This document shows positions 1 through 64,000 of a stretch of DNA of 64,000 nt, piece by piece. The position numbers and the translations under genes were made by a program. The notes under the pieces are model-generated. The model was given only the letters and a program-made list of their open reading frames with translations, made no database searches and was not told the DNA's origin. Numbering within the stretch: the first letter of the stretch is position 1; each line of letters begins with the position of its first letter. Origin of the DNA: Streptomyces sp. NBC_01275 (lineage in GTDB: Bacteria; Actinomycetota; Actinomycetes; Streptomycetales; Streptomycetaceae); NCBI RefSeq assembly GCF_026340655.1, contig NZ_JAPEOZ010000001.1, positions 7,874,001-7,938,000 of the forward strand. The letters run 5' to 3'.

Positions 1-262
1 GCCGTGGAGCGTGGATCTGAGGAGGCGCGGAGTCACGCCGCTGCCAGATGCGGTCCCACTCGTCCAAGCCAGTGGGCATGATCGTGAACTGTGGCAGGTC
101 CATGATCGCGCCGGGACCGTAGGTGTAAAGCAGGGAGGAGGGACGGGCTGAGCCGACCTTGGCGCGGTTGTGCTTGGTGGCCTTCTCCGCCTCCTGCTCC
201 AGATCGCCCAGTGGGTCGACGGCGTGAGTGACGTCGTAGACGAACCGCGTCTCGTCACTCAT
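1..262 (-). CDS. drmB: DISARM protein DrmB (DUF1998), 5' part only
   Basis: The first 87 codons are visible; the gene runs off the left edge. The motif YTYGPGAIMDLPQF near residue 33 is the typical start of the DUF1998 proteins called DrmB. The ATG overlaps the drmA stop as ATGA, so the two should be translationally coupled. In DISARM, DrmB works with the DrmA helicase on incoming phage DNA. The gene order drmD, drmMI, drmA, drmB is that of class 1 systems, so drmC is expected just outside the window. The identification rests on a short N-terminus plus strong context. Confidence 0.88.
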   Translation of the reverse strand, partial: MSDETRFVYDVTHAVDPLGDLEQEAEKATKHNRAKVGSARPSSLLYTYGPGAIMDLPQFTIMPTGLDEWDRIWQRRDSAPPQIHAPR

Positions 263-3200
263 GAATTGTCCTCCGGCATCTGCCACTTCGGGGCATAGTC
301 AGGTGCTCGGTACACCAGTCGTTCCTTGATGGGGCTCACCAACAAGTTGATCTCCGGCTGAACCTCACGCATCGAGTTCGCCACGATGAACGGCGGCGCG
401 TCCCGTGTGTCAAGGCCCGCCTTCGCGTTCTCCGCGCTCATCATCAGGGCATCGTGCCGGCTGTCGTCCAGAACCTTCTCGTACACCAGTGACTTACGCA
501 GCTCTACGAGGTGTTTGCGCCGCTTGCCCCACTGGTCGAGCCGGTTCTCCAAGCGCAGGCGGGCGCGGTTGGCCGCGTCCTCGTCACCGGCCCGTGCAAT
601 CCGGCGCACGAGGGCGTCGATGAGCTCACCGGCGAAGTGCTGCTCGGCCTCGATACGGGCCGCGCCGTCTTCCGGGGACAGCCCTTGGCCGGGGCCGGCC
701 TTTGCGGCCTGCAAAACCCTGGCAGCGCTGACCAGCACACCGTCCAGGCCGCGTTCCAGTGAGGTCACCGAGAACGGGGTCACGGACAGTGCCTCGACCT
801 GGGCATAGAACGTCTCGTGATAGTGGCGGAACTGCTCGAAGTGGGCGAGGTCCCTGGGCCGTGCCCAGTTTCCCAGCGCGAGGACCAGGCCCGGCCGATC
901 TGCGGCCCGGCCGACGCGGGAGGACGCCTGGATGTACTCGGCGGTGTTTTTCGGCTGCCCGACTACGAGCATCAGACCAAGCCGGGTCACGTCGACGCCC
1001 ACCTGCAGCATGGACGTGGCCAGTACCACGTCGTACGGGTTCACCTCGCGCGTGGGCTCAGGCTTCTTTGCCTCCCGCAACGCGCGCCGGTTTCGCTTGC
1101 CCGCGGTGGAGTCGAAGCCTGGATCGAACGACACAGCCATCTGGTCGAGGGTCGCGGTGATGTCGGCGCTGGCCACACGTGACGTCAGCTCGGCGACGTG
1201 CAGCGACCCGTAGTTGGTGCCGGTGCGGCGGGGCAGTTTCGACCAAGGGCGGCCCTTGGCGAGCGCGGTCTGGATGTCGTCGCTCATATACCGTGCCATG
1301 CCCGCCAATTCACGGGTGGCACTGAAGTAGCCGACCAGGCTCATGTACGGATCGGCCACGCTGCCAGAGCGGTCAAGAAGCAGTTGCCCGCCGGCCATGA
1401 GGACCTCGGCAACCCGGATCTCCGCCGTGGTCAGGCGCACCCCGGTCGTACTGATCCCGAGGTACCGGCGACCCGGCTTGTCCTCGGAGACCGGGATCTC
1501 CTTGGAGAAGAAAGTGTTCCCGGCATCCAGGACTTGCGGCGGGAAGATAGTGACGTCCCGCCCGTACAGCGCACGTACCTGGTCGGCCGCGTTGCGTGCG
1601 GTGGCGGTGGAGGCGACAAGGAGTGGACGAACCGGGCGCCCGTCCTTCGTACGCCAGTCGGTCATCACGTCGATGGCCACCTCGAACAGGCCCACCGTGG
1701 TGCCAAGGGCTCCCGTGATCAGGTGGAGCTCGTCCTGGATGACCAGATCCGGGGGCCGCAGCCGGGTGGCCGGGTGCACGGGAGCGGCCGGGTGGCCGTC
1801 CTTCTTGGGGTGCTTGCTGCCGTCCTTGATGTCGCACTGCTGATAGTCAGGATGGACGAAACCGTGCCGCTCGCAACGTCGCGAGACATGCCCGAAGAGC
1901 GAGGCCGCCTCGCCCTCCCGCGCCAGGCGGGCGAACTTGTCCACGGTGGCGATGACGAACGCCGGCGCGAGCCGGTAGATCTCCTCGTCGACCGTGAGGA
2001 CCGGCAGCCCGTCGGGGACCTCGCCGCCGTCGGAGAACGGGCACTCGGCCAGTTCGTCACCGCAGTAGACGTACACCCGACGCAGAGCGGGCTCCGTTCG
2101 CACATCCCGCGCCTCGACCCGGGTCCCGCACCATGGGCAGCGCTGGATCTGCAGCACCGTCAGCCGATACCCGCGGCCCCCGTGGGCCTTCTGCAACTGC
2201 TCGGCGGCCTCGTCGTACCGCTTCGGGCTCACATCGGTACCGACCCACAGCCCGATCCGGAACGGCTCGTCTCCCCATGTCGCCGGATCCTCACGCCGCG
2301 CCATCTCAGCCGCGCACACCAGAGTGGTGGCACGCTGGAACTGCTGGGCGGTGAGCAGCCGCAGCGTGTACCGCATGAGAACGGCCACCCCGGACCGTCC
2401 GTCCAATGGCCCTTCAAAGGCATCCACGACGCCTTGGCGGCGCCGGATCGCGAATGTGTACGCGGCCAGACCAAGATATGCCTCCGTCTTGCCACCACCA
2501 GTCGGGAAGAACAGCAGCTGCGCCTTGGCCAGATCCCCCGACCGCTTCTCGGCCGCCGGATCGGACAGCAACGGCAATTGCATGAGCACAAAGGCGAGCT
2601 GGAAGGTACGCCACGAATGCGCCAAGGCCCCCTTCTCCGCGACGATAGCCTCGCGAGCCTCGTCGATGCTCTCCTGGGGTGCGCTCGCCCGCCGCTCCGC
2701 CACCTGCGACTGCACACGCTGATCGGCCATCACCCGGTTCATGAACCGGAAGCACCGCAACGCCTCTGCGTCCCCGAGAAGATATTTCAGACCAGATTCA
2801 AGCTGCTGCTGCACCCGGCGAGCATCGCCTACGGCTTCCAGACCTTCGGACCGTAGATGCTTCGGGAGGGCCTGGGCTCGTTGCTCCTCACCATCCAACC
2901 AGGCGGTGTAGCCCGTGACGATCGGCTCAAGGCCCGTGCGTAGCTCGTCGGTCGACGCCTCCTGGAGTTTGCGCATGTCCAGCAGGGCCGCGCCGATCTC
3001 CTCGGCGGCCGTCTGCGGCGTCTCACTCACCGGCAGCCACGTAGTCCAGACCTCGCTCGCCCTGCGCGCACCCTCGTTGGCCTTCCAGTCCACCGAACAG
3101 GTCCGACCGTGAGCGAACTCCAGCCGGTTGCGGTACTGAAGCCGCAGCCGACGCAGCTCATCGTCCAACTCCTCACGCGTATCGAGGAGTACGTCATTGA

Positions 3201-4008
3201 CGGGCAGGAATACCTGCGCACCGTCGGCCGACACCGACAGTTTGGTCTGGTACAGCCACGCCTCGACGGGGATCTTGCGGGGGGTCTCCCGGTCGTTGCA
3301 GAGCGCCACCTCGATCAGCCGACAACCTCGCTCGGCATCGTCGTAACGATCCACCCGTAGTACGACCTTGTCCTTGAGCGGGATCTCGGTTGTACGGGAC
3401 GGCTTCAGATTGGCGATCTTGATCGTCTTGGCGATGGCATGCGGGGTGCGCTGGAAACGACGGAAGGCAGGAGCGGGCGCGTCGCCCTCGTTCCCTGCCG
3501 CGCCCTCCCCGCGCTTCTCCTTCACCGGCTCGTACGTTCCCCACGAGGCGGTCACCGTGAACTCGTCCAGATCGTCGGGGATCTGACACCGCAGCCCCAT
3601 CGACGCTGGGATCATCAGCCCGCGCTTCTGCGGCTGGTCCTCGACCTCGTCCTCATCCGAGCTGGCACTACTGTCGTCGACGGCGGTCAGCGGCACGCCC
3701 CGGCTCTCGGCGGCGTCCACTGCATCGCCTACGTCGCTCGCGGCCTCGTCGGAGCCCGCCTCGCCGGGGTCGTCGCGGCCGGCGGTGAGCCGAACGGGCG
3801 CGATCCGGCCGATCAGGTACGCCGAGTCGGGGACGCCATCGAGGATCTCGTCGGGGCCATTGGCCGGGCCGAGGAGTTCACGCTCCAGGATGTCGACCAA
3901 ATTCTCGCGGGCCGTCCAGGAGCGGTCGTCGGGGTCGAGGGCGAGGAGGTACGCCTGGTCCTGCGAGGTTGACGGCTGATGCGGCTGTCCTGCGGGTTCG
4001 CTGGTCAC
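259..4008 (-). CDS. drmA: DISARM helicase DrmA
   Basis: This 1249-aa SF2 helicase-like protein has a P-loop FFPTGGGKTEAY near residue 503, a DEAH-like box VIQDELHLITG near 755, STATAR near 800, and the C-terminal helicase motifs SMLQVGVDVTRLG and QASSRVGRAAD near 1000-1030. Paired cysteines (CPWC near 625, then YC and CPF) suggest a zinc site between the helicase halves. The acidic N-terminal 130 residues are low complexity. These features and the neighbours match DrmA, the ATP-driven core of DISARM. It overlaps drmMI upstream and drmB downstream by 4 bases each, so one transcript is likely. Length is normal for the family and no lesion is seen. Confidence 0.93.
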   Translation of the reverse strand: MTSEPAGQPHQPSTSQDQAYLLALDPDDRSWTARENLVDILERELLGPANGPDEILDGVPDSAYLIGRIAPVRLTAGRDDPGEAGSDEAASDVGDAVDAAESRGVPLTAVDDSSASSDEDEVEDQPQKRGLMIPASMGLRCQIPDDLDEFTVTASWGTYEPVKEKRGEGAAGNEGDAPAPAFRRFQRTPHAIAKTIKIANLKPSRTTEIPLKDKVVLRVDRYDDAERGCRLIEVALCNDRETPRKIPVEAWLYQTKLSVSADGAQVFLPVNDVLLDTREELDDELRRLRLQYRNRLEFAHGRTCSVDWKANEGARRASEVWTTWLPVSETPQTAAEEIGAALLDMRKLQEASTDELRTGLEPIVTGYTAWLDGEEQRAQALPKHLRSEGLEAVGDARRVQQQLESGLKYLLGDAEALRCFRFMNRVMADQRVQSQVAERRASAPQESIDEAREAIVAEKGALAHSWRTFQLAFVLMQLPLLSDPAAEKRSGDLAKAQLLFFPTGGGKTEAYLGLAAYTFAIRRRQGVVDAFEGPLDGRSGVAVLMRYTLRLLTAQQFQRATTLVCAAEMARREDPATWGDEPFRIGLWVGTDVSPKRYDEAAEQLQKAHGGRGYRLTVLQIQRCPWCGTRVEARDVRTEPALRRVYVYCGDELAECPFSDGGEVPDGLPVLTVDEEIYRLAPAFVIATVDKFARLAREGEAASLFGHVSRRCERHGFVHPDYQQCDIKDGSKHPKKDGHPAAPVHPATRLRPPDLVIQDELHLITGALGTTVGLFEVAIDVMTDWRTKDGRPVRPLLVASTATARNAADQVRALYGRDVTIFPPQVLDAGNTFFSKEIPVSEDKPGRRYLGISTTGVRLTTAEIRVAEVLMAGGQLLLDRSGSVADPYMSLVGYFSATRELAGMARYMSDDIQTALAKGRPWSKLPRRTGTNYGSLHVAELTSRVASADITATLDQMAVSFDPGFDSTAGKRNRRALREAKKPEPTREVNPYDVVLATSMLQVGVDVTRLGLMLVVGQPKNTAEYIQASSRVGRAADRPGLVLALGNWARPRDLAHFEQFRHYHETFYAQVEALSVTPFSVTSLERGLDGVLVSAARVLQAAKAGPGQGLSPEDGAARIEAEQHFAGELIDALVRRIARAGDEDAANRARLRLENRLDQWGKRRKHLVELRKSLVYEKVLDDSRHDALMMSAENAKAGLDTRDAPPFIVANSMREVQPEINLLVSPIKERLVYRAPDYAPKWQMPEDNS

Positions 4009-7000
4009 TCGTCGCCTTCTTCCTCATCACCGTCACTGTCGCCGTCCGGTAGTGCAACACTTCCCTGAGAGGCGGCACGACGATGATTCTCCTCCAGCAA
4101 CCGGTCCAGGATCTCCACACGGGCGACGGGACTTACCATCCAACGCTCCATCTGCCGGTAAGTGTGGAAACCATGATCAAGCGGGACGTCGTCCCAGCCG
4201 TACGCATCTACAACGGACCGGTCGAGTTCAATATGGATCTCCCGCATCCTTGCCACATCAGAATCAGCCGAATCGCTAGTGCTGCGATCGTTGACCAGGC
4301 TATACAGATCCGTCAGACCTAGGTTGCGGCGAGTCATGATCTCCCGTCGCTCATGCTCGAGTACTCTGCCCGCTTCGGCCAGTCGCTCATTCCCTTCCGG
4401 AAAGGGGAAAGTTTCGAACACGGAAGACGGAGTATAGCGGGGATCATTGCGCATCCCTGAGCCGAATTTTATAGCCCATACCTGATGAAGGCTCGACGAC
4501 AGTACAGCTTGGTCCCTGAAGGAATCCGTGGCAAAAGCGATCGTCGCATCGCTAGGCATCCAGGAAGTTGGGATGCGCATAGGTAGTGCGGTCTTGCTGT
4601 GCCGCGTAATCGCCAGCATTTCCGTCAGTGAGGTGATGGCCGCACGCAATGCGGGGCGAGGTCGGTGAAACAGCCACCAGGGTGCCTCTCGCACCGCCTT
4701 GGCCTTCTTGGCGCGGTCAGGCTTCACGTGCTCAAGCACGTGAGAATAGGGCAGAGTGTAGGACTGGGCCTCCTCTTCAGAGAGGCCATAGAAATCAATT
4801 GCCCACCGGGAGGGCTTACCATCAGGTCGGGAATTGAGGTCATCTCCGCCTAGAAACGGCTTCAGAACGCGCGAATTTATTGCATCAGCATCGATCCATT
4901 CCAGAGCCTGCTCCGGGGAAACGATGAATCCTCCGCCGTACGGTTCGCATCCCTTGAATGCGATACCACGATTGACTGCCAATCGTACGCGATAATCGTC
5001 CACGCGCCCCATAGGTTCGAGGACTGTTGAGATTCGCTTCGCTTCGACAGAGTCAACAATCCGTGGCACCGCCTCTGGGATCTCGCCGCGAATACCCCAG
5101 ACTGCGGCATATTCAAGGTCGGCATTGGTTGTAGGCCACGGCTTGCTCTGGATGGCGCGAGCGATCGTGAATCCCTTGCCGATCATTTGATCCAGGCCGA
5201 CTTCACGCGTTTGACCTTCCCCGACGGAACTTGTAGCGATGAGGCCAAGAGTACCTCGATCCTTGGCTAGCGACATTGCCCGAAGGAAGAAATATGCAAC
5301 AAGGTCAGCTTTGCCTTTCCTTCCGAAGGCGAGAGCCTCGACAAGCCAGGATCGGACGTTCGAGCCCATCGCCTTAGGTACCTTGTACTCGCCGAGAAAT
5401 GGCGGGTTACCAACGATGGCGTCGAACCCTCCACGCTCCATAACGTCCGGGACCGCGAGAATCCAGTGCAGGGGCTTCCACCGCACGTAGTCCGTAGGGA
5501 CTGTCGGAGTGAGCCCCGCTTCCAAGATGCCGTCGAGCATGGTCCGATTTGGCTCCCCGCCTCCGACGGGGTAGGCGAGTTCGACGGCGATACGCAGGTT
5601 TTCGTATGCCTCTCGCATCTGCTTGCCCGGCTTGCCTCCCCACTGCAGACCGGCAGCGATCACGGCGTCGGCCACATCAGCGAGCCGTTCAGTGATCCTC
5701 TGGTATTCGCGCCATTGCCGCCGCTTTGTGGCTGCGGAGCGCTGCGGGTCGCTGTCGTTGACCTCGGTGGCGAGCTGGCGGCGCAGGCGGGCAGCGCGGC
5801 CAAGGGTGCCGTCGATGTCGATGTCGAAGAGGCTGATCTGATCGCGGACCGCGTCAGGGTGAATGTGGAGGTCGCGCAGCTGCCGAACGTCGGTCAGGCC
5901 GAGGAGGGCGTTGCCGTGCAGCACCTTGTCGTCGACGAAAGAGAAGGGCAGTTTCGGATCGAGGGAGACCAACCACAGGGACAGCTTGCACATCTCGACG
6001 GCCATGCCGTTGATGTCGGCGCCGTACAGGCAAGTTGCTACGACGCTCCTTATGGCGTGGACGTGTAGGTCGTGTGGTGTCCTTCCGTACGCTACGCCTT
6101 CGCGCTGCCAGGCTTCGACGAGGCGGTCGGCGAGGTAGCGGGCGGCGGCGACGAGGAAGGCGCCTGATCCGCAGGCGATGTCGGCGATGCGCAGGTCGAG
6201 GATTTGGTCGGAGTCGAGCGGCCGCCATGCATCCTGGTTCGCGGTCTGGTGCGGTCCGGGTGCGTAAACGAGGGGTTCGAGTGCGTACCGGACGACTTCC
6301 TCGGCTAGCGAGCGCGGTGTGTAGTGCGCGCCCGCAGAGGCCCGCGAGGGGGTCTCCACCGTCAGGACGCCGCCGGGTTCGACGACGAGGGGGCGACCTC
6401 GCAGGTCGCGGCGGATGATGCCGATGAATGGGCGTAGCCGTTCGCGGAGTTCGGGGTCGTCGGTGACGTCGCGCAGAGCGATCTCGGTGTCGTCGAGGGT
6501 CTCGCTCGCCTTCAGCGCCTTGGTGAGGGCGGCCTTGCTGGACGGCTTTGCCGCCGGCTGGTTCTGCTTGATCCAGGCGAGGATCGCATCGGCCAGCGCG
6601 GCCTCGGTGCGCTTGGCTTCGGCGAGTTCTTCGAGGGTGGCGAGGGGGATCTCGGGTTCTGAGCCAGCGCTGCCGGCAAGGCCGACGACGATCTCTTCGG
6701 CGGGTTCGCAGGAGTAGCCGAGGAGCCCCTCGTAGATGTAGCCGATCTGTTCGACGTCGATATCGCGGAAGGAGATCCGGCGGGCCCCGCCAGGCAGTTG
6801 GGCGATCTGGACAGCGCGCAGGACTTCGAGCATGACGCGGTCGCTGACCGTGATGGCCAGGGTGTCCTGGGAGTCGCAGACAGTGAGGAAGGGGAAGCGG
6901 GCGGGGTCGAAGAGGGATCCGCCGTACTCGGGCAGACGCAGGTCTTCGAAGGACGCACCTCGGTAGAGGGCCTGAGAGGTGGCCAACAGACGGTGCCAGG

Positions 7001-8033
7001 TCAGGAAGGTGGCGTCGATGGCCTGTTCACCCTCCTCCTTCTCCCGGGCATCGAGGGCATCGAGCTCGTCGCTGATGCCGTAGCCCATCGCGAAGAGGCG
7101 GCTTTGCGGCAGCAGTCCGCGCTCTTCGGCGAAGAGAAGGAAAACGACGCGCATCATGACGGTGACGGCGCCTTCATAGACTTCACCGCGCTCGGCGGGC
7201 AGTGGATCGGCCTCGCCGCGTCGCTGCGCGTCCAAGGCGCCCTCGGACAGAGCTTGGACGATGAGTTCCACGGCGCGGCGAACCTGGGTACCGAGAGCTT
7301 CGGTGATTTTCTCGGCAGCGGTGACGGATTCCCGGAATAGTTCGGTCAGCCGATCCTGCGGCTTGCCGCCGATCAGGCGGCGGCGCTGAAGGAGTTCAAT
7401 GAAGGCGTTGCGGGTCTCGGGCTCTTCGATCCAGGTCTGGGCGTCGACGATGCCGGAGGCGACCATTGTCTGCGAGCGGGCACTGACGATCGCCCACCAG
7501 CGGCCGTCGGTGACGACGCCGATGGGGACCTCGGAGGCGCGCAGCAGCTCTTCCATACGGTCGATGGGGCTGGCCAACCAGCCGTCGGTGAGGGGGTCGC
7601 GCAGGGAGTCCGCAGGGTCGGTGACGAGGACGAGCGCCCCTGTGGTGTCGCCGTGGATGAGTGCGCCATTGGCGCGCACGGTGACGGTGTAGTCGGGCGA
7701 GAGGACCTCGGCCGTGGTCGGGCCGGGAACGGTATAGGAGGTACCCCAGCGCAGTCCCTGGCGCAGGACGAGGTCGACCCAGGTGTCGCGGGCTTCGCGG
7801 TAGAAGTTGAGGGCGGCTTCGTCGTCGCGGTGCTCGTCCCAGTTCGCCCACGCCTTCTCGAAGGCGGGCTTGGCGTCCTTGATGGCGTAAAGCGCTCGGC
7901 CGTCGGGCTGAGGGATGCCCTCAGTCCAGACGCGTTCCAGGGCGGGGATGGCGACAAATGGGCCGTCTGCGTCGACGAGTTCGAGCCAGGCTCGATGCAG
8001 GTCGGCGGTGGTCGGCGCGTGCATGCGGCTCAT
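4005..8033 (-). CDS. drmMI: DISARM class 1 adenine methyltransferase DrmMI
   Basis: This 1342-aa protein resembles Eco57I/PglX-type N6-adenine methyltransferases. The AdoMet motif ADIACGSGAFL is near residue 618, GADINGMAVEMCKLSLWL follows near 670, and the catalytic motif IVGNPPFLGE is near 877. The C-terminal third should recognise the target sequence. In class 1 DISARM this enzyme marks self DNA so that the DrmA/DrmB/DrmD machinery spares it. The 4-base overlaps with drmD and drmA support one operon. The section encoding roughly residues 880-1290 has a visibly lower GC content and more A/T-ending codons than its surroundings, as expected for an exchanged specificity region. Confidence 0.92.
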   Translation of the reverse strand: MSRMHAPTTADLHRAWLELVDADGPFVAIPALERVWTEGIPQPDGRALYAIKDAKPAFEKAWANWDEHRDDEAALNFYREARDTWVDLVLRQGLRWGTSYTVPGPTTAEVLSPDYTVTVRANGALIHGDTTGALVLVTDPADSLRDPLTDGWLASPIDRMEELLRASEVPIGVVTDGRWWAIVSARSQTMVASGIVDAQTWIEEPETRNAFIELLQRRRLIGGKPQDRLTELFRESVTAAEKITEALGTQVRRAVELIVQALSEGALDAQRRGEADPLPAERGEVYEGAVTVMMRVVFLLFAEERGLLPQSRLFAMGYGISDELDALDAREKEEGEQAIDATFLTWHRLLATSQALYRGASFEDLRLPEYGGSLFDPARFPFLTVCDSQDTLAITVSDRVMLEVLRAVQIAQLPGGARRISFRDIDVEQIGYIYEGLLGYSCEPAEEIVVGLAGSAGSEPEIPLATLEELAEAKRTEAALADAILAWIKQNQPAAKPSSKAALTKALKASETLDDTEIALRDVTDDPELRERLRPFIGIIRRDLRGRPLVVEPGGVLTVETPSRASAGAHYTPRSLAEEVVRYALEPLVYAPGPHQTANQDAWRPLDSDQILDLRIADIACGSGAFLVAAARYLADRLVEAWQREGVAYGRTPHDLHVHAIRSVVATCLYGADINGMAVEMCKLSLWLVSLDPKLPFSFVDDKVLHGNALLGLTDVRQLRDLHIHPDAVRDQISLFDIDIDGTLGRAARLRRQLATEVNDSDPQRSAATKRRQWREYQRITERLADVADAVIAAGLQWGGKPGKQMREAYENLRIAVELAYPVGGGEPNRTMLDGILEAGLTPTVPTDYVRWKPLHWILAVPDVMERGGFDAIVGNPPFLGEYKVPKAMGSNVRSWLVEALAFGRKGKADLVAYFFLRAMSLAKDRGTLGLIATSSVGEGQTREVGLDQMIGKGFTIARAIQSKPWPTTNADLEYAAVWGIRGEIPEAVPRIVDSVEAKRISTVLEPMGRVDDYRVRLAVNRGIAFKGCEPYGGGFIVSPEQALEWIDADAINSRVLKPFLGGDDLNSRPDGKPSRWAIDFYGLSEEEAQSYTLPYSHVLEHVKPDRAKKAKAVREAPWWLFHRPRPALRAAITSLTEMLAITRHSKTALPMRIPTSWMPSDATIAFATDSFRDQAVLSSSLHQVWAIKFGSGMRNDPRYTPSSVFETFPFPEGNERLAEAGRVLEHERREIMTRRNLGLTDLYSLVNDRSTSDSADSDVARMREIHIELDRSVVDAYGWDDVPLDHGFHTYRQMERWMVSPVARVEILDRLLEENHRRAASQGSVALPDGDSDGDEEEGDE

Positions 8034-11000
8034 GCCTTAACCATTCCGTTCTTCGCGTCTTCGGGGGTCAGGGCGAACACGACCGCGGCGGCCGACACGT
8101 AGGGCCTGATGTCGCTGTAGCGCTCCCGGATGGACGCGATCTCGCGCTCTTCCTCGTCGCCCAGGCTCTCCAGGCGTTCGTTCATGTGGTGCAGGTCGCG
8201 GCGGCGCTGCTTCTGCTGGTCGTCGGTGAACAGCAGCTCCTCCTCGGCGCGGATGGCCTGCTCCAGACGGTCACGAGACTCACGCAGGTTGATCCGGAAC
8301 GCGCCGAAGATCTCACGGGCACGTGCGATGTCGGAGTCCCGTCGCTGGGTGAGCGCCTCCGTGACCTTCTCCTGCCGGCTGGCGCTTTTGCGTTCCATCG
8401 CGGTCAGCAGGCGGCTGCGCAACCGCGCGCCGTCGTCGTTCCACTGCTCGGCAAGGTGGGCCCGTACCTCCTCGTCCGCGAGGAGCAGCTTCTCGGAGTC
8501 GAGCGTTTCATCGAGTACCTGCTCGACCTTGGACTCCGCGAGTGCCTGGCCGCGTAGACGGACACCGGTGAGGAAGACCTCTTCATGGAGTCGTAGCCCG
8601 CCGCGCCCGACCAGGACGAGCCGCGAGACGGCCGCGACACACGACTGGGGGAGGTCGGGGGTGATGACGGCGGTGACGCGGTGGACCGGGGAGTCCGTGC
8701 TGAACAGCGCGGAGCGCAGGGTGCGGGTGGCCCGCTGCATGAGGGCGTGCCCGAGGTGAATGTGGACAAGGTCGGTGCGCTGTTGTGCTGCTTGGTCGTC
8801 GAAGGTGATAGGACGCAGCACGCCCGGTTCAAGTCGGGTGTCCAGGCCGCGCAGTGCCCACTGCCAGGTACGGCCGAGGTTGGGGATTTCGAAGACCTGC
8901 GCCTCGGTGTGGTCGTCGCCGATCTCGATGAGCGGGGGCTGGGAGGTGAGGGCGAGTGCGGTATCTACTACCCGGCGCGCATTGGCGGGTGTGAGGTGCA
9001 TGGCGGCTTTGGACTCGCCGTACGTGGCTGACAGCTGGGTCAGCTTGCGGTTCAGCTCGATACCGCCGGCCAGCACCCGCGTGATTACCTCGTTGCCGTC
9101 GTCCGGCGCCGTCAGCCGTGGCTTACGTGTCGTACGGGTGGGGCTGAAGTGCTCCTGCACCTCTGCGTCGATGACTTGGTTGACCTTGCCGAGGTCCTCG
9201 GTGGCTTGTCCGACCTTCGTGGCGATGATCCCCATGAACTTCATGTCCGCTTCGTACGTCGTGGAGCTGGAGACGGGCACGAAGTGGAAGATTTCAGGGT
9301 TCTGCGTCTGCCCGTACCGGTCGATTCGGCCGATGCGCTGTTCCAGGCGGGACGGGTTGAAGGGGATGTCGAAGTTCACCAGGCGGTGGCAGTGGGTCTG
9401 CAGGTCGATGCCCTCGCCTGCGGAGTCGGTGGCAAGTAGGACGCGTACCGGGTGCTTGTCGGGGCTTTCGGTGAACCGGGCGCGGATCTTCTCCCGCTCC
9501 TCGGTAGGGGTTGAGCCCTGGATGACTTCCAGTACGTCGTTGTAGCCGCGCTGCCGGAGGATGCCGGCGATCCAGTCGAGGGTGGCCGCGTACTCGGTGA
9601 ATACCACGACGCGTTCGTTGGTCCAGTGGCGGCCGTCGGGGCGGCAGACGGCGCTCAGGAAGGAAAGCAGTTTCTCCAGCCGGGAGTCTGGCTTGTGCTC
9701 ATAGCCGCGCCCCCACTCGATGAGTGAGGCGATCTCGCTGCGTGTGGCCGCGACCAGGGGGTCTGACGCTTTCGAGTGGCGTAGCGCGGTGAACTCGGGG
9801 TGCTCGGCTGAGCCTTCCTCCTCGTCCGACTGGCCGCTGCCCAGAACCTCCGTGTAGTACTCGTCCTCGTCGTCCATCTGCAGCTGGCGGTCGCCGCCGT
9901 CCGCACCCTCGTACAGCTCAAGCGTGCGGGCGAAGGACCAGGGGCTGGACAGGAAGCGCTTCTTCAGCAGCATCGCGACGATGTCGCCGCCCGATCCCTT
10001 CCCGTTTGCCCGGGTGCTTTCTGTCAGCAGTCGTTCCAGACGCTCGAACTGTCGCTGCTCTTCTTCCGACGGCGTGAACGGAAGGGTTCCGAGCTTCCGC
10101 GCCTTGAACCCCTTCTCCGGGAGATCGCTCTTCAGCCACCGCACCATCACCTCCCTCAGCGCCTTCTCGTCGATGCTTGCGCCGCGGGTGAACCGTCGCC
10201 CGTCGATCATTTCCAGGAGGGCGGTGAACGACTCCGAGTAGCCGTTGTGCGGCGTGGCGCTCAGAAACAGCCGGTGCTCGCACGCCTCCGCCAGCTTCTT
10301 TGTGGCCGTCGTCCGATGGCTGTCCACTGCGTATCCGCGCTGGCCCGGCGCCGTCGTTGGGCTGGCCGGTGCCACATGGTGCGCCTCGTCGACTACCAAC
10401 GCGTCGAATGCGTACCGCCGAGCCGTTCCTGAGCTACGCACGTCGGCCAGCACGTCGCGCAGCAGACGCTGCGCTCTCAGCGACGGCAGCCACGCCATGC
10501 TCACGATCACACGTGGGAAGAGTCGGAAGGGGTTGGCGTTCAGGCCATGGCTGCGGCGTACCTTCGCCATCAGCTCGCTGTTGACGATGACGAAGTCGAG
10601 GCCGAACTTCTCGCGCATCTCGTCCTGCCACTTCAGCGAGAGGCTCGGAGGGCAGACGATGATCACGGATCGGGCGCGGTGGCGCAGCAGTAGCTCCTGC
10701 ACGACCAGACCGGCCTCGATGGTCTTGCCCAGGCCGACGTCGTCGGCGAGGAGCAGGTTCGTACGCGATGACTGCAGAGCTCGGCGCAATGGCTCCAGCT
10801 GGTACGCCTCTACATTCGCGCCGCTGCGGAAGGGAGCTTGGTAAGAGTCCGCGTCCGCCGACGTGACCGCGCCCCAGCGGACCGCGTCCACGAACGCGGC
10901 GAGCGTGTTCGGGTCGTCGAATGCTTCGGCGCGCACGGTCTCGGGAAGGCCCTGGTTCGGGGCGACGGTGTGCCCGATCTCCAGCTCCCAGACCACGGTC

Positions 11001-11263
11001 AGCTCTTGGCCGAGCCGGTCCTCGTCGAGCGACTGGAGGCTGACGACATGGGTTAGGCCCGGCACGCCCTCGTCGGCAGGGCTGCGCGGGAGACCTTGCT
11101 TGCGGATTGCAGACACAGCCCAGGTGGAGCCTCGGACCTTGACGACCTGACCCGGCTCTGGGAGTGGCGGAACGGCCGCTGCGCTCGGGGTAGTGCTCGC
11201 TGATCCCTGCGGATGCTCCGTAGCGGTCGCCACCTGGGCAGACTCCTTCACCGATGCCGTCAT
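8030..11263 (-). CDS. drmD: DISARM SNF2-like helicase DrmD
   Basis: This SNF2/RapA-like ATPase of about 1077 aa has the P-loop LLADDVGLGKTIEAG near residue 178, a DEAH box VVDEAHHVAP near 293, FLSATPHNG near 340 and the C-terminal motif QRIGRIDRYGQ near 648, then a coiled coil at about 900-1040. DrmD is the hallmark of class 1 DISARM. I chose the ATG at 11263. An ATG at 11383 is also in frame, but the extra 40 codons include a TTA and have weak third-position GC bias, and neither start has a clear ribosome site. It diverges from the XRE/ImmA gene across about 340 bp. Confidence 0.9.
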   Translation of the reverse strand: MTASVKESAQVATATEHPQGSASTTPSAAAVPPLPEPGQVVKVRGSTWAVSAIRKQGLPRSPADEGVPGLTHVVSLQSLDEDRLGQELTVVWELEIGHTVAPNQGLPETVRAEAFDDPNTLAAFVDAVRWGAVTSADADSYQAPFRSGANVEAYQLEPLRRALQSSRTNLLLADDVGLGKTIEAGLVVQELLLRHRARSVIIVCPPSLSLKWQDEMREKFGLDFVIVNSELMAKVRRSHGLNANPFRLFPRVIVSMAWLPSLRAQRLLRDVLADVRSSGTARRYAFDALVVDEAHHVAPASPTTAPGQRGYAVDSHRTTATKKLAEACEHRLFLSATPHNGYSESFTALLEMIDGRRFTRGASIDEKALREVMVRWLKSDLPEKGFKARKLGTLPFTPSEEEQRQFERLERLLTESTRANGKGSGGDIVAMLLKKRFLSSPWSFARTLELYEGADGGDRQLQMDDEDEYYTEVLGSGQSDEEEGSAEHPEFTALRHSKASDPLVAATRSEIASLIEWGRGYEHKPDSRLEKLLSFLSAVCRPDGRHWTNERVVVFTEYAATLDWIAGILRQRGYNDVLEVIQGSTPTEEREKIRARFTESPDKHPVRVLLATDSAGEGIDLQTHCHRLVNFDIPFNPSRLEQRIGRIDRYGQTQNPEIFHFVPVSSSTTYEADMKFMGIIATKVGQATEDLGKVNQVIDAEVQEHFSPTRTTRKPRLTAPDDGNEVITRVLAGGIELNRKLTQLSATYGESKAAMHLTPANARRVVDTALALTSQPPLIEIGDDHTEAQVFEIPNLGRTWQWALRGLDTRLEPGVLRPITFDDQAAQQRTDLVHIHLGHALMQRATRTLRSALFSTDSPVHRVTAVITPDLPQSCVAAVSRLVLVGRGGLRLHEEVFLTGVRLRGQALAESKVEQVLDETLDSEKLLLADEEVRAHLAEQWNDDGARLRSRLLTAMERKSASRQEKVTEALTQRRDSDIARAREIFGAFRINLRESRDRLEQAIRAEEELLFTDDQQKQRRRDLHHMNERLESLGDEEEREIASIRERYSDIRPYVSAAAVVFALTPEDAKNGMVKA

Positions 11264-11568
11264 TGCCGGACTTAAGATCCCCGTTGCGCTTCGCGCCGCC
11301 ACGAGGCACTGGAGGATCACGAAAGCACCAGTATCTACGACCTTGGGTGCGGCCTGCTTCAAGTCGCGCGAACCCGCTGACATCGCTGGTCAGCCGGGTA
11401 CAGGAGTGCCCTCACAGACTGACCCGGGAGGCGTTGGCAGCCACGGGCTCCTGAGACCGGATTCCGCTCGATCTCGGGTCAATGGCGATGCGATCCTCCA
11501 GTTGAAGCTGGTGTCTCCGGCTGGAGAGCAGTACGGGTTCGACACCTGGGGATCGTCTGCCATGCGCC
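11264..11568. other. Divergent intergenic region between drmD and the XRE/ImmA gene
   Basis: About 300 bp with no convincing gene. It must hold the drmD promoter if the ATG at 11263 is correct. The only promoter I could place is the rightward one at 11569-11598, listed separately. ORFs crossing this stretch are antisense reflections of drmD. Confidence 0.5.
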
Positions 11569-11598
11569 TTGAGAACTGGTCAGATGGCGGACTACTGT
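11569..11598 (+). promoter_or_regulatory. Promoter TTGAGA-18-TACTGT, probably giving a leaderless mRNA
   Basis: TTGAGA at 11569-11574 and TACTGT at 11593-11598 are 18 bases apart. The expected start point, 6-7 bases after the -10 box, falls on the GTG at 11605. There is no Shine-Dalgarno sequence before that GTG. Both facts fit a leaderless transcript, a common arrangement for streptomycete regulators. Confidence 0.55.
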
Positions 11599-11604
11599 CC
11601 ACGG

Positions 11605-12711
11605 GTGTCCAGCATCTCCGATCGCGTGAGAAGCCTGATCGAGCAGTCGGGCTTGAGCCTCTACGACTTCGCCGACCAGGCTGACCTCGACGCCGAGCAG
11701 TTCCGTGAGTGCCTCAGCGGCACAAGCCCCTTCTCAACTGTTGATCTCGCGGTCATTGCCGATGAATTCCACGTCTCCATGGACTGGCTGCTCACGGGAG
11801 CCGAGCCCCCACTGGCCGTGGCAGCGAGAACGACAACTGGAAAGGCGGCCGAGGCACTGGCAGCCGCTCGGGACTACGTTGCCCGACGCACCGACCTGGA
11901 CAAGCTCGGCTATACGCAGCCCTGGCGGCCCGTCTCCCCGGCAGCGCCTGCTGGCAGTACCTACGCTGCCCAGGGAGAGGCGCTGGCGAAATCAGCTCGG
12001 AGGGCGGTGGAGCTGCAGGGACGATTGGCAGTCCCGGGCGGCCTGCCGGAACTGATCGAGGCGGTCTTCGGGGCCGATGTGGCTGTCGAGCCGCTGGGCG
12101 ACGGTTTTGACGGCCTCGCTGCCACGGGCCAAGGTGCCAAGCTCATCCTCCTGACTACGACATCTAACCCGGCACGTCAGCGCTTCACTCTCGCGCACGA
12201 ACTCGGGCACCTTCTCGCCGACGACGACCAGGACGTCCACCTCGATCGCGATATCTTCGAACGGGCCCAGAAGATGGACCCGAGCGAGCAGCGAGCCAAC
12301 GCCTTCGCTTCCGTCTTCCTCTTGCCCGAGCAAACGCTGCGCGAAGCAGTCGGTGCAGTGAAATTGACCCGGGAAAGCTTTGCCGCGCTCTGCTGCGACT
12401 TCATGGTCAGCCCTGCGACCCTGGCCTACAGACTGCTCACGCTTCGTGTGATCGACACCGGCGCCTGCGACTACTACAAGCGCATGACCGTGCGCGAGGC
12501 CGCAGTCGTCGCTGACCGCGTGGAAGAACTCGACCGGCAAGTCGCGGCCTCGCAGGAGAAAAGGCTCCCCGGACTTCTTGTACGCGACACGCGCGCTGCC
12601 TACGAGGCCGGCAAGGCGACCTTGCGTCCGTACGCGTCGCTACTCGGCGTTGATGTCGACGAGCTCAGAGACCAGTTAGCGTCCGGACAGGACAACGGCG
12701 GTACAGCATGA
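11605..12711 (+). CDS. XRE-family regulator with ImmA/IrrE metallopeptidase domain
   Basis: A 368-aa protein. Residues 5-65 form an XRE-type helix-turn-helix (LSLYDFADQADLDAEQFREC, then FSTVDLAVIADEF). Residues about 190-260 carry the zinc protease motif RFTLAHELGHLLAD (HELGH) with a later glutamate-containing helix ending in FLLPEQ, as in ImmA/IrrE. Such fusions repress their own operon and may be switched by proteolysis. The GTG at 11605 was chosen because a promoter places the transcript start there; longer forms would begin inside that promoter. It overlaps the PIN-like gene by 4 bases (ATGA), indicating a bicistronic unit, probably toxin-antitoxin-like or a stress switch guarding the defence island. 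Confidence 0.85.
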   Translation: MSSISDRVRSLIEQSGLSLYDFADQADLDAEQFRECLSGTSPFSTVDLAVIADEFHVSMDWLLTGAEPPLAVAARTTTGKAAEALAAARDYVARRTDLDKLGYTQPWRPVSPAAPAGSTYAAQGEALAKSARRAVELQGRLAVPGGLPELIEAVFGADVAVEPLGDGFDGLAATGQGAKLILLTTTSNPARQRFTLAHELGHLLADDDQDVHLDRDIFERAQKMDPSEQRANAFASVFLLPEQTLREAVGAVKLTRESFAALCCDFMVSPATLAYRLLTLRVIDTGACDYYKRMTVREAAVVADRVEELDRQVAASQEKRLPGLLVRDTRAAYEAGKATLRPYASLLGVDVDELRDQLASGQDNGGTA

Positions 12712-13313
12712 GCGACTTCCTGTTCCCGGACAACACCGTCCTGTGCAACTTCGCCGCCGTTGAACGCCTCGATCTGCTTCGCGCGGTCCTGGCCGGCCGC
12801 GGCAAGTGGACCGCGGCTGTGTCGCGGGAGGCCCGCAAATCGGCCGAACAGCTGCCCGCTCTTCACGACCTGAGACAGCAGGGCTGGCTCGGCGAAGCAA
12901 TCCGAGTAACGGCTCCGGATGACGTTGAGAACGTCGGGCACCTTCGCACAGCCGTGTTCGGCGGACAAGCCGACCGGTACCTGCAGCACCTCGGCGAGGC
13001 CGAGACCTGCCACATCATCCAACGCTGGCCCCAGTTCTCCGGTGCATGGTGGATATCGGACGATAAATCCGCTCTGGACTATGCGATTGGGCAGGGCATC
13101 ATGACCGCGGAGACGCTAGACGTGATGCAGCTTGCCGTGAAAGCGGGATTCGTCGCGGCGGAGGACGGCTTTGCCCTAATGCAGAAGATGCGCCAGCTGA
13201 ACCGCTATCCACGGCTTCCCCAGTCTGTCGCCGACCTCACCGTCCTCCCATGGTCGCTCGCTGAACTTTTACCTGGTCAGAGCGACGACGAAGCTACCGC
13301 GCACACCACGTAA
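12708..13313 (+). CDS. PIN-like domain protein paired with XRE/ImmA regulator
   Basis: A 201-aa protein. The N-terminal FPDNTVLCNFA resembles the first acidic motif of PIN nucleases. GEAET near residue 95 and WWISDDKSALDYA near 115 resemble the second and third acidic motifs. PIN proteins are Mg-dependent RNases and often toxins. The ATG overlaps the stop of the preceding regulator, so they are co-translated. The role as toxin or effector is inferred from the pairing; the fold call is by eye. No antitoxin other than the XRE/ImmA protein is visible. Confidence 0.7.
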   Translation: MSDFLFPDNTVLCNFAAVERLDLLRAVLAGRGKWTAAVSREARKSAEQLPALHDLRQQGWLGEAIRVTAPDDVENVGHLRTAVFGGQADRYLQHLGEAETCHIIQRWPQFSGAWWISDDKSALDYAIGQGIMTAETLDVMQLAVKAGFVAAEDGFALMQKMRQLNRYPRLPQSVADLTVLPWSLAELLPGQSDDEATAHTT

Positions 13314-13415
13314 AAACTACCTCCCCAGTCCGTAGGACGGCCCCTGCGCAAGGAGGCAGGCCCATGCGAAGCCCCACCAGCGAGAGTCACCGCGAACAAT
13401 TGCCGAAGAAGAGGC

Positions 13416-14477
13416 TCACCATCGCCAGTCTGGATCGACGCTGAGTTCGTTCCGGTTGGTTGCTTCCTGCGCTATGCGTTGCCCTTTGGCCAGCAGGGCG
13501 TGCGCTGCCTGCCGGAGTTCCTCGGGGAGCCATGCCGTCAGGCTGTGGGCCCGGTCGTTGGCGATGATGTCGCCGGCGTTGGGTTCGCGGGCGAGCAACA
13601 GGCGGTACAGCCCCGTCGCCGGTTCGATAGGTGGCAGTCCGTGCTGGACGCCGTTGATTGAGGCTCTGGCTGGGATGGCGATGCCTTCGGCGTCGAGGTC
13701 GCCGTAGTAGACGATGCGGTGGATGCCAGGGAGCTCAGCGATGTTTTCTACGGATGCTTCGAAGGCTCTTCCGGAGCCGAAGGCGATGTATCCGATGGGG
13801 CCGGGGGCGGCCTTGAGCAGGTTGTGCAAGGTGGCGTAGGTGTCGCTGTTTTCCACTACGAGCATGGTGTCGCCGTCGCCGAGCCTGCGGTGGGCCAGCG
13901 GTGGCGGTTCGCGGTAGGTGGAGAGCTGTTCGAGGGTCAGTCTGCCGGGGGCGAAGAGTGCTCCGGTGATCAGGGTGTCGAGGCGCTTTTCGTGGCGGAA
14001 GATCTCGTGTGAGCGCTCGCGTAGGGGGAGGGGAGCGCGGCGGGCTGGTTGGTCGTGGGTATCCCGGAACCAGCGGTTGCAGGCGAGGAGGTCCTCGGTC
14101 TGGGACACGGTCAACCGGGCATCGTAGGCCCAGTTGAGCTCTGGCCGCCATGACGCATGCTGGCGTGGGGTGGCGGATTTCGCTGGCGGCGCGGTGGGGA
14201 GCCGGAGCTGTTCCGGAAGGGCTGGGCGGCCGGCGTCCCATTTGGTGGGGGAGGTGGGCAGGGCGATGATGCCGTGTTCGGCGATTTCGTACAGGAGTGT
14301 GGCGAGCGTGCTGCGTGCGTTCTCGCCGCTGGCGGCGCCCGGTAGAGCGTCGCGGAATGCCTCGATGAGGGTGGCTCGGCCGACCGTGACGCGGTCGGTG
14401 CGGGCCTGGAGCGCGGCGCTGAGTTGTGCTGCTGCGGGGGAGAGCGGCACTTGGAGTTGTCCCGTGGGGGAGGTCAT
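13416..14477 (-). CDS. jetD: Wadjet-type nuclease subunit JetD (DUF2220, Toprim-like)
   Basis: A 353-aa protein. The N-terminal half (to about residue 120) is winged-helix-like. The C-terminal half has Toprim-type acidic motifs MLVVENSDTYATL near 205 and RIVYYGDLDAEGIAIP near 265, with the glutamate and the DxD expected of a topoisomerase-VI-like nuclease fold. In Wadjet, JetD cuts plasmid DNA extruded by the JetABC condensin. The ATG overlaps the stop of jetC (ATGA), and the order jetA, jetB, jetC, jetD is the standard one. Last gene of the leftward operon; it converges on the PIN-like gene across about 100 bp. Confidence 0.83.
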   Translation of the reverse strand: MTSPTGQLQVPLSPAAAQLSAALQARTDRVTVGRATLIEAFRDALPGAASGENARSTLATLLYEIAEHGIIALPTSPTKWDAGRPALPEQLRLPTAPPAKSATPRQHASWRPELNWAYDARLTVSQTEDLLACNRWFRDTHDQPARRAPLPLRERSHEIFRHEKRLDTLITGALFAPGRLTLEQLSTYREPPPLAHRRLGDGDTMLVVENSDTYATLHNLLKAAPGPIGYIAFGSGRAFEASVENIAELPGIHRIVYYGDLDAEGIAIPARASINGVQHGLPPIEPATGLYRLLLAREPNAGDIIANDRAHSLTAWLPEELRQAAHALLAKGQRIAQEATNRNELSVDPDWRW

Positions 14478-17400
14478 TTAGCGTCGCCCTGCTTCCTGTA
14501 CAGCCGGGCAGAGGTGAGGACACCGACGGGTTCGGGGACGTCTTGGTCTGGAGTGATACGGGGGGCGGGGATGAGAGCGTTGCGTACCTGTTCGTCGAGC
14601 CGGATGAGGGAGAGGCCGCTTCGGGCCTCGGCGTCGTTGCGGAGCTGGATGCGCATGGGGAACCGCGAGATGACGTCCTCGTCACTCAGTCCGGTGGTGT
14701 AGATCAGCTGGATTCCGAGGGCGGCGGCCATCTCCATCTGGATGTCGACGAGGTACCCGGCGTTGGCCCGGCCGATGGGGTTGTCGAGCAGGAGCAGTCC
14801 GCCGTTGCGGGTGCGGCTGCGAGGTCCGGGTGAAGTACGGAGTGCGGCGAGTGCGCAGTACAGGAGGATGGCCCCGGTCAGTTCCTGGCCACCGGAGAAG
14901 ACGCGGCTCATTTCCTCGACGGGGACGCGGTCCAGGCGTTGGGAGGCGTTGGGCTTCATGACCTCGGCGGTGAATCCGCGGGGGACGGCTGCTACGAGGC
15001 AGCGCATGACGACGTCGATGCCCTTGAGCTTGCGAGTGCGTTGATTGCCGGCCAGTGCATCGACGGATTCGTGCATCTGGGCGGCTAGGGCAGTGAGATC
15101 CGGTTTCTTGTAGCGGATGTTGAGGAACTTCTGTCCGGACCAGGGAGCGTCCCCCTCAGGGAAGGCGGAGAAGCGACTGGCCTGGTCGAGGCGCTGCAAA
15201 AGGTCGGTGACGTGGCCGCTGAGTTGTGAGGCGAGGGCCTCGCGGGCCTTGGCCATGCCTTCGAGATCTGAGTTCAGGGCTGCGATGCGAGAGGCCAGTG
15301 CATCGGTCCAGGTGGCAGCCATTGCTGGGATGTGGCGGCTGTCCAGGGCGGAGATCTGCGTACGCAGCGGGATGTCGAGTCCTTCGAATCGGACATCGGC
15401 GGGTACTTCTTTGAGCCGGCTGACGCTTCCTTCCAGGCTTCGCTCTGTCTGGCGGGCTGCGTCCCGGCACGTGGTGTGTGCGGCTGTCACCTGTCGAGCG
15501 GCGAATGCGGCTGCTTCCGCAGTGCCGTCGTAGGGCTCCCGGTCCGGAGGAACGGTTAGGCCATGGACAGCGGTTTCCAGCACCGGGAGGATACGGTCGA
15601 ATGCCGCAAGCTCCTTGGTGGAACTGGCCTGATCGCGGCGGGCGGTGTTGAAGGCTGCGGCGGCAAGACGTTCCTTGTCCTGAGCCGTGTCGAGTTCGCC
15701 CGTGGCCCGGGCCTCCAGCTCGCGGGCCTCAGTAACGGTGGTCGGCGTCCAGGCTGCGGCGTCTTCGTCGTTCAGCGAGACTGCCGAGGTGAGATGCTTG
15801 GAGCGTTCCGCAAGACGGCTCGACTGATCCCGCAGTCGCTGAAGGGCCACGTCGCAGGAGTCGATCTTGGCGGTGAGGGCGCGCAGAATGGCGTCGCGTT
15901 GAACGGGGTCACCGGCCCGTCCATCGCGACTGTGGGCCCATGGCCAGACCTCGTACCTGTTCGGGGACTTTGTTCCATTCTTCCTGGCTCGCGAGCAGAG
16001 CCTTCTGCGCGGCCGTGGCGCGCACTTGCTGGTCCTCGCCGACCTCAACGCCCCTCAGCTCGTCCTGCGCTTGCAGATAGCGATGTTGGAGAGAGGGGAG
16101 GGGCAACAGGGTTGCGTTGGAGGCGTCGTGTGCCTGTTGCGCTTGGGACGTGCTGGTGATCTCTTCGCGCGCCCGGGCGTATCGGTCTGCGGCCTGCTCA
16201 GCTGATTCGATGGCGCGCGCGAGATACAGGATCTCCTCACCCGCCTGGTCGATCTGGCCCGCCAGTAACTCGAGTTCGTTGGTGCGGGCGACCCTCTCGC
16301 CGGCAAGGGTCTTGATCCGGGCCCGTGCTTGGTCGGCAGCGGTCTCCTCCTCCGCCAGGCGAGCCAGATCCTCGGCGATCCTCTGCGCTGCCTTAAGACC
16401 TTCGGTACGGCGTTCGCATTCGTCCTCCGCGACCTCCAGCGCAGTCTCCTGCTCACCTGCTGCGGTGGTGGCTGCGGCCAGTGCGGTCTCGGCCTCTTCA
16501 GCAGAGGTCTCCAGCAGTTCCAGCTGGCCAAGCAGGTCGGACACAGTCCGCATACCGCAGGCATCACGCCAGTTCGCGATCTGGCGCAGAAGGTCTCGTA
16601 CAGCGGTGATGCGCTGTCCGAGCAAGTTCAACTCGCGGGTGACCTCGGTGATGCGGGCGTCGACCGCAGCGCGCTCGTGTGCGGCGGCTTCTTCGTCGTG
16701 GAGGGCGGGGGTAGGTTCGACCACGAATCGTCCGCCGTCGGACGCTGCATGGGTGCTCAGCATCCGTTCTCCGGTGCCGACGGTGACGGCCGCGGAGGGC
16801 AGGGGGCGAAGGCGCTCCACAATGCTCTGGGCTGTGTCCAAGCCGTCGAGACCGCCCACGATGATCCCGCCGACCAGGTCGGGGTGTGTACTGATGACCT
16901 GCTGGCGCTCCGTGGTCGGGACGTTGTCGCGCATCCACTGCCAGCCGGGCACCGCGTGGATCCCGTGGTCCGACAGTTGGCCGCACAGGTCGCGTACCTC
17001 TTCGGCGGCAGGCAGCAGGCCCTCGCTGGTGTCGAGGAGGGAGAGGAGATCCTGATCGTTCTGCAGGTCGATGTGCTTGCGTGTCAGTGCGGTCTCGAGG
17101 CCGCCGGTGCGACGCTCGGCGAGCTGGTGCAGGGCGCCCGCATGGTCACCCAGCCAGCGCAATGCGTCGCCGGCGCCAAGCTCGTCGCTGTTGGCTTCCA
17201 ATAGCTCGGCACACAGCGGGTTGCTGCGGATGGCTACAGCCTGAGCTCGCAGTTGGCTGCTCTCCTCGTCCGCTGCCGTCGCGGCCGCACGCGCGGACCA
17301 GGCCAGTGCTTGTTGCTCCGCCAGTGCGGTGTGGGCGCGGTCCCGTTCGGTTCGGACGCTCTTGCGGACCTGGTCGGCTTCACGCAGCAGCTGCATGCTG

Positions 17401-18932
17401 TGGTGTGCGTGATCCTGGGTGCGGGCGGCGGCATCGGCGGCGCTTTCTTGCGGGGCAAGGAGATCATGTTCCCGGGCGGCGTTAAGGCGTAATGCGAAGG
17501 CGTCGGTCTGCTTCTGTAGGGTGCGGGTTTCCTCCTGGGCAGCGCCTGCCGCGGTGAGTAGCTTGTTGCTGCGGGTACGCCATTGTTCGATCTGTTTCTG
17601 CGTCTCGACTGTGGTGTCTTTGTGCGAGCGGATCGTGTCGCGGGCCTCTTTCTCGGCCCGGGTATAGCCCGCGCGCAGAGCTGCCGCTGCGGCGTCGAGG
17701 GCTTGGACGAAGGGGGCGGCGGTTAGTTCGGCCTGGACGAGGGCCCGCTGGGCACGGTTGTTGTTGTCCAGTGCCTGTGTGTGACGCAGCGCGATCGGGA
17801 CGCTCGCCCACGCCGTCCTCTCATCTTGCGCCTGTTGCCTGTTCTTCTGGGTTTCCTGCTCTTGAGCGGTGATGTCGTCCAGTTCGAGGGTGTGGGAACA
17901 CGCCTGTACGTGCTGGACGCGGGAGTGGGCGAGTTCGCTGGTGCGCTTCGCGGCTTCCAGCGCGCGATGCGTGTCCTTGAGGGTGGTGTTTCTCTCGGCC
18001 TCGGTGGCGGTGAGGGCGGTGTGACGTGCCCGGATCGCGGAGGTGAGGTGAACGAGGTCCTTTTCGGCGTTCTTGGCTGCACCGGCATGCCGGTTGAGCG
18101 TGTCGTGGAGGCCGGCGACGTCCTCGCATGCGTGCTGCATCTCCACCGCGAACTGCCGCTCCCTTTCCCAGAGGGCGCGTTCGTCATGTGCAGCGGCATA
18201 ACCGTGGAAGGCCGTGCCCAGTTCGGTGTACCGGTCATCGTCTGTGGCCTTGCGCAGCAGCCATTCGACGAAGGCGTCGGCGGTGTTGGTGGTGAAGGCT
18301 GCGGCGGCGTCGCTCTCCTTGGCGTTCATCCTGCGCTGCACGTCAAAGAGTTCGGGCTGCAGGCCGAGGCCGCGCTGGTGTTTCTCCCACTTCTCCTGGC
18401 CTTCGACGATGTGCAGTTCGAGCGCTTCCACTCGTTTTTCCCAGTCGCGCAGTTCGGTGCAGTAGTCCTCGTACGGAGTCCAGTGCCCTTGACGGTGGAA
18501 GGGAAGCCGGTCGGCGTCCAGGGCTGCGGAAGGGTGGAAGCTGTAGAAGCAGCGGTGCAGTTTGCCGTCGTGTTCGGGGGCCAGGACCTGTGCGGTGACC
18601 AGCAGGCGTCCGGTGCGGGCGTCGGCCCATTCGAGTACCACGTGCGACGGCTGGGCCATCGAAACGGTGAAGTTGCGTAGTGTCTCCAGATCGCTGTGAC
18701 GGTAGGGGATGGTGGTGCAGGTGATGCCGGTCAGTAAGACGCCTTTGCCGCCGCCGTTCTGCAGCATCACCAGGCTGGCGGGTGCCGGGCGCTGGGCGAC
18801 ATGTCCGGCGTCGGGGATCAGCGAGGCGGTCTCCACTTCGGCGCCGGCGCCGGAGAAGTCCAGGGGTACGTCTTCGTAGCGGGCATCTCGCGGCCCGAAG
18901 TTTCGCAGCAGGATGCGATTGAGCTCATACAT
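14474..18932 (-). pseudogene. jetC: SMC-like ATPase JetC, split by a frameshift
   Basis: Two overlapping frames, 18932-15909 and 16048-14474, together make one SMC/MukB-like protein of about 1490 aa. The first holds the N-terminal ATPase half and long coiled coils; the second holds the second coil and the C-terminal half with FSGGQELTGA and the Walker B LLLLDNPIG. Frame one ends at a TGA at 15909-15911 that is followed by C; moving +1 there restores the protein (WTGR, then DPVQRD). The P-loop near residue 62 reads NGGGKGVLL, so the Ser/Thr normally after the lysine is Gly. A sequencing error, a programmed shift or a dead gene are all possible. The start ATG has AAGGACC 7 bases upstream. Confidence 0.8.
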
Positions 18933-18957
18933 GAAAGAGGTCCTTGCAGTAGGGCGG

Positions 18958-19773
18958 TCAGCTGAACAGGTCGGTTACCGGCGTGTTCTCGGTCGGCGAC
19001 GGGGGGTCGTCCGGTGATGGCTGGTCGTGGTTGGGTGTGCCGTCCGTGGGGAGCGCTGCGACTCCCAGTGCTGCGAGTTCCTCCAGCATGTCCCGCGCGG
19101 CCTGGTCGCGGATCTGCAGTCGGTACTTGACGTTGGTGACATATGTGCCGGCGTCTTCGTCGCTGACCTTGCGTACGAAGCCGTGGCTCTCCAAATGCGC
19201 GAACGCCTTTTTCACCAGTGCTCTCGTCGAGGCTCGTGGGGCCCTGTCGGTCTGCGTCTTTCCCGTGGCGTTCCGGCGCAGGTAGGCCCGCCACAGTCCT
19301 TCCAGCCCCGGCTGATCGGAGGGTGGATCAACATCTGCGTCACTCTGTGCAAGGCGGCGTTCGATGGTCGACGCCAGGACCCGGACCTCTTCATCGACCT
19401 GCTTGACTGAGATCCGGCCGACATGCTCGTCATCGTCGAGGTCTTCGGGACGGGGGAAGACCATGGCGGCGATGGTCAGCTGGGCCAGCAGGTACAGGGG
19501 GCGATCGGCGGTCTGCGGGACGAGGTCGGAGACGGACACCCCGAAGTCGGTCTCGGGCGTGGTGCCCAGGACCAACCCGGTCATGGGATGAACTTCCAGC
19601 ACCGTCAGGTCGAATCCCTGGGCGACCTTGCGCACTACCTGCGCGAAGTCCGGCTCAGTGTCGAAGCGTTGGACGAGTCGGGCGTAGTCGCCAGAGCGAG
19701 CGGGCGCTTTGCGGCGGGCCATGGCGAAGGCGACCATCCGGGCAGCCTCGGCAGCATCCTCGTGACGGTTCAT
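18958..19773 (-). CDS. jetB: Wadjet JetB / MukE-like winged-helix subunit
   Basis: A 271-aa protein whose size, position and helix-rich content fit the MukE/MksE-like KITE subunit that bridges kleisin and SMC arms. A winged-helix segment lies at about residues 165-245 (RALVKKAFAHLESHGFVRKV, then a beta wing ending in YRLQIRD). The acidic linker near 100-160 and Pro-rich tail are low complexity. The ATG overlaps the jetA stop (ATGA), and jetC follows 25 bases downstream. The assignment rests mainly on operon position; sequence identity to named JetB proteins could not be tested. Confidence 0.75.
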   Translation of the reverse strand: MNRHEDAAEAARMVAFAMARRKAPARSGDYARLVQRFDTEPDFAQVVRKVAQGFDLTVLEVHPMTGLVLGTTPETDFGVSVSDLVPQTADRPLYLLAQLTIAAMVFPRPEDLDDDEHVGRISVKQVDEEVRVLASTIERRLAQSDADVDPPSDQPGLEGLWRAYLRRNATGKTQTDRAPRASTRALVKKAFAHLESHGFVRKVSDEDAGTYVTNVKYRLQIRDQAARDMLEELAALGVAALPTDGTPNHDQPSPDDPPSPTENTPVTDLFS

Positions 19774-21341
19774 GCACTCTCCTGATCAAGCTGGTGGGCG
19801 TCAGGGCCTTGCGGGCGGCGCGGTGCTGGGAAAGTGGGCAGTGGCGCGTTCGTCTGTGACTCCTGCGAGGGACCGATGCCCCCGGTGCGGACCAGGAGGA
19901 AGTCGCTGCCGCCAAAGAGGACGTCATCCAGGACTGTGCCGTCGTCGACGGCCACCACGGCAGTTTCACCATCGACGAGTTGGCGCACCGGAATGAGCCG
20001 GAATAGCTGCTGGGTGCGAAGCGTGAGCAACTCGTCGGTGCCTGATTCCGGTCCTGTGCCCGGGCCTGGTTGGCGTGTGGCCGCCAGCAGGGTCGAGAGC
20101 CGCACGCCCTGGTCCGTGATGGCAGCCAGCAGCGCGTCCACCGCGTAGTGTTGCTCTTCGCTGAAAGCGGGACGGGCGTCGATCTCCGACCAGTCGTACT
20201 CGTTCTGAACCGGCACCAGCTCCCCGCCGGCCTCCTCGGCGACCCTGGTGAGCCCTTCCAGAAAGTCGGGCAGGTACATCACACGAGGACGCACGGGCCC
20301 CATGACGGCACGAGTGAACGCCTCCAAGGGGCCCAAGCACGCGTTAAGTGAGAGTTCCAGCACCGGCTGAAGGAGCTGCTCATGTAGATGTACGCGGGTG
20401 TGAATCGTCGGAGCCACGAACACCTGACGGTCCTGTTGGCGCCGGAACTCCGGACCGACCGTCATCAGCATGTCAATCAGTACCGCGTGACGTTGCCAGC
20501 ACTCGTGGATGAGCGCCTCCAGGTCTTGCAGCTGTCTGCGCTTGCGTTCATCGGCGGTGGCTTCCAGTAGTTGGTTGACCCGCTCCTTGTGCTTCGTCTC
20601 GGCCGCGGACCGGCTGCGCACGTGCTCCAAAGCCTCATCGACCGTGTCCCTGACTTCCGTGTCCCAGTCCACAGCCCGCACATTGCGCTTCATGGCTTCG
20701 ATGCGCCCATGGATGTCCTTGGCGTACCGGACGCTCTGGATCCGTGCGTTGTGCGCGGCCTGCCACGCCTCGCTGATCCGTGAACGCTTGAGCAGAGCTT
20801 CCAACTTGGCTTCGGCGGCGATCTGTTCCGAGGCAATATCGACGTCGATCGCATGCACCAGCACGGTGATCGCCGCGTCCGTGGCGATGAGAGCTGCCTG
20901 CCCCACGTGATCAGGGACTTCCTTGAGGATCTGGAAAGATGCCTCGCGCGTCTCGAACTTGCTGTCTGTCACGTACCCGACGTCGTGACGGAAAGCGCGG
21001 TCGCGTTCTTCGGTGTTGATCAGCCGCTCGGTCACCCAGCGGGCGACTGCCCGGTACTCCTCCCCAGTCCGGCCTGGCTGCTGCAGTGCGGCGAACTCGG
21101 CCACGTGTTCCACGACCGTCTCCTGCCGCACGGCTGTCCGCATGTCGGTGCGCAGCGTTACGAAGTCAATCGCGGCCAAGGCCAGTTCAGCCATGCGGTA
21201 CGGGTCCCACCCGCGCTCCTTCTTGGCCTTGCTGGCATCCAAGGCCAGCACCGGATAGACCACCGCTAGGGCTCGCATCCGCGACGTGATGCTTTCGTAG
21301 ATTGCGGACGGCTCTTCAAAGATCACCAGGTCTTCCCCCAA
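19770..21341 (-). CDS. jetA: Wadjet JetA / MukF-like kleisin subunit
   Basis: A 523-aa, mostly helical protein with an N-terminal helical domain (residues 1-150), long heptad-rich helices (about 200-300) and a C-terminal winged-helix-like part, as expected for the MksF/JetA kleisin. It is the first gene of the jet operon and overlaps jetB by 4 bases. The start is a TTG at 21341 with only a weak upstream GGGAA. Kleisin JetA closes the SMC ring formed by JetC. The call is by operon order and fold impression rather than a recognised motif. A 595-bp gap lies upstream and must hold the operon promoter. Confidence 0.75.
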   Translation of the reverse strand: MGEDLVIFEEPSAIYESITSRMRALAVVYPVLALDASKAKKERGWDPYRMAELALAAIDFVTLRTDMRTAVRQETVVEHVAEFAALQQPGRTGEEYRAVARWVTERLINTEERDRAFRHDVGYVTDSKFETREASFQILKEVPDHVGQAALIATDAAITVLVHAIDVDIASEQIAAEAKLEALLKRSRISEAWQAAHNARIQSVRYAKDIHGRIEAMKRNVRAVDWDTEVRDTVDEALEHVRSRSAAETKHKERVNQLLEATADERKRRQLQDLEALIHECWQRHAVLIDMLMTVGPEFRRQQDRQVFVAPTIHTRVHLHEQLLQPVLELSLNACLGPLEAFTRAVMGPVRPRVMYLPDFLEGLTRVAEEAGGELVPVQNEYDWSEIDARPAFSEEQHYAVDALLAAITDQGVRLSTLLAATRQPGPGTGPESGTDELLTLRTQQLFRLIPVRQLVDGETAVVAVDDGTVLDDVLFGGSDFLLVRTGGIGPSQESQTNAPLPTFPAPRRPQGPDAHQLDQESA

Positions 21342-21936
21342 TTCCCGGTCTCGCGTTGTGATTTCAAGCTAGGACACGGCACTGACAATCACTCAGAATC
21401 CGAACTGGTGCGCTATTTATGGATGCGGTGAGGGGCAGCCTGCGATGGCTGGCGTGCCGCTCTCAGGTGACCGTTCCCAGTTCGTGTGGCCGCCATGGCG
21501 GCGGATGGGCGCAGATTAGAGCGGCTGGCGCGAAAGTTATGGCTCAAAGACGTTTCCCTGATCTCCTGCTGAGGTGGAGGTCCTTGGCGTCCGATGGTGT
21601 TGTGACGGGGCCGTGCCTCATCCCGGGGCCGATCGCTCCGAAGGTTCGGTAGCGATTGGATGGTGAGGAAGTGGGCGCAGGGTCCTGTCCGGTGAGGCGT
21701 TTCTTGCGGATCGGCCGGGGCGGTCTATGCGTGGGAAGGCTGGGCATCCCGGCGAAAGGGGGCAGCATTCGAGTCAAGGGCCCATGACCAGGGCGAGGGC
21801 TGGTCATGAAGAGCGACCACCGGGCGTTAACGCCGCGAAATATTGAGGCGCATCGTTCGGCTTCTGGTGCAGACTGGCCGAGCTTATGAGCTGGGTGTAT
21901 CGCTCCCACGCTTTGAGATCGTTTGGAGGAAGGCGA
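21342..21936. promoter_or_regulatory. 595-bp divergent intergenic region with three palindromes
   Basis: No coding frame here is convincing. It contains a 14-bp palindrome GCCGCCATGGCGGC at 21489-21502, an inverted repeat CATGACCAG/CTGGTCATG with an 8-base loop at 21783-21808, and a 12-bp palindrome GGCGTTAACGCC at 21823-21834. The last two lie 100-155 bp before the Nudix start and could be operators; the first is nearer jetA. Their function is not shown by sequence alone. Confidence 0.5.
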
Positions 21937-22482
21937 TTGTCTGAGTCCGATCAGTCGGCGGCCCGGTGGAAGAGTGAACCGATGACGACGCGGCTCATCG
22001 CTGCTGTTCTCGTCACGGATCCTGACAACGGCAGACTCCTCATCCTGCGGCGGAGCAGCCACTTGGATTTCGCGCCTGGCGAATGGGACGTCCCCAGCGG
22101 GAAGGGCGAACCCCGGGAACCGATTACCGCGACTGCGGTACGAGAACTGAAGGAGGAGACGGGCGTCGTCGTCGCCGAGACGGACCTGCGCCTCGTCCAC
22201 GTCGTCCATGGCTGCTGGGGAGCGGAAGCCCCAGGGATGTTCATGGCCCTGGTCTTCCACACCGACCAGTGGAGTGGTACTCCCCGCAATACGGAGCCGC
22301 ACAAGCACGACACCATCGCCTGGGTGCCTCCGGACGACCTTCCGCAACCCTTTACACACACCACCCTGGTCGCGGTCAAGCGGTACTTGGACGGGGGCCC
22401 GATCCTCTCGTTGGACGGCTGGCAGAGGGCTGATGACGGTCAGTCCGGGCAGCTGCCGCGGGGCCGTCGTCCAAAGTTGTGA
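21937..22482 (+). CDS. Nudix hydrolase
   Basis: A 181-aa protein with a clear Nudix box: the G-x5-E-x7-REL-x-EETG pattern starts at GKGEPRE and ends RELKEETGVVV. Nudix enzymes hydrolyse nucleoside diphosphates linked to another group; the substrate cannot be read from sequence. I chose the TTG at 21937 because GGAGGAAGG lies 4-6 bases upstream; an ATG at 21982 is also in frame but lacks such a site. It sits between the Wadjet operon and a nuclease-like gene. Nudix domains occur in some defence systems that alter nucleotide pools, but it may equally be a housekeeping passenger. Confidence 0.85.
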   Translation: MSESDQSAARWKSEPMTTRLIAAVLVTDPDNGRLLILRRSSHLDFAPGEWDVPSGKGEPREPITATAVRELKEETGVVVAETDLRLVHVVHGCWGAEAPGMFMALVFHTDQWSGTPRNTEPHKHDTIAWVPPDDLPQPFTHTTLVAVKRYLDGGPILSLDGWQRADDGQSGQLPRGRRPKL

Positions 22483-22706
22483 AGCTCAGCAATGAGCCGC
22501 GCGGCTTCCTTCCCGGCCGCCTCCAGCCGGGGATCCCCTGGGTGCACGTGTGGCCCTGCGACCTCTGCGCAGAAGAACAGCGCCATCAGCCTGCCGGACC
22601 TGCTCTCCAGGTCCGGCCTGCGCTCGCTCCACACTCGTTCCGCCAAGGATGGTACGGCGACGGAATGGCCCCGTAGCGTTGCCGCGGCCAGCCCTCGTGG
22701 CGCCAA
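22440..22706 (-). CDS. Possible small hypothetical protein antisense to a gene gap
   Basis: An 88-codon frame from a TTG at 22706 to a TGA at 22440, converging on the Nudix gene and overlapping its last 43 bases. The stretch SLAERVWSERRPDLESRSGR and the following ALFFCAEVAG have protein-like composition and moderate third-position GC bias, better than the opposite strand. No strong ribosome site is visible and no family is recognised, so it may be spurious. Confidence 0.27.
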   Translation of the reverse strand: MAPRGLAAATLRGHSVAVPSLAERVWSERRPDLESRSGRLMALFFCAEVAGPHVHPGDPRLEAAGKEAARLIAELHNFGRRPRGSCPD

Positions 22707-22907
22707 GCCCCAGAGCTTCCTAATGCTGTCCCCTGGGGGGTGGGGGACGCATGGGGGAGCCGTAGGTTCCCGGTGACCGAGAGAGGCCACCGCTCTCCGG
22801 CTGGGCGGCACGCAGGGTCTCGTATTTTCTTCACTCCCCCGCAGCCTCTCGCGGAAACAATTCCGCACCTCATCGGCGTTGGTGATCTCCGAGTCGAGGA
22901 GGGGAAG

Positions 22908-23804
22908 GTGTCGGGCCTGAAGCTGTTCCGCACGGACACGACGAATAGCGGAATGACCGAGGTCACGCCGCGTCTTGCTGAGGCCGAGGCAGATGTGCAA
23001 GGTCTCGTCGAGGCACACATGGAGACGTTGCTGGGTGTCCGGTTCCTGGCGAGCGAATACCGCACGGGGCCGGTTCACGGGGGCCGCATCGATTCGCTCG
23101 GTCTGGACGAGAACGGATCGCCGGTCATCGTCGAGTACAAGCGCGGCGTCGATGCCGGCGTCATCAACCAGGGCCTGTTTTACCTGGCATGGCTGATGGA
23201 CCATCGCGCCGAATTCGAGCAGCTGGTCCGCGACCGGCTCGGGGTGACGGCCGCGTCCCAGGTCCTGTGGAGCGGACCGCGCCTGATCTGTATCGCCGGC
23301 GACTTCACGCGCTACGACGCGCATGCCGTTCGCGAGCACCGGCGGTCGATCGACCTGGTCCGCTACCGACTCTTCGGCAGCGACCTGCTCGGCCTTGAGA
23401 CCGTGGCGTCCGTGAGCGGCGGCATGCAGGTAGCACGCCGGCCGCGCCGCCAGGCGGTTGCCCGGGCGGCGGCCGACGTCCAGGGCGCGTCGATGGTGGA
23501 GCTGGCGAACGCTGTCGACGAGGTACTGCTCGGGCTCGGGGACGGTGTGAACCGCGTCGAGCGCAAGACCTACCGGGCCTATCAGCGGCTGCGGAACTTC
23601 GCCTGCCTCTGCCCGCCGCAGCGCAGCAAGCTGCTGGTCTACCTGAAGGTCGATCCGCAGGACGTCGACCTCGTTCCGGGTTTCACCCGTGACGTGTCCG
23701 GTCTCGGTCACCACGGGACGGGTGATCTGGAGGTGCAGCTGCGTACGCCGCGAGACGTGGAGCGGGCGCAGGATCTGTTCCGGGCCAGCTACGCGGCGGC
23801 GTGA
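22908..23804 (+). CDS. PD-(D/E)XK nuclease-like protein with C-terminal DUF5655 domain
   Basis: A 298-aa protein. Residues about 40-85 contain GGRIDSLGLDENGSPVIVEYK, the D...E-x-K pattern of a PD-(D/E)XK fold (similar to NucS/DUF91). The C-terminal 100 residues (YRAYQRLRNFACLCPP to DLEVQLRTPRDVERA) match DUF5655, a domain often attached to such nuclease-like proteins. The GTG at 22908 is preceded at 5 bases by GGAGGGG, so upstream in-frame codons were left out. Its biological role is unknown; location beside DISARM and Wadjet suggests DNA-directed defence, which is inference. Confidence 0.75.
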   Translation: MSGLKLFRTDTTNSGMTEVTPRLAEAEADVQGLVEAHMETLLGVRFLASEYRTGPVHGGRIDSLGLDENGSPVIVEYKRGVDAGVINQGLFYLAWLMDHRAEFEQLVRDRLGVTAASQVLWSGPRLICIAGDFTRYDAHAVREHRRSIDLVRYRLFGSDLLGLETVASVSGGMQVARRPRRQAVARAAADVQGASMVELANAVDEVLLGLGDGVNRVERKTYRAYQRLRNFACLCPPQRSKLLVYLKVDPQDVDLVPGFTRDVSGLGHHGTGDLEVQLRTPRDVERAQDLFRASYAAA

Positions 23805-23894
23805 TCGTCTGCCGGCCTATGGCTGCTCTGTGGCCGTGGGGTGGCCCTTTTCGACGTGCGAGTAGGGCGTGGCGGTGGACTACCAATGATGTAG

Positions 23895-23936
23895 GGGATC
23901 GCCGGTTGGGCTAACCGGCGATCCCGCGCTATGTTG
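23895..23936 (+). repeat. Conserved palindrome/CTATGTTG element, copy 1
   Basis: A perfect 13-bp stem (23895-23907 with 23913-23925) with loop GGGCT, followed by GCTATGTTG. The same layout recurs at 37.4 and 56.5 kb. It lies between two converging genes, 24 bases from the stop of the leftward DUF317 gene. TGGGCT at 23907-23912 and TATGTT at 23930-23935 are 17 bases apart, so it could be a rightward promoter with an operator on its -35 box, or a terminator. Confidence 0.75.
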
Positions 23937-23958
23937 TCCCGCTCTTGCGTGCTGACGA

Positions 23959-25329
23959 TCAGCGTGTACGGCTGGCAGCGGGGGTGGCCGCGACCGCAGG
24001 GGGGACCGGCGGGCTGGTGACGAGGCTCGTTCTGCGTTCGGGGGTTCCGGTCTGTGGGTGGCGAGTGCCGGTTTTGTGGGCGAGGGCCTCGGAGAGATCG
24101 GCCAGCAGCGAACTCGGGGTGTGTGGGGACGCGGTGACGGCCCAGGTGGGCCGGTCAGGGCCAGGACCGGCCCAGACGGTCCAGGTGGCCAGGTTGTGGC
24201 TCGGGTGCTGGGCGGTGAAGGCGTCGAACTGGACGCCCGCGTCCCCGGTGGGGGACTTCCAGCGGATCCATCGCCCGTCCACGGTGTGCTTCCATCCGGC
24301 GTCGGAGAGGGGCTGCATGGCCACGGTGACCATCTTCTCGTCCACCGGGGCGCTGATGGCCGCGTCCCAGCCGTCGCCTTCGGCGAGGTGATTCAGCAGC
24401 TCCTCCAACATCGGGGCGGGGGTGGCGCCGGTCGCGGTGAGGACCCACATGCGGTCGGATACGGGTGTCTCGTAGGCGGCCACGGTCCACGCTGTTTCGT
24501 GAGCGGGCGTTTCGTGGACGCGCTCGATGCGCAGGGTCTGGGACTCGTGGATGGCGTGGGTCGTCTCGTCCGACCAAGTCCGCCACTTCTCCCATTCGCT
24601 GTGGGAGTCGATGAACGCGTCGAGGAGCGCGTCGTGGTCACCGGCATCGGCCAGGTAGGCCGGGACGGTCTCCGGCTCCGGACGGGCCGGTTCGGCCTTG
24701 ACTGCGGTGAGGGAGAGCGGGGCGCGGGCCTCGGCAGCGGCGCGTTCGGTGTCGGTCAGGGGTGCCGGGCCGGGGCGCATCTCGGCGCCGTGGACCTTCT
24801 CGAAGGCGAGCAGGGCCCCAGCGGGTGAGTCGAAGGTGTCGGTGACCTGGCGCAGGTGGTCCTCGCCGTGGAGGTAGACGGACTTGCCGTTGCGGTGGAG
24901 GTAGGTGCCGACCGCGACGGTGGTGTGGCCGTCGTGGGCGTGGGCGTGGATGAGGAGCTGGCCGTGGCGGATGTCGTCGTGGATCTTCTGCGCCTGATTG
25001 GAGACCTCGCGGATTTCGCTGCGGGTGCACCACGGCATCGGATAGTTCGCCCAGGTCCATTCCTCGTCCATGGCCTCCTGGAGCCGAGGGGTGACCTCCA
25101 CGGTGATGCCGTCGGCGGACAGGTGCTTGGCTGCGTCCTTGGCCCAGTAGGGCTCCTCGTGGTCGATGCGGACCAGGACCAGGAGGTTGTCGGCGACGAC
25201 GGTCCAGTCGGCTGCCTCCAGGCTCAGGTGGGCAACGTGGGCCCGGGTGCCGGTCAGGACGGCAGTCACGGCGCTTGGATGGGTGGGGTGGGTGTCGAGG
25301 CGAACGTGGGCGTCGATGGTGGGAGTCAC
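23959..25329 (-). CDS. DUF317-related protein, element-encoded
   Basis: A 456-aa protein with GTG start. The C-terminal third has the DUF317 pattern: TVWAGPGPDRPTWAVTASP followed by PSSLLADLSEALAH, and an earlier repeat of the same kind near residues 270-320 (WTVAAYETP to MLEELLNHLAEG). The first 180 residues hold a separate His-rich domain of unknown role. DUF317 proteins are abundant on streptomycete conjugative elements and have no settled function. It is the last gene of the leftward run that starts with the coupling protein and methyltransferase; copy 1 of the palindrome lies just beyond its stop. Confidence 0.75.
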   Translation of the reverse strand: MTPTIDAHVRLDTHPTHPSAVTAVLTGTRAHVAHLSLEAADWTVVADNLLVLVRIDHEEPYWAKDAAKHLSADGITVEVTPRLQEAMDEEWTWANYPMPWCTRSEIREVSNQAQKIHDDIRHGQLLIHAHAHDGHTTVAVGTYLHRNGKSVYLHGEDHLRQVTDTFDSPAGALLAFEKVHGAEMRPGPAPLTDTERAAAEARAPLSLTAVKAEPARPEPETVPAYLADAGDHDALLDAFIDSHSEWEKWRTWSDETTHAIHESQTLRIERVHETPAHETAWTVAAYETPVSDRMWVLTATGATPAPMLEELLNHLAEGDGWDAAISAPVDEKMVTVAMQPLSDAGWKHTVDGRWIRWKSPTGDAGVQFDAFTAQHPSHNLATWTVWAGPGPDRPTWAVTASPHTPSSLLADLSEALAHKTGTRHPQTGTPERRTSLVTSPPVPPAVAATPAASRTR

Positions 25330-25395
25330 GTTGGGGTGTCGTCTCTTCTGCCGGTGGCCGGGCCTTCGGGTCCGGCCACCGGCGTGTGCGGGGTG

Positions 25396-26514
25396 CTATC
25401 GGGTTGCTCGCGCGGCGCGGCCGGTGTACGCGGCCGTCGTTGTTGGCGGGCCGGCACGGGTGGTGGGCGCCGGTCGCGGTTGCGGCGTCGGGACCGTTCC
25501 GGTGGCGTGCTGCCAGCGAGTGCGGACGCCGCCGATGTCGGCGAGGGAGCGGCGGGCGCCGACGACGAGCTGGAACGGGGTGTTCGCCGTGTCGCCGGCG
25601 TACGCCTCGATGCGCCGGCCGGTGCGATCGGCGGTGGCCAGGATGGAGCGCTGCAGTGCGCGCTCGCTCCAGTGCTCCACGGAACCGGCCGGTTCGGTCA
25701 GCAGGTGGAGCACGTCGCCCGGTTCGCTTCCGTCGTCGAGCAGGCCGCGCTGTTGGGCCTCCCACAGGACGGTGACGGGGTCGACGGGCTCGCGGCGGCG
25801 CGCCAGGGCGGTCAGGCACTGCCACAGGCCGGCGTGCAAGGGCAGGGTGAGGTCGTCGGGTAGTAGCCACCGGACGGACTCGATGTCGGCAGGGTTGGCG
25901 GTGGCGGTCGCGAGCAGCATCTGCTCCTCCTCGACCGCCTCCGTGTAGTCGGGCGCGACGGGCGGCGATGGTGCCGCGGTTCGGGGCAGTACGCCTGCGC
26001 GGGGCGGGAAGCGGGCTGCGATGTCGTCCACGACCGCGGCGAGCGCGTCGGCCTCGGCGAGCACCGCCTGGACGGGGTGCGGGAGGGAGACATCGTGGGC
26101 GGTCTGGACGAGGCGTTCGGCGGCCGTCTGCAGACGGCGGCGGGCATGTTCGGCCTCGACCATCCGCGCGTAGGCAGGCGCGTGGCGGGACCAGGGACAG
26201 ACCTGAACGAGGGTGTGCAGGTACGAGGCGGTCAGCCCGCGAGCCTGCTCGCGTCCCGTGGCGAGCACGCGGTCGAGCCACTTGGTGTTCTTTGCGTGCT
26301 CGGCAGGGTCGGGCAGTGGCAGGGTGCTGATCGCGGCGTACAGGGCAGCGTGTGCGGCGGTGGAGAACGAGTCGGCGGCGATGCCGCTCACGTCGTCCAG
26401 GCGGTGCGGGTCGAGGAGGAGAGCTCCGAGGAGGGCCTGCTCGACGTGGAACACGGGCTGGGCCGGTGCGATGGCGTCGAGGTCGTCTTCGTCGAGTTCG
26501 GGGGCGTGGGGCAT
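25396..26514 (-). CDS. Protein with two DnaB N-terminal-like domains, no helicase domain
   Basis: A 372-aa protein. VEQALLGALLLDPHRLDDV at about residues 24-42 with the following helices (AHAALYAAISTL) is a DnaB N-terminal domain; EEQMLLATATANPADIESV near 197, followed by PLHAGLWQCLTALARR, is a second, diverged copy. The RecA-like ATPase half of DnaB is absent and the tail is Pro/Thr/Arg-rich. Such a protein could bind primase or the host DnaB and so help or hinder replication of the transferred element; that role is inferred. The ATG overlaps the stop of the methyltransferase (TGATG), so they are co-translated. Confidence 0.8.
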   Translation of the reverse strand: MPHAPELDEDDLDAIAPAQPVFHVEQALLGALLLDPHRLDDVSGIAADSFSTAAHAALYAAISTLPLPDPAEHAKNTKWLDRVLATGREQARGLTASYLHTLVQVCPWSRHAPAYARMVEAEHARRRLQTAAERLVQTAHDVSLPHPVQAVLAEADALAAVVDDIAARFPPRAGVLPRTAAPSPPVAPDYTEAVEEEQMLLATATANPADIESVRWLLPDDLTLPLHAGLWQCLTALARRREPVDPVTVLWEAQQRGLLDDGSEPGDVLHLLTEPAGSVEHWSERALQRSILATADRTGRRIEAYAGDTANTPFQLVVGARRSLADIGGVRTRWQHATGTVPTPQPRPAPTTRAGPPTTTAAYTGRAARATR

Positions 26515-27785
26515 CAGGCGGCGAGGGTGAAGTCGTCGGGCTCGAGGGTGACGCCGAGGTGCGGGGCGAGGAGGTGGCCGGCGAGCAGCGGGGGAACGGC
26601 GTTGCCGATCTGGGAGAACTGTTGGCCCTTGTTGCCGGCCCAGGGGTAGTCGGCGGGGAAGGTCTGCAGGAGGCCGGCCTCGCGGGCGGTGATCCGGATC
26701 GGCTCAGGAACGGCTGGCGCATCGGCTTCTTCGGCCGGCGGTGAGGCGGGTTCGGCGACCCAGGTGCACTCGTTCGCGCGGTGCCCGAAGAACAGCGTGC
26801 CGGCCGGCTCCTGGATGGACCGGACGGTGGCGTTGGCCTGGTTGTTGCTGCGCAGGGACCAGGACCAGCGGTGGGCCTCGGCGGTGAACGTGGGCGCGGG
26901 AGAGTCGGCGGCACGGTTCTCGCGTGTGCCGTGCCGGGCCGCCCATCCCGTGCCTTCACGACGGGACTGCAGGACGACCCCGTCCGGCCGGGGCATCCAG
27001 GTGCCGCGCTCCCGGGCGTCGGACAGCGTCTTGCGGGAGCCCGATGGGAACGGTTCGGGCCCGCCGCCGGGCCCACCGCCTGCGCAGACGGTAGGGACGG
27101 GCCGGTCGGTCGCGCCCCATCCCAGGGCTTCGGCCATGCTGACCCAGCGGGCGCGGCCGGGACCGAAAAGCGATTCGGGCTCCGCGAGTTGGGAATGCGT
27201 GGGCGTTGGCGGCTGCGCCGTACGGACGCGGGAGGCCAGGAGTATCGCCCGCTTCCTGGTCTGCGGGACGCCGAAGTCGGCCGCGTTGAGGATCCCGTAC
27301 CAGACGGAGAACCCCCACCCGCGCAGGACGGCCGCGTACTGCTTCCACAAGGGCAGGACGTGCGGCACTTCCTCCATGGCGACCCAGTCGGGCTCGCCGA
27401 CCGTGTTCAGGGCGTATAGATAGCGTATCGGCTCGGCTGCGAGCAGGGAGCGCTCGTCACGGCATGCGGCGAGGAGGCGTTCGCGGGAGTCCCGTCCGGC
27501 GGCCAGGTCCTCGACCGCCGCGTGCACCAGCGGCTGGTCGAGCAGGCCGAGGCGTTTGCCGGCCATGCTCCACGCCTGGCACGGAGGGGAAGCGATCATT
27601 CCGCGGGTGCGGCCGATGAAGGGCCAGGTCGGATACCTTGCCACGTCGGTGCGGATGGTCAACTGCCCAGCCGCGGCCCGGGTCTTGCACGCCCACTCGT
27701 CCCATTCCAGCCCGATGTCGCGCACGCCGAAGACGTGCAGCGCCCTGCTCCAGCCGCCCGGCCCCGCGAAGAGGTCGAGTATCAC
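26514..27785 (-). CDS. DNA (cytosine-5) methyltransferase
   Basis: A 423-aa enzyme with motif I VILDLFAGPGGWS at its start, motif IV SPPCQAWSMAG with the catalytic cysteine near residue 75, a motif-VI-like MEEVPHVLP, motif VIII QTRKRAIL and motif X QIGNAVPPLLAGHLL. I chose the GTG at 27785, which overlaps the stop of the coupling-protein gene (GTGA), over longer forms lying inside that gene. No cognate restriction enzyme is adjacent. The likely job is to protect transferred DNA from recipient restriction, or epigenetic marking. Its coupling to a transfer gene and a DnaB-like protein supports a role at transfer. Confidence 0.88.
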   Translation of the reverse strand: MILDLFAGPGGWSRALHVFGVRDIGLEWDEWACKTRAAAGQLTIRTDVARYPTWPFIGRTRGMIASPPCQAWSMAGKRLGLLDQPLVHAAVEDLAAGRDSRERLLAACRDERSLLAAEPIRYLYALNTVGEPDWVAMEEVPHVLPLWKQYAAVLRGWGFSVWYGILNAADFGVPQTRKRAILLASRVRTAQPPTPTHSQLAEPESLFGPGRARWVSMAEALGWGATDRPVPTVCAGGGPGGGPEPFPSGSRKTLSDARERGTWMPRPDGVVLQSRREGTGWAARHGTRENRAADSPAPTFTAEAHRWSWSLRSNNQANATVRSIQEPAGTLFFGHRANECTWVAEPASPPAEEADAPAVPEPIRITAREAGLLQTFPADYPWAGNKGQQFSQIGNAVPPLLAGHLLAPHLGVTLEPDDFTLAA

Positions 27786-29572
27786 CTGGCCAGCCCGAAG
27801 TCGGACTGTGTCGGCGCGTGCTTCGCGACGGCGCGGGCGGTGATCGCTTGCGATGCGCGGGCGGACGCCGCGGACAGTTCCTCGGCGCCGGGCTCCCGAT
27901 ACCACGGCCGGAGGTCGAGCATGGCGGCGCGCATGCCGGTGGCGAAGCAGAGCGCGGTGCCCTTGGGCAGGGCGCGGATCGCATCGGCGGGCAGGATCCG
28001 TTCCTGCCGCATCGACACTGACGTGCTCTTGCCGGACTCCGAGTGCGAGGTGGACGTGGTCTCCACGTCGTGGTCGCCGATCAGGCGGCTGAGCTTGTCC
28101 GCGAAGTCCGGGTCGTCAATACCGCTGCCGATCACCTTGACAGTCGAGGCGGACCACATGGCGTCCATGCCCGCGTCTCCCCAGACCTTCTGGCCCTGGC
28201 GGTAGGACTGGAGGATCGTGATCGGGATGATCCCGCGGCTGCCGAGGTGGGAGTACAGGTCTGGCAAGTCGCTGATCTTGCACACGTTGGCGGCCTCGTC
28301 GAGGATCGCCAGCATGGGCGGATCCAGGCGCCCGCCGGCACGTTCGGCCTGCGCGGTCGCGGCCCGCATCACCGAGTCCGCGCACGCGGCGATCAGCGCC
28401 GAGGCTCCGCCGCCACCGTCCTTGCTGAGTAGGAACAGCGTGTCGGTGGACGTGACGAACTGCTCCGGCCGGAATTCCGGAACGTCCCTCTGCGGCGTCA
28501 CCCACGCGGCGATTTCCGCGTTCAGGAGCGCGGAGGCGTACTGCCGGGCTGTCTCGTAGATACCGTCCCTCGTTTCCGGGGGGCCTTCGACGGTGCCCTT
28601 GAGCTGAGCGGCGACGGCGGCGAAGTCGTGGTCGCGCAGGATGTCCAGCGGAGTGCGGTCGGCGGGGAAGGCGAGCCACTGCATGATGTCGGTGATGGGC
28701 CGCTCGTCGAGCGCCGCGGCCAAGAGCAGCTGGGACAAGATGTTGCTGCCGGCCTTCGACCAGAAGTCGCCCTGCTGGGAGGCGTCCACCGAGGCCGCGA
28801 GGAAGTGTCCGGCCAGACGGTTCGCCCCGTCCAAGGTGGTCGCGCTGGCGAGAGGGTTCCACCACATCTCGCGGGCGGCATGCGCGATCTGCTGTGGATC
28901 CATGGTCCACACCGCCCCCACCCGGGCCCTTGCCTCGTAGGCGGTGGTGAAGGCGTCGCCGGCGGCCTTGTTCGACGTCAGCAGGACCGGGCCGGGTGCG
29001 CCGAGCATGGACGGGATGGCGAGCGAGGTGGTCTTGCCGGACCGGGGCGCCATGATCGCGACGGCGACGTCCTCGAACCCCATCCGTACCTCGTGGCGGC
29101 TGCCCTGCAGGTTGCCGAGAAGGATGCCGGTGTCCTTCGCGTCGATGTGCTTGCTGTCCTTCAGGCTGGGGCGCAGGGAGCGGGCTTTGTCGGTGATCGC
29201 CTTGGCCATCAGCGGCTCGATGTCCCGGGCCTTGGCCATGTCGGTGATCTTCTTCCGGCTGCCGCTTCGGTTGTTGTGCCGGGCCCACAGGACGCCAGCC
29301 CCTGCCCCGAGAGCGAGGAGCAGGAGAACGGGGACGATGCGGGCACCGATCAGCAGGGACGTTTCTCCTGCGTCGGACCAGACCTGCTCGGGGTGGAGCA
29401 GGGCGTTGGTCGGCTGGTAGGGGGCCCAGCTGGTGCCGGTGAGGTAGGCGGTGATGTTGCCGGACAGCCAGGCCAGGTGGGACAGGGGGGCGACGACGGC
29501 GAGCACCCCGAGGAGGAGGCGCAGGAAGAGGTCGTATCCGTTGGTGTTGCTGCTGGAGGAGGAAGGGGGCAA
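27782..29572 (-). CDS. VirD4/TraG-type conjugal coupling ATPase
   Basis: A 596-aa protein. Two or three membrane segments lie in the first 110 residues. The P-loop IMAPRSGKTTSLAIP is near residue 182, the Walker B MLAILDEAANVC near 410, and a TraM-recognition-type domain (ITILQSYRQGQKVWGDAGM) follows. This is the T4SS coupling protein that docks the relaxase-DNA complex at the membrane and pumps DNA. The start is a TTG at 29572. The gene is translationally coupled to the C5 methyltransferase. The matching VirB4-like ATPase and channel proteins lie 16-23 kb away on the same strand. Confidence 0.92.
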   Translation of the reverse strand: MPPSSSSSNTNGYDLFLRLLLGVLAVVAPLSHLAWLSGNITAYLTGTSWAPYQPTNALLHPEQVWSDAGETSLLIGARIVPVLLLLALGAGAGVLWARHNNRSGSRKKITDMAKARDIEPLMAKAITDKARSLRPSLKDSKHIDAKDTGILLGNLQGSRHEVRMGFEDVAVAIMAPRSGKTTSLAIPSMLGAPGPVLLTSNKAAGDAFTTAYEARARVGAVWTMDPQQIAHAAREMWWNPLASATTLDGANRLAGHFLAASVDASQQGDFWSKAGSNILSQLLLAAALDERPITDIMQWLAFPADRTPLDILRDHDFAAVAAQLKGTVEGPPETRDGIYETARQYASALLNAEIAAWVTPQRDVPEFRPEQFVTSTDTLFLLSKDGGGGASALIAACADSVMRAATAQAERAGGRLDPPMLAILDEAANVCKISDLPDLYSHLGSRGIIPITILQSYRQGQKVWGDAGMDAMWSASTVKVIGSGIDDPDFADKLSRLIGDHDVETTSTSHSESGKSTSVSMRQERILPADAIRALPKGTALCFATGMRAAMLDLRPWYREPGAEELSAASARASQAITARAVAKHAPTQSDFGLAR

Positions 29573-29575
29573 GGG

Positions 29576-29803
29576 CTATGTGCTTCCGGGCGGGGAGGGA
29601 GGGTTAGCGGCTGCGGCCGTGCCTGGGCGGCGCTGGCCGTGAGGCGATCGAGGCCGTCGGCGTGGTGGTGTGTCGGGCGGGAGCGAGTGAACGCGGTCTT
29701 CCAGCGCGCCGGCGACGTACACGGCGAGCACGCCGGTCGTCCGGCGGATGACGACGTTCGGGTCGAGGGTCGGCAGACTGCGCCCGCTGTCGGTGCGGTG
29801 CAC
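29576..29803 (-). CDS. Small hypothetical protein upstream of coupling-protein gene
   Basis: A 75-codon frame with GTG start. The first half (LPTLDPNVVIRRTTGVLAVY, then VAGALEDRVHSL) has strong third-position GC bias and looks genuinely coded; the tail is Pro/Arg-rich. GGAAG lies about 10 bases before the GTG. The coding signal seems to continue upstream in frame into the end of the neighbouring DUF317 gene but without a start codon, so the real N-terminus is uncertain. No family is recognised. Confidence 0.4.
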   Translation of the reverse strand: MHRTDSGRSLPTLDPNVVIRRTTGVLAVYVAGALEDRVHSLPPDTPPRRRPRSPHGQRRPGTAAAANPPSPPGST

Positions 29804-29879
29804 GGGCTTCGCTTCCGGATCAGCCGGTGTTCCCAGCCGCTCGACGTACGCCGTCTTGTCGGGGGAAGCAAGGCCGTTG

Positions 29880-30275
29880 TCACCGTACGGTGACCAGCCG
29901 GCCTGCCCGGAGCGCTCCGTACGGGTCGCAAGGCGCGTCAGCGGCTGGGGCCGGGTCGGTGAGGGCGTCGGTGAAGGCGGCGATCAGTTCGACGGCCGTG
30001 CGGGTGCCGAAGCTGGCGTACCAGGCGGGCCGGTCCGGCTCGGCGACGTGGTGCAGGATCCACCACTGGTCGTCGGGGTCGGGCTCCAGGCGCAGGTGGG
30101 CCTTCTGGTCGGGGCTGGAGAGCAGGACGCGTGGCATCAGGGGGTCGTTGCCGTGGCTCCATCCGCAGGCACGGTGGAGGGGAACGGTGATCCAGGCGGG
30201 GTCACCGCCGCCGGCGAGGTGGCGCGGGTTGATGAAGCCGACCTCGACGGTCTCGGGAGTCGGGGCCCTAGTCAC
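29880..30275 (-). CDS. DUF317 protein, single domain
   Basis: A 131-aa protein built around one DUF317 unit: INPRHLAGGGDPAWITVPL near residue 16, then LRLEPDPDDQWWILHHV, then WYASFGTRTAVELIAAFTDA near 95. The GTG at 30275 overlaps the preceding gene's stop (GTGA), so longer in-frame starts were rejected. The family is frequent on streptomycete conjugative elements, with no agreed function; the repeated W-x-ASFG and AFTDAL blocks suggest a small alpha/beta binding module. Confidence 0.8.
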   Translation of the reverse strand: MTRAPTPETVEVGFINPRHLAGGGDPAWITVPLHRACGWSHGNDPLMPRVLLSSPDQKAHLRLEPDPDDQWWILHHVAEPDRPAWYASFGTRTAVELIAAFTDALTDPAPAADAPCDPYGALRAGRLVTVR

Positions 30276-30784
30276 TTCCGTGCGGCGGTTCGTCGCACGG
30301 GTGCGAGGGCAGGCATGGGAACCAGGGATGAGGGGGCCTTGCGGGCTGCGGTGTTGATCTCCCGGAGCGCTTTGCCGTGGGTGGCCCAGTCGTCGAGGTA
30401 GCTCCAGGATTCGGCGTGATGTTCGGCGAGGGCGTCGTCGAATTCGGCGGTGCCGGGCTTGGCGGTGGCGGGCAGGGCGTCGCGGGTGAGCAGCCATTGC
30501 TCGTGCAGTTCTTCGAGACGGTCGAAGGCCGTGTGCAGGACGCCCAGCTGGTAGACCCAGCGGCTCTGCACCGTGTTCTCCGGCAGCTGGGCCAGCTGTG
30601 TCTCGGCGGTCGCCAGCAGGTGCCGGGCGCCGTAGCGGAGCGGCTCGAACGCCTCGGCGGTGTCGGCATCGCGCTGGCTCTTGCGCATGCCGTAGGCGTG
30701 GTCGTCGTAGGGCCAGCCGTCGAGGCCGGTGTGCTCGTCGGAGTAGGCGTCCCAGGCGTCGAGGATCTTCTGGCTGTCCCGCAC
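30272..30784 (-). CDS. Hypothetical helical protein of the conjugative element
   Basis: At least 170 aa, largely helical, with no recognised domain. The annotated start is a GTG at 30784, but the frame stays clearly coding upstream (RDFLRHLDHY directly before it) back to an ATC at 30838 that has AAAGGA 9 bases upstream. No ATG, GTG or TTG exists in that extension, so translation may begin at the near-cognate ATC or the original start has mutated. Overlaps the following DUF317 gene by 4 bases. Confidence 0.65.
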   Translation of the reverse strand: MRDSQKILDAWDAYSDEHTGLDGWPYDDHAYGMRKSQRDADTAEAFEPLRYGARHLLATAETQLAQLPENTVQSRWVYQLGVLHTAFDRLEELHEQWLLTRDALPATAKPGTAEFDDALAEHHAESWSYLDDWATHGKALREINTAARKAPSSLVPMPALAPVRRTAARK

Positions 30785-30857
30785 GTAGTGGTCGAGGTGG
30801 CGCAGGAAGTCGCGGTGTGCGTGGTGGTCTCGGGAGATGGGGAGGGGTCCTTTCAGG

Positions 30858-31676
30858 TCAGCGGCGAGCCGCCGGCTGCGCGGTACTGGCGTGCGCCGGG
30901 ATCGTCGCGGGTTTCGTCTGCTGGCGGCGGGCTGAGCGTGCCTGGGCGCGCAGGTGCTTGATGCGCGTGGCGTGGGCGTCGACCACCTGCTGCGGGCGCA
31001 GCGGGCTGGGCTCCTGTACGGCGCTGTAGTGGCCGGTGCGTTCGAACGTGCCGCGCTGGAGCGGGCTGCGGTCGGTCAGCGCGGTGAGGAACGCGCTGAC
31101 CAGGTGAGCGGGGGTGTGCTCGTCGAGGTAGGCGTGCCAAATGCGCGGGCCGGGAAACTCCCCATGGCCGGGCTCGCGGGTCTCGATGTGCCAGGACGAC
31201 CGGTCGTGGAATTCGCTCAACGGCCGCAGTTCGATGTGACACATGGAGTCCGGCGAGCGCGCCCCGTCTGGCTCGTGGTGCCATCCTGCCGAGGTCACCT
31301 GCTGCCACGGGGCCGGCTGCTGTGGCGGCGGGGCGATGAGGGCGTCGGTGAAGGCGGCGAGGACCTCGGCGGGCACGAGTTCGCCGAACTCGGCGTACCA
31401 GCCGGGTTCGGTGCCGACGGGCTCCGCCCGTAGCCGCCACCACGCCGAGGTGCGGGACTGCGGGTCGAACTGGAGCCGGTGGCGAAGGTCAGGGCTTGCC
31501 AGGATGATCTCGGCGCTCAGAGGGTCGGAGACGGCGTTCCATCCGGCGGTGGCCAGACCGTGGGTGACGTGGCGGGCGTCTCCGGGGCCGGCGAGGTGGC
31601 GGGGGCTGGTGTCGTACGGGATCTGCACGGCGTGCTTATCGGCGAAGGCGGCGAGCTGCCGTTCGCTCAGCGGCAC
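30858..31676 (-). CDS. Tandem DUF317 protein
   Basis: A 272-aa protein with two DUF317 units. Unit one runs from SPRHLAGPGDARHVTHGL to WYAEFGELVPAEVLAAFTDA (about residues 22-110). Unit two runs from WQQVTSAGWHHEPDGARS to IWHAYLDEHTPAHLVSAFLT (about 120-205). A basic helical tail follows. I took the GTG at 31676 with AGGAG 8 bases upstream, rather than the GTG three codons earlier. It overlaps the end of the disrupted gene upstream by 10 bases. Function unknown. Confidence 0.75.
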   Translation of the reverse strand: MPLSERQLAAFADKHAVQIPYDTSPRHLAGPGDARHVTHGLATAGWNAVSDPLSAEIILASPDLRHRLQFDPQSRTSAWWRLRAEPVGTEPGWYAEFGELVPAEVLAAFTDALIAPPPQQPAPWQQVTSAGWHHEPDGARSPDSMCHIELRPLSEFHDRSSWHIETREPGHGEFPGPRIWHAYLDEHTPAHLVSAFLTALTDRSPLQRGTFERTGHYSAVQEPSPLRPQQVVDAHATRIKHLRAQARSARRQQTKPATIPAHASTAQPAARR

Positions 31677-32017
31677 CAGCAGCACTCCTGCTCGCTCGTC
31701 GGCGAACTGCCGTACAGGTCACGGAGATCGTCCAGCACGTAGTGGAGGGTGTGCTGGTCGGCCAGTTCCCATGCGGCCGTGCGCAGCTCGGTGATCAGCA
31801 GGTCGCCCTGCGCGGCGTGTCCGGGTGTTCCTGTACGGCGCGGGCGAGGGCGCGCAGCGTGTCGGCGAACTGGACGGGCAGGCCCGTGTACTCGTCGAGG
31901 AGGGGCTCGACGAGGACGAGGGCTTCTGCGGGGTCGGGGTTCTTGCGCAGGTAGTCGGTGAGGTCCGCGAGCGTTTCGGCCAGGGGTGCGGATGGTGTCC
32001 GGGGTGAGTGCGGGCAT
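31667..32017 (-). pseudogene. Small gene scrambled by two compensating frameshifts
   Basis: The ATG at 32017 has GAGGAG 4 bases upstream and starts MPALTPDTIRTP. Coding character then moves to the +1 frame (LAETLADLTDYLRKNPDPAE to ALARAVQEHPDTPRR) and returns to the first frame at about 31805 (GDLLITELRTAAWELADQHT to the TGA at 31667). The middle of the open frame is Arg/Pro-rich shadow sequence. One extra base in the GGGG run at 31983-31986 and one missing base near 31800-31815 would restore a helical protein of about 116 aa. A two-gene reading with a CTG start at 31798 is the alternative. Confidence 0.55.
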
Positions 32018-32045
32018 CGGGCTCCTCGGGGCGGGGCTATTGCGG

Positions 32046-32849
32046 TCAGCGGCGGGTGCGTGCGCCGCCGGCCGGGGTGTAGGGACGGGCGCTGGTGTGC
32101 GGTCTGGTGCTGCGGGCGCTGTTGCGGGCCCAGGTGGCGGCGCGGGCGGCCGTGATGCGGGCCTGCTGCCACGCGCTGAGCTGGGAGGGCTTCACGGACA
32201 CCGACCAGGTACGGATCTGCGAGCTCATCGGCACGCGTCCGCGTGGGCGCATCACGGGGTCCGGGCTGGCGAGTTCGGTGGAGAAGGCTTGCACCAGGTG
32301 CATCGGGGTGTTCGGCGTGAAGTTGGCCGTCCAGCCGTTGCCCTGCTTGTCCTGCGCTCCGGTCCACCACATCGCCGCCCCGTCGGGGCTTTGCCGGTAC
32401 TGCACCCACGCGGTGCAGTCGGGGCTCGTCGCCATGTAGTCCTGGCCCTCGAAGCGCGTGTGCCATCTCTGCTTCTGCAGAGGGGCCCAGACGTTAGGGG
32501 CATGGGCTGAGCGGGGGCGGGTGAGGGCATCGGTCAGGCCGGCGACGATCTCCACCGGCGTTTGCTGGCCCAGGTGGGCGGACCACTCGCCGTTCGCTCC
32601 GTCTGCTTTGCCGTGGATGGTCCACCCGCCGGGGAGGACGTAGGGGTCGTAGGCGATGCGGACGGTGCCGTCCGGGCTCTCCATGTGCAGGGGGCCGCCC
32701 GTCTTGGACTTGTCCCGCCAGCCGGAGGCGCGCAGGAACTCAGAGACGTGCCGGACGTCGCCGCCGCCGGCCAGGGCGCGGGGCTGGATGAGGTAGTGCT
32801 GCTCGGCCTGCTCGTCGGGTCCCCAGCCCTGCCACTGCTTCTTCTTCAC
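32046..32849 (-). CDS. Tandem DUF317 protein
   Basis: A 267-aa protein with two DUF317 units: YLIQPRALAGGGDVRHV to WSAHLGQQTPVEIVAGLTDA (residues about 20-105) and WAPLQKQRWHTRFEGQDYMA to WTANFTPNTPMHLVQAFST (about 120-195), then an Arg-rich tail. GTG at 32849 overlaps the previous stop (GTGA); the longer frame starting at 33002 would lie inside that gene. A member of the same expansion as its neighbours. Confidence 0.8.
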   Translation of the reverse strand: MKKKQWQGWGPDEQAEQHYLIQPRALAGGGDVRHVSEFLRASGWRDKSKTGGPLHMESPDGTVRIAYDPYVLPGGWTIHGKADGANGEWSAHLGQQTPVEIVAGLTDALTRPRSAHAPNVWAPLQKQRWHTRFEGQDYMATSPDCTAWVQYRQSPDGAAMWWTGAQDKQGNGWTANFTPNTPMHLVQAFSTELASPDPVMRPRGRVPMSSQIRTWSVSVKPSQLSAWQQARITAARAATWARNSARSTRPHTSARPYTPAGGARTRR

Positions 32850-33229
32850 CGGCGGCGCCGGACGACGAGCGGTGCGGGTGCCGGGGGCTTCGCCGCCGTA
32901 GTGGCGGGCTGGGCGCCGACGCGCTGAAGAGCGTCTTTGTGTTCGTCCAGGTCGAGGGTGATGTCGCCGAGTTCGTTCGAGGCACGGCCCAGGGCGAGCC
33001 ACACCTCCGCGGGGAGCGCGCCTCGCTCTGCCTGGTCCTTGGCGAACACGCTGCCGGTGGCGACGAGATGGGTGACGCCGCCGAGGACTCCGGTATCCGG
33101 GTCGAGCACGCGGGCGATGACCTGAGCGGCCTGGGGCGGGGGAAGCTGAGAGAGGTGGTCGGCGAGCTGGCCGAGCTGGCGGGTGATCTCGTCGGCCAGT
33201 CTCACCGGGTAGGGGGTGGGGTGGGACAT
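32846..33229 (-). CDS. Hypothetical helical protein
   Basis: A 127-aa protein with ATG start and GGAGGA 3-4 bases upstream. Residues 8-95 are predicted helical (LADEITRQLGQLADHLSQLP, then EVWLALGRASNELGDITLDL); the tail is Pro/Arg-rich. No domain recognised. Translationally coupled to the downstream tandem DUF317 gene, so probably works with it. Confidence 0.7.
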   Translation of the reverse strand: MSHPTPYPVRLADEITRQLGQLADHLSQLPPPQAAQVIARVLDPDTGVLGGVTHLVATGSVFAKDQAERGALPAEVWLALGRASNELGDITLDLDEHKDALQRVGAQPATTAAKPPAPAPLVVRRRR

Positions 33230-33251
33230 GCTCCTCCGGGGCGGTGGACGG

Positions 33252-33437
33252 TCAGTGGTGGTGGCGGTGCCCGACGCGCTGTGTCTCGGCGAGGGCGGCC
33301 TCCGGGCGAGCGCCTGCCAGCGGGGAGGCGCGGTCGGGGCAGGTCGGAATACAGGCGCGCAGATAGCGGCGGAAGAGGGCTGTGGCGAGTCGGGGCTTGA
33401 GCCGGTTGCTGATCGGTGGGGGTGTGCGGATTGCTAC
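33252..33437 (-). CDS. Small basic hypothetical protein with unusual GTA start position
   Basis: A 61-codon frame ending at a TGA at 33252, with protein-like sequence NRLKPRLATALFRRYLRACI and good third-position GC bias. GGAG lies 6 bases before a GTA at 33437, exactly where a GTG or ATG would be expected. The only canonical start in frame is a GTG at 33557, which precedes codons lacking coding character. Either the start has mutated or a rare codon is used. Function unknown. Confidence 0.45.
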   Translation of the reverse strand, partial: VAIRTPPPISNRLKPRLATALFRRYLRACIPTCPDRASPLAGARPEAALAETQRVGHRHHH

Positions 33438-33504
33438 GGGTTTCTCCGGGTCTCGGCTAGTGAGGTGGGCGGTCCCGGCGCGGTGCCGGGACCGTCCAGT
33501 GGCC

Positions 33505-33912
33505 TTACGGGGTGCGGCGGGCCGGGGTTGCAGGCGAGGGGGAGCCGGCCGGTGCATGCTGCCGTGCGGCAGGGTGGCCCGCTCGAGAGCGCAGGTCGTG
33601 TATGGCCTGCCGGTAGGCGGATTCGTCGAAGACTTCGGGCGTGCAGTTGACCTCGTACCCGGCCAGGAGCAGGACGGGGATGGCGCGGATTGCCAGCCGC
33701 TTCTACTCGCCGGCGTCGAGGTGTTCGGGCACGGTGTGCCAGTTGTAGAGCGGCGCGTCCGTGGGGTATGCGTGGCGTTCCAGGCCGAGGTGTTCCAGCA
33801 GGTCGTGGAGCTGGGCGGGGGCGCCCGTTGGGGTGTCGGCGCGGATGGTGGTCGTCAGGGCCTTGATGTAGATCTCGACGTCCGTGCCATATTCGTCGGC
33901 CAGGTTGGCCAT
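33505..33912 (-). pseudogene. Hypothetical gene interrupted by an in-frame TAG
   Basis: The ATG at 33912 (GGAG 5-6 bases upstream) opens 69 codons (MANLADEYGTDVEIYIKALT onward) ending DAGE-TAG at 33703-33705. The same frame continues with 65 strongly coding codons (LAIRAIPVLLLAGYEVNCTP, then FDESAYRQAIHDLRSR) to a TAA at 33505. A C-to-T change of CAG would explain the stop. Alternatively a second gene starts at the CTG at 33696, since no canonical start exists. No family name is known to me. Confidence 0.55.
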
Positions 33913-33926
33913 GTGGTTCTCCGGGG

Positions 33927-34577
33927 TCAGCGGCGGCGGGATTCCGCGGACTGGGCGCGGCTCGGCGGTGGTGAGGTAGTGGCCGGCCGCTGCGCAGGGC
34001 GCGCGGTGTGGTTGCGGGCGTGGAGGATGGCGCGCGCGGCCTCGCTCATGGAGGTGGCGGTGCTTCCGAGCCGTGCGATGGGATCGGGTTCCCCGGCGGG
34101 CGCGGCCCCTTGGAAGTCGCTGGCGGCGATCCAAGCGCGGACGACGATCTCTCCGGCGAGGGGCAGCAGCCCGAGGACGGGGGCAGCGACCTCGGTCAGG
34201 ACCTCGGCCACCTCGTTGCTGGTTGTGGCGGCTGTGGCTCGCTCAGCGAGGCTCGCCAGGTAGCGCAGGGCGGCCTCACGTTCACCGTCCGGTGCGACCA
34301 GCATGTTCAGCGTGGGGTCGAGGTGGACACTGTGCCCCGCGGCGAGCAGGGCGTGCGAGGCTGCGGTCGCCTTCCGGCTCTGCTGCTCGACGGGCAGGCC
34401 GTGTGGAAGCCGGTGATAGTCCCCGCGCGGTCCGGGAGCGGAGAGGAAGCCGCCGGTTCGCTGGAGGATGTCCGCGGCCTTGTCGGTGCCGCCGATGGCC
34501 CCGAACAGGTCGGTTCGGGGGTGCTTGGTGATGGTGACGTACTCCAGAACCCAGAAGTCGGGCTCCGTCTGCTTCAC
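33927..34577 (-). CDS. Hypothetical conjugative-element protein
   Basis: A 216-aa protein; GTG at 34577 overlaps the stop of the gene before it. Residues 5-95 form an alpha/beta part (FWVLEYVTITKHPRTDLFGA, then SHALLAAGHSVHLDPTLNML), followed by helices and a basic low-complexity tail. The N-terminal half resembles that of the gene at 35353-36048 (a recurrent module in this element with YHRLPHGL / YHRTPTGL). Role unknown. Confidence 0.75.
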   Translation of the reverse strand: MKQTEPDFWVLEYVTITKHPRTDLFGAIGGTDKAADILQRTGGFLSAPGPRGDYHRLPHGLPVEQQSRKATAASHALLAAGHSVHLDPTLNMLVAPDGEREAALRYLASLAERATAATTSNEVAEVLTEVAAPVLGLLPLAGEIVVRAWIAASDFQGAAPAGEPDPIARLGSTATSMSEAARAILHARNHTARPAQRPATTSPPPSRAQSAESRRR

Positions 34578-35329
34578 CGAGACCGGGTGGCCGGCGTACG
34601 GGAACCGGCTGGGACGGGCGGCACGTAAGCGGCGGCGGTGGGCGCGGTCCGGCCTGCGGGATGCTGCAGAGCGGTGCCGATGCCGAGTGCGTCGAGGCGC
34701 GGGCCGATCTCGCGCAGGGCGCGGGCCTGGGCCTGAGTGTCGTCACCACTCAGGCGGTAGATGCCACTCCGCGGGTCCCGGACGAAGCCGTGAGCCATGA
34801 GGACAGCGTTGGCGCGGTCGTCGGCAGGGGCGGTGGCGATGCTGCCGTCCGGCTGCCAGGTCAGGACGACCCGGTCCGGCTGGGAGGGCTGGATGCCGCC
34901 CAGGGCGTTTTGGCGGACATGGGCGAGGGCGGCGTCGTAGCGGGCGAGCAGGTCGCCGGCGACCTGCTCGGCGCTCAGGAACGGGTCATCGGCCAGGGCG
35001 ATGCCGTTGGGCTCGGGAACGCCGCGGAACGCCTCGTCGGGCAGGGCGTACGGGGCGACGGCGGCGATGAGGAAGCCGTCGCGCTCGTCGTGCCGGTCCA
35101 GAAGGACGAGCTGCGCACCGTCCTGTCGGCTCAGGATGGCGGCCTGCTGCAGGGGGTGCTCGGCGAGAGAGGCGGCGACCATGTCCAGGTCCCAGATGCG
35201 GTCGGCGAGTTCGGCGAGGTCGTCCTTGGCGTCGGCCAGCAGGTGGGAGCTGGTCCAACTGTCGGGGAGTTCGCCGGCGAGAACGTCGGCGTACGAGGCG
35301 AGGCGCTCGGAGGTGTGGTGGTCGTGCAT
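34574..35329 (-). CDS. Hypothetical conjugative-element protein, paralogue of the 42.5-kb pseudogene
   Basis: A 251-aa protein. The conserved block VPEPNGIALADDPFLSAEQV followed by LLARYDAALAHVRQNA near residues 115-150 is shared with the broken gene at 42513-43278. The first 70 residues are helical (LADAKDDLAELADRIWDLDM). I chose the ATG at 35329; the frame before it is Pro/Ala-rich and lies in the intergenic stretch. It overlaps the next gene by 4 bases. No known function. Confidence 0.78.
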   Translation of the reverse strand: MHDHHTSERLASYADVLAGELPDSWTSSHLLADAKDDLAELADRIWDLDMVAASLAEHPLQQAAILSRQDGAQLVLLDRHDERDGFLIAAVAPYALPDEAFRGVPEPNGIALADDPFLSAEQVAGDLLARYDAALAHVRQNALGGIQPSQPDRVVLTWQPDGSIATAPADDRANAVLMAHGFVRDPRSGIYRLSGDDTQAQARALREIGPRLDALGIGTALQHPAGRTAPTAAAYVPPVPAGSRTPATRSR

Positions 35330-35352
35330 GGTGTCCCTGGGCGAGGTGGGAG

Positions 35353-36048
35353 TCAGCGGCGCAGTCCGGCGGCCGTCGGGGGCGGCGGAGCAGGGAGGGT
35401 GCGCGGCGGTGGCGGGCAGGCGCACGCGGCAGAGCGCTCTTGCTCGGTTGACGGGACTTCCCCGGTGCAGGTGCTGCGGCCGGCGTGCGGGGCATGCCGG
35501 TCGGCGAGCTGGTTGCGGGTCTCGGAGAGGTCGGTACGGATGACGCGAAGGTGCTCGTCGGCGAGGTGGCGAAGCCGTCGCGCGATGTAGGGGTCGGCTG
35601 CCTGGCCGAGCCCGTCGTGGAAGTCGGCGGTGGCGGTGAGGACTTCCTCCAGCGCGGCGAGGACGCCGTCGTGGGCGGCGGTCAGCTCAGTCAGCGCATC
35701 GGCCGCCTCGTCCGTAGTGGCGGCCTCGCGAAGGCGCTCGGCGACGTGGGCAACGGAGGATCCCAGCGGCAGGTAGCTGGCCGGACGCGAGTCGGTGTCG
35801 AAGTCCGCGTCGCAGTCGACGTGGTATCCGGCCGCCCGCAGGCGGGCCACGGCGCCGGTGGCGAGACGCGACTCGTCGTCCTCCGCTAGGCCGGTCGGGG
35901 TGCGGTGGTACGTCTCATGGACTCGGACGACGGCGACGAAGTCCGCGCGCTGGAGGATGCTGTGTGCCTCGGAGTCGCCGCCGCGGGCAAGGAGTTCGTC
36001 GGAGTGCGGGTCGCGGCGGATGTCCAGGAAGCGGTCGGTGCGGGGCAA
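35353..36048 (-). CDS. Hypothetical conjugative-element protein
   Basis: A 231-aa protein with TTG start and GGAGAAA upstream. The first 80 residues (FLDIRRDPHSDELLARGGDS, then HETYHRTPTGL) are followed by a long helical part (residues 90-190, including AADALTELTAAHDGVLAALE) and a Cys/Pro-rich tail. The pattern is familiar from streptomycete conjugative islands but has no assigned function that I know of. Confidence 0.75.
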   Translation of the reverse strand: MPRTDRFLDIRRDPHSDELLARGGDSEAHSILQRADFVAVVRVHETYHRTPTGLAEDDESRLATGAVARLRAAGYHVDCDADFDTDSRPASYLPLGSSVAHVAERLREAATTDEAADALTELTAAHDGVLAALEEVLTATADFHDGLGQAADPYIARRLRHLADEHLRVIRTDLSETRNQLADRHAPHAGRSTCTGEVPSTEQERSAACACPPPPRTLPAPPPPTAAGLRR

Positions 36049-36060
36049 GAGACGTTTCTC

Positions 36061-36906
36061 CTACGGCGATCGGTGGGCGTTGTGCCGGACGGCGTCCGGG
36101 GCCGGGACGGCGCGGGACTGGACCAGGCGGTTTGCGGTGGTGGCCAGGTCCTGCTGGATGGCGTAGAGGCGGCGGGCAATCAGCTCCAGGCGGTGTGCCG
36201 TATCGGTGTCGGCTGCTCCCGGCTGGCGGGCGATCCGGTGCGAGGTGTGCTCGACGAGTCCGCGTACCGCGGCCAGAGGGCCGGCCTGTTCGTCGGCGAG
36301 CTGCGTGAGGATGGTCGCGAGCTGGGCCGACGCCGTGAGCGCCGCGCGGACGGCAGGCCGCGAAGGGGGGTCGGATCGGACAGGGATCAGGTGGAGGTCC
36401 TGTTCGATGCGACGCGCCTCCTGTGCCAGGCGCCGCAGTTTGTCCGCGGGAGGAGCGTGCCACGCGCCGTCGAGGTGGATTAGGTTGGCGATCAGATCGA
36501 GGCGCCCTGGCTGCGCCTGGACAGCGATCCATCGGCAGCCATGTTCCTTGCCGGGGATCTCGATGCCGGCGGCTCGTGCGAGCCGTTGAGCGACCTCGGC
36601 CCACTCCGGTCCGGTCAGTTCCCGGTCGTCCGGGTGAAGGCGGATGTCTAGGTGGAGGATTGCCCGCCGGTCGTCGTCGGGGCTGGCGGCGAACGGATGC
36701 TCCAGGTAGGGGTCTTCGAGGTGCTCGGCCCACTGGACGGACGTCCAGATCCTCTGCTCGTCGTCCAGGGTGAAGTAATCCAGGCCGGGCCAGCGGGCGA
36801 CGATCGTGTGCTCCGTCAGGCCCTCGTTCGGTGAAACCGGCCGCCCCAGCGCCTCTTCGAGCGGGTCGTGGGGCCGGTGGGTCCGCTCGTGCAGGCGGGG
36901 GATCAC
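36061..36906 (-). CDS. Relaxase-like protein lacking the HxH motif
   Basis: A 281-aa protein that resembles the N-terminal part of streptomycete MobA/VirD2-type relaxases: it begins MIPRLHER, has LHLDIRLHPDDRELTGPEWA near residue 90 and AQRLARAAGI, then GCRWIAVQAQPGRLDLIANL near 125. In active relatives the last block carries metal-binding histidines (as in DHIHIVATL, from memory); here they are replaced by RLDLIANL. The C-terminal half is helical. It is therefore probably not a nicking enzyme but could bind DNA or a true relaxase. GTG at 36906 overlaps the previous stop (GTGA). Confidence 0.6.
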   Translation of the reverse strand: MIPRLHERTHRPHDPLEEALGRPVSPNEGLTEHTIVARWPGLDYFTLDDEQRIWTSVQWAEHLEDPYLEHPFAASPDDDRRAILHLDIRLHPDDRELTGPEWAEVAQRLARAAGIEIPGKEHGCRWIAVQAQPGRLDLIANLIHLDGAWHAPPADKLRRLAQEARRIEQDLHLIPVRSDPPSRPAVRAALTASAQLATILTQLADEQAGPLAAVRGLVEHTSHRIARQPGAADTDTAHRLELIARRLYAIQQDLATTANRLVQSRAVPAPDAVRHNAHRSP

Positions 36907-37331
36907 CGGCCGCTCCGGATGTCGGCGATGTGCACGAGCTGGCCCAGGGCGGTGGTGGTGTACCAGCCGCAGTCGATCAGCTCGTCGCGGTCGGCGAACC
37001 GTGCGAGGAGGGTGTTCTCCATGGCCCGTAGATAGATCAGGCAGTCAGGGCAGCGGCGTGAGAGGTGCACGAGGTAGCGGGGGTGGGCGGTGACGTAGGA
37101 CTGGGCGCCGCCGGTCGCATCCCGCAGACGCCACCCGTCCTCGTCGGTCGGGGTGTGCCAGGAAGGGGCAACGACGCGCATCGCGTCGCCCCACAGTTCT
37201 CCGCCGGCCACCCCCTTCAGGACGACGACGGTGTCACCGGCCTGGAAGTGGGCGTGGGTGATGTCCCGGTCGGGGGTGAGCGGGTCGGGCGTCGGTGCGA
37301 AGACCGAGGAGGTGGGTGGGGGCTGGGACAT
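36903..37331 (-). CDS. Hypothetical protein with KOW/SH3-like N-terminal part
   Basis: A 142-aa protein; ATG with GGAAGGA 6 bases upstream. Residues 25-80 (FQAGDTVVVLKGVAGGELWG, then YVTAHPRYLVHL) look like a small beta-barrel. CPDCLIYL near 95 is a CxxC pair. No specific family is known to me. It is the first gene after palindrome copy 2 and is coupled to the relaxase-like gene, so the pair may act together. Confidence 0.72.
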   Translation of the reverse strand: MSQPPPTSSVFAPTPDPLTPDRDITHAHFQAGDTVVVLKGVAGGELWGDAMRVVAPSWHTPTDEDGWRLRDATGGAQSYVTAHPRYLVHLSRRCPDCLIYLRAMENTLLARFADRDELIDCGWYTTTALGQLVHIADIRSGR

Positions 37332-37381
37332 GAGTTCCTTCCGCGCGGTTGCTGGCGGGGTGGGAGCATCAATAGTCCGGA

Positions 37382-37422
37382 GGAACGCCGGTTTGGCTAA
37401 CCGGCGTTTCCCGGCTATGTTG
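37382..37422 (+). repeat. Conserved palindrome/CTATGTTG element, copy 2
   Basis: Stem AACGCCGGTT/AACCGGCGTT (37384-37393 and 37399-37408) with loop TGGCT, followed by GGCTATGTTG. The two outer stem pairs differ from copy 1 in a compensatory way. TTGGCT at 37393-37398 and TATGTT at 37416-37421 are 17 bases apart. It sits about 10 bases beyond the stop of the leftward gene at 37431 and about 50 bases before the next leftward gene. Confidence 0.75.
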
Positions 37423-37430
37423 CCCCGCCG

Positions 37431-37928
37431 TCAGCGGAAGGGGTTCTCCGTCCCGCGGTCCGCCTCACTGGCCGCGTCGAGGAGTTCGAGCAGGTCAGTG
37501 CCGTCGGCGTCGCGCTGGTCGATCCACCATCCGGCACGGGTGATGGAGCGGGCCTTCTCTTCCAGCTCCGCCCAGTCCGCCTCGTCCCAAGTGCCCTCGA
37601 CGACGAGCGCGGTGTGCGCGGCCGTCATCAGTTGGTGGCGGGAGCGCTCGCCCCAGTCCAGGGCCTTCTCCGGGCCCTCCAGCTGCGGCATGTCGAACTG
37701 CTTGGCCCACGCGACGGCTGCCTCCTGCTCCTCGGCACGCTTGGTCGCGAGCCACTCGTCCTTGGACTCGGAGTCGGCGTCGCGCGCCGCCTTCCAGCAG
37801 TTGGTGCAGTCCTTCGACGCGAGCCAACGGGCAAAGCCTGCCCGCTTGTCGGCAGGGCGATTGGACAGGTCATGATCCACGCTGTGGGAGCAGGCGTGCT
37901 CCACGGTCCAGTGCGTACGCACGGCCAT
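37431..37928 (-). CDS. Hypothetical Cys/His-containing conjugative-element protein
   Basis: A 165-aa protein; ATG with GAGGAG 8 bases upstream. The N-terminus has VEHACSHSVDHDLSNRPADK followed by CTNCWKA, a Cys/His set that may bind zinc. The rest is helical and acidic (TWDEADWAELEEKARSIT). Similar proteins are common on streptomycete conjugative elements; no role is assigned. It ends just before palindrome copy 2. Confidence 0.75.
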   Translation of the reverse strand: MAVRTHWTVEHACSHSVDHDLSNRPADKRAGFARWLASKDCTNCWKAARDADSESKDEWLATKRAEEQEAAVAWAKQFDMPQLEGPEKALDWGERSRHQLMTAAHTALVVEGTWDEADWAELEEKARSITRAGWWIDQRDADGTDLLELLDAASEADRGTENPFR

Positions 37929-37974
37929 AATTCGTTCTCCTCAAAAGGGGTTGGAAGGTGAGGGTGCGCCCAGA

Positions 37975-38992
37975 TCAGGGCGTCTTGTGCCGGCCTCGGA
38001 GTGGGCGGCGGTGTCGGCCGCGCGGCCGGTGTCCGGCGGGGCGGAGCTGTCGGCGCGCGGCGAGAAGGACGGCGAGGGCGAAGGCCGCGCCGGCGGCGGG
38101 GAGTACAGCGCTGGTGAGCGGGTCCCAGCGCTGAGAGTCGGGCGGAGATCTGGCGGCCCTGCACGGTCTCCAGGGCGCTGGCGAACTGGCTGCTCGTCTC
38201 CAGAAGTTCCTGCAGGCGGACCACCGGACCGGCGGCGTAGCCGCGCTGGACGGCTCCGAGGAGAGCGTTCGATGCGTCACCGGCGGTGTGGCCTTCGACG
38301 CCGCCGCGGATGAGTTCCTGGTACCCCCGGATGGCCGCGCAGCGCGACCACCGTCGAGTCGTTGTCCTCGACCAGGTAAGCGAGGGCGATCGACTGCCCG
38401 TCGGCGGCATATCACGGCTTGGTCAGCTCCGGCACGCCGCGCCGCTGCGCGGCCTGGGCCCTCTCGGTTCACATCTGCTGCTCCTTGTCGGTCAGCGGAG
38501 CCTTGTGGTGCTGGTCGGCGAGGTGGCTGGCGATAGAGCTGTGGTCCACCCAAGCGGTGAGGTGCGGCACAAGGCCGCTTGATGAGTGGGTTCGGCCTGG
38601 GAGCCAGGGGCGGCCGGCCGGTCGTGGGCCCGGCGGATCTCGGCAGCTGAGGCGGCCAGGCCGTCCAGGACGGCCCGCCGCGAGACCAGGTGCCGGGCTG
38701 GTGGCAGCTCGTCGAGCACGAGGCGGGCGGCATCGAGGAGGGCCTCGGCGTGCGGGGCGAGGTGAGTGGCGTACGCCTTCACCGGCGACTTGTCGCGGTG
38801 GGCTCGTGCGGCTGCGGCTGCGGCGGCGCCCGCGTGGACGGTACGGCCGTAGCGGTCGCGTGTCATGTCGAGCGCCGCCTCGCTCTCGCTGTCGATGACC
38901 GCCATCCGCAAGCGGAAGTCGCGTGCCCCGTTGGCCAGCTCGCGAGCTGTCGGCAAGGGGCCGTCAGGGGCCGGGCTGCTCGCGGGTGTCAT
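37975..38992 (-). pseudogene. Degraded gene with two stops and three frameshifts
   Basis: A single protein can be followed through several frames from the ATG at 38992 (ATGA overlap with the previous stop): an intact helical N-terminus of about 140 residues, a shift near 38570, then HLTAWVDHSSIASHLADQ, an in-frame TGA at 38469-38471, a second TGA at 38412-38414, SIALAYLVEDNDSTVVALRG, a shift in the CCCCC run near 38325, LLGAVQRGYAAGPVVRLQEL, a shift near 38138 and a C-terminal membrane segment VLPAAGAAFALAVLLAA. Several independent lesions make sequencing error an unlikely sole cause. Original function unknown; probably a membrane-anchored protein. Confidence 0.75.
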
Positions 38993-39576
38993 CGGGACCG
39001 CCCGCCGGTCGCGGCCGTCAGATGGACGGTCGGAGCGTACGTGGGCTTCGGCGGGATCGGCCGCGCTGCTGGCGGGGAGGTGGTGGGCGGTGCGGAGTGC
39101 TGCGTCGACCGGCCGGCGGCGGCCTGGGCGAGACGACTGCGGCGCTCCTGGAGCCCGTGTGGCCGGGCGGGGCGTGGCGGGCTGGCCGAGAGGGACGGGT
39201 CCAGGCGGATGTCGGCCTGCACGGTGTAGCCGTGACGGCGCAGGTCGTGGACGGCTTGGCGGGTGCGGCGGACTCCGTCGCGTTCGGGCTCGCTGAGCCG
39301 GTACAGGCCGGGTTTTCCGGGAACGGGCTCGAACTGCTCGCGCTCCAGGTACCAGTGGGCGAGGTGTGCGGGCAGGGCGGCGGTGAAGGAGACCACGAAG
39401 CCGTGTTCTTCGTGGTCGCCGAAGGCGAAGTGGGTGCCGGGTCGCAAGGGGGCGGGGTTCTCCTCGGGGCGTGGGCCGGAAGGGTCAGGGGCCGCGGTGC
39501 GCGGGCCGGGCCGCGGTGAGGGGACGGGCTGGCGCGGTGACGGGCAGGGCCGGGCGGCGGTGGGGTGCGATGCCAC
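38989..39576 (-). CDS. Hypothetical protein with flexible termini
   Basis: A 195-aa protein with GTG start. A compact middle part (residues 45-125: LRPGTHFAFGDHEEHGFVVS, LYRLSEPERDGVRRTRQAVH, GYTVQADIRLDPSL) is flanked by Pro/Arg-rich tails. The LYRLS... block resembles one in the gene at 34574, hinting at a shared module. It is the first gene of the leftward run that diverges from the 695-aa gene. Function unknown. Confidence 0.68.
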   Translation of the reverse strand: MASHPTAARPCPSPRQPVPSPRPGPRTAAPDPSGPRPEENPAPLRPGTHFAFGDHEEHGFVVSFTAALPAHLAHWYLEREQFEPVPGKPGLYRLSEPERDGVRRTRQAVHDLRRHGYTVQADIRLDPSLSASPPRPARPHGLQERRSRLAQAAAGRSTQHSAPPTTSPPAARPIPPKPTYAPTVHLTAATGGRSR

Positions 39577-39631
39577 AGAATTCCAGGCGGCACTTTCGTC
39601 AACTGGCGCTCGCCTGCCGCCGGGTACGACT

Positions 39632-39652
39632 ACTCTGCGTCCTGAGCAGAGT
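39632..39652. promoter_or_regulatory. Inverted repeat between divergent genes, possible operator
   Basis: ACTCTGC at 39632-39638 and GCAGAGT at 39646-39652 form a perfect 7-bp inverted repeat with a 7-base spacer. Half-sites are 14 bp apart centre to centre, close to the spacing expected for a dimeric repressor. It lies between the genes starting at 39576 (leftward) and 39844 (rightward). Confidence 0.4.
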
Positions 39653-39843
39653 GCGTGATCAGGAACGGGCGGGGCACATCGCGACAGGTTGGTGTGCTGG
39701 CAGCAGATCTGCAGGGGGTCCTGAGACAGCCGATTGAAAACCGGCCCCGTCTCTCAATGACCTCGTTGCCTCCGGAATGTCACGTGCGGTCTCCACGTCC
39801 CGCGCGCACCGCGGCGGGGCACCTGACGAGCGAGGTCTCATCA

Positions 39844-41931
39844 GTGAGTCCCACATCTGTACAGCTGACAGACGAGAACGGCGATCTCGTCCAGATCGAT
39901 CGCGTCCCCGGCCCACTTCCGGTTGCGGAGGCCAAGGAACTCGGCCAGCTCCGCCGGGCCATGCGCAACAATCCGCGCATCAACCTCTCGGACGAGGCGA
40001 TCGAGGTCGCGGTCGGCGGTTTCCTCGACATCCCGCGCCTGACCATCTTGGCCACACACAAGGACAACGTCGACGGGCTTAACTCCTTCTATGCGGGAGC
40101 CACGCAGCTCCTCGTACTTGAGGGACTGTTCGACGCAGAGAGCTTCTCCACAGTCCTCGGTAACCCGCGGTTGTCCGGTCAGGTCAAGGCCCCGCCAGCA
40201 CCAGCTCCCACCGGTGTCCGGAACGCATCCGGTGAGCTGCTGGCACAGCTCAAGATCGAGTACGACAGCCCCGCCCATGCACGCAAAGTCGTCGAGGACG
40301 TGGCACGCGAGACGCTGCGCCAGGAGGGGGCTGACTACAGCGACTCCATCCTCAGCAACGGTGTGATGACCCCGGTCGAGGCGGTACTCACCGAGTCCCA
40401 CTACGCCGACAACAGCCCGCTGACGCTCACCGCCGCACTTATCGACGGCACCTCGCGCCACGTCAGTGCCGCCGCAGCCCGCCACTACAACCCGGAGGCG
40501 ACAAGCCCCACAGAGCAAACCCGCACCATCGTCACCACCTTCGGCAACAACTTCGCCGCATCCCGAACCGCGCGCCGCCGCGCATACAACCGCGATGCCG
40601 AGCGCCACAACGCCGCTTTGGCACGCGACGGCCTGACCATGGCCACCCTGCGCCAGCTCCAGACCCGCGCCGTACCGGTCCGCCTGATCGTGGGCGCCGT
40701 CCTCAGCGAGGACGACGCCGACGACGTGCTCGCAGCTGCCGTCGCCACGGCCCAGAGCTCCCGGCATATCAGCATCAACCGCTGGAGCGACGCAGCCCAG
40801 GACGCCATGACTGCCCGCCGGATGGTCAACCACCTCCTACACCGGCAGATGGTCAGCCCGGCGTTCGCTGCACTGGTCGCCGACGAGGAACTGACGGCGG
40901 AGCAGATCACCTCCCTGGTGCCCGGGTGGGACAGCGGTCCGATGTACGGCCCCGACGGCCGTATCCACCCTCTGTGGCGGGCCGTGCTGATCGTCCACAC
41001 CCTGACGCGGTACAGGATTTTCGACGAGGCCAAGCGCTTCATTCGCAGCGACCGGGGCTTCGGGCAGGTCCGTGACGACCGTTACGCCGGGTTCCTTGGC
41101 GTGCTCATCGACATGCCCTGGCGGGCTGCCAAGCTGGCCACCACCGACGTGGCCCGACGTGCCTGGCGCAATGGAGGCGTCCTGTACCCGGGTGTCTTCG
41201 GCGACTGGGAGCCCGTGCCGGCCAGCGCCGAGCGGCTGCGCAAGCTCGCCGATGACGGCGACACCAATGCGCAGCACACCCTCACCGTGCTCGCTGGCAC
41301 CGCCTTGATTGCAGACGCCGTGCTGACGCGCGACACCGGCAGCAAGGTCGATGATGGCCGTGTGCCGTACCGGGCAACGCCGCCCGTCGTTCTCGCCCCG
41401 TGGACCTCAACGGTCCTGGGCCGCTGGCAGGCCAAGACCGTTGTAGAGAGCTTCGACCCCAACAAGGCTGGCGGCACCGGCGAAGGCAAATCGGTTCAGG
41501 CCCACTACACATACGCCCACGTCGATGAGGCCGGCGAGCCGATCCCGGACGGTGCCACCCACGAGATCCTCCTCGAGAAGCACCTGTTCACGCAGGCCAA
41601 CCCGGAACGTGCTGCCGACGAGCAGACGAAGCGCCGCCAGGAACAGAAGAAGCGGGAGGCAGAGCAGAAGATCACGCGGGAGGAACGGAACGAGAAGAGC
41701 CGCATCAACCTCCTCCACACCATCGGTGAGGCCCGCGCTGTCGTCGACCGCCTCACGGCAGAAGCCGCGGACTTTCCCTTCCCGCTGACGGAGCATCCGA
41801 TGGGTGGTCGGGCGGATTGGAAGCAAGTCCATCAAAACCTGCGCGACCTTGAGGAAGCACTGCTCGACGTGCGTCCGCCGACCGGGACCCAGCCCACACG
41901 GCTTCGCGATGCAGACCGGCGGGAGGTGTGA
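39844..41931 (+). CDS. Large hypothetical protein, weakly DndB/ParB-like (DGQHR) middle
   Basis: About 695 aa. I take the GTG at 39844 (GAGG about 8 bases upstream); longer in-frame starts lack coding character. Near residues 200-290, ALIDGTSRHVSAAAARHY, then RAVPVRLIVGAVLSEDDAD, then ISINRWSDAAQDAM, recall the DGQHR-type fold of DndB and ParB-like proteins (D-G-x-x-R, then V-P-V, then I-N), but the match is weak. A Lys/Glu/Arg coiled coil lies at about 590-640. It forms a rightward pair with the GIY-YIG-like gene, against the direction of all surrounding genes. Function unknown. Confidence 0.7.
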   Translation: MSPTSVQLTDENGDLVQIDRVPGPLPVAEAKELGQLRRAMRNNPRINLSDEAIEVAVGGFLDIPRLTILATHKDNVDGLNSFYAGATQLLVLEGLFDAESFSTVLGNPRLSGQVKAPPAPAPTGVRNASGELLAQLKIEYDSPAHARKVVEDVARETLRQEGADYSDSILSNGVMTPVEAVLTESHYADNSPLTLTAALIDGTSRHVSAAAARHYNPEATSPTEQTRTIVTTFGNNFAASRTARRRAYNRDAERHNAALARDGLTMATLRQLQTRAVPVRLIVGAVLSEDDADDVLAAAVATAQSSRHISINRWSDAAQDAMTARRMVNHLLHRQMVSPAFAALVADEELTAEQITSLVPGWDSGPMYGPDGRIHPLWRAVLIVHTLTRYRIFDEAKRFIRSDRGFGQVRDDRYAGFLGVLIDMPWRAAKLATTDVARRAWRNGGVLYPGVFGDWEPVPASAERLRKLADDGDTNAQHTLTVLAGTALIADAVLTRDTGSKVDDGRVPYRATPPVVLAPWTSTVLGRWQAKTVVESFDPNKAGGTGEGKSVQAHYTYAHVDEAGEPIPDGATHEILLEKHLFTQANPERAADEQTKRRQEQKKREAEQKITREERNEKSRINLLHTIGEARAVVDRLTAEAADFPFPLTEHPMGGRADWKQVHQNLRDLEEALLDVRPPTGTQPTRLRDADRREV

Positions 41932-41933
41932 CG

Positions 41934-42356
41934 ATGCCTCCGCACACGCTCACCGCAGACCAATCAATCGCCCAACGCTGGCGCCTCATCCTCGCCGCCA
42001 CCCCGATTCAGAAGGCACTCGTGGACCCGAGTGCCCCAGCGGACCCAGTCGTCGCCTGGGCGGTCGGTCCTGCGGACCCCACGGCGGGGCTGCCACTTGG
42101 CCCCGCCCTGTACCTCATGCTCGACGCGGCCTACCGGCCCCGATACTGCGGCCGTACGACCCAGTCGCTGAGGGCCCGTCTTCGGGGACACCGCCGGACG
42201 CGCCCGACCGAAGCTGCCCTTTGGCGATGGGCCCTGGCTGTCGCCGTTCGCCATGAGGCACAGCCCGTCGCGCGAGCGGAGGAGTGGATGCGAGCAGCCT
42301 TGACACCACCAGGTAACAAGATCCGCGCTGCGGGATGGGCCCATCCCCGGCAGTAG
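41934..42356 (+). CDS. GIY-YIG-like endonuclease domain protein
   Basis: A 140-aa protein. ALYLMLDAAYRPRYCGRTTQ with SLRARLRGHRR about residues 60-90 matches the GIY-YIG layout: LYL for GIY, YCG for YIG, the conserved Arg, and a following H. EEWMRAALTPPGNK near the C-terminus supplies the glutamate and asparagine expected there. The ATG at 41934 has GGAGG 7 bases upstream; a GTG at 41928 overlapping the previous stop is also in frame. Probably a stand-alone nuclease acting with the 695-aa protein; homing or restriction roles are both possible. Confidence 0.65.
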   Translation: MPPHTLTADQSIAQRWRLILAATPIQKALVDPSAPADPVVAWAVGPADPTAGLPLGPALYLMLDAAYRPRYCGRTTQSLRARLRGHRRTRPTEAALWRWALAVAVRHEAQPVARAEEWMRAALTPPGNKIRAAGWAHPRQ

Positions 42357-42512
42357 CATGCCGCAGCTGTAGCGACCTGGGAGCCGGGGGAGTCATCAGA
42401 ACGATGACTCCCGCGGCTCTGGCCAGGGCGAGGCAGGCGGCGCCGGTTAGGAGCGGCAGGGTACGGCGAGCGGTGCGGATGAGGGCTCCAGGGATCTGCG
42501 GGGCGGGAAGAA

Positions 42513-43278
42513 TCAGCGCGTACGAGCGGTCGTTGGGGCAGTCTTCGGCGATGCCAGCGGAAGGGCCGTGCTGGTGTGGGCGCCGAATGGCGGACGTTCA
42601 CATCGATGCCCTTGGCCGTGAGCTGCTGGACCACGCCGTGGACGCGAAGTGCGCGACCGCTGTCCCCGTAGGCGTCGGGAAGTAGGAACGCCGCTTGGTG
42701 CGGGTGGTACTGGAAGCCGTGGGCGTACAGCGTGATGCGGGCGTCCACCGGCACGCTCTCGTACGGTGCGCCGAGGGCTCCGTCGCCGTACAGGGTCAGG
42801 GTGAGGACTTGGTCGACCTATGGCGGGCCGGGCCGGTGCGGAGGCTCGGGCTACGTTCGTGAGCACTGCCTGCACGGCCTGCTTGTAGCGGGGCAGCACC
42901 CGCCGGACGACTCGAGCCGCCGCCCGGGCAGGATCCTTGGGAACGGCGATGCCGTTGGGTTCCTCGACGGCGTCGAAGTGGTGCGGCTTGATGTTCATGC
43001 CGACGGGGGCGAGCGGTGCGACGACGACCTGGTGCGGGTACCGGGGCCGGTCGGTCACGTACAGCCGCTGGTTGGCCGGCCTGTGGAGCACGGCGTCGTG
43101 GGTGAGGACGTACTGGCTGACGACATAGTCGACAAGACCGGTGTCCCAGAGCTGCTCGGTACGGGGGGAACTAGTCCGCGTACTGCGCGTGGCGCTGATA
43201 ATCGCTGGTCCAGATGCCCGGCAGGCGGCCGGCGAGGCCGGTGGCGAAGGCGGACAGATCGGTGCGGGGTGAGGTTAT
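42513..43278 (-). pseudogene. Degraded paralogue of the 34.6-kb hypothetical gene
   Basis: The frame opens at ATA (43278) with AGGA just upstream: ITSPRTDLSAFATGLAGRLP to HAQYAD, then TAG at 43171-43173, then a GGGGGG run (plus strand 43163-43168) where the frame shifts. The next part runs TEQLWDTGLVDYVVSQYVLT to VEEPNGIAVPKDPARAAARV; it shifts again near 42820 and continues VDQVLTLTLYGDGAL to GVVQQLTAKGIDVNVRHS. The EPNGIA...LPRYKQAV block matches the intact gene at 34574-35329. ATG-to-ATA and CAG-to-TAG are both transitions. Clearly a decayed gene. Confidence 0.8.
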
Positions 43279-43308
43279 GTGTTCCTGGAGGGAGGCGGCG
43301 GTACGGCG

Positions 43309-44226
43309 TCAGCGCGTGTGCCGTGGCGGCGCTGACCGGGGAGCTCGCGGCGGAAGGGACGGTGCACGAGCCGGGGTGGAGGGCAGCCGCGGTGCGGGCG
43401 CGAGCGAGGTGAAGGCCCGCATCCGGTCCTCGGCCACGTGCAGGACCTCTCCGAGGCTGCGGATCTCGGCAGCGGCGTCGGCGAGGTCGTAGGACAGGTC
43501 GAAGCCGTCGTCCTCCTTGGCTTCCTTGGCTTTCTCGCCGGCTGCTTCGAAGAACTCGCCGAGCTGTGCCAGCAGGCCGTCGGTGGGTTCCAGGATCTGA
43601 TGCAAAAGGGCAGCGGCATCCGCGTGCGACTCGGCTCCGTTGAGCCGGTCGGTCAGCTCGCGCAGCGCGTCGCCGTAGACGTAGGCGGGGCGACGGTCTG
43701 GTGTGCCGGGGACGTCCTGGGACGGGGGCGTCAGTTGGGGCGGGTGCACGTGGGGGCTTTCGTGGGCCAGAACGGGGTGCGGTAGCAGCCCGAGCTGGGC
43801 GAGGCGGTGATCGATCGCCTCGATCAAGGATTGGGCGCTGCCGCCGTGGCGGGCTTCGGGCCGCCGACGAGCGCCGGGGGCGTCGGAGGGGGCCGAGTCG
43901 TAGAGGACCTCGAACAGCGTCTGGTCGTCGGGGTGCTCGCGGGTCGCGATCCAGCCCTCGGGGTCGCCGGGCGGACGCTCGGAGGACGGTTCCTGCGGCG
44001 GACTGATAATCAGGTAGTTGTCGTCAGGGAGCGAGACGCGCACGATGTAGGCGCTGAGGCCGAACTCGATGTCGCATGGCAGTCCGCGCGCTCGCAGCGG
44101 CGTGGTGATGTGCGCGTGGCGACGCCACAGCTCCTGCCACCACGGCATGTTCACGTCGCGGTGGTCAGGAAGTGGCGCGATCGGAGTCGCGCGGGCGGCC
44201 GTAGCGTTCGCCTCGTCAGCGGCCAC
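43309..44226 (-). CDS. Hypothetical conjugative-element protein
   Basis: A 305-aa protein; GTG at 44226 with AGGAG 6 bases upstream. The N-terminal half (WWQELWRRHAHITTPLRARG, YIVRVSLPDDNYLIISPPQE, GWIATREHPDDQTLFEVLYD) is an alpha/beta domain; the C-terminal half is helical and acidic (FFEAAGEKAKEAKEDDGFDL), ending in a Pro/Arg-rich tail. No family recognised. Confidence 0.75.
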   Translation of the reverse strand: MAADEANATAARATPIAPLPDHRDVNMPWWQELWRRHAHITTPLRARGLPCDIEFGLSAYIVRVSLPDDNYLIISPPQEPSSERPPGDPEGWIATREHPDDQTLFEVLYDSAPSDAPGARRRPEARHGGSAQSLIEAIDHRLAQLGLLPHPVLAHESPHVHPPQLTPPSQDVPGTPDRRPAYVYGDALRELTDRLNGAESHADAAALLHQILEPTDGLLAQLGEFFEAAGEKAKEAKEDDGFDLSYDLADAAAEIRSLGEVLHVAEDRMRAFTSLAPAPRLPSTPARAPSLPPRAPRSAPPRHTR

Positions 44227-44458
44227 GGATTCTCCTGAGGGACGCCGGTCGGTGTGACGGAGGCGTTCGGCGAGCGAGGTCGGCTTCTGGCTTCGGGACC
44301 GGCCTGGAGTCGAGTTCGTACTCGTCGTAGGCGGCGATCAGGTCGTCTTCCAGCTGGGCTGCACGATCGGCGACTTGCGCCATGAGGTCGTCGTGCTCGG
44401 CCTGGCACTGCTGGTATTCGGCCCAGTCGGCGTCGCTGAAATGAGCGGGGCGGTTCAG
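44216..44458 (-). CDS. Small acidic helical protein, probable CTG start
   Basis: About 80 aa, predicted as one long acidic helix (FSDADWAEYQQCQAEHDDLM, then AAQLEDDLIAAYDEYELDSR) with a basic tail. AAGGA lies 5 bases before a CTG at 44458. The only canonical start further upstream would place the N-terminus deep in the next gene; a shorter ATG (MAQVADR) would cut the helix. Overlaps the start of the 43309-44226 gene by 11 bases, so translation is probably coupled. Role unknown. Confidence 0.55.
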   Translation of the reverse strand: MNRPAHFSDADWAEYQQCQAEHDDLMAQVADRAAQLEDDLIAAYDEYELDSRPVPKPEADLARRTPPSHRPASLRRIRGR

Positions 44459-44504
44459 AGCATTCCTTGGGATGTGGGTGGATCGGGCTTCGGGGCAGGC
44501 GCGG

Positions 44505-45077
44505 TCAGCGGTGGCGACCGCCCGGCCTAGGTGGCGGGGGCGGCGGCGGGCCTTCCTGACGGGTGAGCGTCGCGAGGAAGCGTTGGAAGCCGAGGTGGTC
44601 GTCGAGTTCCTTGGCCGCGTCACGAAGGGATTCCGAGGTGCGCCGCAGGAAGGCGCGGGCTGAGGCGTGGTCGATGACCATGCGATTCGCGAGGTAGTGC
44701 CGGTCGGTCGGGTTGGCAGACCGGGGCAGGGCCAGGGCACACTCCGCAGTCTCGGTGAAGTGCGGGGCTGCGTAGCTCGACATGGTCGCCGCCGTGCCGA
44801 GATGCTTCAGAACGGTGCTGCCGGCGCGGGTGGTGTGGTGTGGGCTCCGGGCGAAGTCAGCAGTGAGCCGGAGGACATCGCGGGAGAGGTCCTGTGCGTC
44901 GGTGGCGTGCTGGAGCAGCGCGGCGTAGGAAGGCGTGGCCGGTACGTGTCCGTTCTCGTCCAGCAGCTCCCACTGCTGGGCAGTGTTGAGCAGTTCGTCC
45001 TTCATCGCATTGAGCGCGCCGATAAGCTGGAGCACCTCGGCGCTCGGTATCAAGTCGCGTTGGAAGTCTGGCCTCAC
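44505..45077 (-). CDS. Hypothetical helical protein downstream of VirB4-like ATPase
   Basis: A 190-aa helical protein with GTG start at 45077, 14 bases after the ATPase stop, and GAGG close upstream. Segments such as VLQLIGALNAMKDELLNTAQ and DLSRDVLRLTADFARSPHH suggest a helical bundle. The tail has a run of eight prolines. Position suggests an accessory transfer protein; no homology recognised. Confidence 0.7.
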   Translation of the reverse strand: MRPDFQRDLIPSAEVLQLIGALNAMKDELLNTAQQWELLDENGHVPATPSYAALLQHATDAQDLSRDVLRLTADFARSPHHTTRAGSTVLKHLGTAATMSSYAAPHFTETAECALALPRSANPTDRHYLANRMVIDHASARAFLRRTSESLRDAAKELDDHLGFQRFLATLTRQEGPPPPPPPRPGGRHR

Positions 45078-45091
45078 GGGCCTCTTGGTCC

Positions 45092-46606
45092 TCAGTGCAT
45101 ACGGGCGTCGGTGTCGAAGAGCGCCAGTTCGTGGCTGTGCAGGAGGTGCTGAACAATGAAGCTCCGACCTGCGACTTTCCACAGGCCACGCCCTCGGTTG
45201 AGGTGCGCGATAGCGTCCATCTCGACGGAGGTCAGGCCGAGCAGGGAGGCCGCGGCGTGGAGCTGGTCGGTCTCCTGGCGGTAGATGATTCGGGTGCTGC
45301 AGTCGGCGAGGAGTCCCTCGGCCAGGGCCCGGCCTTGTGATCCGGCGTCACCTGCGGTGAGCAGGTCGGACAGCCGGTGGATCACCATGAGGTTGGCGAT
45401 GCCGAGGCCGCGTGAGAGCTTCCACTGGGCCTGCATCCGCTGGAGCAGGCCGACGTGCCGCATCAGCCGCCACGCCTCGTCGTACACGATCCAGCGCCGG
45501 CCGCCGGACGGGTCGGAGAGGGCGGACTCCATCCAGGCGCTCGCGCAGGTCATCGCGAGGACGAGGGCGGTGTCGTCGCCGGATCCGCCGAGACGGGACA
45601 GGTCGATGGTGAGCATCGGCGCGTTCGGGTCGAAGCTCACGGTGGAGGGGGCGTCGAACATGCCGGCCAGGTCGCCGTGGACCAGGCGCCGCATGGCATG
45701 GGCCAGGTCGCGGGCTGCGTCGCCGAGTTGGCCCGACATCATCCCGGCGGCCTCGTCGAGCGCGCTTGGGTTGTTGAGGGTGGCGGCGACGTCGCCGAGG
45801 AGCGGGGTGCGGTGCGTATCGGCGGCGCGGGTGACGACGGCGTCGAGGGCGACATCCAAGGCGGTGTGCTCCATGGGCATCAGGTCCCGGCCTAGGACGG
45901 TCCGGGCAAGGGAGCCGAGCAGGAGCAGGCGTCGTTTGCGGATCTCGCCGACCCAGTCGGCCTTGGACACGCTCTCCGGGCGCGGGGCCGCGTCCAGGGG
46001 GTTCAGGCGACCCGACAGTCCGGGACCGAGGGCGACGGACCGGCCGCCGAGGGCTTCTGCCACCGGAGTCCACTCGCCCTTCGGGTCACACGGGACGTAG
46101 ACGCGGTATCCGAAGGCGACCGATCGCAGCGCGAAGGACTTGGCGAGGGCGCTCTTGCCCTGGCCGATCACGCCGGCGAGCAAAAGGTTGGGGTTGGTGA
46201 ATCCCTCGACTTTGCCGTACAGAGCGAACGGGTCGAAGACGAATGATGCTTCGGCGTGGACGTCGCGGCCGATGTAGATGCCCTCGGCGCCGAGTCCGCC
46301 TTCGGCGAGGAAGGGATAGGCGCCAGCCGCGACCGCGGTGGTCATGCGGTGGGCGGGCAGCTTCAGCCGGTTCCCGCGAGAGGAGGAGGGCCCGGGGCGT
46401 CCGCTCGGTGGGTAGAGCGGGGCGGGCATCTGGTGCTCGGCGGGCGTGCTTTCGCTCTGGTGGGCGCTGGCTTCGGCGCGGACTTTGGCGGTGGCCTCGG
46501 CGAGCTGGCGGCGGGCGGCCTTGCGGCTGGCGCGGTCGGTGCCGTGAGGGGTGAACAGCGGGCTGGCGGACGCGCGGCGGGCGCGACGGGCGGGCCGGTG
46601 GCTCAT
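45092..46606 (-). CDS. VirB4-like conjugal transfer ATPase
   Basis: A 504-aa protein with P-loop AGVIGQGKSALAKSFALR near residue 145, YVPCDPKGEWTPVAEALGG after it, Walker B RWIVYDEAWRLM near 370, and RRLVHGDLAGMFDAP between. This is the C-terminal ATPase half of VirB4/TraC-type enzymes, which power assembly and substrate transfer in type IV secretion. The first 80 residues are basic and low complexity. The usual VirB4 N-terminal half is absent; the SCO6880-type gene upstream may supply it. Same strand and run as the other T4SS genes. Confidence 0.88.
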   Translation of the reverse strand: MSHRPARRARRASASPLFTPHGTDRASRKAARRQLAEATAKVRAEASAHQSESTPAEHQMPAPLYPPSGRPGPSSSRGNRLKLPAHRMTTAVAAGAYPFLAEGGLGAEGIYIGRDVHAEASFVFDPFALYGKVEGFTNPNLLLAGVIGQGKSALAKSFALRSVAFGYRVYVPCDPKGEWTPVAEALGGRSVALGPGLSGRLNPLDAAPRPESVSKADWVGEIRKRRLLLLGSLARTVLGRDLMPMEHTALDVALDAVVTRAADTHRTPLLGDVAATLNNPSALDEAAGMMSGQLGDAARDLAHAMRRLVHGDLAGMFDAPSTVSFDPNAPMLTIDLSRLGGSGDDTALVLAMTCASAWMESALSDPSGGRRWIVYDEAWRLMRHVGLLQRMQAQWKLSRGLGIANLMVIHRLSDLLTAGDAGSQGRALAEGLLADCSTRIIYRQETDQLHAAASLLGLTSVEMDAIAHLNRGRGLWKVAGRSFIVQHLLHSHELALFDTDARMH

Positions 46607-46634
46607 CGGGGGCCCTCGATTCTGCGGGTGGTGC

Positions 46635-47096
46635 TCATCGCACGCAGGCCGTGGTGTGCGGCCGGAGGTCGGTGGGGGTGGTTTTGCGGCGGACTACGTG
46701 TCCGGCGGCGAGGTGGCGTTGGCAGATCGTCAGCACGGGCGGGCCCTCGGGGAGCCGCTCTGGATGGCAGGCGCTTGTCTCGGCGTCGGCCTGGGGTGTG
46801 CCAGGCAGCAGGTGGAAGGCGGCGTGGACTTCGCTGGTGGCCTGCCAGAGCCTGGTGTGGGCGGTGGCCAGGTGACGTCCGGCGACCGGGTGCGGGGGCC
46901 GGGTGTGGTCGGCGAGCCGGTCCAGAAGCTGGAGCAGAGCGGTGAGGTGGGCGTGCAGCACGTCAAGGTGCAGACGGTCTCCGGGCTTGGGCGGATCCGC
47001 GTCCGACGGCGCCAAGGCCCGTGCGTGGTGGCGGATGCCGGCGCTCGCGGCGCGGAGGTAGGGGTGCGCGTCGTCGGGGCGCTTAGGAGAGGTCAA
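46635..47096 (-). CDS. Hypothetical helical protein within the transfer operon
   Basis: A 153-aa protein. I chose the TTG at 47096 with AAGGA 9 bases upstream; the longer frame from 47183 is low complexity. Residues 10-95 are helical (HLDVLHAHLTALLQLLDRLA) and the end has ERLPEGPPVLTICQRHLAAG. Lies between the SCO6880-type and VirB4-like genes; probably an accessory transfer protein, without a recognised domain. Confidence 0.65.
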   Translation of the reverse strand: MTSPKRPDDAHPYLRAASAGIRHHARALAPSDADPPKPGDRLHLDVLHAHLTALLQLLDRLADHTRPPHPVAGRHLATAHTRLWQATSEVHAAFHLLPGTPQADAETSACHPERLPEGPPVLTICQRHLAAGHVVRRKTTPTDLRPHTTACVR

Positions 47097-47196
47097 AGGT
47101 GGTGGTCCTTCCTGCCGGTAGGCAGGGCAGTGAGGGGCGACCCGGCGCGGGTGAACCGGAGTGCGGTGGGTCAGGGCGCGCACGAGCGCGGCTGGT

Positions 47197-48669
47197 TCAC
47201 AGGGCGGTGCGGGCCAGCGGGAGCGCGGTGAGGGCGAAGGCGTCGGGCTGCTGGTAGTTGAGCCGTCGGAGGTCGACGCCGGAGGTGACGGCGTGGGTCT
47301 CGATCTGTGCGCAGGCGGCGTCCAGGAGGGCGTCGGTCTCGGCGGTGACGGTGACCAGGCCGGTCAGTGCGACGTCCGCGTGCCCGGCGATGAGCTGGCG
47401 TTCGCGGGTTTTGACGTCGGCGTACTCGATGGAGTCCTCTTCGGAATCGACCTGTCCGCGGCGTGCGCGCTCGTTGGCGTCGGCGATGATCGCGGCCTTC
47501 TTGCGCTGGACGTCCCGCAGTGCGGACTCGAGCCCCTGCGGCACGTATATGAGGGAGAGGCTGCGGCGCACGCCGGCCGTGAACATCAGCCCGTGCAGGA
47601 ACCCGGCCCCCATCTCGGTCCTCGGCCAGTTCTCCACCCAGTACGTCGCGTGCCGTGCGCTGTCGGTGGCGAGGCGGTCGTACTCCTCGCACTGGACGAC
47701 GGGACCGGCGGCTGCGGGGTCGGCTTCGGCGCGGCCGGTCTCGGACCACTGCTGGAGCGCGGCGAGGGCCTTCGGGTCGTAGGCGGTGCGAATGACGGCG
47801 GCGATTTCCCGTGCGCTCAGCCAGCCGGTGACCTGGAGACCTGCGTTGCGGGCGGCCTGCGCGATGGACGCGGTGGTCTGCTGCATGACGGTGAACGCCC
47901 CGGGCAGCCCTCCGCCGGCCTGGTTGATCAGGCGCCGGGCGGCCTTGAGGTCGAGGGAGATGGCGAGGTAGGTCTCGTGCGGGGCGGCGGCAGGGCCGGC
48001 AGAGGAGACCAGCTCGGAGTAGATCTGTCCGGCGACGGGGGTCTGTGGCTGCCCGTTGTGGGTCCAGTGGCGGGTGAGGGTGTCGCCCGAGTCGGGGACG
48101 GTGCGTTCCAGCACCTGCACGGTGGCGATGTGCCCGGTGCGGGCGATGCCCGCGAGCGCGCGTCCCCAGCTGCTCACGTTGTGGTTCTGGGTAAGGGGGT
48201 CGAGGAGGGCGAAGGCGCGGCTGGTGACGCAGGCGACGGCGGTCAGGGTCTGCTGGTGCGGGTCGTGGACGGCTGCGGCGCCGTTGGCGGAGTCGCCGGG
48301 GGTGACCACCTTGAGGGAAGCGGCGGTGCCGGGCAGATGGAGGACGCCGTCCTGCCGGGGCCGGGTGACGGGCCGAGCAAGCCAGAGGGTCTGGCCGGTG
48401 CGGCGACGGTGCGCATACCGGATGACGATCGGCGCCCAGTCGATCAGGGAGCGGCCGTGCCGGCGGATCGCGACGAGTGCCCCGGATGCCGCCCACAGCG
48501 GTGCCAGGGCGACGGCGCCGAGAAGCCCGGTGGAGATCACCGTCATCAGCAGCAGGGCCAGCATGCAGGAGACGAGGACGAGTTGAGGCAGGGAGAGGCC
48601 GAGGAGGATGCCGCGGCGGCTCCGGTGCGGGAACTTCACCGTGACCGGGGCGACGGAAAGATCAGTCAA
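47197..48669 (-). CDS. SCO6880 family conjugal transfer protein
   Basis: A 490-aa protein with two membrane segments near residues 22-65 (LVLVSCMLALLLMTVISTGL, then AVALAPLWAASGALVAI) followed by a large soluble part. It matches the SCO6880-type proteins of actinomycete T4SS, thought to combine a PrgI/VirB3-like membrane part with the N-terminal half of VirB4. The separate 504-aa ATPase then gives the rest. Start is a TTG at 48669. A strong hairpin lies in the 82-bp gap before it. Confidence 0.85.
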   Translation of the reverse strand: MTDLSVAPVTVKFPHRSRRGILLGLSLPQLVLVSCMLALLLMTVISTGLLGAVALAPLWAASGALVAIRRHGRSLIDWAPIVIRYAHRRRTGQTLWLARPVTRPRQDGVLHLPGTAASLKVVTPGDSANGAAAVHDPHQQTLTAVACVTSRAFALLDPLTQNHNVSSWGRALAGIARTGHIATVQVLERTVPDSGDTLTRHWTHNGQPQTPVAGQIYSELVSSAGPAAAPHETYLAISLDLKAARRLINQAGGGLPGAFTVMQQTTASIAQAARNAGLQVTGWLSAREIAAVIRTAYDPKALAALQQWSETGRAEADPAAAGPVVQCEEYDRLATDSARHATYWVENWPRTEMGAGFLHGLMFTAGVRRSLSLIYVPQGLESALRDVQRKKAAIIADANERARRGQVDSEEDSIEYADVKTRERQLIAGHADVALTGLVTVTAETDALLDAACAQIETHAVTSGVDLRRLNYQQPDAFALTALPLARTAL

Positions 48670-48697
48670 GGGGCAGGTCCTGGAGGCGCGGGTGGAA

Positions 48698-48736
48698 CCC
48701 GGGGGCGGGAGGGCGCGTGCACGTCCCGCCCCCGGG
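48698..48736 (-). terminator. Strong hairpin inside the transfer operon
   Basis: CCCGGGGGCGGGA (48698-48710) and TCCCGCCCCCGGG (48724-48736) form a perfect 13-bp stem with a 13-base loop. It lies just beyond the stop of the SCO6881-type gene and about 30 bases before the SCO6880-type start. There is no T-run. It may attenuate or partly terminate transcription, or protect the upstream mRNA. Confidence 0.6.
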
Positions 48737-48750
48737 AGTCGGTCAGGGAA

Positions 48751-50121
48751 TCAGAGGCCGGTCGGAGGCGGCGGGGGCCCGCTCGCCCCGCTGGACGGGG
48801 CGTTCTGCGTGCCGGAGGACGGCGGTGCCCCCTGCGGCGGCGGGGTTGTGGTCGGCGGGGTGGACTGCCATCCGCCGCTCTGCCCAGACGCGCTACTCGC
48901 ACCGGATCCGCCAGGCCCCGGGCTGCCGCCCACCTGGCCACTGGTGTCGTCGGACACGCTCGTCGGCGCGGGCTGGACGGCCTTCTCCAAGCCGGACTTG
49001 ACCGCGTCGCCGCCGGGCGAGGCACCCGTTCCGCCGCTCTGCGATCCCTCCTTGCCCTCGCCGCCTCCGCCGGTCGGGTTGGCAGCGATGTCGCCGGGGA
49101 ACCCGCCGCCGTCGGGGCCCTGCGGTGCGGCACCCGCGCCGGCGGCAGCGCCACCGGTTCCGGCGGTGGCCGCAGCAGCGGCGGCCTTGCGGGCCGCCTT
49201 CTCGGCGTGAGCCTTCGCGATCTGCGCACCGGCGCCGCCGGCACGGTGGATGGACTCCCCGTCGGTCCCGTCGGCCGCCCAGTGCACGAACTTGAAGACC
49301 GCGTACGGGCACAGCAGCACCAGGATCATGATGACGATGCCGGACATGACGTCGGCGAGGGCGGCGATGCCGTCCTCGGCCTCGGTCTTGCCCATGGCAG
49401 CGATGCCGAGCACGAAGATCACGGTCATCAGCAGCTTCGAGACCACGAGGGTGGCGGTGGCTTCGATCCAGCCCTTGCGCCAGCGCCGGGCGACTTCCCA
49501 GCCGCCGCCGGCGGACGCGAAGACGGCGAGGGTGACCATGACGAGGATGCCGACCTTGCGGACCATCATCACGCACCAGTAGAGGAAGGCGCCGATGGCG
49601 GCGCCGAGCCCGACGACGACCGGGACGAGCCAGCCGAGTCCGGACAGCGATCCGATCTGGTTGACCTTCACGATACGGCGCACGGCTGACTCGATGTTCA
49701 GGTGCGCGGTCTTGAACAGGCCGTCGCTGACGGCGTCGACGACTTCGACGGCCACCGTGGTCAGGGCGATGGCGCAGAAGGCGAACAGGACGCCGCTCAT
49801 GGTGCCGGTGAACGCTTGTGTCAGCGCTTGCCCGTCGCGCCGGATGGCGGCCCGGACCAGCTGTGCGCAGAACGTGGCGACCAGCAGGACCAGGCCCAGT
49901 GGCAGCAGCATCTCGTAGTTGTCACGGAACCATCCGGCGTTCAGATCCACCTTCGTGGTGGTGTCGACCGCCTCGGCGGCCAGGTCGGCTGCGGCGGCGG
50001 CCAGTTCACCGGCGGACTTCGCCATCCAGTCACCGATGGCCTTGCCGGGGTCCGAGGCGAAATCCACCGCGTCGCCGACCGTGCACAACTTGTCGGCCAG
50101 GGGGTAATCACAGAAGCCCAC
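48751..50121 (-). CDS. SCO6881 family, VirB6-like polytopic membrane protein
   Basis: A 456-aa protein with six or so membrane segments between residues about 55 and 285 (YEMLLPLGLVLLVATFCAQL, GVLFAFCAIALTTVAVEVVD, VVVGLGAAIGAFLYWCVMMV, VGILVMVTLAVFASAGG, MTVIFVLGIAAM, IVIMILVLLCPYAVFKFVHW). A 150-residue Gly/Ala/Pro-rich tail follows. This topology and position fit the SCO6881/VirB6-like inner-membrane channel component. GTG start with AGGAGG 10-12 bases upstream. Confidence 0.87.
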   Translation of the reverse strand: MGFCDYPLADKLCTVGDAVDFASDPGKAIGDWMAKSAGELAAAAADLAAEAVDTTTKVDLNAGWFRDNYEMLLPLGLVLLVATFCAQLVRAAIRRDGQALTQAFTGTMSGVLFAFCAIALTTVAVEVVDAVSDGLFKTAHLNIESAVRRIVKVNQIGSLSGLGWLVPVVVGLGAAIGAFLYWCVMMVRKVGILVMVTLAVFASAGGGWEVARRWRKGWIEATATLVVSKLLMTVIFVLGIAAMGKTEAEDGIAALADVMSGIVIMILVLLCPYAVFKFVHWAADGTDGESIHRAGGAGAQIAKAHAEKAARKAAAAAATAGTGGAAAGAGAAPQGPDGGGFPGDIAANPTGGGGEGKEGSQSGGTGASPGGDAVKSGLEKAVQPAPTSVSDDTSGQVGGSPGPGGSGASSASGQSGGWQSTPPTTTPPPQGAPPSSGTQNAPSSGASGPPPPPTGL

Positions 50122-50157
50122 GGGGAGTTACTCCTCCTTTCGTGTCTCAGGCGCGGG

Positions 50158-50847
50158 TCACTGCGTGACGCTCGGAGCGATGGCGGCCAGGGTGCAGTCG
50201 TGGTTCGGGCGGCACTGGACGGCGAGCGTCACGGCCCGTTCCTCGGCCCCTCCGCCGCCCTTCTTCCAACTGAGCGTCTGCTTGCCGTTGACGGTGACGA
50301 CGTAGATGTACGCCTCAGTGATCGCGGACGGGTCCTCGGCCAGGGCCTGCTTGAACGCGCTGGGGTAGTGGCCCTCGGTGACGTGGGCGGTGGCGTGCTG
50401 GTCCTGGTCGGCCATCCGTGACCACAGCACGGGGTCAGGAACCTGGCCGGAGACCGAGGCCCAGTCGGCGTACTTGGTCTCGGCGGTCATCCAGGCGCGC
50501 ATGCCGGCGAGCTGCTGGTCGCGGCTGGTGTCACGGGTGTCGTAGGACCACAGCATCTGGGCCGCTGCCTTGGCGTAGGCGATCGGCTCGGAGATCTGCG
50601 GCGGCTTGGGCACCGACCCGGATCCGGAGGAAGGCTTCGGGGCGGCCTCGGAGGAGGACGGGCTGCCGGTTGGGGCAGGAGCCACGGCGCCCGGAGCCTG
50701 GTGGCTATTCCCGCCTCCGGTCAGCAGGGCGACGACCCCGGCGATGGCGAGCAGGACGGCGGCGGCGGCGACGATCGCGATGCGCCGGTTGGCCGACCAC
50801 CCCGAGCCGTACGAGGACAGTGAGAGGGACGGGGATCGTTTCCGCAT
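50158..50847 (-). CDS. Conjugal transfer protein, VirB8/TcpC-like
   Basis: A 229-aa protein: short basic cytoplasmic N-terminus, one membrane segment (IAIVAAAAVLLAIAGVVALL, residues 23-42), a Pro/Ser-rich linker and a soluble domain (AAAQMLWSYDTRDTSRDQQL to ALAEDPSAITEAYIYVVTVN). That is the VirB8/TcpC layout, an NTF2-like scaffold on the outer face of the membrane. ATG overlaps the previous stop (TAATG). Assignment is by topology and position. Confidence 0.75.
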   Translation of the reverse strand: MRKRSPSLSLSSYGSGWSANRRIAIVAAAAVLLAIAGVVALLTGGGNSHQAPGAVAPAPTGSPSSSEAAPKPSSGSGSVPKPPQISEPIAYAKAAAQMLWSYDTRDTSRDQQLAGMRAWMTAETKYADWASVSGQVPDPVLWSRMADQDQHATAHVTEGHYPSAFKQALAEDPSAITEAYIYVVTVNGKQTLSWKKGGGGAEERAVTLAVQCRPNHDCTLAAIAPSVTQ

Positions 50848-51161
50848 TAGTGGACCTGCGAGCCCAGGCCGGAGAAGAAGGCCACGATGCCGTTCGCGGC
50901 GCCCAGACCGAGGGCGGCGCCGGCGGCGACCACGGCGCCCTTCTTCCCGTTGGCCTCAGCCTGGTGGCCACCGGTGTGGTGGCCCCAGGCCCAGACGCCG
51001 AGCGAGACGGCGAGGGCGCCAACGACGGCGATGATGCCGAACATGTTGATCGAGTTGACGACGTTCTTCAGCACGCTCAGGCCGGGCAGGCCACCGCCCT
51101 TGGGTGAAATTCCTGGGTCATAGGCGAGCTGGATGACGCGGTCTGCGAGGGGGACGGACAT
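50847..51161 (-). CDS. Small membrane protein, DUF6112-like (pilin/VirB2-like)
   Basis: A 104-aa protein with two hydrophobic segments (MFGIIAVVGALAVSLGVWAW near residue 40 and VVAAGAALGLGAANGIVAFF near 76) separated by a short polar loop. Size and topology recall VirB2-type pilins and the DUF6112 family found at this place in actinomycete T4SS operons. The ATG has GGAG about 12 bases upstream. It is coupled to the VirB8-like gene. Confidence 0.72.
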   Translation of the reverse strand: MSVPLADRVIQLAYDPGISPKGGGLPGLSVLKNVVNSINMFGIIAVVGALAVSLGVWAWGHHTGGHQAEANGKKGAVVAAGAALGLGAANGIVAFFSGLGSQVH

Positions 51162-51297
51162 AGGGGTGGTGGGGCTCCTTGCATACGCGGGCCCAGTGAG
51201 GGCCGGCGGGGAAGGCGAAAGCGGAGGGGGGCGCGCGAAGGGCGCGGAAGTGGCCGTGGGGCCAGGGCGCCCGGGGCGATGCCTGGCGGGGGCGGCG

Positions 51298-52422
51298 TCA
51301 GAGGACGCGGCGGGCGGCGAGAATCGTCCAGTCCTTGATCGGGGTGATCCGGACCGGCTTGGTGGTGCGCGGCGCCTCGATCACGAGGCCCTCGCCCATG
51401 TACATGCCGACGTGCTCGGGCCGGGCGGCGGTGCCGCGGCTGAAGACCAGGTCACCGGGCTTGAGATGAGCGGGCGAGATCGCCTTGCCTTCGTTGACCT
51501 GCGTGTACGTCGTGCGGGTGAGCGTGATTCCGGCGTGGGCGTACGCCTGCTGCATCAGCGAGCTGCAGTCGCAGCGGCCCATGGGGTCAGGACCATGCGA
51601 CTTCGTGCAGGAGCCGCCCCACTGGTAGAGCGTCCCGAGCTGCTGCATCGCCCAGATGATGGCCTTGCGCGCCTTCGGATCGGCGTCCTTGGGGATCGAG
51701 TAACCCTTCGGGACGCTCCCCTCGGGGATGCGGCCGAACCCGGAACCGTCCTGGCCCGGCGCGCAGCCGGTCGTGGTCGACTGCTTGTCCTGGTCCGTGT
51801 CCTTGCCGTCCGCGTCACCGCCGCCGGGGAAGCTCTTGGCGATGGCGCCCTGCAGCGCGGTGGCGAGCTTCTCCCACTGCGCGTAGGCGTCTGGCAGGCC
51901 GGACTTCTGCACGGCTTGGGCGGCCTGGGTGACGGTCATCTGCTGCCACCCGCTCACTTTGAGCAAGTGCTTGTAGAACTGCTCGCTCGCGTAGGTGGGG
52001 TCGCGGATCTGCTCGGCGCTGCCCCAGCCCTGGGAAGGGCGCTGCTGGAAGAGGCCGAGGGAGTCGCGGTCGCCGTAGGCGAGGTTGCGCAGTCGGCTCT
52101 CCTGCATCGCCGTGGCGAGCGCGATGATCTGTCCCTTCTTGGGGACGTCGAGGGAGAGGCCGGCGGCCACGATCGTCTGGGCGTTGGGGACCTGCTCGGC
52201 GGGCAGGTCCAGGCCCTCGACGTGCACGTCCTTGCCGAAGGCGCCGTCGAGGATCTTGGTGACCTGTTCGGTGACCTTGTCGCTGTCGATGTCGCTCAGG
52301 CAGCTGCTGAAGGAGCCGCTGCTCTGCACGGCGTCGGCCGAGGAGGCCAGCATCATGCCGGTGCCGGCGATCAGGATCGGGGAGAGGAAGACGACGCCGA
52401 TGCCGGCGGCGAGCCCCTTCAA
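51298..52422 (-). CDS. C40 (NlpC/P60) peptidoglycan hydrolase of the transfer system
   Basis: A 374-aa exported protein. A membrane/signal segment lies in the first 30 residues. The middle (IIALATAMQESRLRNLAYGD, then SLGLFQQRPSQGW) is lysozyme/SLT-like, and the C-terminal domain has the catalytic Cys in RCDCSSLMQQAYAHAG and the His in EHVGMYMGEGLVIEAP. It should open the cell wall for the transfer apparatus (VirB1-like). The start is a TTG at 52422 overlapping the stop of a 20-codon leader frame. First structural gene after the leftward promoter. Confidence 0.88.
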   Translation of the reverse strand: MKGLAAGIGVVFLSPILIAGTGMMLASSADAVQSSGSFSSCLSDIDSDKVTEQVTKILDGAFGKDVHVEGLDLPAEQVPNAQTIVAAGLSLDVPKKGQIIALATAMQESRLRNLAYGDRDSLGLFQQRPSQGWGSAEQIRDPTYASEQFYKHLLKVSGWQQMTVTQAAQAVQKSGLPDAYAQWEKLATALQGAIAKSFPGGGDADGKDTDQDKQSTTTGCAPGQDGSGFGRIPEGSVPKGYSIPKDADPKARKAIIWAMQQLGTLYQWGGSCTKSHGPDPMGRCDCSSLMQQAYAHAGITLTRTTYTQVNEGKAISPAHLKPGDLVFSRGTAARPEHVGMYMGEGLVIEAPRTTKPVRITPIKDWTILAARRVL

Positions 52423-52481
52423 TCCGAGCGGACCGCTCGCCGGTCAGCGGCTTCGGGCATGGGTGGGTAGCGAGACGTCAT
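52419..52481 (-). CDS. 20-codon leader frame coupled to the C40 peptidase gene
   Basis: ATG at 52481 has AAGGA 7 bases upstream and reads MTSRYPPMPEAADRRAVRSD before a TGA. That TGA shares two bases with the TTG start of the peptidase gene (TTGA). It may serve to couple translation, or it may be the cytoplasmic N-terminus of the peptidase cut off by an indel, since type-II membrane proteins often have such a basic N-terminus. Confidence 0.45.
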   Translation of the reverse strand: MTSRYPPMPEAADRRAVRSD

Positions 52482-52701
52482 GTACGTGTCCTTGGGGGTG
52501 CGGTGTCCGGCATACCGCGTGCGCGAGGCGTCTCGGAAGGGCGCGGCAGCCGGGGTAGGCGATCGGGGCGGGCCGGTGCGGGGCGAGTTGCCGCTCGCTC
52601 CGCGTGGCCGGGCCGTGAGCTAGGTGTGCCGGGGCAAGGGGTACCTCCGTGAGGTGTGGCAGGGGAGTGGCCAGCGGGGGTGTGCGCCGGGCGGTTCAAA
52701 A

Positions 52702-52730
52702 ACAGTAGGCGCGGATCGGCGGTTGACCAA
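52702..52730 (-). promoter_or_regulatory. Leftward promoter of the transfer operon
   Basis: On the minus strand TTGGTC (52730-52725) is followed after 17 bases by TACTGT (52707-52702), then TTTTTGAAC. The rightward promoter 50 bp away has almost the same elements. The start point would be near 52695, about 210 bases before the leader frame. Confidence 0.6.
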
Positions 52731-52777
52731 AAAGTCGGCGTGAGGTGCCGGAAACCGATACCTCGACAGGGCACTTC

Positions 52778-52806
52778 TTGGTCGTCGGCGGTTTCGCCTC
52801 TACAGT
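52778..52806 (+). promoter_or_regulatory. Rightward promoter of the methyltransferase gene
   Basis: TTGGTC (52778-52783), 17 bases, TACAGT (52801-52806), then TTTTTGGAC. The -10 flank TAC(A/T)GTTTTTG matches the leftward promoter, which suggests common control of both arms of the element. The start point would be near 52813, leaving a leader of about 125 bases. Confidence 0.6.
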
Positions 52807-52937
52807 TTTTGGACTCCCCCTCGCCCTCCTCGGTCTGCGGCCCTGGGCTTCTGCATGCCCACTTCCGGCCCGCGAGGACTCCTGCGCGAGGCGGCTATTT
52901 CCCTCCGCGTTTCCGCAACCCGAATCGGGGTTCCTCT

Positions 52938-53693
52938 TTGCCTTTTTCCCTTCACCAGGGCGACGCTCTGGCCGTTCTCTCCGGCCTTCCGGACGGCTGC
53001 GTCGACTCCGTCATCACCGACCCGCCGTACAACAGCGGAGGCCGGACCGCGAAGGAGCGCACCACGCGCTCCGCGAAGCAGAAGTACACCTCCGCCGACG
53101 CCAAGAACGACCTCGCCGACTTCACTGGCGAGAACATGGACCAGAGGTCCTACTCGTTCTGGCTGACGCAGATCATGACCGAAGCCCACCGCCTTACCAA
53201 GACCGGCGGGACGGCCCTGCTGTTCACCGACTGGCGCCAGCTCCCGACGACGACGGACGCGATCCAGGCGGCCGGATGGCTGTGGCGCGGTGTCCTGGCC
53301 TGGCACAAGCCGCAGGCCAGGCCCCAGAAGGGCCGGTTCACCCAGAACTGCGAGTTCATCGTCTGGGCCAGCAAGGGGCCGATCGATGGCTCCCGCAACC
53401 CCGTCTATCTGCCTGGCATGTACTCGGCTTCGCAGCCCTCTGGCGCGAAGCGCCAGCACATCACGCAGAAGCCGGTCGAGGTGATGCGCGAGCTGGTCAA
53501 GATCAGCCCCGAGGGCGGCACGGTCCTCGACTTCTGCGCCGGCTCCGGCTCCACGGGCGTGGCCGCCCTGCTGGAAGGCCGGGACTTCATCGGCGTGGAG
53601 AAGACCGAGCACTACGCGTCGATTGCGGCCGACCGGCTCACCGAGACGATCCGCGCAACCCTCACGCAGGACGACGTGGTTCTCACCGCCTGA
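52938..53693 (+). CDS. DPPY-type DNA methyltransferase (N4-cytosine/N6-adenine)
   Basis: A protein of about 251 aa. The catalytic motif SVITDPPYNSGG is near residue 25; the AdoMet motif VLDFCAGSGSTGVAALLEGR is near 200, followed by FIGVEK. This motif order is that of beta-class enzymes. The start is uncertain; I use the TTG at 52938, since upstream in-frame codons lie before or at the promoter and no ATG or GTG fits. No partner nuclease is adjacent, so anti-restriction or regulatory methylation is likely. First gene of the rightward arm. Confidence 0.85.
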   Translation: MPFSLHQGDALAVLSGLPDGCVDSVITDPPYNSGGRTAKERTTRSAKQKYTSADAKNDLADFTGENMDQRSYSFWLTQIMTEAHRLTKTGGTALLFTDWRQLPTTTDAIQAAGWLWRGVLAWHKPQARPQKGRFTQNCEFIVWASKGPIDGSRNPVYLPGMYSASQPSGAKRQHITQKPVEVMRELVKISPEGGTVLDFCAGSGSTGVAALLEGRDFIGVEKTEHYASIAADRLTETIRATLTQDDVVLTA

Positions 53694-53843
53694 GCCGCGT
53701 CCTTGCCCGTCGCCAAGGCGACCAGCTCCCACCGCAGCCGTAGGCGAAATACCGCCGGAGGAACGTGCTATCCGCCGGCGGCGCCGCGCGAGGGCGCCCC
53801 CGCACTTCCCTCATTCCGCGTCTCGTAGGAGGCCGACTTCTCA

Positions 53844-54485
53844 ATGCCCGAATCCGCAAAACCTGCCGACGATGGAGAGTTGGAGCCGATTCGTATTCCG
53901 GATCCACAGCTGGAGGGAATCGAGGCGAGCGTGCGACGGCTCATGGAGCAGTCGGCGCAACAGGCTCAGCAGCTCGACCACCTAGCGTCCGCCCCGTCGC
54001 CGAGTGGATCACCGTTCGCCGCGTTCGGCATGCCGGGACTCGGCGGCCCGCCGGCCGCCGCTCCACCGGAGCCCCGCCCGATCCTGGAACTGGACGGAGA
54101 GGAACGCGAGGACGAACTCGACGCCCTGTCCGACTGGGTCGACGACTTCTTCCTCCCGGTCTACGGGGCGGAGGTCACCACCGCGGCGCCCTGGTGCCTG
54201 CAGTGGCAGGAGCACGACGACGTCGTGGCCTGGCTCCATGCCTTGTGGCTCGCCTACCAGCAGCACAAGGACCCCGAAGCCGGGCTCTCCGGTCTGTTCG
54301 TGTGGCACCGGGACTTCCTCACCCACGCCGTCGCGGCGATCCGCGCACCGGGCGGCCCGCTGTCGGCCTGCATGACCTCTCCCGACCGGCCCGCACACCG
54401 TCTCCTGCCCGGCCCGCCGCCGTCCGTACGGACGGAGACGGCGGCCACGGCGGAAGCCACTGACCAGGACGAGCCGGCGTCATGA
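53844..54485 (+). CDS. DUF4913 protein
   Basis: A 213-aa protein. The C-terminal half (LSDWVDDFFLPVYGAEVTTA, WCLQWQEHDDVVAWLHALWL, FVWHRDFLTHAVAAIRAPGG) is the DUF4913 domain, a conserved module of actinomycete mobile elements. The first 85 residues are helical then Pro/Gly-rich. ATG with AGGAGG 12 bases upstream. It overlaps the RelE-like gene by 4 bases. Function unknown. Confidence 0.82.
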   Translation: MPESAKPADDGELEPIRIPDPQLEGIEASVRRLMEQSAQQAQQLDHLASAPSPSGSPFAAFGMPGLGGPPAAAPPEPRPILELDGEEREDELDALSDWVDDFFLPVYGAEVTTAAPWCLQWQEHDDVVAWLHALWLAYQQHKDPEAGLSGLFVWHRDFLTHAVAAIRAPGGPLSACMTSPDRPAHRLLPGPPPSVRTETAATAEATDQDEPAS

Positions 54486-54967
54486 CCGCGGGACAGGGAC
54501 AGCCCGCCTTCGGACTGAGCTTCGATCCGCGCGCGCTGACCGATCTCCTCCAGGCTCCCAGCGACATACGCGACCTCACCCTTGCCTACCTGCAGGAAGT
54601 CGTGAACGCGCAGCGCTTCGGGCTGCGCCTCGACGGTGACCTGGAGGGCTGTCGAAAGCTGTTCGTGGACTCCCGCAAGGACTGGCGCGTCGTCTACGCC
54701 GTCCGGTCGGCGCCCGCGGAGTCCGCCCATCACAAGGAGATTCACGTCGTCGCGATCCGGCCGCGCGCGGGCAACGACGTCTACGACGAGGTCGGCCGCC
54801 GTCTGGGCATGACTCGCCGGCCACTGAGCGCCCGCACCCACGCGGCACGCTCCCGTTCCCCGCAACTGGCCGCCCGCGCGCCCGTGCCCCGGCCCGGTCC
54901 GCCGCCCACTGCGCCACCGGGTCTGCCCCGTCCCGCACCGAACCCCGCGCACCATCCCACCCGCTGA
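54482..54967 (+). CDS. RelE/ParE-like protein
   Basis: A 161-aa protein. The segment LEGCRKLFVDSRKDWRVVYA, then KEIHVVAIRPRAGNDVYDEV (residues about 55-110) has the beta-strand and Arg pattern of RelE/ParE toxins or Gp49-like relatives. The tail is Pro/Arg-rich and disordered. ATG overlaps the DUF4913 stop (ATGA). If it is a toxin, the coupled DUF4913 protein is the only candidate antitoxin; a non-toxic RNA-binding role is equally possible. Confidence 0.65.
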   Translation: MTAGQGQPAFGLSFDPRALTDLLQAPSDIRDLTLAYLQEVVNAQRFGLRLDGDLEGCRKLFVDSRKDWRVVYAVRSAPAESAHHKEIHVVAIRPRAGNDVYDEVGRRLGMTRRPLSARTHAARSRSPQLAARAPVPRPGPPPTAPPGLPRPAPNPAHHPTR

Positions 54968-54985
54968 ACGCACGGAGCGTCGCCT

Positions 54986-55674
54986 ATGCCCCCTGAACCC
55001 GCGCCGACACCCTCCCGGCGTGCGGTCTCCCCGCTCGACCATCGCCTCGAAGCCGCCACCGGGCACGACATCGACACCCTGTGGGCCTACCGCGACCGCG
55101 GCGTCCTCGACGAGCAGCACGCCCAACTGGTGGACCGGCACCGGAAGCTGGCCAAGACCCAGACTGGCGTCATCTTCCATCTGCGCCTCCTCAACCGCCT
55201 GTCCAGCGGCGAGTTCGACGTCGACGGCGCTCTGTTCACGCGTATCGACCGCACCGTGGACCAGTTGGAAGAGGCTGCCGACGCGCGGGACGCCGCTGCC
55301 GGGATGTGCTCGCCGTCCTGGAGCCCATCGAAGCCGCAGCAGCGTCCGTCGCGCAGCAGCTCTCGACGGACGACCAGGCGGCGCTGCTCGCCATCTCCGG
55401 CGGCGCCAAGCTCTACGAACACCTGCTGACCGGCCGGATGTCCGTCACAGCCGCCTCCGGCACCCGCATCCCCCACACCAAGCTGCGGCGGCTGGAGGAC
55501 GCCGGCCTGGTCGCCCGGGACACCGGCCACCCCGTACAAGCCGGCCAGCCAGTCGCGCTCACCGACGCCGGAAGAGCCGCGCTGTTCGCCGCCCGCCGGG
55601 CCCCCACGACGCAGACGCCGAAGGTCCCAGCTCGCCCCGGCACATCGCCGTCCACTCCGGCGCAGCGGCGCTGA
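54986..55674 (+). pseudogene. Winged-helix-like protein gene with a frameshift
   Basis: The ATG at 54986 opens a helical N-terminal part (LDHRLEAATGHDIDTLWAYR to EEAADARDAAAG). At the GGG of 55301-55303 the coding signal moves to the -1 frame: DVLAVLEPIEAAAASVAQQL, then GTRIPHTKLRRLEDAGLVAR and ALTDAGRAALFAA, a winged-helix/MarR-like end, to the TGA at 55674. One more G would give a single protein of about 229 aa. A second gene starting at the GTG at 55306 is the alternative, but it lacks a ribosome site. Confidence 0.6.
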
Positions 55675-55695
55675 ACTCCACCGAAAGGCCCCTTG

Positions 55696-56436
55696 TTGTC
55701 TCCCACCGAACCGGCGCCGGTCCGGAAGTCCATCCCCCAAGTCGACTTCGATCTGGACGACCTCGACGCCGACGAGGAGAGGTACCTCGACTTCTACCGC
55801 AAGGTCGGCGTCCACGAGGACATGCTCGTCCCCCTCGCCGAACATCACGACGGTCCGCACAGCTACTACGTCCTGTTCGACCGCACGGCGACCTGGGGAC
55901 ACCCCGGCATGCCCCAGGTGCTCGCCGTGCATCTGCAACGGGACCACGAGAAGCGGACGTTCAGCTTCGAGAAGGCCCCGCTGCCGCTGCCCGCGATGGC
56001 GCAGTCCTGGCTCATCCACCGCGGCTGCCCGCACGATGTCATCGGCCTCGACCCCGAGCTGGGCCCGCCGCCGGCTGACGAGGCCACGCGAGCACTGGAG
56101 CGACGCCTCGCCGGCGACGGCGACCACTACGCCATGGGCTACTCCTACACCAGCGACGACCCGGACGACATGGTCGTCGTCGTGGCACTGCGTGCCCTGG
56201 ACGAACGCGCCCCGTCGCCGTTCCGCGTTGTGGTCGAAGAGGTCGACACCGACACCTGGACGCACACCCTGCGCGAGGGCGGCTTCGACACGGTGAGCGA
56301 GGCCCTTCAGTGGTGCGACGACCGGCTCACTGGCGAGGCCGGCCCTCTCCCGCCGGTCCGCCCGGCAGCCGCCGCCAGCCGCCTGGCCGGTGTGGTGAAG
56401 GCCCCTGCCCCGCGCCCGCCCGGCCGTTCGCGCTGA
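55696..56436 (+). CDS. Hypothetical protein
   Basis: A 246-aa acidic protein with TTG start; AAAGG lies 7 bases upstream of this TTG (another TTG precedes it directly). Two similar alpha/beta parts: FDLDDLDADEERYLDFYRKV to LAVHLQRDHEKRTFSFEKAP, and DPDDMVVVVALRALDERAPS to TLREGGFDTVSEALQWCDD. The pattern of a beta hairpin followed by a helix recalls DUF317-like modules, but this is not secure. Palindrome copy 3 lies 26 bases past its stop. Confidence 0.72.
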   Translation: MSPTEPAPVRKSIPQVDFDLDDLDADEERYLDFYRKVGVHEDMLVPLAEHHDGPHSYYVLFDRTATWGHPGMPQVLAVHLQRDHEKRTFSFEKAPLPLPAMAQSWLIHRGCPHDVIGLDPELGPPPADEATRALERRLAGDGDHYAMGYSYTSDDPDDMVVVVALRALDERAPSPFRVVVEEVDTDTWTHTLREGGFDTVSEALQWCDDRLTGEAGPLPPVRPAAAASRLAGVVKAPAPRPPGRSR

Positions 56437-56460
56437 GCGCTCAGCCCGACGCGGGCGGCG

Positions 56461-56500
56461 CAACATAGCCGACGATTGCCGGTTAGCCAAACCGGCGATT
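56461..56500 (-). repeat. Conserved palindrome/CTATGTTG element, copy 3
   Basis: On the minus strand this reads as copies 1 and 2: hairpin AATCGCCGGTT/AACCGGCAATC with loop TGGCT, then GGCTATGTTG. TTGGCT (56490-56485) and TATGTT (56467-56462) are again 17 bases apart. One stem pair is G-U/C-A. Copies 2 and 3 also share AGTCCGGAG on the other flank. It lies between the 55696 gene and the SH3-like gene. Confidence 0.75.
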
Positions 56501-56584
56501 CTCCGGACTCTTATACAGCCGCCGGGACAACCCCCGCGGCGCCCTTCCACACATTCCCCACGCCTTCACGGAGGCTTCTTCCGC

Positions 56585-56932
56585 ATGCGCTCCACCCGAA
56601 TTGCCATATCCGCGGCGATGCTCGGCGCACTCGCGCTGCCGGTGCTGTCCGCCACCACCGCCAGCGCGGCACCGACCGCCGCCTCCGCTCTCCCCGCGGT
56701 CAGCTGCCACAACCTGCCGCCGCTCCCGTACGCAGTGCACGCCAAGGCCGTGACCATCCGGTCCAAGGCCAGCTCGAAGTCCACGGCGCTCGGCGTGCTC
56801 TACAAGAGCCACAAGTTCACCGTCTCCAAGAAGAGCGGCAACTGGCTCTACCTCACGGACAAGTCGACCGGCGTCAAGGGCTGGGTCTCCGGCACCTACG
56901 TGTACCGCGACGTCCGTATGTGCCTGGACTGA
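56585..56932 (+). CDS. Secreted SH3-like protein
   Basis: A 115-aa protein with a clear signal peptide (residues 1-28: RSTRI, then a hydrophobic core to ATTASA-AP). The mature part has an SH3b-like pattern: AVTIRSKASSKSTALGVLYK, then FTVSKKSGNWLYLTDKSTGV and GWVSGTYVY. Two cysteines (residues 41 and 113) may form a disulfide. Bacterial SH3 domains bind cell-wall peptide. On a conjugative element it could act at the mating surface or in entry exclusion; that is inference. SD GGAGG 9 bases upstream. Confidence 0.82.
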   Translation: MRSTRIAISAAMLGALALPVLSATTASAAPTAASALPAVSCHNLPPLPYAVHAKAVTIRSKASSKSTALGVLYKSHKFTVSKKSGNWLYLTDKSTGVKGWVSGTYVYRDVRMCLD

Positions 56933-57030
56933 CCGGAACTCAGCACGTCCCGGTAAGCGGCTGAGCGGCCGAGCACGGCCGCCTCTCACAGTCCCCCAGG
57001 CATCGGCCTTTCCAGAACAGGAGATCCCTT

Positions 57031-57513
57031 TTGTTCGACGGCATATCCGAGGATTCTGCGGATGTCGTGGGCGTGCTCACGGAACGGATCGAAGCGCGCT
57101 TCGGCATGGGTATGGACCAGTTGAAGGCCGCGGTCGCCGCCGCGCCGACCGCGAATCCCGACGCCACCGACGTCGTCAAGTGGCACAACCTTCTCGTCGA
57201 GGCTCAGTCCGTGCTGGAGCGCGCGGAGGACGACCTCCTCGCCGCCCTGCAGACCCAGCCCAGCGAGGTCGACGACCCGACGATGGGCCTCGCCCACCGG
57301 GTGAACGCGGCCGTCACTGCCCGCGACGGCCGGGCCATGGTGGTGCGATGGCTCCTCGACCCGAACGCCCCGGGGAAGAAAGACCTCGCCGCAGAGCGCC
57401 TTGCCCGCCTTCGGCCCCGCACCGGGCCTGCGGTGCAGACCAGCGCCCCTAACCGGCCTGCGGGTTCAACCGCACCGGCGACGGCGTGGCGGTCGGCAAG
57501 GGCCGCCCGATGA
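57031..57513 (+). CDS. Hypothetical helical protein
   Basis: A 160-aa protein with TTG start; AGGAG lies about 9 bases upstream. Residues 1-115 are helical (VVGVLTERIEARFGMGMDQL, NLLVEAQSVLERAEDDLLAA) and the tail is low complexity. It belongs to a row of three similar small helical genes joined by overlaps. Unknown function. Confidence 0.68.
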   Translation: MFDGISEDSADVVGVLTERIEARFGMGMDQLKAAVAAAPTANPDATDVVKWHNLLVEAQSVLERAEDDLLAALQTQPSEVDDPTMGLAHRVNAAVTARDGRAMVVRWLLDPNAPGKKDLAAERLARLRPRTGPAVQTSAPNRPAGSTAPATAWRSARAAR

Positions 57514-57953
57514 GCCGGGACAAGGCCAGCACCATGGACGGCGACCTGCAGAAGGTCTTCGGGAAGCCGGTACTCGAGCTGTACGAGGCGGCTGCCGACC
57601 ACGATGCCGCGCCCGCGCTCGCCCGGGTCCTGGAACTGCGGTCCTTCCTGGCGCTCACCGAGGAGCAGGTCGCCCGTGTCCGCGACCGCGTCCACGCCGA
57701 CATGGATCCGGACCGCGACACGGACGAACTGTCGGCGGTCAAGCTCCGCTTCGACGCGCTGTGGCTGGACGCGGCACTGGAGGCCCGCGGCGCCTACCGC
57801 GCCGCCCTCGGCGAGCTGCTGCGCACCATGCCTCCGCCCGCCCAGCAGGCCCGGCCCGTACGAACGGCTCAGCTCGGGGCCACCGCAACCCTGCCCCCGT
57901 CTGCCGCCCCGGCACCCCAGCGTGCCGGGGCGGCCCGGGCCCGCCGACCGTGA
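57510..57953 (+). CDS. Hypothetical helical protein
   Basis: A 147-aa protein; the ATG at 57510 overlaps the previous stop (ATGA). Segment DLQKVFGKPVLELYEAAADH, then ALEARGAYRAALGELLRTMP is helical; the tail is Pro/Ala-rich. Size and layout resemble the genes on either side, suggesting local duplication followed by divergence. Unknown function. Confidence 0.68.
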   Translation: MSRDKASTMDGDLQKVFGKPVLELYEAAADHDAAPALARVLELRSFLALTEEQVARVRDRVHADMDPDRDTDELSAVKLRFDALWLDAALEARGAYRAALGELLRTMPPPAQQARPVRTAQLGATATLPPSAAPAPQRAGAARARRP

Positions 57954-57963
57954 AAGCCCCCGA

Positions 57964-58377
57964 TTGCCCCACCCAACGTCCACCGACATAGCTGGACGGA
58001 TCGAGGACCTGTACGGTGCACCGCTCGCCGACCTCGAAGCCCACGTCCAGGACCAGCCGCCCGGCATGCTCTGCGCCCTGCTCGGCATGCACGACGACCT
58101 TGCCGTCGCCGAGCGCAGCATCGACTTCCACCGCGACCACCTCGCCCGGCTCATCCACCCTGAACGGCAGATCGGCCCGCACGAGGTCTCCCACCTCCTC
58201 GACGGGACCCGCCGGCTCGCCGAAGCCGTCGCCGTCCGCGAGGCCCTGGCCAAGTCGGTCGCCGCCGTCCTGCAGAGCCTGGCCCGCGTCCCGGCTCCGA
58301 CGCCTGTCCCGCCAGCTCCCTCGCCGCCTGCTCCGGCTCCGCCTCTTGCGGCGCCGAGTCCGGTGCACAGCCGCTGA
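57964..58377 (+). CDS. Hypothetical helical protein
   Basis: A 137-aa protein. I chose the TTG at 57964, 10 bases after the previous stop, with GAAAG 8 bases upstream. Residues 10-105 are helical (AGRIEDLYGAPLADLEAHVQ, LLDGTRRLAEAVAVREALAK); the tail is Pro-rich. GRIEDLYGAPLADLEA parallels VFGKPVLELYEAA of its neighbour. Unknown function. Confidence 0.66.
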   Translation: MPHPTSTDIAGRIEDLYGAPLADLEAHVQDQPPGMLCALLGMHDDLAVAERSIDFHRDHLARLIHPERQIGPHEVSHLLDGTRRLAEAVAVREALAKSVAAVLQSLARVPAPTPVPPAPSPPAPAPPLAAPSPVHSR

Positions 58378-58420
58378 CCCGCAGGCGATCCCCCCTTTCA
58401 TTCACCCAGGAGTTCCTCCC

Positions 58421-59263
58421 TTGGCCATCACCGCTCTGCCCCCTGACACCGACGCCGACGTCGCCCGGGTCACCGAGGCCCTCGCCATGATCACCCCGCG
58501 CTGGAACGTGAGGATCCTCTTGGCCCTCTCCGGCCCGCCGCTGCGCTACAGCGAGCTGGCGGCCAAGGTGTCCTGGCTGCAGAACGGCCAGCTCCACCCG
58601 AAACTCAAGGCGCTGTGCGACGCCGGACTCGTCGAACGCACCGAACACACCGCACGGCACGTGACCTACGGCCACACCGAACGTGGTGTTGCCCTGCTGC
58701 CGGTCCTGCCGATGATCGTCACGTGGGCCGAGGAACACCTGGAGAAGGCGGACCGCTCGCTGGCCGCGATCGAGCAGATCGAGGACAGCCTCACCCTGCT
58801 CACCCGGCGCCATGCCGCCGCCATCCTGTGGGTGCTCAAGTCCCGCCAGGAGGTCAGCGGGCGGGCCCTGGCCCGGATCGTGATGCCCAGCAGCGACTGG
58901 ACCAACATCTACCCGCCGCTGCGGCAGCTGGTCGCCGACGGCCTCGTCGACACCAAGGGCACCGGCCGGCCCTACCGGCTCTCCGCAGCAGGCGACGGCC
59001 TGAGCCCCGTTCTCGGCACCCTGTCCGCGTGGGCCGCCGGGCAGCCCCTCGACCAGGCGGCCCGGCACCCGGTCTGGGGGCACCCGCAGGCGAAACCCGC
59101 GACGAGGCCGTGGATCAGCAGCCAGTCACGGCCGGCCCCCACGGCGCTCCCACCCGCTCGGACACCCCATACCCCTCCGGCCTGGCACAACGGGGATCTC
59201 TTCTCGCACGCTGCGACCGCCCGCCCGAAGGCAGCCGTCCCGGCGGGAGGCCCGCGCCGATGA
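58421..59263 (+). CDS. Tandem HxlR-type winged-helix regulator
   Basis: A 280-aa protein with two HxlR-like winged-helix domains. The first (MITPRWNVRILLALSGPPLR, FSEL-like YSELAAKVSW, HPKLKALCDAGLVERT) covers residues about 20-110. The second (LLTRRHAAAILWVLKSRQEV, WTNIYPPLRQLVADGLVDTK) covers about 120-200. The order of helices and the W-x-x-x-I/L lead are typical of HxlR. TTG start with AGGAG 8 bases upstream. It probably regulates the coupled downstream genes, including the exporter. A single chain holding both halves of the usual dimer is unusual. Confidence 0.78.
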   Translation: MAITALPPDTDADVARVTEALAMITPRWNVRILLALSGPPLRYSELAAKVSWLQNGQLHPKLKALCDAGLVERTEHTARHVTYGHTERGVALLPVLPMIVTWAEEHLEKADRSLAAIEQIEDSLTLLTRRHAAAILWVLKSRQEVSGRALARIVMPSSDWTNIYPPLRQLVADGLVDTKGTGRPYRLSAAGDGLSPVLGTLSAWAAGQPLDQAARHPVWGHPQAKPATRPWISSQSRPAPTALPPARTPHTPPAWHNGDLFSHAATARPKAAVPAGGPRR

Positions 59264-59739
59264 GCACCCCCCTTACCTCTGCCGAAGCGCAGCGCGCTGT
59301 CGAACTGCTTGCCTCGCGGCCCTTGGTCCGCCTGGTCACCGAGATCGATGACAACGGCGCCATACCGCCGCGACGGCTGGCCGGTACCCTGCCCGACCTC
59401 TCCACGCACCAACTGCGCAGCGCATCCGACACGGCCCGCGCCCACGGTCTCATCCGGATCGCGCCCGGCACCGGTCTGGAACTGACCGAGGCTGGGATGG
59501 AGTTGGCCGGCCTGTACGACGCGATGGCCCGCTGGGCCCGGCGTCACGCCGTCCCGGCCCCCGTCTGCGAGTTCAGCAGCCGCATTCGGCACGTCCTTGC
59601 CCTGTTGGCACCATCGCTCATCACCGAGCGCGCTGACGGAGCGGAGGTGGGCCTGGCCCGTCTCCGCACGCTCCTGATCCAGTGGCTGGCCGACAACCTC
59701 CAGGTGGCCAGGGTGTCCGAACCTGAGCCGGTCGCGTGA
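59260..59739 (+). CDS. HxlR/MarR-like winged-helix protein
   Basis: A 159-aa protein; ATG overlaps the previous stop (ATGA). IPPRRLAGTLPDLSTHQLRS, then TARAHGLIRIAPGTGLELTE (residues about 35-85) is a winged helix, and the C-terminal helices could dimerise. It is coupled to the MFS gene by a GTGA overlap, so it likely senses a ligand and controls export or the cassette. Confidence 0.7.
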   Translation: MSTPLTSAEAQRAVELLASRPLVRLVTEIDDNGAIPPRRLAGTLPDLSTHQLRSASDTARAHGLIRIAPGTGLELTEAGMELAGLYDAMARWARRHAVPAPVCEFSSRIRHVLALLAPSLITERADGAEVGLARLRTLLIQWLADNLQVARVSEPEPVA

Positions 59740-60971
59740 GCGAAGCGGTCATACCCCGGCCCGCACGCCACACCGACGGGCTGATGCGCAGCATCTACCT
59801 ACCGCGCACGACGGATGCGTTGGCGTTTGCGATGTCCACCTACGGCATCCCGCTGCTCGTCCTGGCCACGACGCGTTCCGCCGCGCTGACGGGCGCAGCC
59901 TTCGCCCTAGAGTGGATCCCGCGGCTGGCTGCGTTCGGGTGGGCCGGATCGGTTGTCGACCGGCGCGGTGCTGCGGTGGTCTTCCACCTGGCCTCCCTGG
60001 GCCGGGCGCTGGCCCTCGCCGTCGGCGCGGTCCTGCTCCACCTCCACCCATCCGGCACCGTGGCGAGCGCGACCGTGATGGTGCTGGCGGCGACGACCGG
60101 CGTGCTCACCGAGTTCAGCTATATCGCGGCCGAGACCGCGGGCGCTGCCGTCGGCCGCCGAGCAGGACGGCGGGCCCACCGTGTCCAGGCCGTCCTGCTC
60201 GGCATCGACCAGACGGCGACCCTGGCCGGTCCGGCGCTCGCCGGGGTGCTCTTGCTTGCCGGTCCGCCGTTGATGCTCGCGGTGATCACCGTGCTCTCGT
60301 TGCTTGCCGCGCTGTTTGCCCTGCGCACTCCGCACTCGCCCGTGGCACCGGCCCGTGCGCCGAAGGGGAGGTCCAGGGCCGGACTGCTCACCGGGTGGCG
60401 CACCATTCGCTCGCTTCCCGCGCTCGGCTGGCTCGTGACCGGGCTGACCCTGTCCAACCTGGCCACCGGCCTTCTTCAAGCGGCCGGTCCCGTAATCGTC
60501 GTCAAGCACTTCGGGCAGTCCACCACCGCAGTCGGCCTCGTCTGGTCCGCCGCTGCCGCAGCGACGCTCCTCAGCGTCACGCTCTGCCGGTTCGCGCTCG
60601 ACCGCCTCGGCCTGTGGCCGGTCGGCGCCGCCTGCGCCGCCCTCGCCTCGCTCGGCTGTCTCGCCGCTGCTCAGGCTCCCGACTACCGGTCCTACCTGGT
60701 CCTGGTCGCGGTCCTCATGGCGGGCGAAGGCGGCATGACGGTCGTCCTGCGCACCCTGCGCTCCCGCGTGATCCCTCCGGAGAAGTTCGGCAGCACCCTG
60801 TCGGCGACCATCCTCATCCTCCTGCTGCCCTTCCCCGTCGCCGGCGTGCTCACCGCGCTCACTCCGCCCGACGCGCTGGGCCACGTCATCACCGTCTGTG
60901 CCGCGCTGCAGGCCCTCGGTCTGTTCTGCGCCTTCGCCCGCCTGCGAACCGATCCCGCCCTGCGCACCTGA
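59736..60971 (+). CDS. MFS-type transporter
   Basis: A 411-aa membrane protein with about 11-12 hydrophobic segments and an MFS-like loop GWAGSVVDRRGAAVVFHLA near residue 70 after segment two. The central loop (PVAPARAPKGRSRAGLL) separates two six-helix halves. Nearest types are enterobactin exporter-like or BacE-like efflux permeases. GTG start overlaps the regulator stop (GTGA). With the nearby ATP-grasp ligase it may export the ligase product or protect the producer; substrate unknown. Confidence 0.85.
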   Translation: MSEAVIPRPARHTDGLMRSIYLPRTTDALAFAMSTYGIPLLVLATTRSAALTGAAFALEWIPRLAAFGWAGSVVDRRGAAVVFHLASLGRALALAVGAVLLHLHPSGTVASATVMVLAATTGVLTEFSYIAAETAGAAVGRRAGRRAHRVQAVLLGIDQTATLAGPALAGVLLLAGPPLMLAVITVLSLLAALFALRTPHSPVAPARAPKGRSRAGLLTGWRTIRSLPALGWLVTGLTLSNLATGLLQAAGPVIVVKHFGQSTTAVGLVWSAAAAATLLSVTLCRFALDRLGLWPVGAACAALASLGCLAAAQAPDYRSYLVLVAVLMAGEGGMTVVLRTLRSRVIPPEKFGSTLSATILILLLPFPVAGVLTALTPPDALGHVITVCAALQALGLFCAFARLRTDPALRT

Positions 60972-61003
60972 CCTTGCTGCGTCCCCAGCCTGTGGAGAAC
61001 TTC

Positions 61004-61306
61004 ATGTCCATTGCCGCCCTTGGATCGCACCGCAGGACTGGTCGAACCATCACCGAGCAGTTCCACGCCTTCGACGCCCATAACCCGCACGTCTACCGGG
61101 CCCTGGAACGCATGGCCGCTCGCCGCCTGGCCGCCGGCGCAACCCGAGTCAGCTTGAAGGACCTGTTCGAGGACCTGCGCTGCCAGCTCCCTCATGGGGT
61201 TGCCGGGCTGAACAACAACTACACCGCCCTCTACGCCCGCCGCCTGATCAGCGAACACCCTCACTGGGCTGCGGCGTTCGAACTGCGCCGCCGCCGTGCC
61301 GCCTGA
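61004..61306 (+). CDS. Small conserved hypothetical protein
   Basis: A 100-aa basic helical protein; ATG with GGAG 6-7 bases upstream. FHAFDAHNPHVYRALERMAA, then ATRVSLKDLFEDLR and NNNYTALYARRLI are recognisable as a small actinobacterial and phage protein type, possibly DNA-binding, but I know no function. It lies between the exporter and ligase genes. Confidence 0.7.
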   Translation: MSIAALGSHRRTGRTITEQFHAFDAHNPHVYRALERMAARRLAAGATRVSLKDLFEDLRCQLPHGVAGLNNNYTALYARRLISEHPHWAAAFELRRRRAA

Positions 61307-61358
61307 GACACCCCTCTCTTCCCTCGTCCCGCCGTCCACCGATACGGAGAACCCCTTC

Positions 61359-62588
61359 TTGTCCGCTCGTCCTCTCGTGCTCGTCGTTTCTCCTGGCGAC
61401 GAGACCTACCGCGGCTACTGCCTGGAGCAGGTGGCCGCCGCGTACGACGTCGTCCTGCTCACCGGCACCGAGCCGTCGTGGGAGAAGCCGTTCATCGTCG
61501 ACCACACCGTGGTCGATCTGAGCGACCCTGCAGCGCTGCTCGCCGGCGGCCGGGCGCTGGCCGAGCACCATGACCTTGCCGGCGTGGTCACCTGGGACGA
61601 GTGGCACCTCGTCCCAACCGCCCGTCTCGCCCGCGCGCTCGGTCTGTCCTCGACGTCCGTCGAGGTGATGCGGGCCTGTCGCAACAAGGCCACCGCCCGG
61701 GCTCTGTTCGCCCGCCACGGCGTGCCCTCGGCCGCCTCGATAGGGGCGCGGACTCTACTGGAGGCTGGCCTGGCGACGATGACCCTCGGCCTGCCGGCGG
61801 TCATCAAGCCCGCGGCCTTCGCGGGCAGCATCGGCGTGATCCGCGTCGACCGGCCCGAAGAACTGCCCGCCGCGTTCGCGTTCGCCTCGGCCGGAGCGAG
61901 CCGCAGTCGCGAGGACACCGGCGTCCTGGTCGAGGAGTACCTCGACGGACCGGAAGTCTCCGTCGAATGCGTCACCCACCGCGGCGCGACCACGGCGGTC
62001 GCCGTGACCCGCAAGCACCTGGGCCCCACCCCGTACTTCGACGAAACCGGCCACACCGTCGATGCCTCCGACCCGCTCCTGGCCCAGGTCGCCCCGGCCG
62101 CCGCTGCTGCGGTCAAGGCCCTGGGGATCACCGACGGCGTGCAGCACGTCGAGATGCGCCTGGTGGACGGTCGGCCGCGGTTGATCGAGGTCAATGCCAG
62201 GATCGGCGGCGACATGATCGGCCACCTTGTCCGTCTGGCCACCGGCATAGACCTGCCCCGGGCCGCCGCCGATCTCGCCTGCGGCCGAGCGCCGGACCTC
62301 ACCCCGACCCGCAGCGGGGCCGCGGGCATCCGCATGCTCTACCCGGATACCTCCGGCACCCTGACCGCCCGGCACATCAACCAGCCCTTCGCCGCCCACA
62401 CTCCCTGGCTGCGCCAAGTGCAGTGGATCCACGAGATCGGCGAGGAGCTCGTCCTGTCGCCCGACGGCGACCTGTTCACCGCCCGGGCCGGGTTCTACAT
62501 CGTCACCGGCCGCACCACCGCCGAGGTCACCGAACGCCTCGACACCGCCGCCGACGAGATCACCGTCACCACGAGGGCAGACCGATGA
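61359..62588 (+). CDS. ATP-grasp ligase (carboxylate-amine ligase type)
   Basis: A 409-aa enzyme. CRNKATARALFARHGVPSAA near residue 110 and LPAVIKPAAFAGSIGVIRVD near 145 form the first ATP-binding lobe; VLVEEYLDGPEVSVECVTHR near 190 and RLIEVNARIGGDMIGHL near 280 give the E-x-N metal site. It fits L-amino-acid ligases such as BacD, which join amino acids through acyl phosphate. TTG start at 61359 with GGAG about 9 bases upstream. It overlaps a DUF317 gene downstream. The product is unknown. Confidence 0.85.
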   Translation: MSARPLVLVVSPGDETYRGYCLEQVAAAYDVVLLTGTEPSWEKPFIVDHTVVDLSDPAALLAGGRALAEHHDLAGVVTWDEWHLVPTARLARALGLSSTSVEVMRACRNKATARALFARHGVPSAASIGARTLLEAGLATMTLGLPAVIKPAAFAGSIGVIRVDRPEELPAAFAFASAGASRSREDTGVLVEEYLDGPEVSVECVTHRGATTAVAVTRKHLGPTPYFDETGHTVDASDPLLAQVAPAAAAAVKALGITDGVQHVEMRLVDGRPRLIEVNARIGGDMIGHLVRLATGIDLPRAAADLACGRAPDLTPTRSGAAGIRMLYPDTSGTLTARHINQPFAAHTPWLRQVQWIHEIGEELVLSPDGDLFTARAGFYIVTGRTTAEVTERLDTAADEITVTTRADR

Positions 62589-63457
62589 ACCCACAGCCCG
62601 ATTCGCACCACGAGATCGACGGCGACGTCTACGTCTCCCCGCGCCACCTCGCCTCCACCACCGGAACCGGCGACCCCGCCCTCGCCCCGTTGCTCGACCT
62701 CGGCTGGGACCTGCGGTACGACGAGGACTCCAACGTGTACGTGAGCGCTCCCGACCGGCGCGTGCGCCTGGGCTACCTGCCCGAAGGCGAGGACGACGGG
62801 CTCTGGCGCATCAACGCCTACGAGGATTCCTTCGGGCCGCCGGCGTGGGGCGTCTGCTTTAACGACCGCGTTCCCACCGAGTTTGTCCAGGCGTTCACCA
62901 CCATCCTGGCCACGGCATACGAGCAGGGGCCGGATGCTTACCTTGCCCGGCCGATCTCCGGCATCGACGAGCACGATCCCTTCTTCGCGGTCGTGCCGCT
63001 TCTGAAGCAGGGCTGGGAGATCGACCGTCCGCGCTGGGGCGTCTTCGCGGTCCAGGCTCCGGACGGGCTCGCCGGCATGGAGTTCACCACCGGCGACCTC
63101 GATCCGGAAACCGAACTGACCACGCGCGACGCGCGCTGGCAGCTGTGGGCGGGCAAGTCCATCGACCGGCCCGTCTGGTACGCCACGGCCAGCACCGACA
63201 CCCCGGTCGCCCTGCTCACCGCCGTCACCGAGTGCGTCGCCGATCCGGCTCCCCTGCCCCGGTGGCGCGAGGTGACCTCCAGCTACATCAAGGGGATGGC
63301 CCAGCTCACCCCGATCCTCCCGCCGGGCCCGCCGGCTCCCACTCCGCTCGACGTGCAGCGGGCCGTCTCCTCCCGCCGTCCGGCTGCGCTGCCCGCGGCC
63401 AGCGTCCCGCGCTGGAGCACCACCAGCCGACCGGCCCTGCCCGGCCCGCGCCTGTAG
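62585..63457 (+). CDS. Tandem DUF317 protein
   Basis: A 290-aa protein with two DUF317 units: VYVSPRHLASTTGTGDPALA to WGVCFNDRVPTEFVQAFTTI (residues about 15-100) and DPFFAVVPLLKQGWEIDRPR to WYATASTDTPVALLTAVTEC (about 135-220), followed by a Pro/Ser-rich tail. ATG overlaps the ligase stop (ATGA), so a DUF317 gene is coupled to a biosynthetic gene here, which argues that the ligase belongs to the element. Confidence 0.8.
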   Translation: MNPQPDSHHEIDGDVYVSPRHLASTTGTGDPALAPLLDLGWDLRYDEDSNVYVSAPDRRVRLGYLPEGEDDGLWRINAYEDSFGPPAWGVCFNDRVPTEFVQAFTTILATAYEQGPDAYLARPISGIDEHDPFFAVVPLLKQGWEIDRPRWGVFAVQAPDGLAGMEFTTGDLDPETELTTRDARWQLWAGKSIDRPVWYATASTDTPVALLTAVTECVADPAPLPRWREVTSSYIKGMAQLTPILPPGPPAPTPLDVQRAVSSRRPAALPAASVPRWSTTSRPALPGPRL

Positions 63458-63486
63458 GACCAGCCAGATCTCGACCGGAGCCTCTC

Positions 63487-63975
63487 TTGTCCCTGCAAGC
63501 CGCCGAGTTCTTCGCCGAGCTGTGCCTTCCCTTCCACGACCACACCGTTGTTGGCAACACCTACTTCGCTGTCCCGATCCCCGATGCACCGCTGCGGATG
63601 CGGATCGACTTCACCCGCACCATCCACGCAGACACCTACGGAGGGCTGCGTGTCGCCGTCGTTCACCCGGAACGCGGCGAGATCGACGCGGTGGCGCTCA
63701 GCTTCGTGGACCACGGGACCTTCCACCGCCGCGATGAAGCCACCACTACCCGGCCGAACACCAAGCAGTACGGCACATTCGACACCTATCACCGCCCCGG
63801 CCGCCCGCCGTGGGACGGGGCCGTCACCACCGGGCTGCGCGACGCCATCGAGCAGTACACCGCCGTCTGGTTCCCCGGCTCCTGGGCCGCGTCCAGGCCC
63901 AGGCGCTCGGCTGGCCGTACCCCGCGCAGCACTCCCACCCAGCCGGCTACCCCAGTCGTCGGCCGCACCCGCTGA
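63487..63975 (+). CDS. Hypothetical protein
   Basis: A 162-aa protein; TTG start with GGAG 7 bases upstream. Residues 1-120 are alpha/beta (LQAAEFFAELCLPFHDHTVV, MRIDFTRTIHADTYGGLRVA, AIEQYTAVWFPG) with a basic, Pro/Thr-rich tail. No domain recognised. It ends 25 bases before the window edge. Confidence 0.7.
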   Translation: MSLQAAEFFAELCLPFHDHTVVGNTYFAVPIPDAPLRMRIDFTRTIHADTYGGLRVAVVHPERGEIDAVALSFVDHGTFHRRDEATTTRPNTKQYGTFDTYHRPGRPPWDGAVTTGLRDAIEQYTAVWFPGSWAASRPRRSAGRTPRSTPTQPATPVVGRTR

Positions 63976-64000
63976 CCTCCCCCGACGGATCTCTCCTGGG

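Follow-up and report, generated by a model that had tools for sequence, protein, structure and literature searches.

Control sites that recur across mobile elements have been described in several systems, outlined here as far as the consulted excerpts of the papers cover them. The AcaCD regulon of IncA/C plasmids with the SGI1 and MGIVmi1 islands relies on one motif, which lies before xis and transfer or mobilization genes and is common to the conjugative element and unrelated mobilizable islands (PMC4207636). Integrative elements of the pSAM2 type encode the regulators KorSA and Pra, which act on excision and replication genes (PMC8584621), and the sps palindrome of pIJ101, conserved in Streptomyces plasmids, is bound by SpdA2 (PMC4170104). 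The literature searched, partly at the level of excerpts, yielded no account of how T4SS-type Streptomyces ICEs are silenced and switched and no earlier description of the 53-bp element reported below. Dispersed, oriented sites are also familiar from lambda-type repressor control and from the L5 stoperators.

Our analysis concerned a 64,000-nt stretch of DNA from Streptomyces sp. NBC_01275, called the window, in which an earlier note had recorded three copies of a hairpin with a (T/G)GGCT loop, a stem and CTATGTTG at a constant distance. The repeat is real at all three sites, each with TTGGCT-like and TATGTT boxes 17 bases apart; at site 1, the loop is GGGCT and the first box thus reads TGGGCT. 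Hairpin and box, previously taken as the unit, are both present, but the repeat unit proper is a 53-bp imperfect dyad, CAAT-N14-CCGGTT-TGGCT-AACCGGCGAT-N6-CTATGTTG:

23884..23936, + strand: site 1, class A 53-bp element, with the DUF5655 gene (+) on one side and the last SPDY gene (-) on the other
37370..37422, + strand: site 2, class B 53-bp element, 8 bases past the 165-aa gene and 38 bases ahead of the 142-aa gene
56461..56513, - strand: site 3, class C 53-bp element, 24 bases past the 247-aa gene and upstream of the SH3_3 gene

The neighboring genes are as follows:

23959..25329, - strand: SPDY (DUF317) gene closing the DNA-processing genes, 3' end faced by site 1
36903..37331, - strand: 142-aa gene without Pfam match, behind site 2
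37431..37928, - strand: 165-aa gene without Pfam match, 3' end faced by site 2
55693..56436, + strand: 247-aa gene without Pfam match, 3' end faced by site 3

Between the element and the gene whose 3' end it faces lie 22, 8 and 24 bases at sites 1, 2 and 3, respectively.

The whole-replicon motif search that the earlier note had proposed returned six full copies in the genome, all inside 158 kb of an ICE-like region. Further copies in related elements are also present: at least 116 of 295 genomes of the same genus, Streptomyces, carry the 53-bp form; a sample of 268 genomes from other genera contained none. With up to three mismatches, CCGGTTNGGCTAACCGGC gave seven matches (the three sites on both strands, plus one) versus a shuffle mean of 0.28. 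A scoring matrix built from 120 distinct copies assigned 71.8-83.9 bits to the six sites of the region and at most 18.3 to the same sites on the opposite strand; the next-best place scored -33.1 and the best of a reversed control -43.4. For the copy set, 131 copies were collected among the matches listed, using patterns that include CTATGTTG. Copies whose surroundings were the same count once; L007-L036, being chance matches, and L002-L004, identical to the window, were excluded. One copy truncated by a contig end (L121) was dropped, leaving 130 copies with 120 distinct cores. Some named loci come from a separate listing and lie outside this set of 130.

The earlier note had suggested that the repeat may be a promoter whose -35 box is covered by an operator, and the box geometry across copies is consistent with this idea. 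Of the 120 distinct copies, 117 have TANNNT where a -10 box would be expected and none has it at the mirror position of the other strand; TTG occupies the -35 place, 17 bases from the -10 box, in 105/120, counts that arise partly by construction because the collecting patterns contain CTATGTTG. When only the 14 palindrome bases were used for searching, a CTATGTT box (up to two mismatches) appeared at the fixed distance in 19 of 30 fetched loci; the remaining 11, without this box, have different loops. Relatives of the 142-aa gene occur in 67 of 295 genomes, and upstream of its distant homologs (20 fetched, a subset) TATA is found at the -10 place in 19/20 and the core GGGGATC in 15/19. TTC stands at the -35 place of a different ICE family. 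Where TTG has been lost from this place, as in the TCGGT family, its role as a -35 box for RNA polymerase is doubtful. An E. coli-like promoter scan with a stricter rule listed none at the three sites (three 2-kb regions), which weighs against the promoter.

The suggested promoter gains further support from one-sided relatives that face transfer operons and share boxes, spacing and spacer motif with the 53-bp form. The window holds one such relative, a mate that has lost the spacer motif, and the genes that they face:

52700..52731, - strand: one-sided relative TTTGGTCAACCGCCGATC-N5-CTACTGTTT, facing the NlpC/P60 transfer operon
52778..52808, + strand: methylase-facing mate, with TTGGTC-17-TACAGT boxes kept and the AACCGSSGATC spacer motif lost
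51298..52422, - strand: NlpC/P60 gene, the first to follow the putative one-sided promoter
52656..53693, + strand: N6_N4 methylase frame

The mate was recovered by a lax search with five mismatches, where relatives carry the full motif; in other ICEs, a mate with the full motif faces the methylase operon. The true start of the N6_N4 methylase must lie further right than 52656, behind the mate promoter. The one-sided motif gave 80 distinct matches, including 12 that are 53-bp class E copies: 30 face NlpC/P60, 14 the methylase operon, 30 the RIRTIKPE gene of small elements and six none of these. Among the matches listed, 55 of the 61 genomes with the one-sided form have the 53-bp form as well. 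The sites also occur in small elements with a relaxase homolog, where they lie by integrase and HTH_17 genes as in the ICE. In this respect, the ICE and the small elements resemble the helper and island of an AcaCD/SetCD-type regulon, which share one motif ahead of xis and mobilization genes.

Loop and core letters tend to co-vary among the sites of one ICE and to differ between ICE families, and a host with two ICEs (G057) contains two letter codes. Identical loop pairs within clusters amounted to 150 of 234, versus a mean of 52.2 and a maximum of 76 in 10,000 shuffles, for 24 clusters taken from the listed rows and not from every genome with at least four copies (14 clusters in an earlier version); a cluster here stands for a genome or region and need not be one element, and the shuffle ignores the descent of the ICEs. 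Exceptions to the rule are G265 and single copies. Concerted letters within an ICE that differ between families point to an element-specific DNA-binding protein, and they lend weight to the shared regulatory circuit that had been postulated from the three window copies. Restriction of the sites to the element and their joint change within it are what would be expected of operators for an element-encoded regulator.

From the site family, its spread, the box geometry, the orientation of the one-sided forms and the concerted letters, we infer that the 53-bp repeats are likely the operator-promoters of one regulon running through the Streptomyces ICE. Each repeat would hold a promoter with the -10 box TATGTT, facing CTATGTTG, whose box would start transcription, and the -35 and spacer region (TTGG..AACCGGCGATC) would be the recognition sequence bound by one DNA-binding protein, putatively encoded by the element itself. 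In the 53-bp form, the recognition sequence is mirrored and would accommodate a dimer over the -35 region, and the one-sided form before transfer operons would offer a single half-site. Through these sites, the protein would set excision, DNA-processing and transfer genes jointly. The 53-bp sequence sits where gene blocks of self-transferring DNA elements meet, and a switch protein of the mobile element itself probably recognizes it.

The three window sites point antisense into the 3' end of a gene, as the earlier note had stated, and this orientation extends to classes B and C, with 16/17 and 15/16 copies, respectively, lying antisense within 30 bases of a stop (gene-border counts by class stem from a home-made gene caller). 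Class A shows this position in 6/22 copies, but the claim does not extend to classes D (0/19) and E (0/20). The antisense placement of B and C copies at operon ends is hard to reconcile with a plain promoter and runs against operator-promoters. It is conceivable that one element-encoded protein is a two-way switch, which on half-sites would turn on the sense promoters of transfer operons and on full dyads would shut promoters firing antisense from the 3' ends of these operons. The ICE would then be silenced by antisense transcription from operon ends, with the letter code insulating co-resident ICEs while matching small elements listen in. We regard this elaboration as speculative and rather unlikely. 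Promoters facing back from operon ends, if true, would be an unusual way of silencing transfer operons.

Several rival readings were weighed. The working promoter could instead lie on the other strand, with the element as operator upstream of the left-hand gene (the 142-aa gene at B, SH3_3 at C, xis-int at D and XRE at E) and CTATGTTG as the regulator's upstream contact. The left-hand start is 38-40 bases away in 14/17 class B copies and within 150 bases in 9/16 class C copies, class D lies upstream of HTH_17 and integrase genes, and in class E a TACAAAT box (boxes judged by eye) ends about 6 bases ahead of an ATG of the XRE gene. This arrangement nevertheless seems unlikely, as none of the 130 copies has TANNNT within two bases of the mirror place, in the 22 class A copies no left-hand gene starts within 150 bases, with a convergent stop at 14 of them, and the one-sided form, which faces genes, keeps only the other half. 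A site for DNA handling, that is partition, replication or transfer, instead of a transcription signal would agree with several dispersed copies per element, dyad symmetry and limitation to mobile elements. We judge it improbable given the fixed places at gene borders, copies on both strands, one-sided copies that face operons and boxes that survive where the spacer motif is lost.

Bidirectional terminators, a family already considered in the earlier note, or another RNA hairpin at operon ends would account for the stable GC-rich hairpins at all three sites and for B and C copies just past stop codons. Outer-stem covariation in classes A and D also fits this reading. The long stem is strong only in class A, whose outer stem forms 4.75 of 6 pairs versus 3.81 shuffled (0/2000); class D reaches 3.94 versus 3.51 shuffled (0.004). 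Compensatory stem changes had been noted for the repeat in general, and they are strong in the class of site 1 but not in the others. Terminators appear improbable because no T run follows the stem (0 found in three 2-kb regions) and outer-stem covariation is absent from classes B, C and E, which show no excess pairing when symmetric pairs alone are counted (the fold of site B contains bulges). Conservation also extends to the letters of loop, box and core, which a terminator would not require, and D and E copies are not at gene ends.

An Rfam search returned nothing at gathering scores for the element. As an RNA element, the repeat would fit the better folding of the top strand, seen in 101 of 120 cores (mean 2.5 kcal/mol), but the invariant letters of loop and box are by themselves able to produce such a bias. 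Neither this folding bias nor the outer-stem covariation in classes A and D is something that a DNA site need show, and both are noted here as observations against operator-promoters. Frpo represents a type of single-stranded-DNA promoter; a promoter of this kind was set aside because both strands carry copies and the loop contains the -35-like box. Pairing between A and D leader RNAs, about ten complementary bases by eye, is broken in the strain's own genome.

Among the proteins examined, no convincing candidate for the cognate regulator emerged. The XRE protein of small elements, considered as ICE regulator, has no relative in the strain's own region, and the LexA-like 'MarR' protein of NZ_CP050439 has no match there. 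A 411-aa XRE protein near D (8004503-8005735) is present in 35 of the 295 genomes; this is below the number with elements (116), and some of the 35 have none. The SCO3932 motif is not at the sites.

Operator-promoters with an element-specific code across the genus would predict which ICEs and small relaxase-bearing elements share a regulator within a strain, and they name promoters to map and a bait for the regulator. Lambda-type control and L5 stoperators resemble this arrangement in that the XRE gene of small elements begins next to the element, across from a divergent operon; they differ in that the ICE studied here lacks a relative of that XRE. By its description in the excerpts consulted, sps is set apart from the 53-bp element, being 12 bp long, repeated in spdA and tied to stability (PMC4170104). 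The KorSA/Pra motif given in the part of the paper used, AC[TC]T[AG]TT[GC][TG][GT]ACG, also differs, and its sole one-mismatch match in the window, at 24567, is away from the sites (PMC8584621). AcaCD belongs to other bacteria and reads another motif, AcaCD is a tested activator whereas the regulator here is putative, and copies facing operon ends were not found in the consulted portion of that system's description; what both have in common is one motif by xis and transfer or mobilization genes, shared by the ICE and small elements (PMC4207636).

The three palindromes reported in the earlier note have the sequences described there, and alignment with relatives resolved them as one 53-bp unit, CAAT-N14-CCGGTT-loop-AACCGGCGAT-N6-CTATGTTG, which in class C starts with TAAG in place of CAAT (classes A to E group copies by flank):

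23884-23936 (+), site 1, class A
37370-37422 (+), site 2, class B
56461-56513 (-), site 3, class C

At ≤3 mismatches, the core occurs seven times in the window (0.28 expected). The whole-replicon motif search suggested in the earlier note returned six pattern copies in the entire genome, all within 7849186-8006808 of the 10.4-Mb contig, while a reversed control pattern gave no match in this genome. In a matrix scan of the region, these six scored 71.8-83.9 bits and the next-best place −33.1; scored backwards, the same sites reached at most 18.3 bits.

The region holding the six copies is ICE-like. The window codes for a T4SS coupling protein and SPDY/DUF317, DnaB N-terminal, methylase and NlpC/P60 proteins, with a weak EccE match; further copies of the element are adjoined by integrase or HTH_17 genes, and a relaxase gene lies on the same contig:

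7954016-7956337 (L069:16016-18337), relaxase

The window also contains DISARM-type defence genes (259-11383, −), where DrmA, DrmMI and DrmD models match three neighbouring proteins, and Wadjet-type genes (15909-21341, −) matching JetC3 and JetA3 models; the JetC frame spans ~1000 of 1486 model positions and may therefore be shortened or misframed. Elsewhere on the contig, a damaged element of the TCGGT letter type with a class D flank and no box (L442, 727311-727335) is a relic of a second ICE, and a one-sided copy of the GGGGATC type adjoining an XRE-like frame (L414, 5645308-5645339) is a second, small element.

Among 295 genomes of the same genus, 116 carry the 53-bp element. A class-wide sample of 296 genomes gave 11 matches, every one from this genus, and none of 268 genomes from other genera of the class had it; named records among the matches listed include Streptomyces, Kitasatospora aureofaciens and Actinacidiphila oryziradicis. 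With a composite query, the element was found in four plasmid records, all Streptomyces, and in no phage record; two viral contigs carry it. The 14 palindrome bases as sole query matched 157 of the 295 genomes. Of 30 loci fetched from that search, 19 have the box at ≤2 mismatches; the 11 without it differ in their loops, and among these L303 looks like a decayed relative and L309 is perhaps another.

We related each flank class to gene borders placed by a simple home-made gene caller. A stop lies ≤30 bases away in 16/17 class B and 15/16 class C copies, and on the right-hand side in 6/22 class A copies; a convergent left-hand stop within 150 bases is present in 14 of the 22 class A copies, and class B additionally shows a left-hand start at 38-40 bases in 14/17. 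With this caller, no copy of classes D (n = 19) or E (n = 20) has a stop within 30 bases. Downstream of class D come HTH_17 and integrase genes, and class E sits beside an XRE gene (HTH_31/HTH_3) in small elements. One such element (L333) reads integrase, HTH_17, XRE, element E, MobC/NikA-like and relaxase-homologue genes, and copy F, which points back 13 bases after the relaxase homologue; the latter has no Pfam match of its own and is so named because of 62% identity to a protein of NBC_01275 matching Relaxase. In many ICEs, a DUF5655 gene (window 22740-23804, +; NucS_C match below threshold) is convergent to class A copies. Several D copies, in ICEs that belong to different species, have a CutA1 gene at a distance of 640-910 bases (L072:8113-8433; L334:9727-10062).

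Whether the palindrome acts as a hairpin or as a DNA site was approached by re-dealing right arms among copies within each class and counting only symmetric pairs at six outer positions. Pairing exceeded the shuffles in class A (4.75 versus 3.81; 0/2000), class D (3.94 versus 3.51; 0.004) and the mixed remaining copies (2.66 versus 2.26; 0.0015) but not in B (2.36 versus 2.70), C (2.30 versus 2.17) or E (1.64 versus 1.44; 0.09). A long stem is thus not a feature shared by all classes; site B folds well with bulges. The class A stem, often between convergent genes, may have a second use.

Read towards CTATGTTG, 120 distinct cores show TTG in 105 and, at a spacing of 17, TANNNT in 117, a count inflated because the collection patterns include CTATGTTG. 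At the mirror place TANNNT occurs in 0/120 distinct cores, and within two bases of it in 0/130 copies. A scan for E. coli-type promoters listed none at the sites. We take the sites, on sequence grounds, as putative operator-promoters of an element-encoded regulator, which was looked for and not found. Of the two directions, that towards CTATGTTG has the better support; under it, the B and C copies and some of those in class A would face antisense into an operon's last gene.

A one-sided relative, with one half-site plus the boxes, lies 171-184 bases to the right of 16/20 E copies and at window 52700-52731 (−). It occurs in 61/295 genomes, 55 of which also have the 53-bp form (Fisher 2e-20). 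Its 80 distinct matches, including 12 that are 53-bp E copies, face NlpC/P60 genes (30), a methylase operon (14), the RIRTIKPE gene of unknown function (30) or none of these (6). Several ICEs carry two one-sided copies back to back, 75 bases apart, each facing one operon. In the NBC_01275 ICE, the methylase-facing mate kept TTGGTC-17-TACAGT and lost the spacer motif, so the boxes are separable from the recognition site.

Loop and core letters tend to follow the individual ICE. We read the DNA upstream of 20 relatives (59-71% identity) of the 142-aa gene behind site 2 (window 36903-37331, −); 19 have the element architecture, with a GGGGATC core in 15, TATA at the −10 place in all 19, and loops including TCGGT, TCCGA and TGGCT. 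Across 24 clusters (117 copies), 150 of 234 within-cluster pairs have identical loops (shuffled mean 52.2, maximum 76) and 210 agree at the second loop letter (108.2, maximum 142), in a shuffle that compares different sites of one element and leaves the descent of ICEs uncorrected. Exceptions are G265, with mixed loops, and G013 and G266, with one or two odd copies each; genome G057 has two regions with two codes and a separate 142-aa gene in each. One-sided copies share the letters of their ICE: AACCGGGGATC appears in G188, G268, G038 and G012, and TTTCGGC..GGGGATC occurs where dyads read TTTCGGT..GGGGATC. Such agreement would be expected if the sites evolved together with an element protein.

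A literature search including PMC4170104, PMC8584621, PMC9513070, PMC8955417 and PMC4207636, with most subscription journals outside its coverage, found no description of the motif, nor did a term search of PMC10711302 match it, which is not proof of novelty. Two small ‘plasmids’ of Streptomyces sp. SNU607, L289 (NZ_CP050439.1) and L290 (NZ_CP050438.1), hold parts of this ICE family that complement each other (the coupling protein at 93% identity and the 142-aa gene at 89%, for example) and are perhaps fragments of one element.
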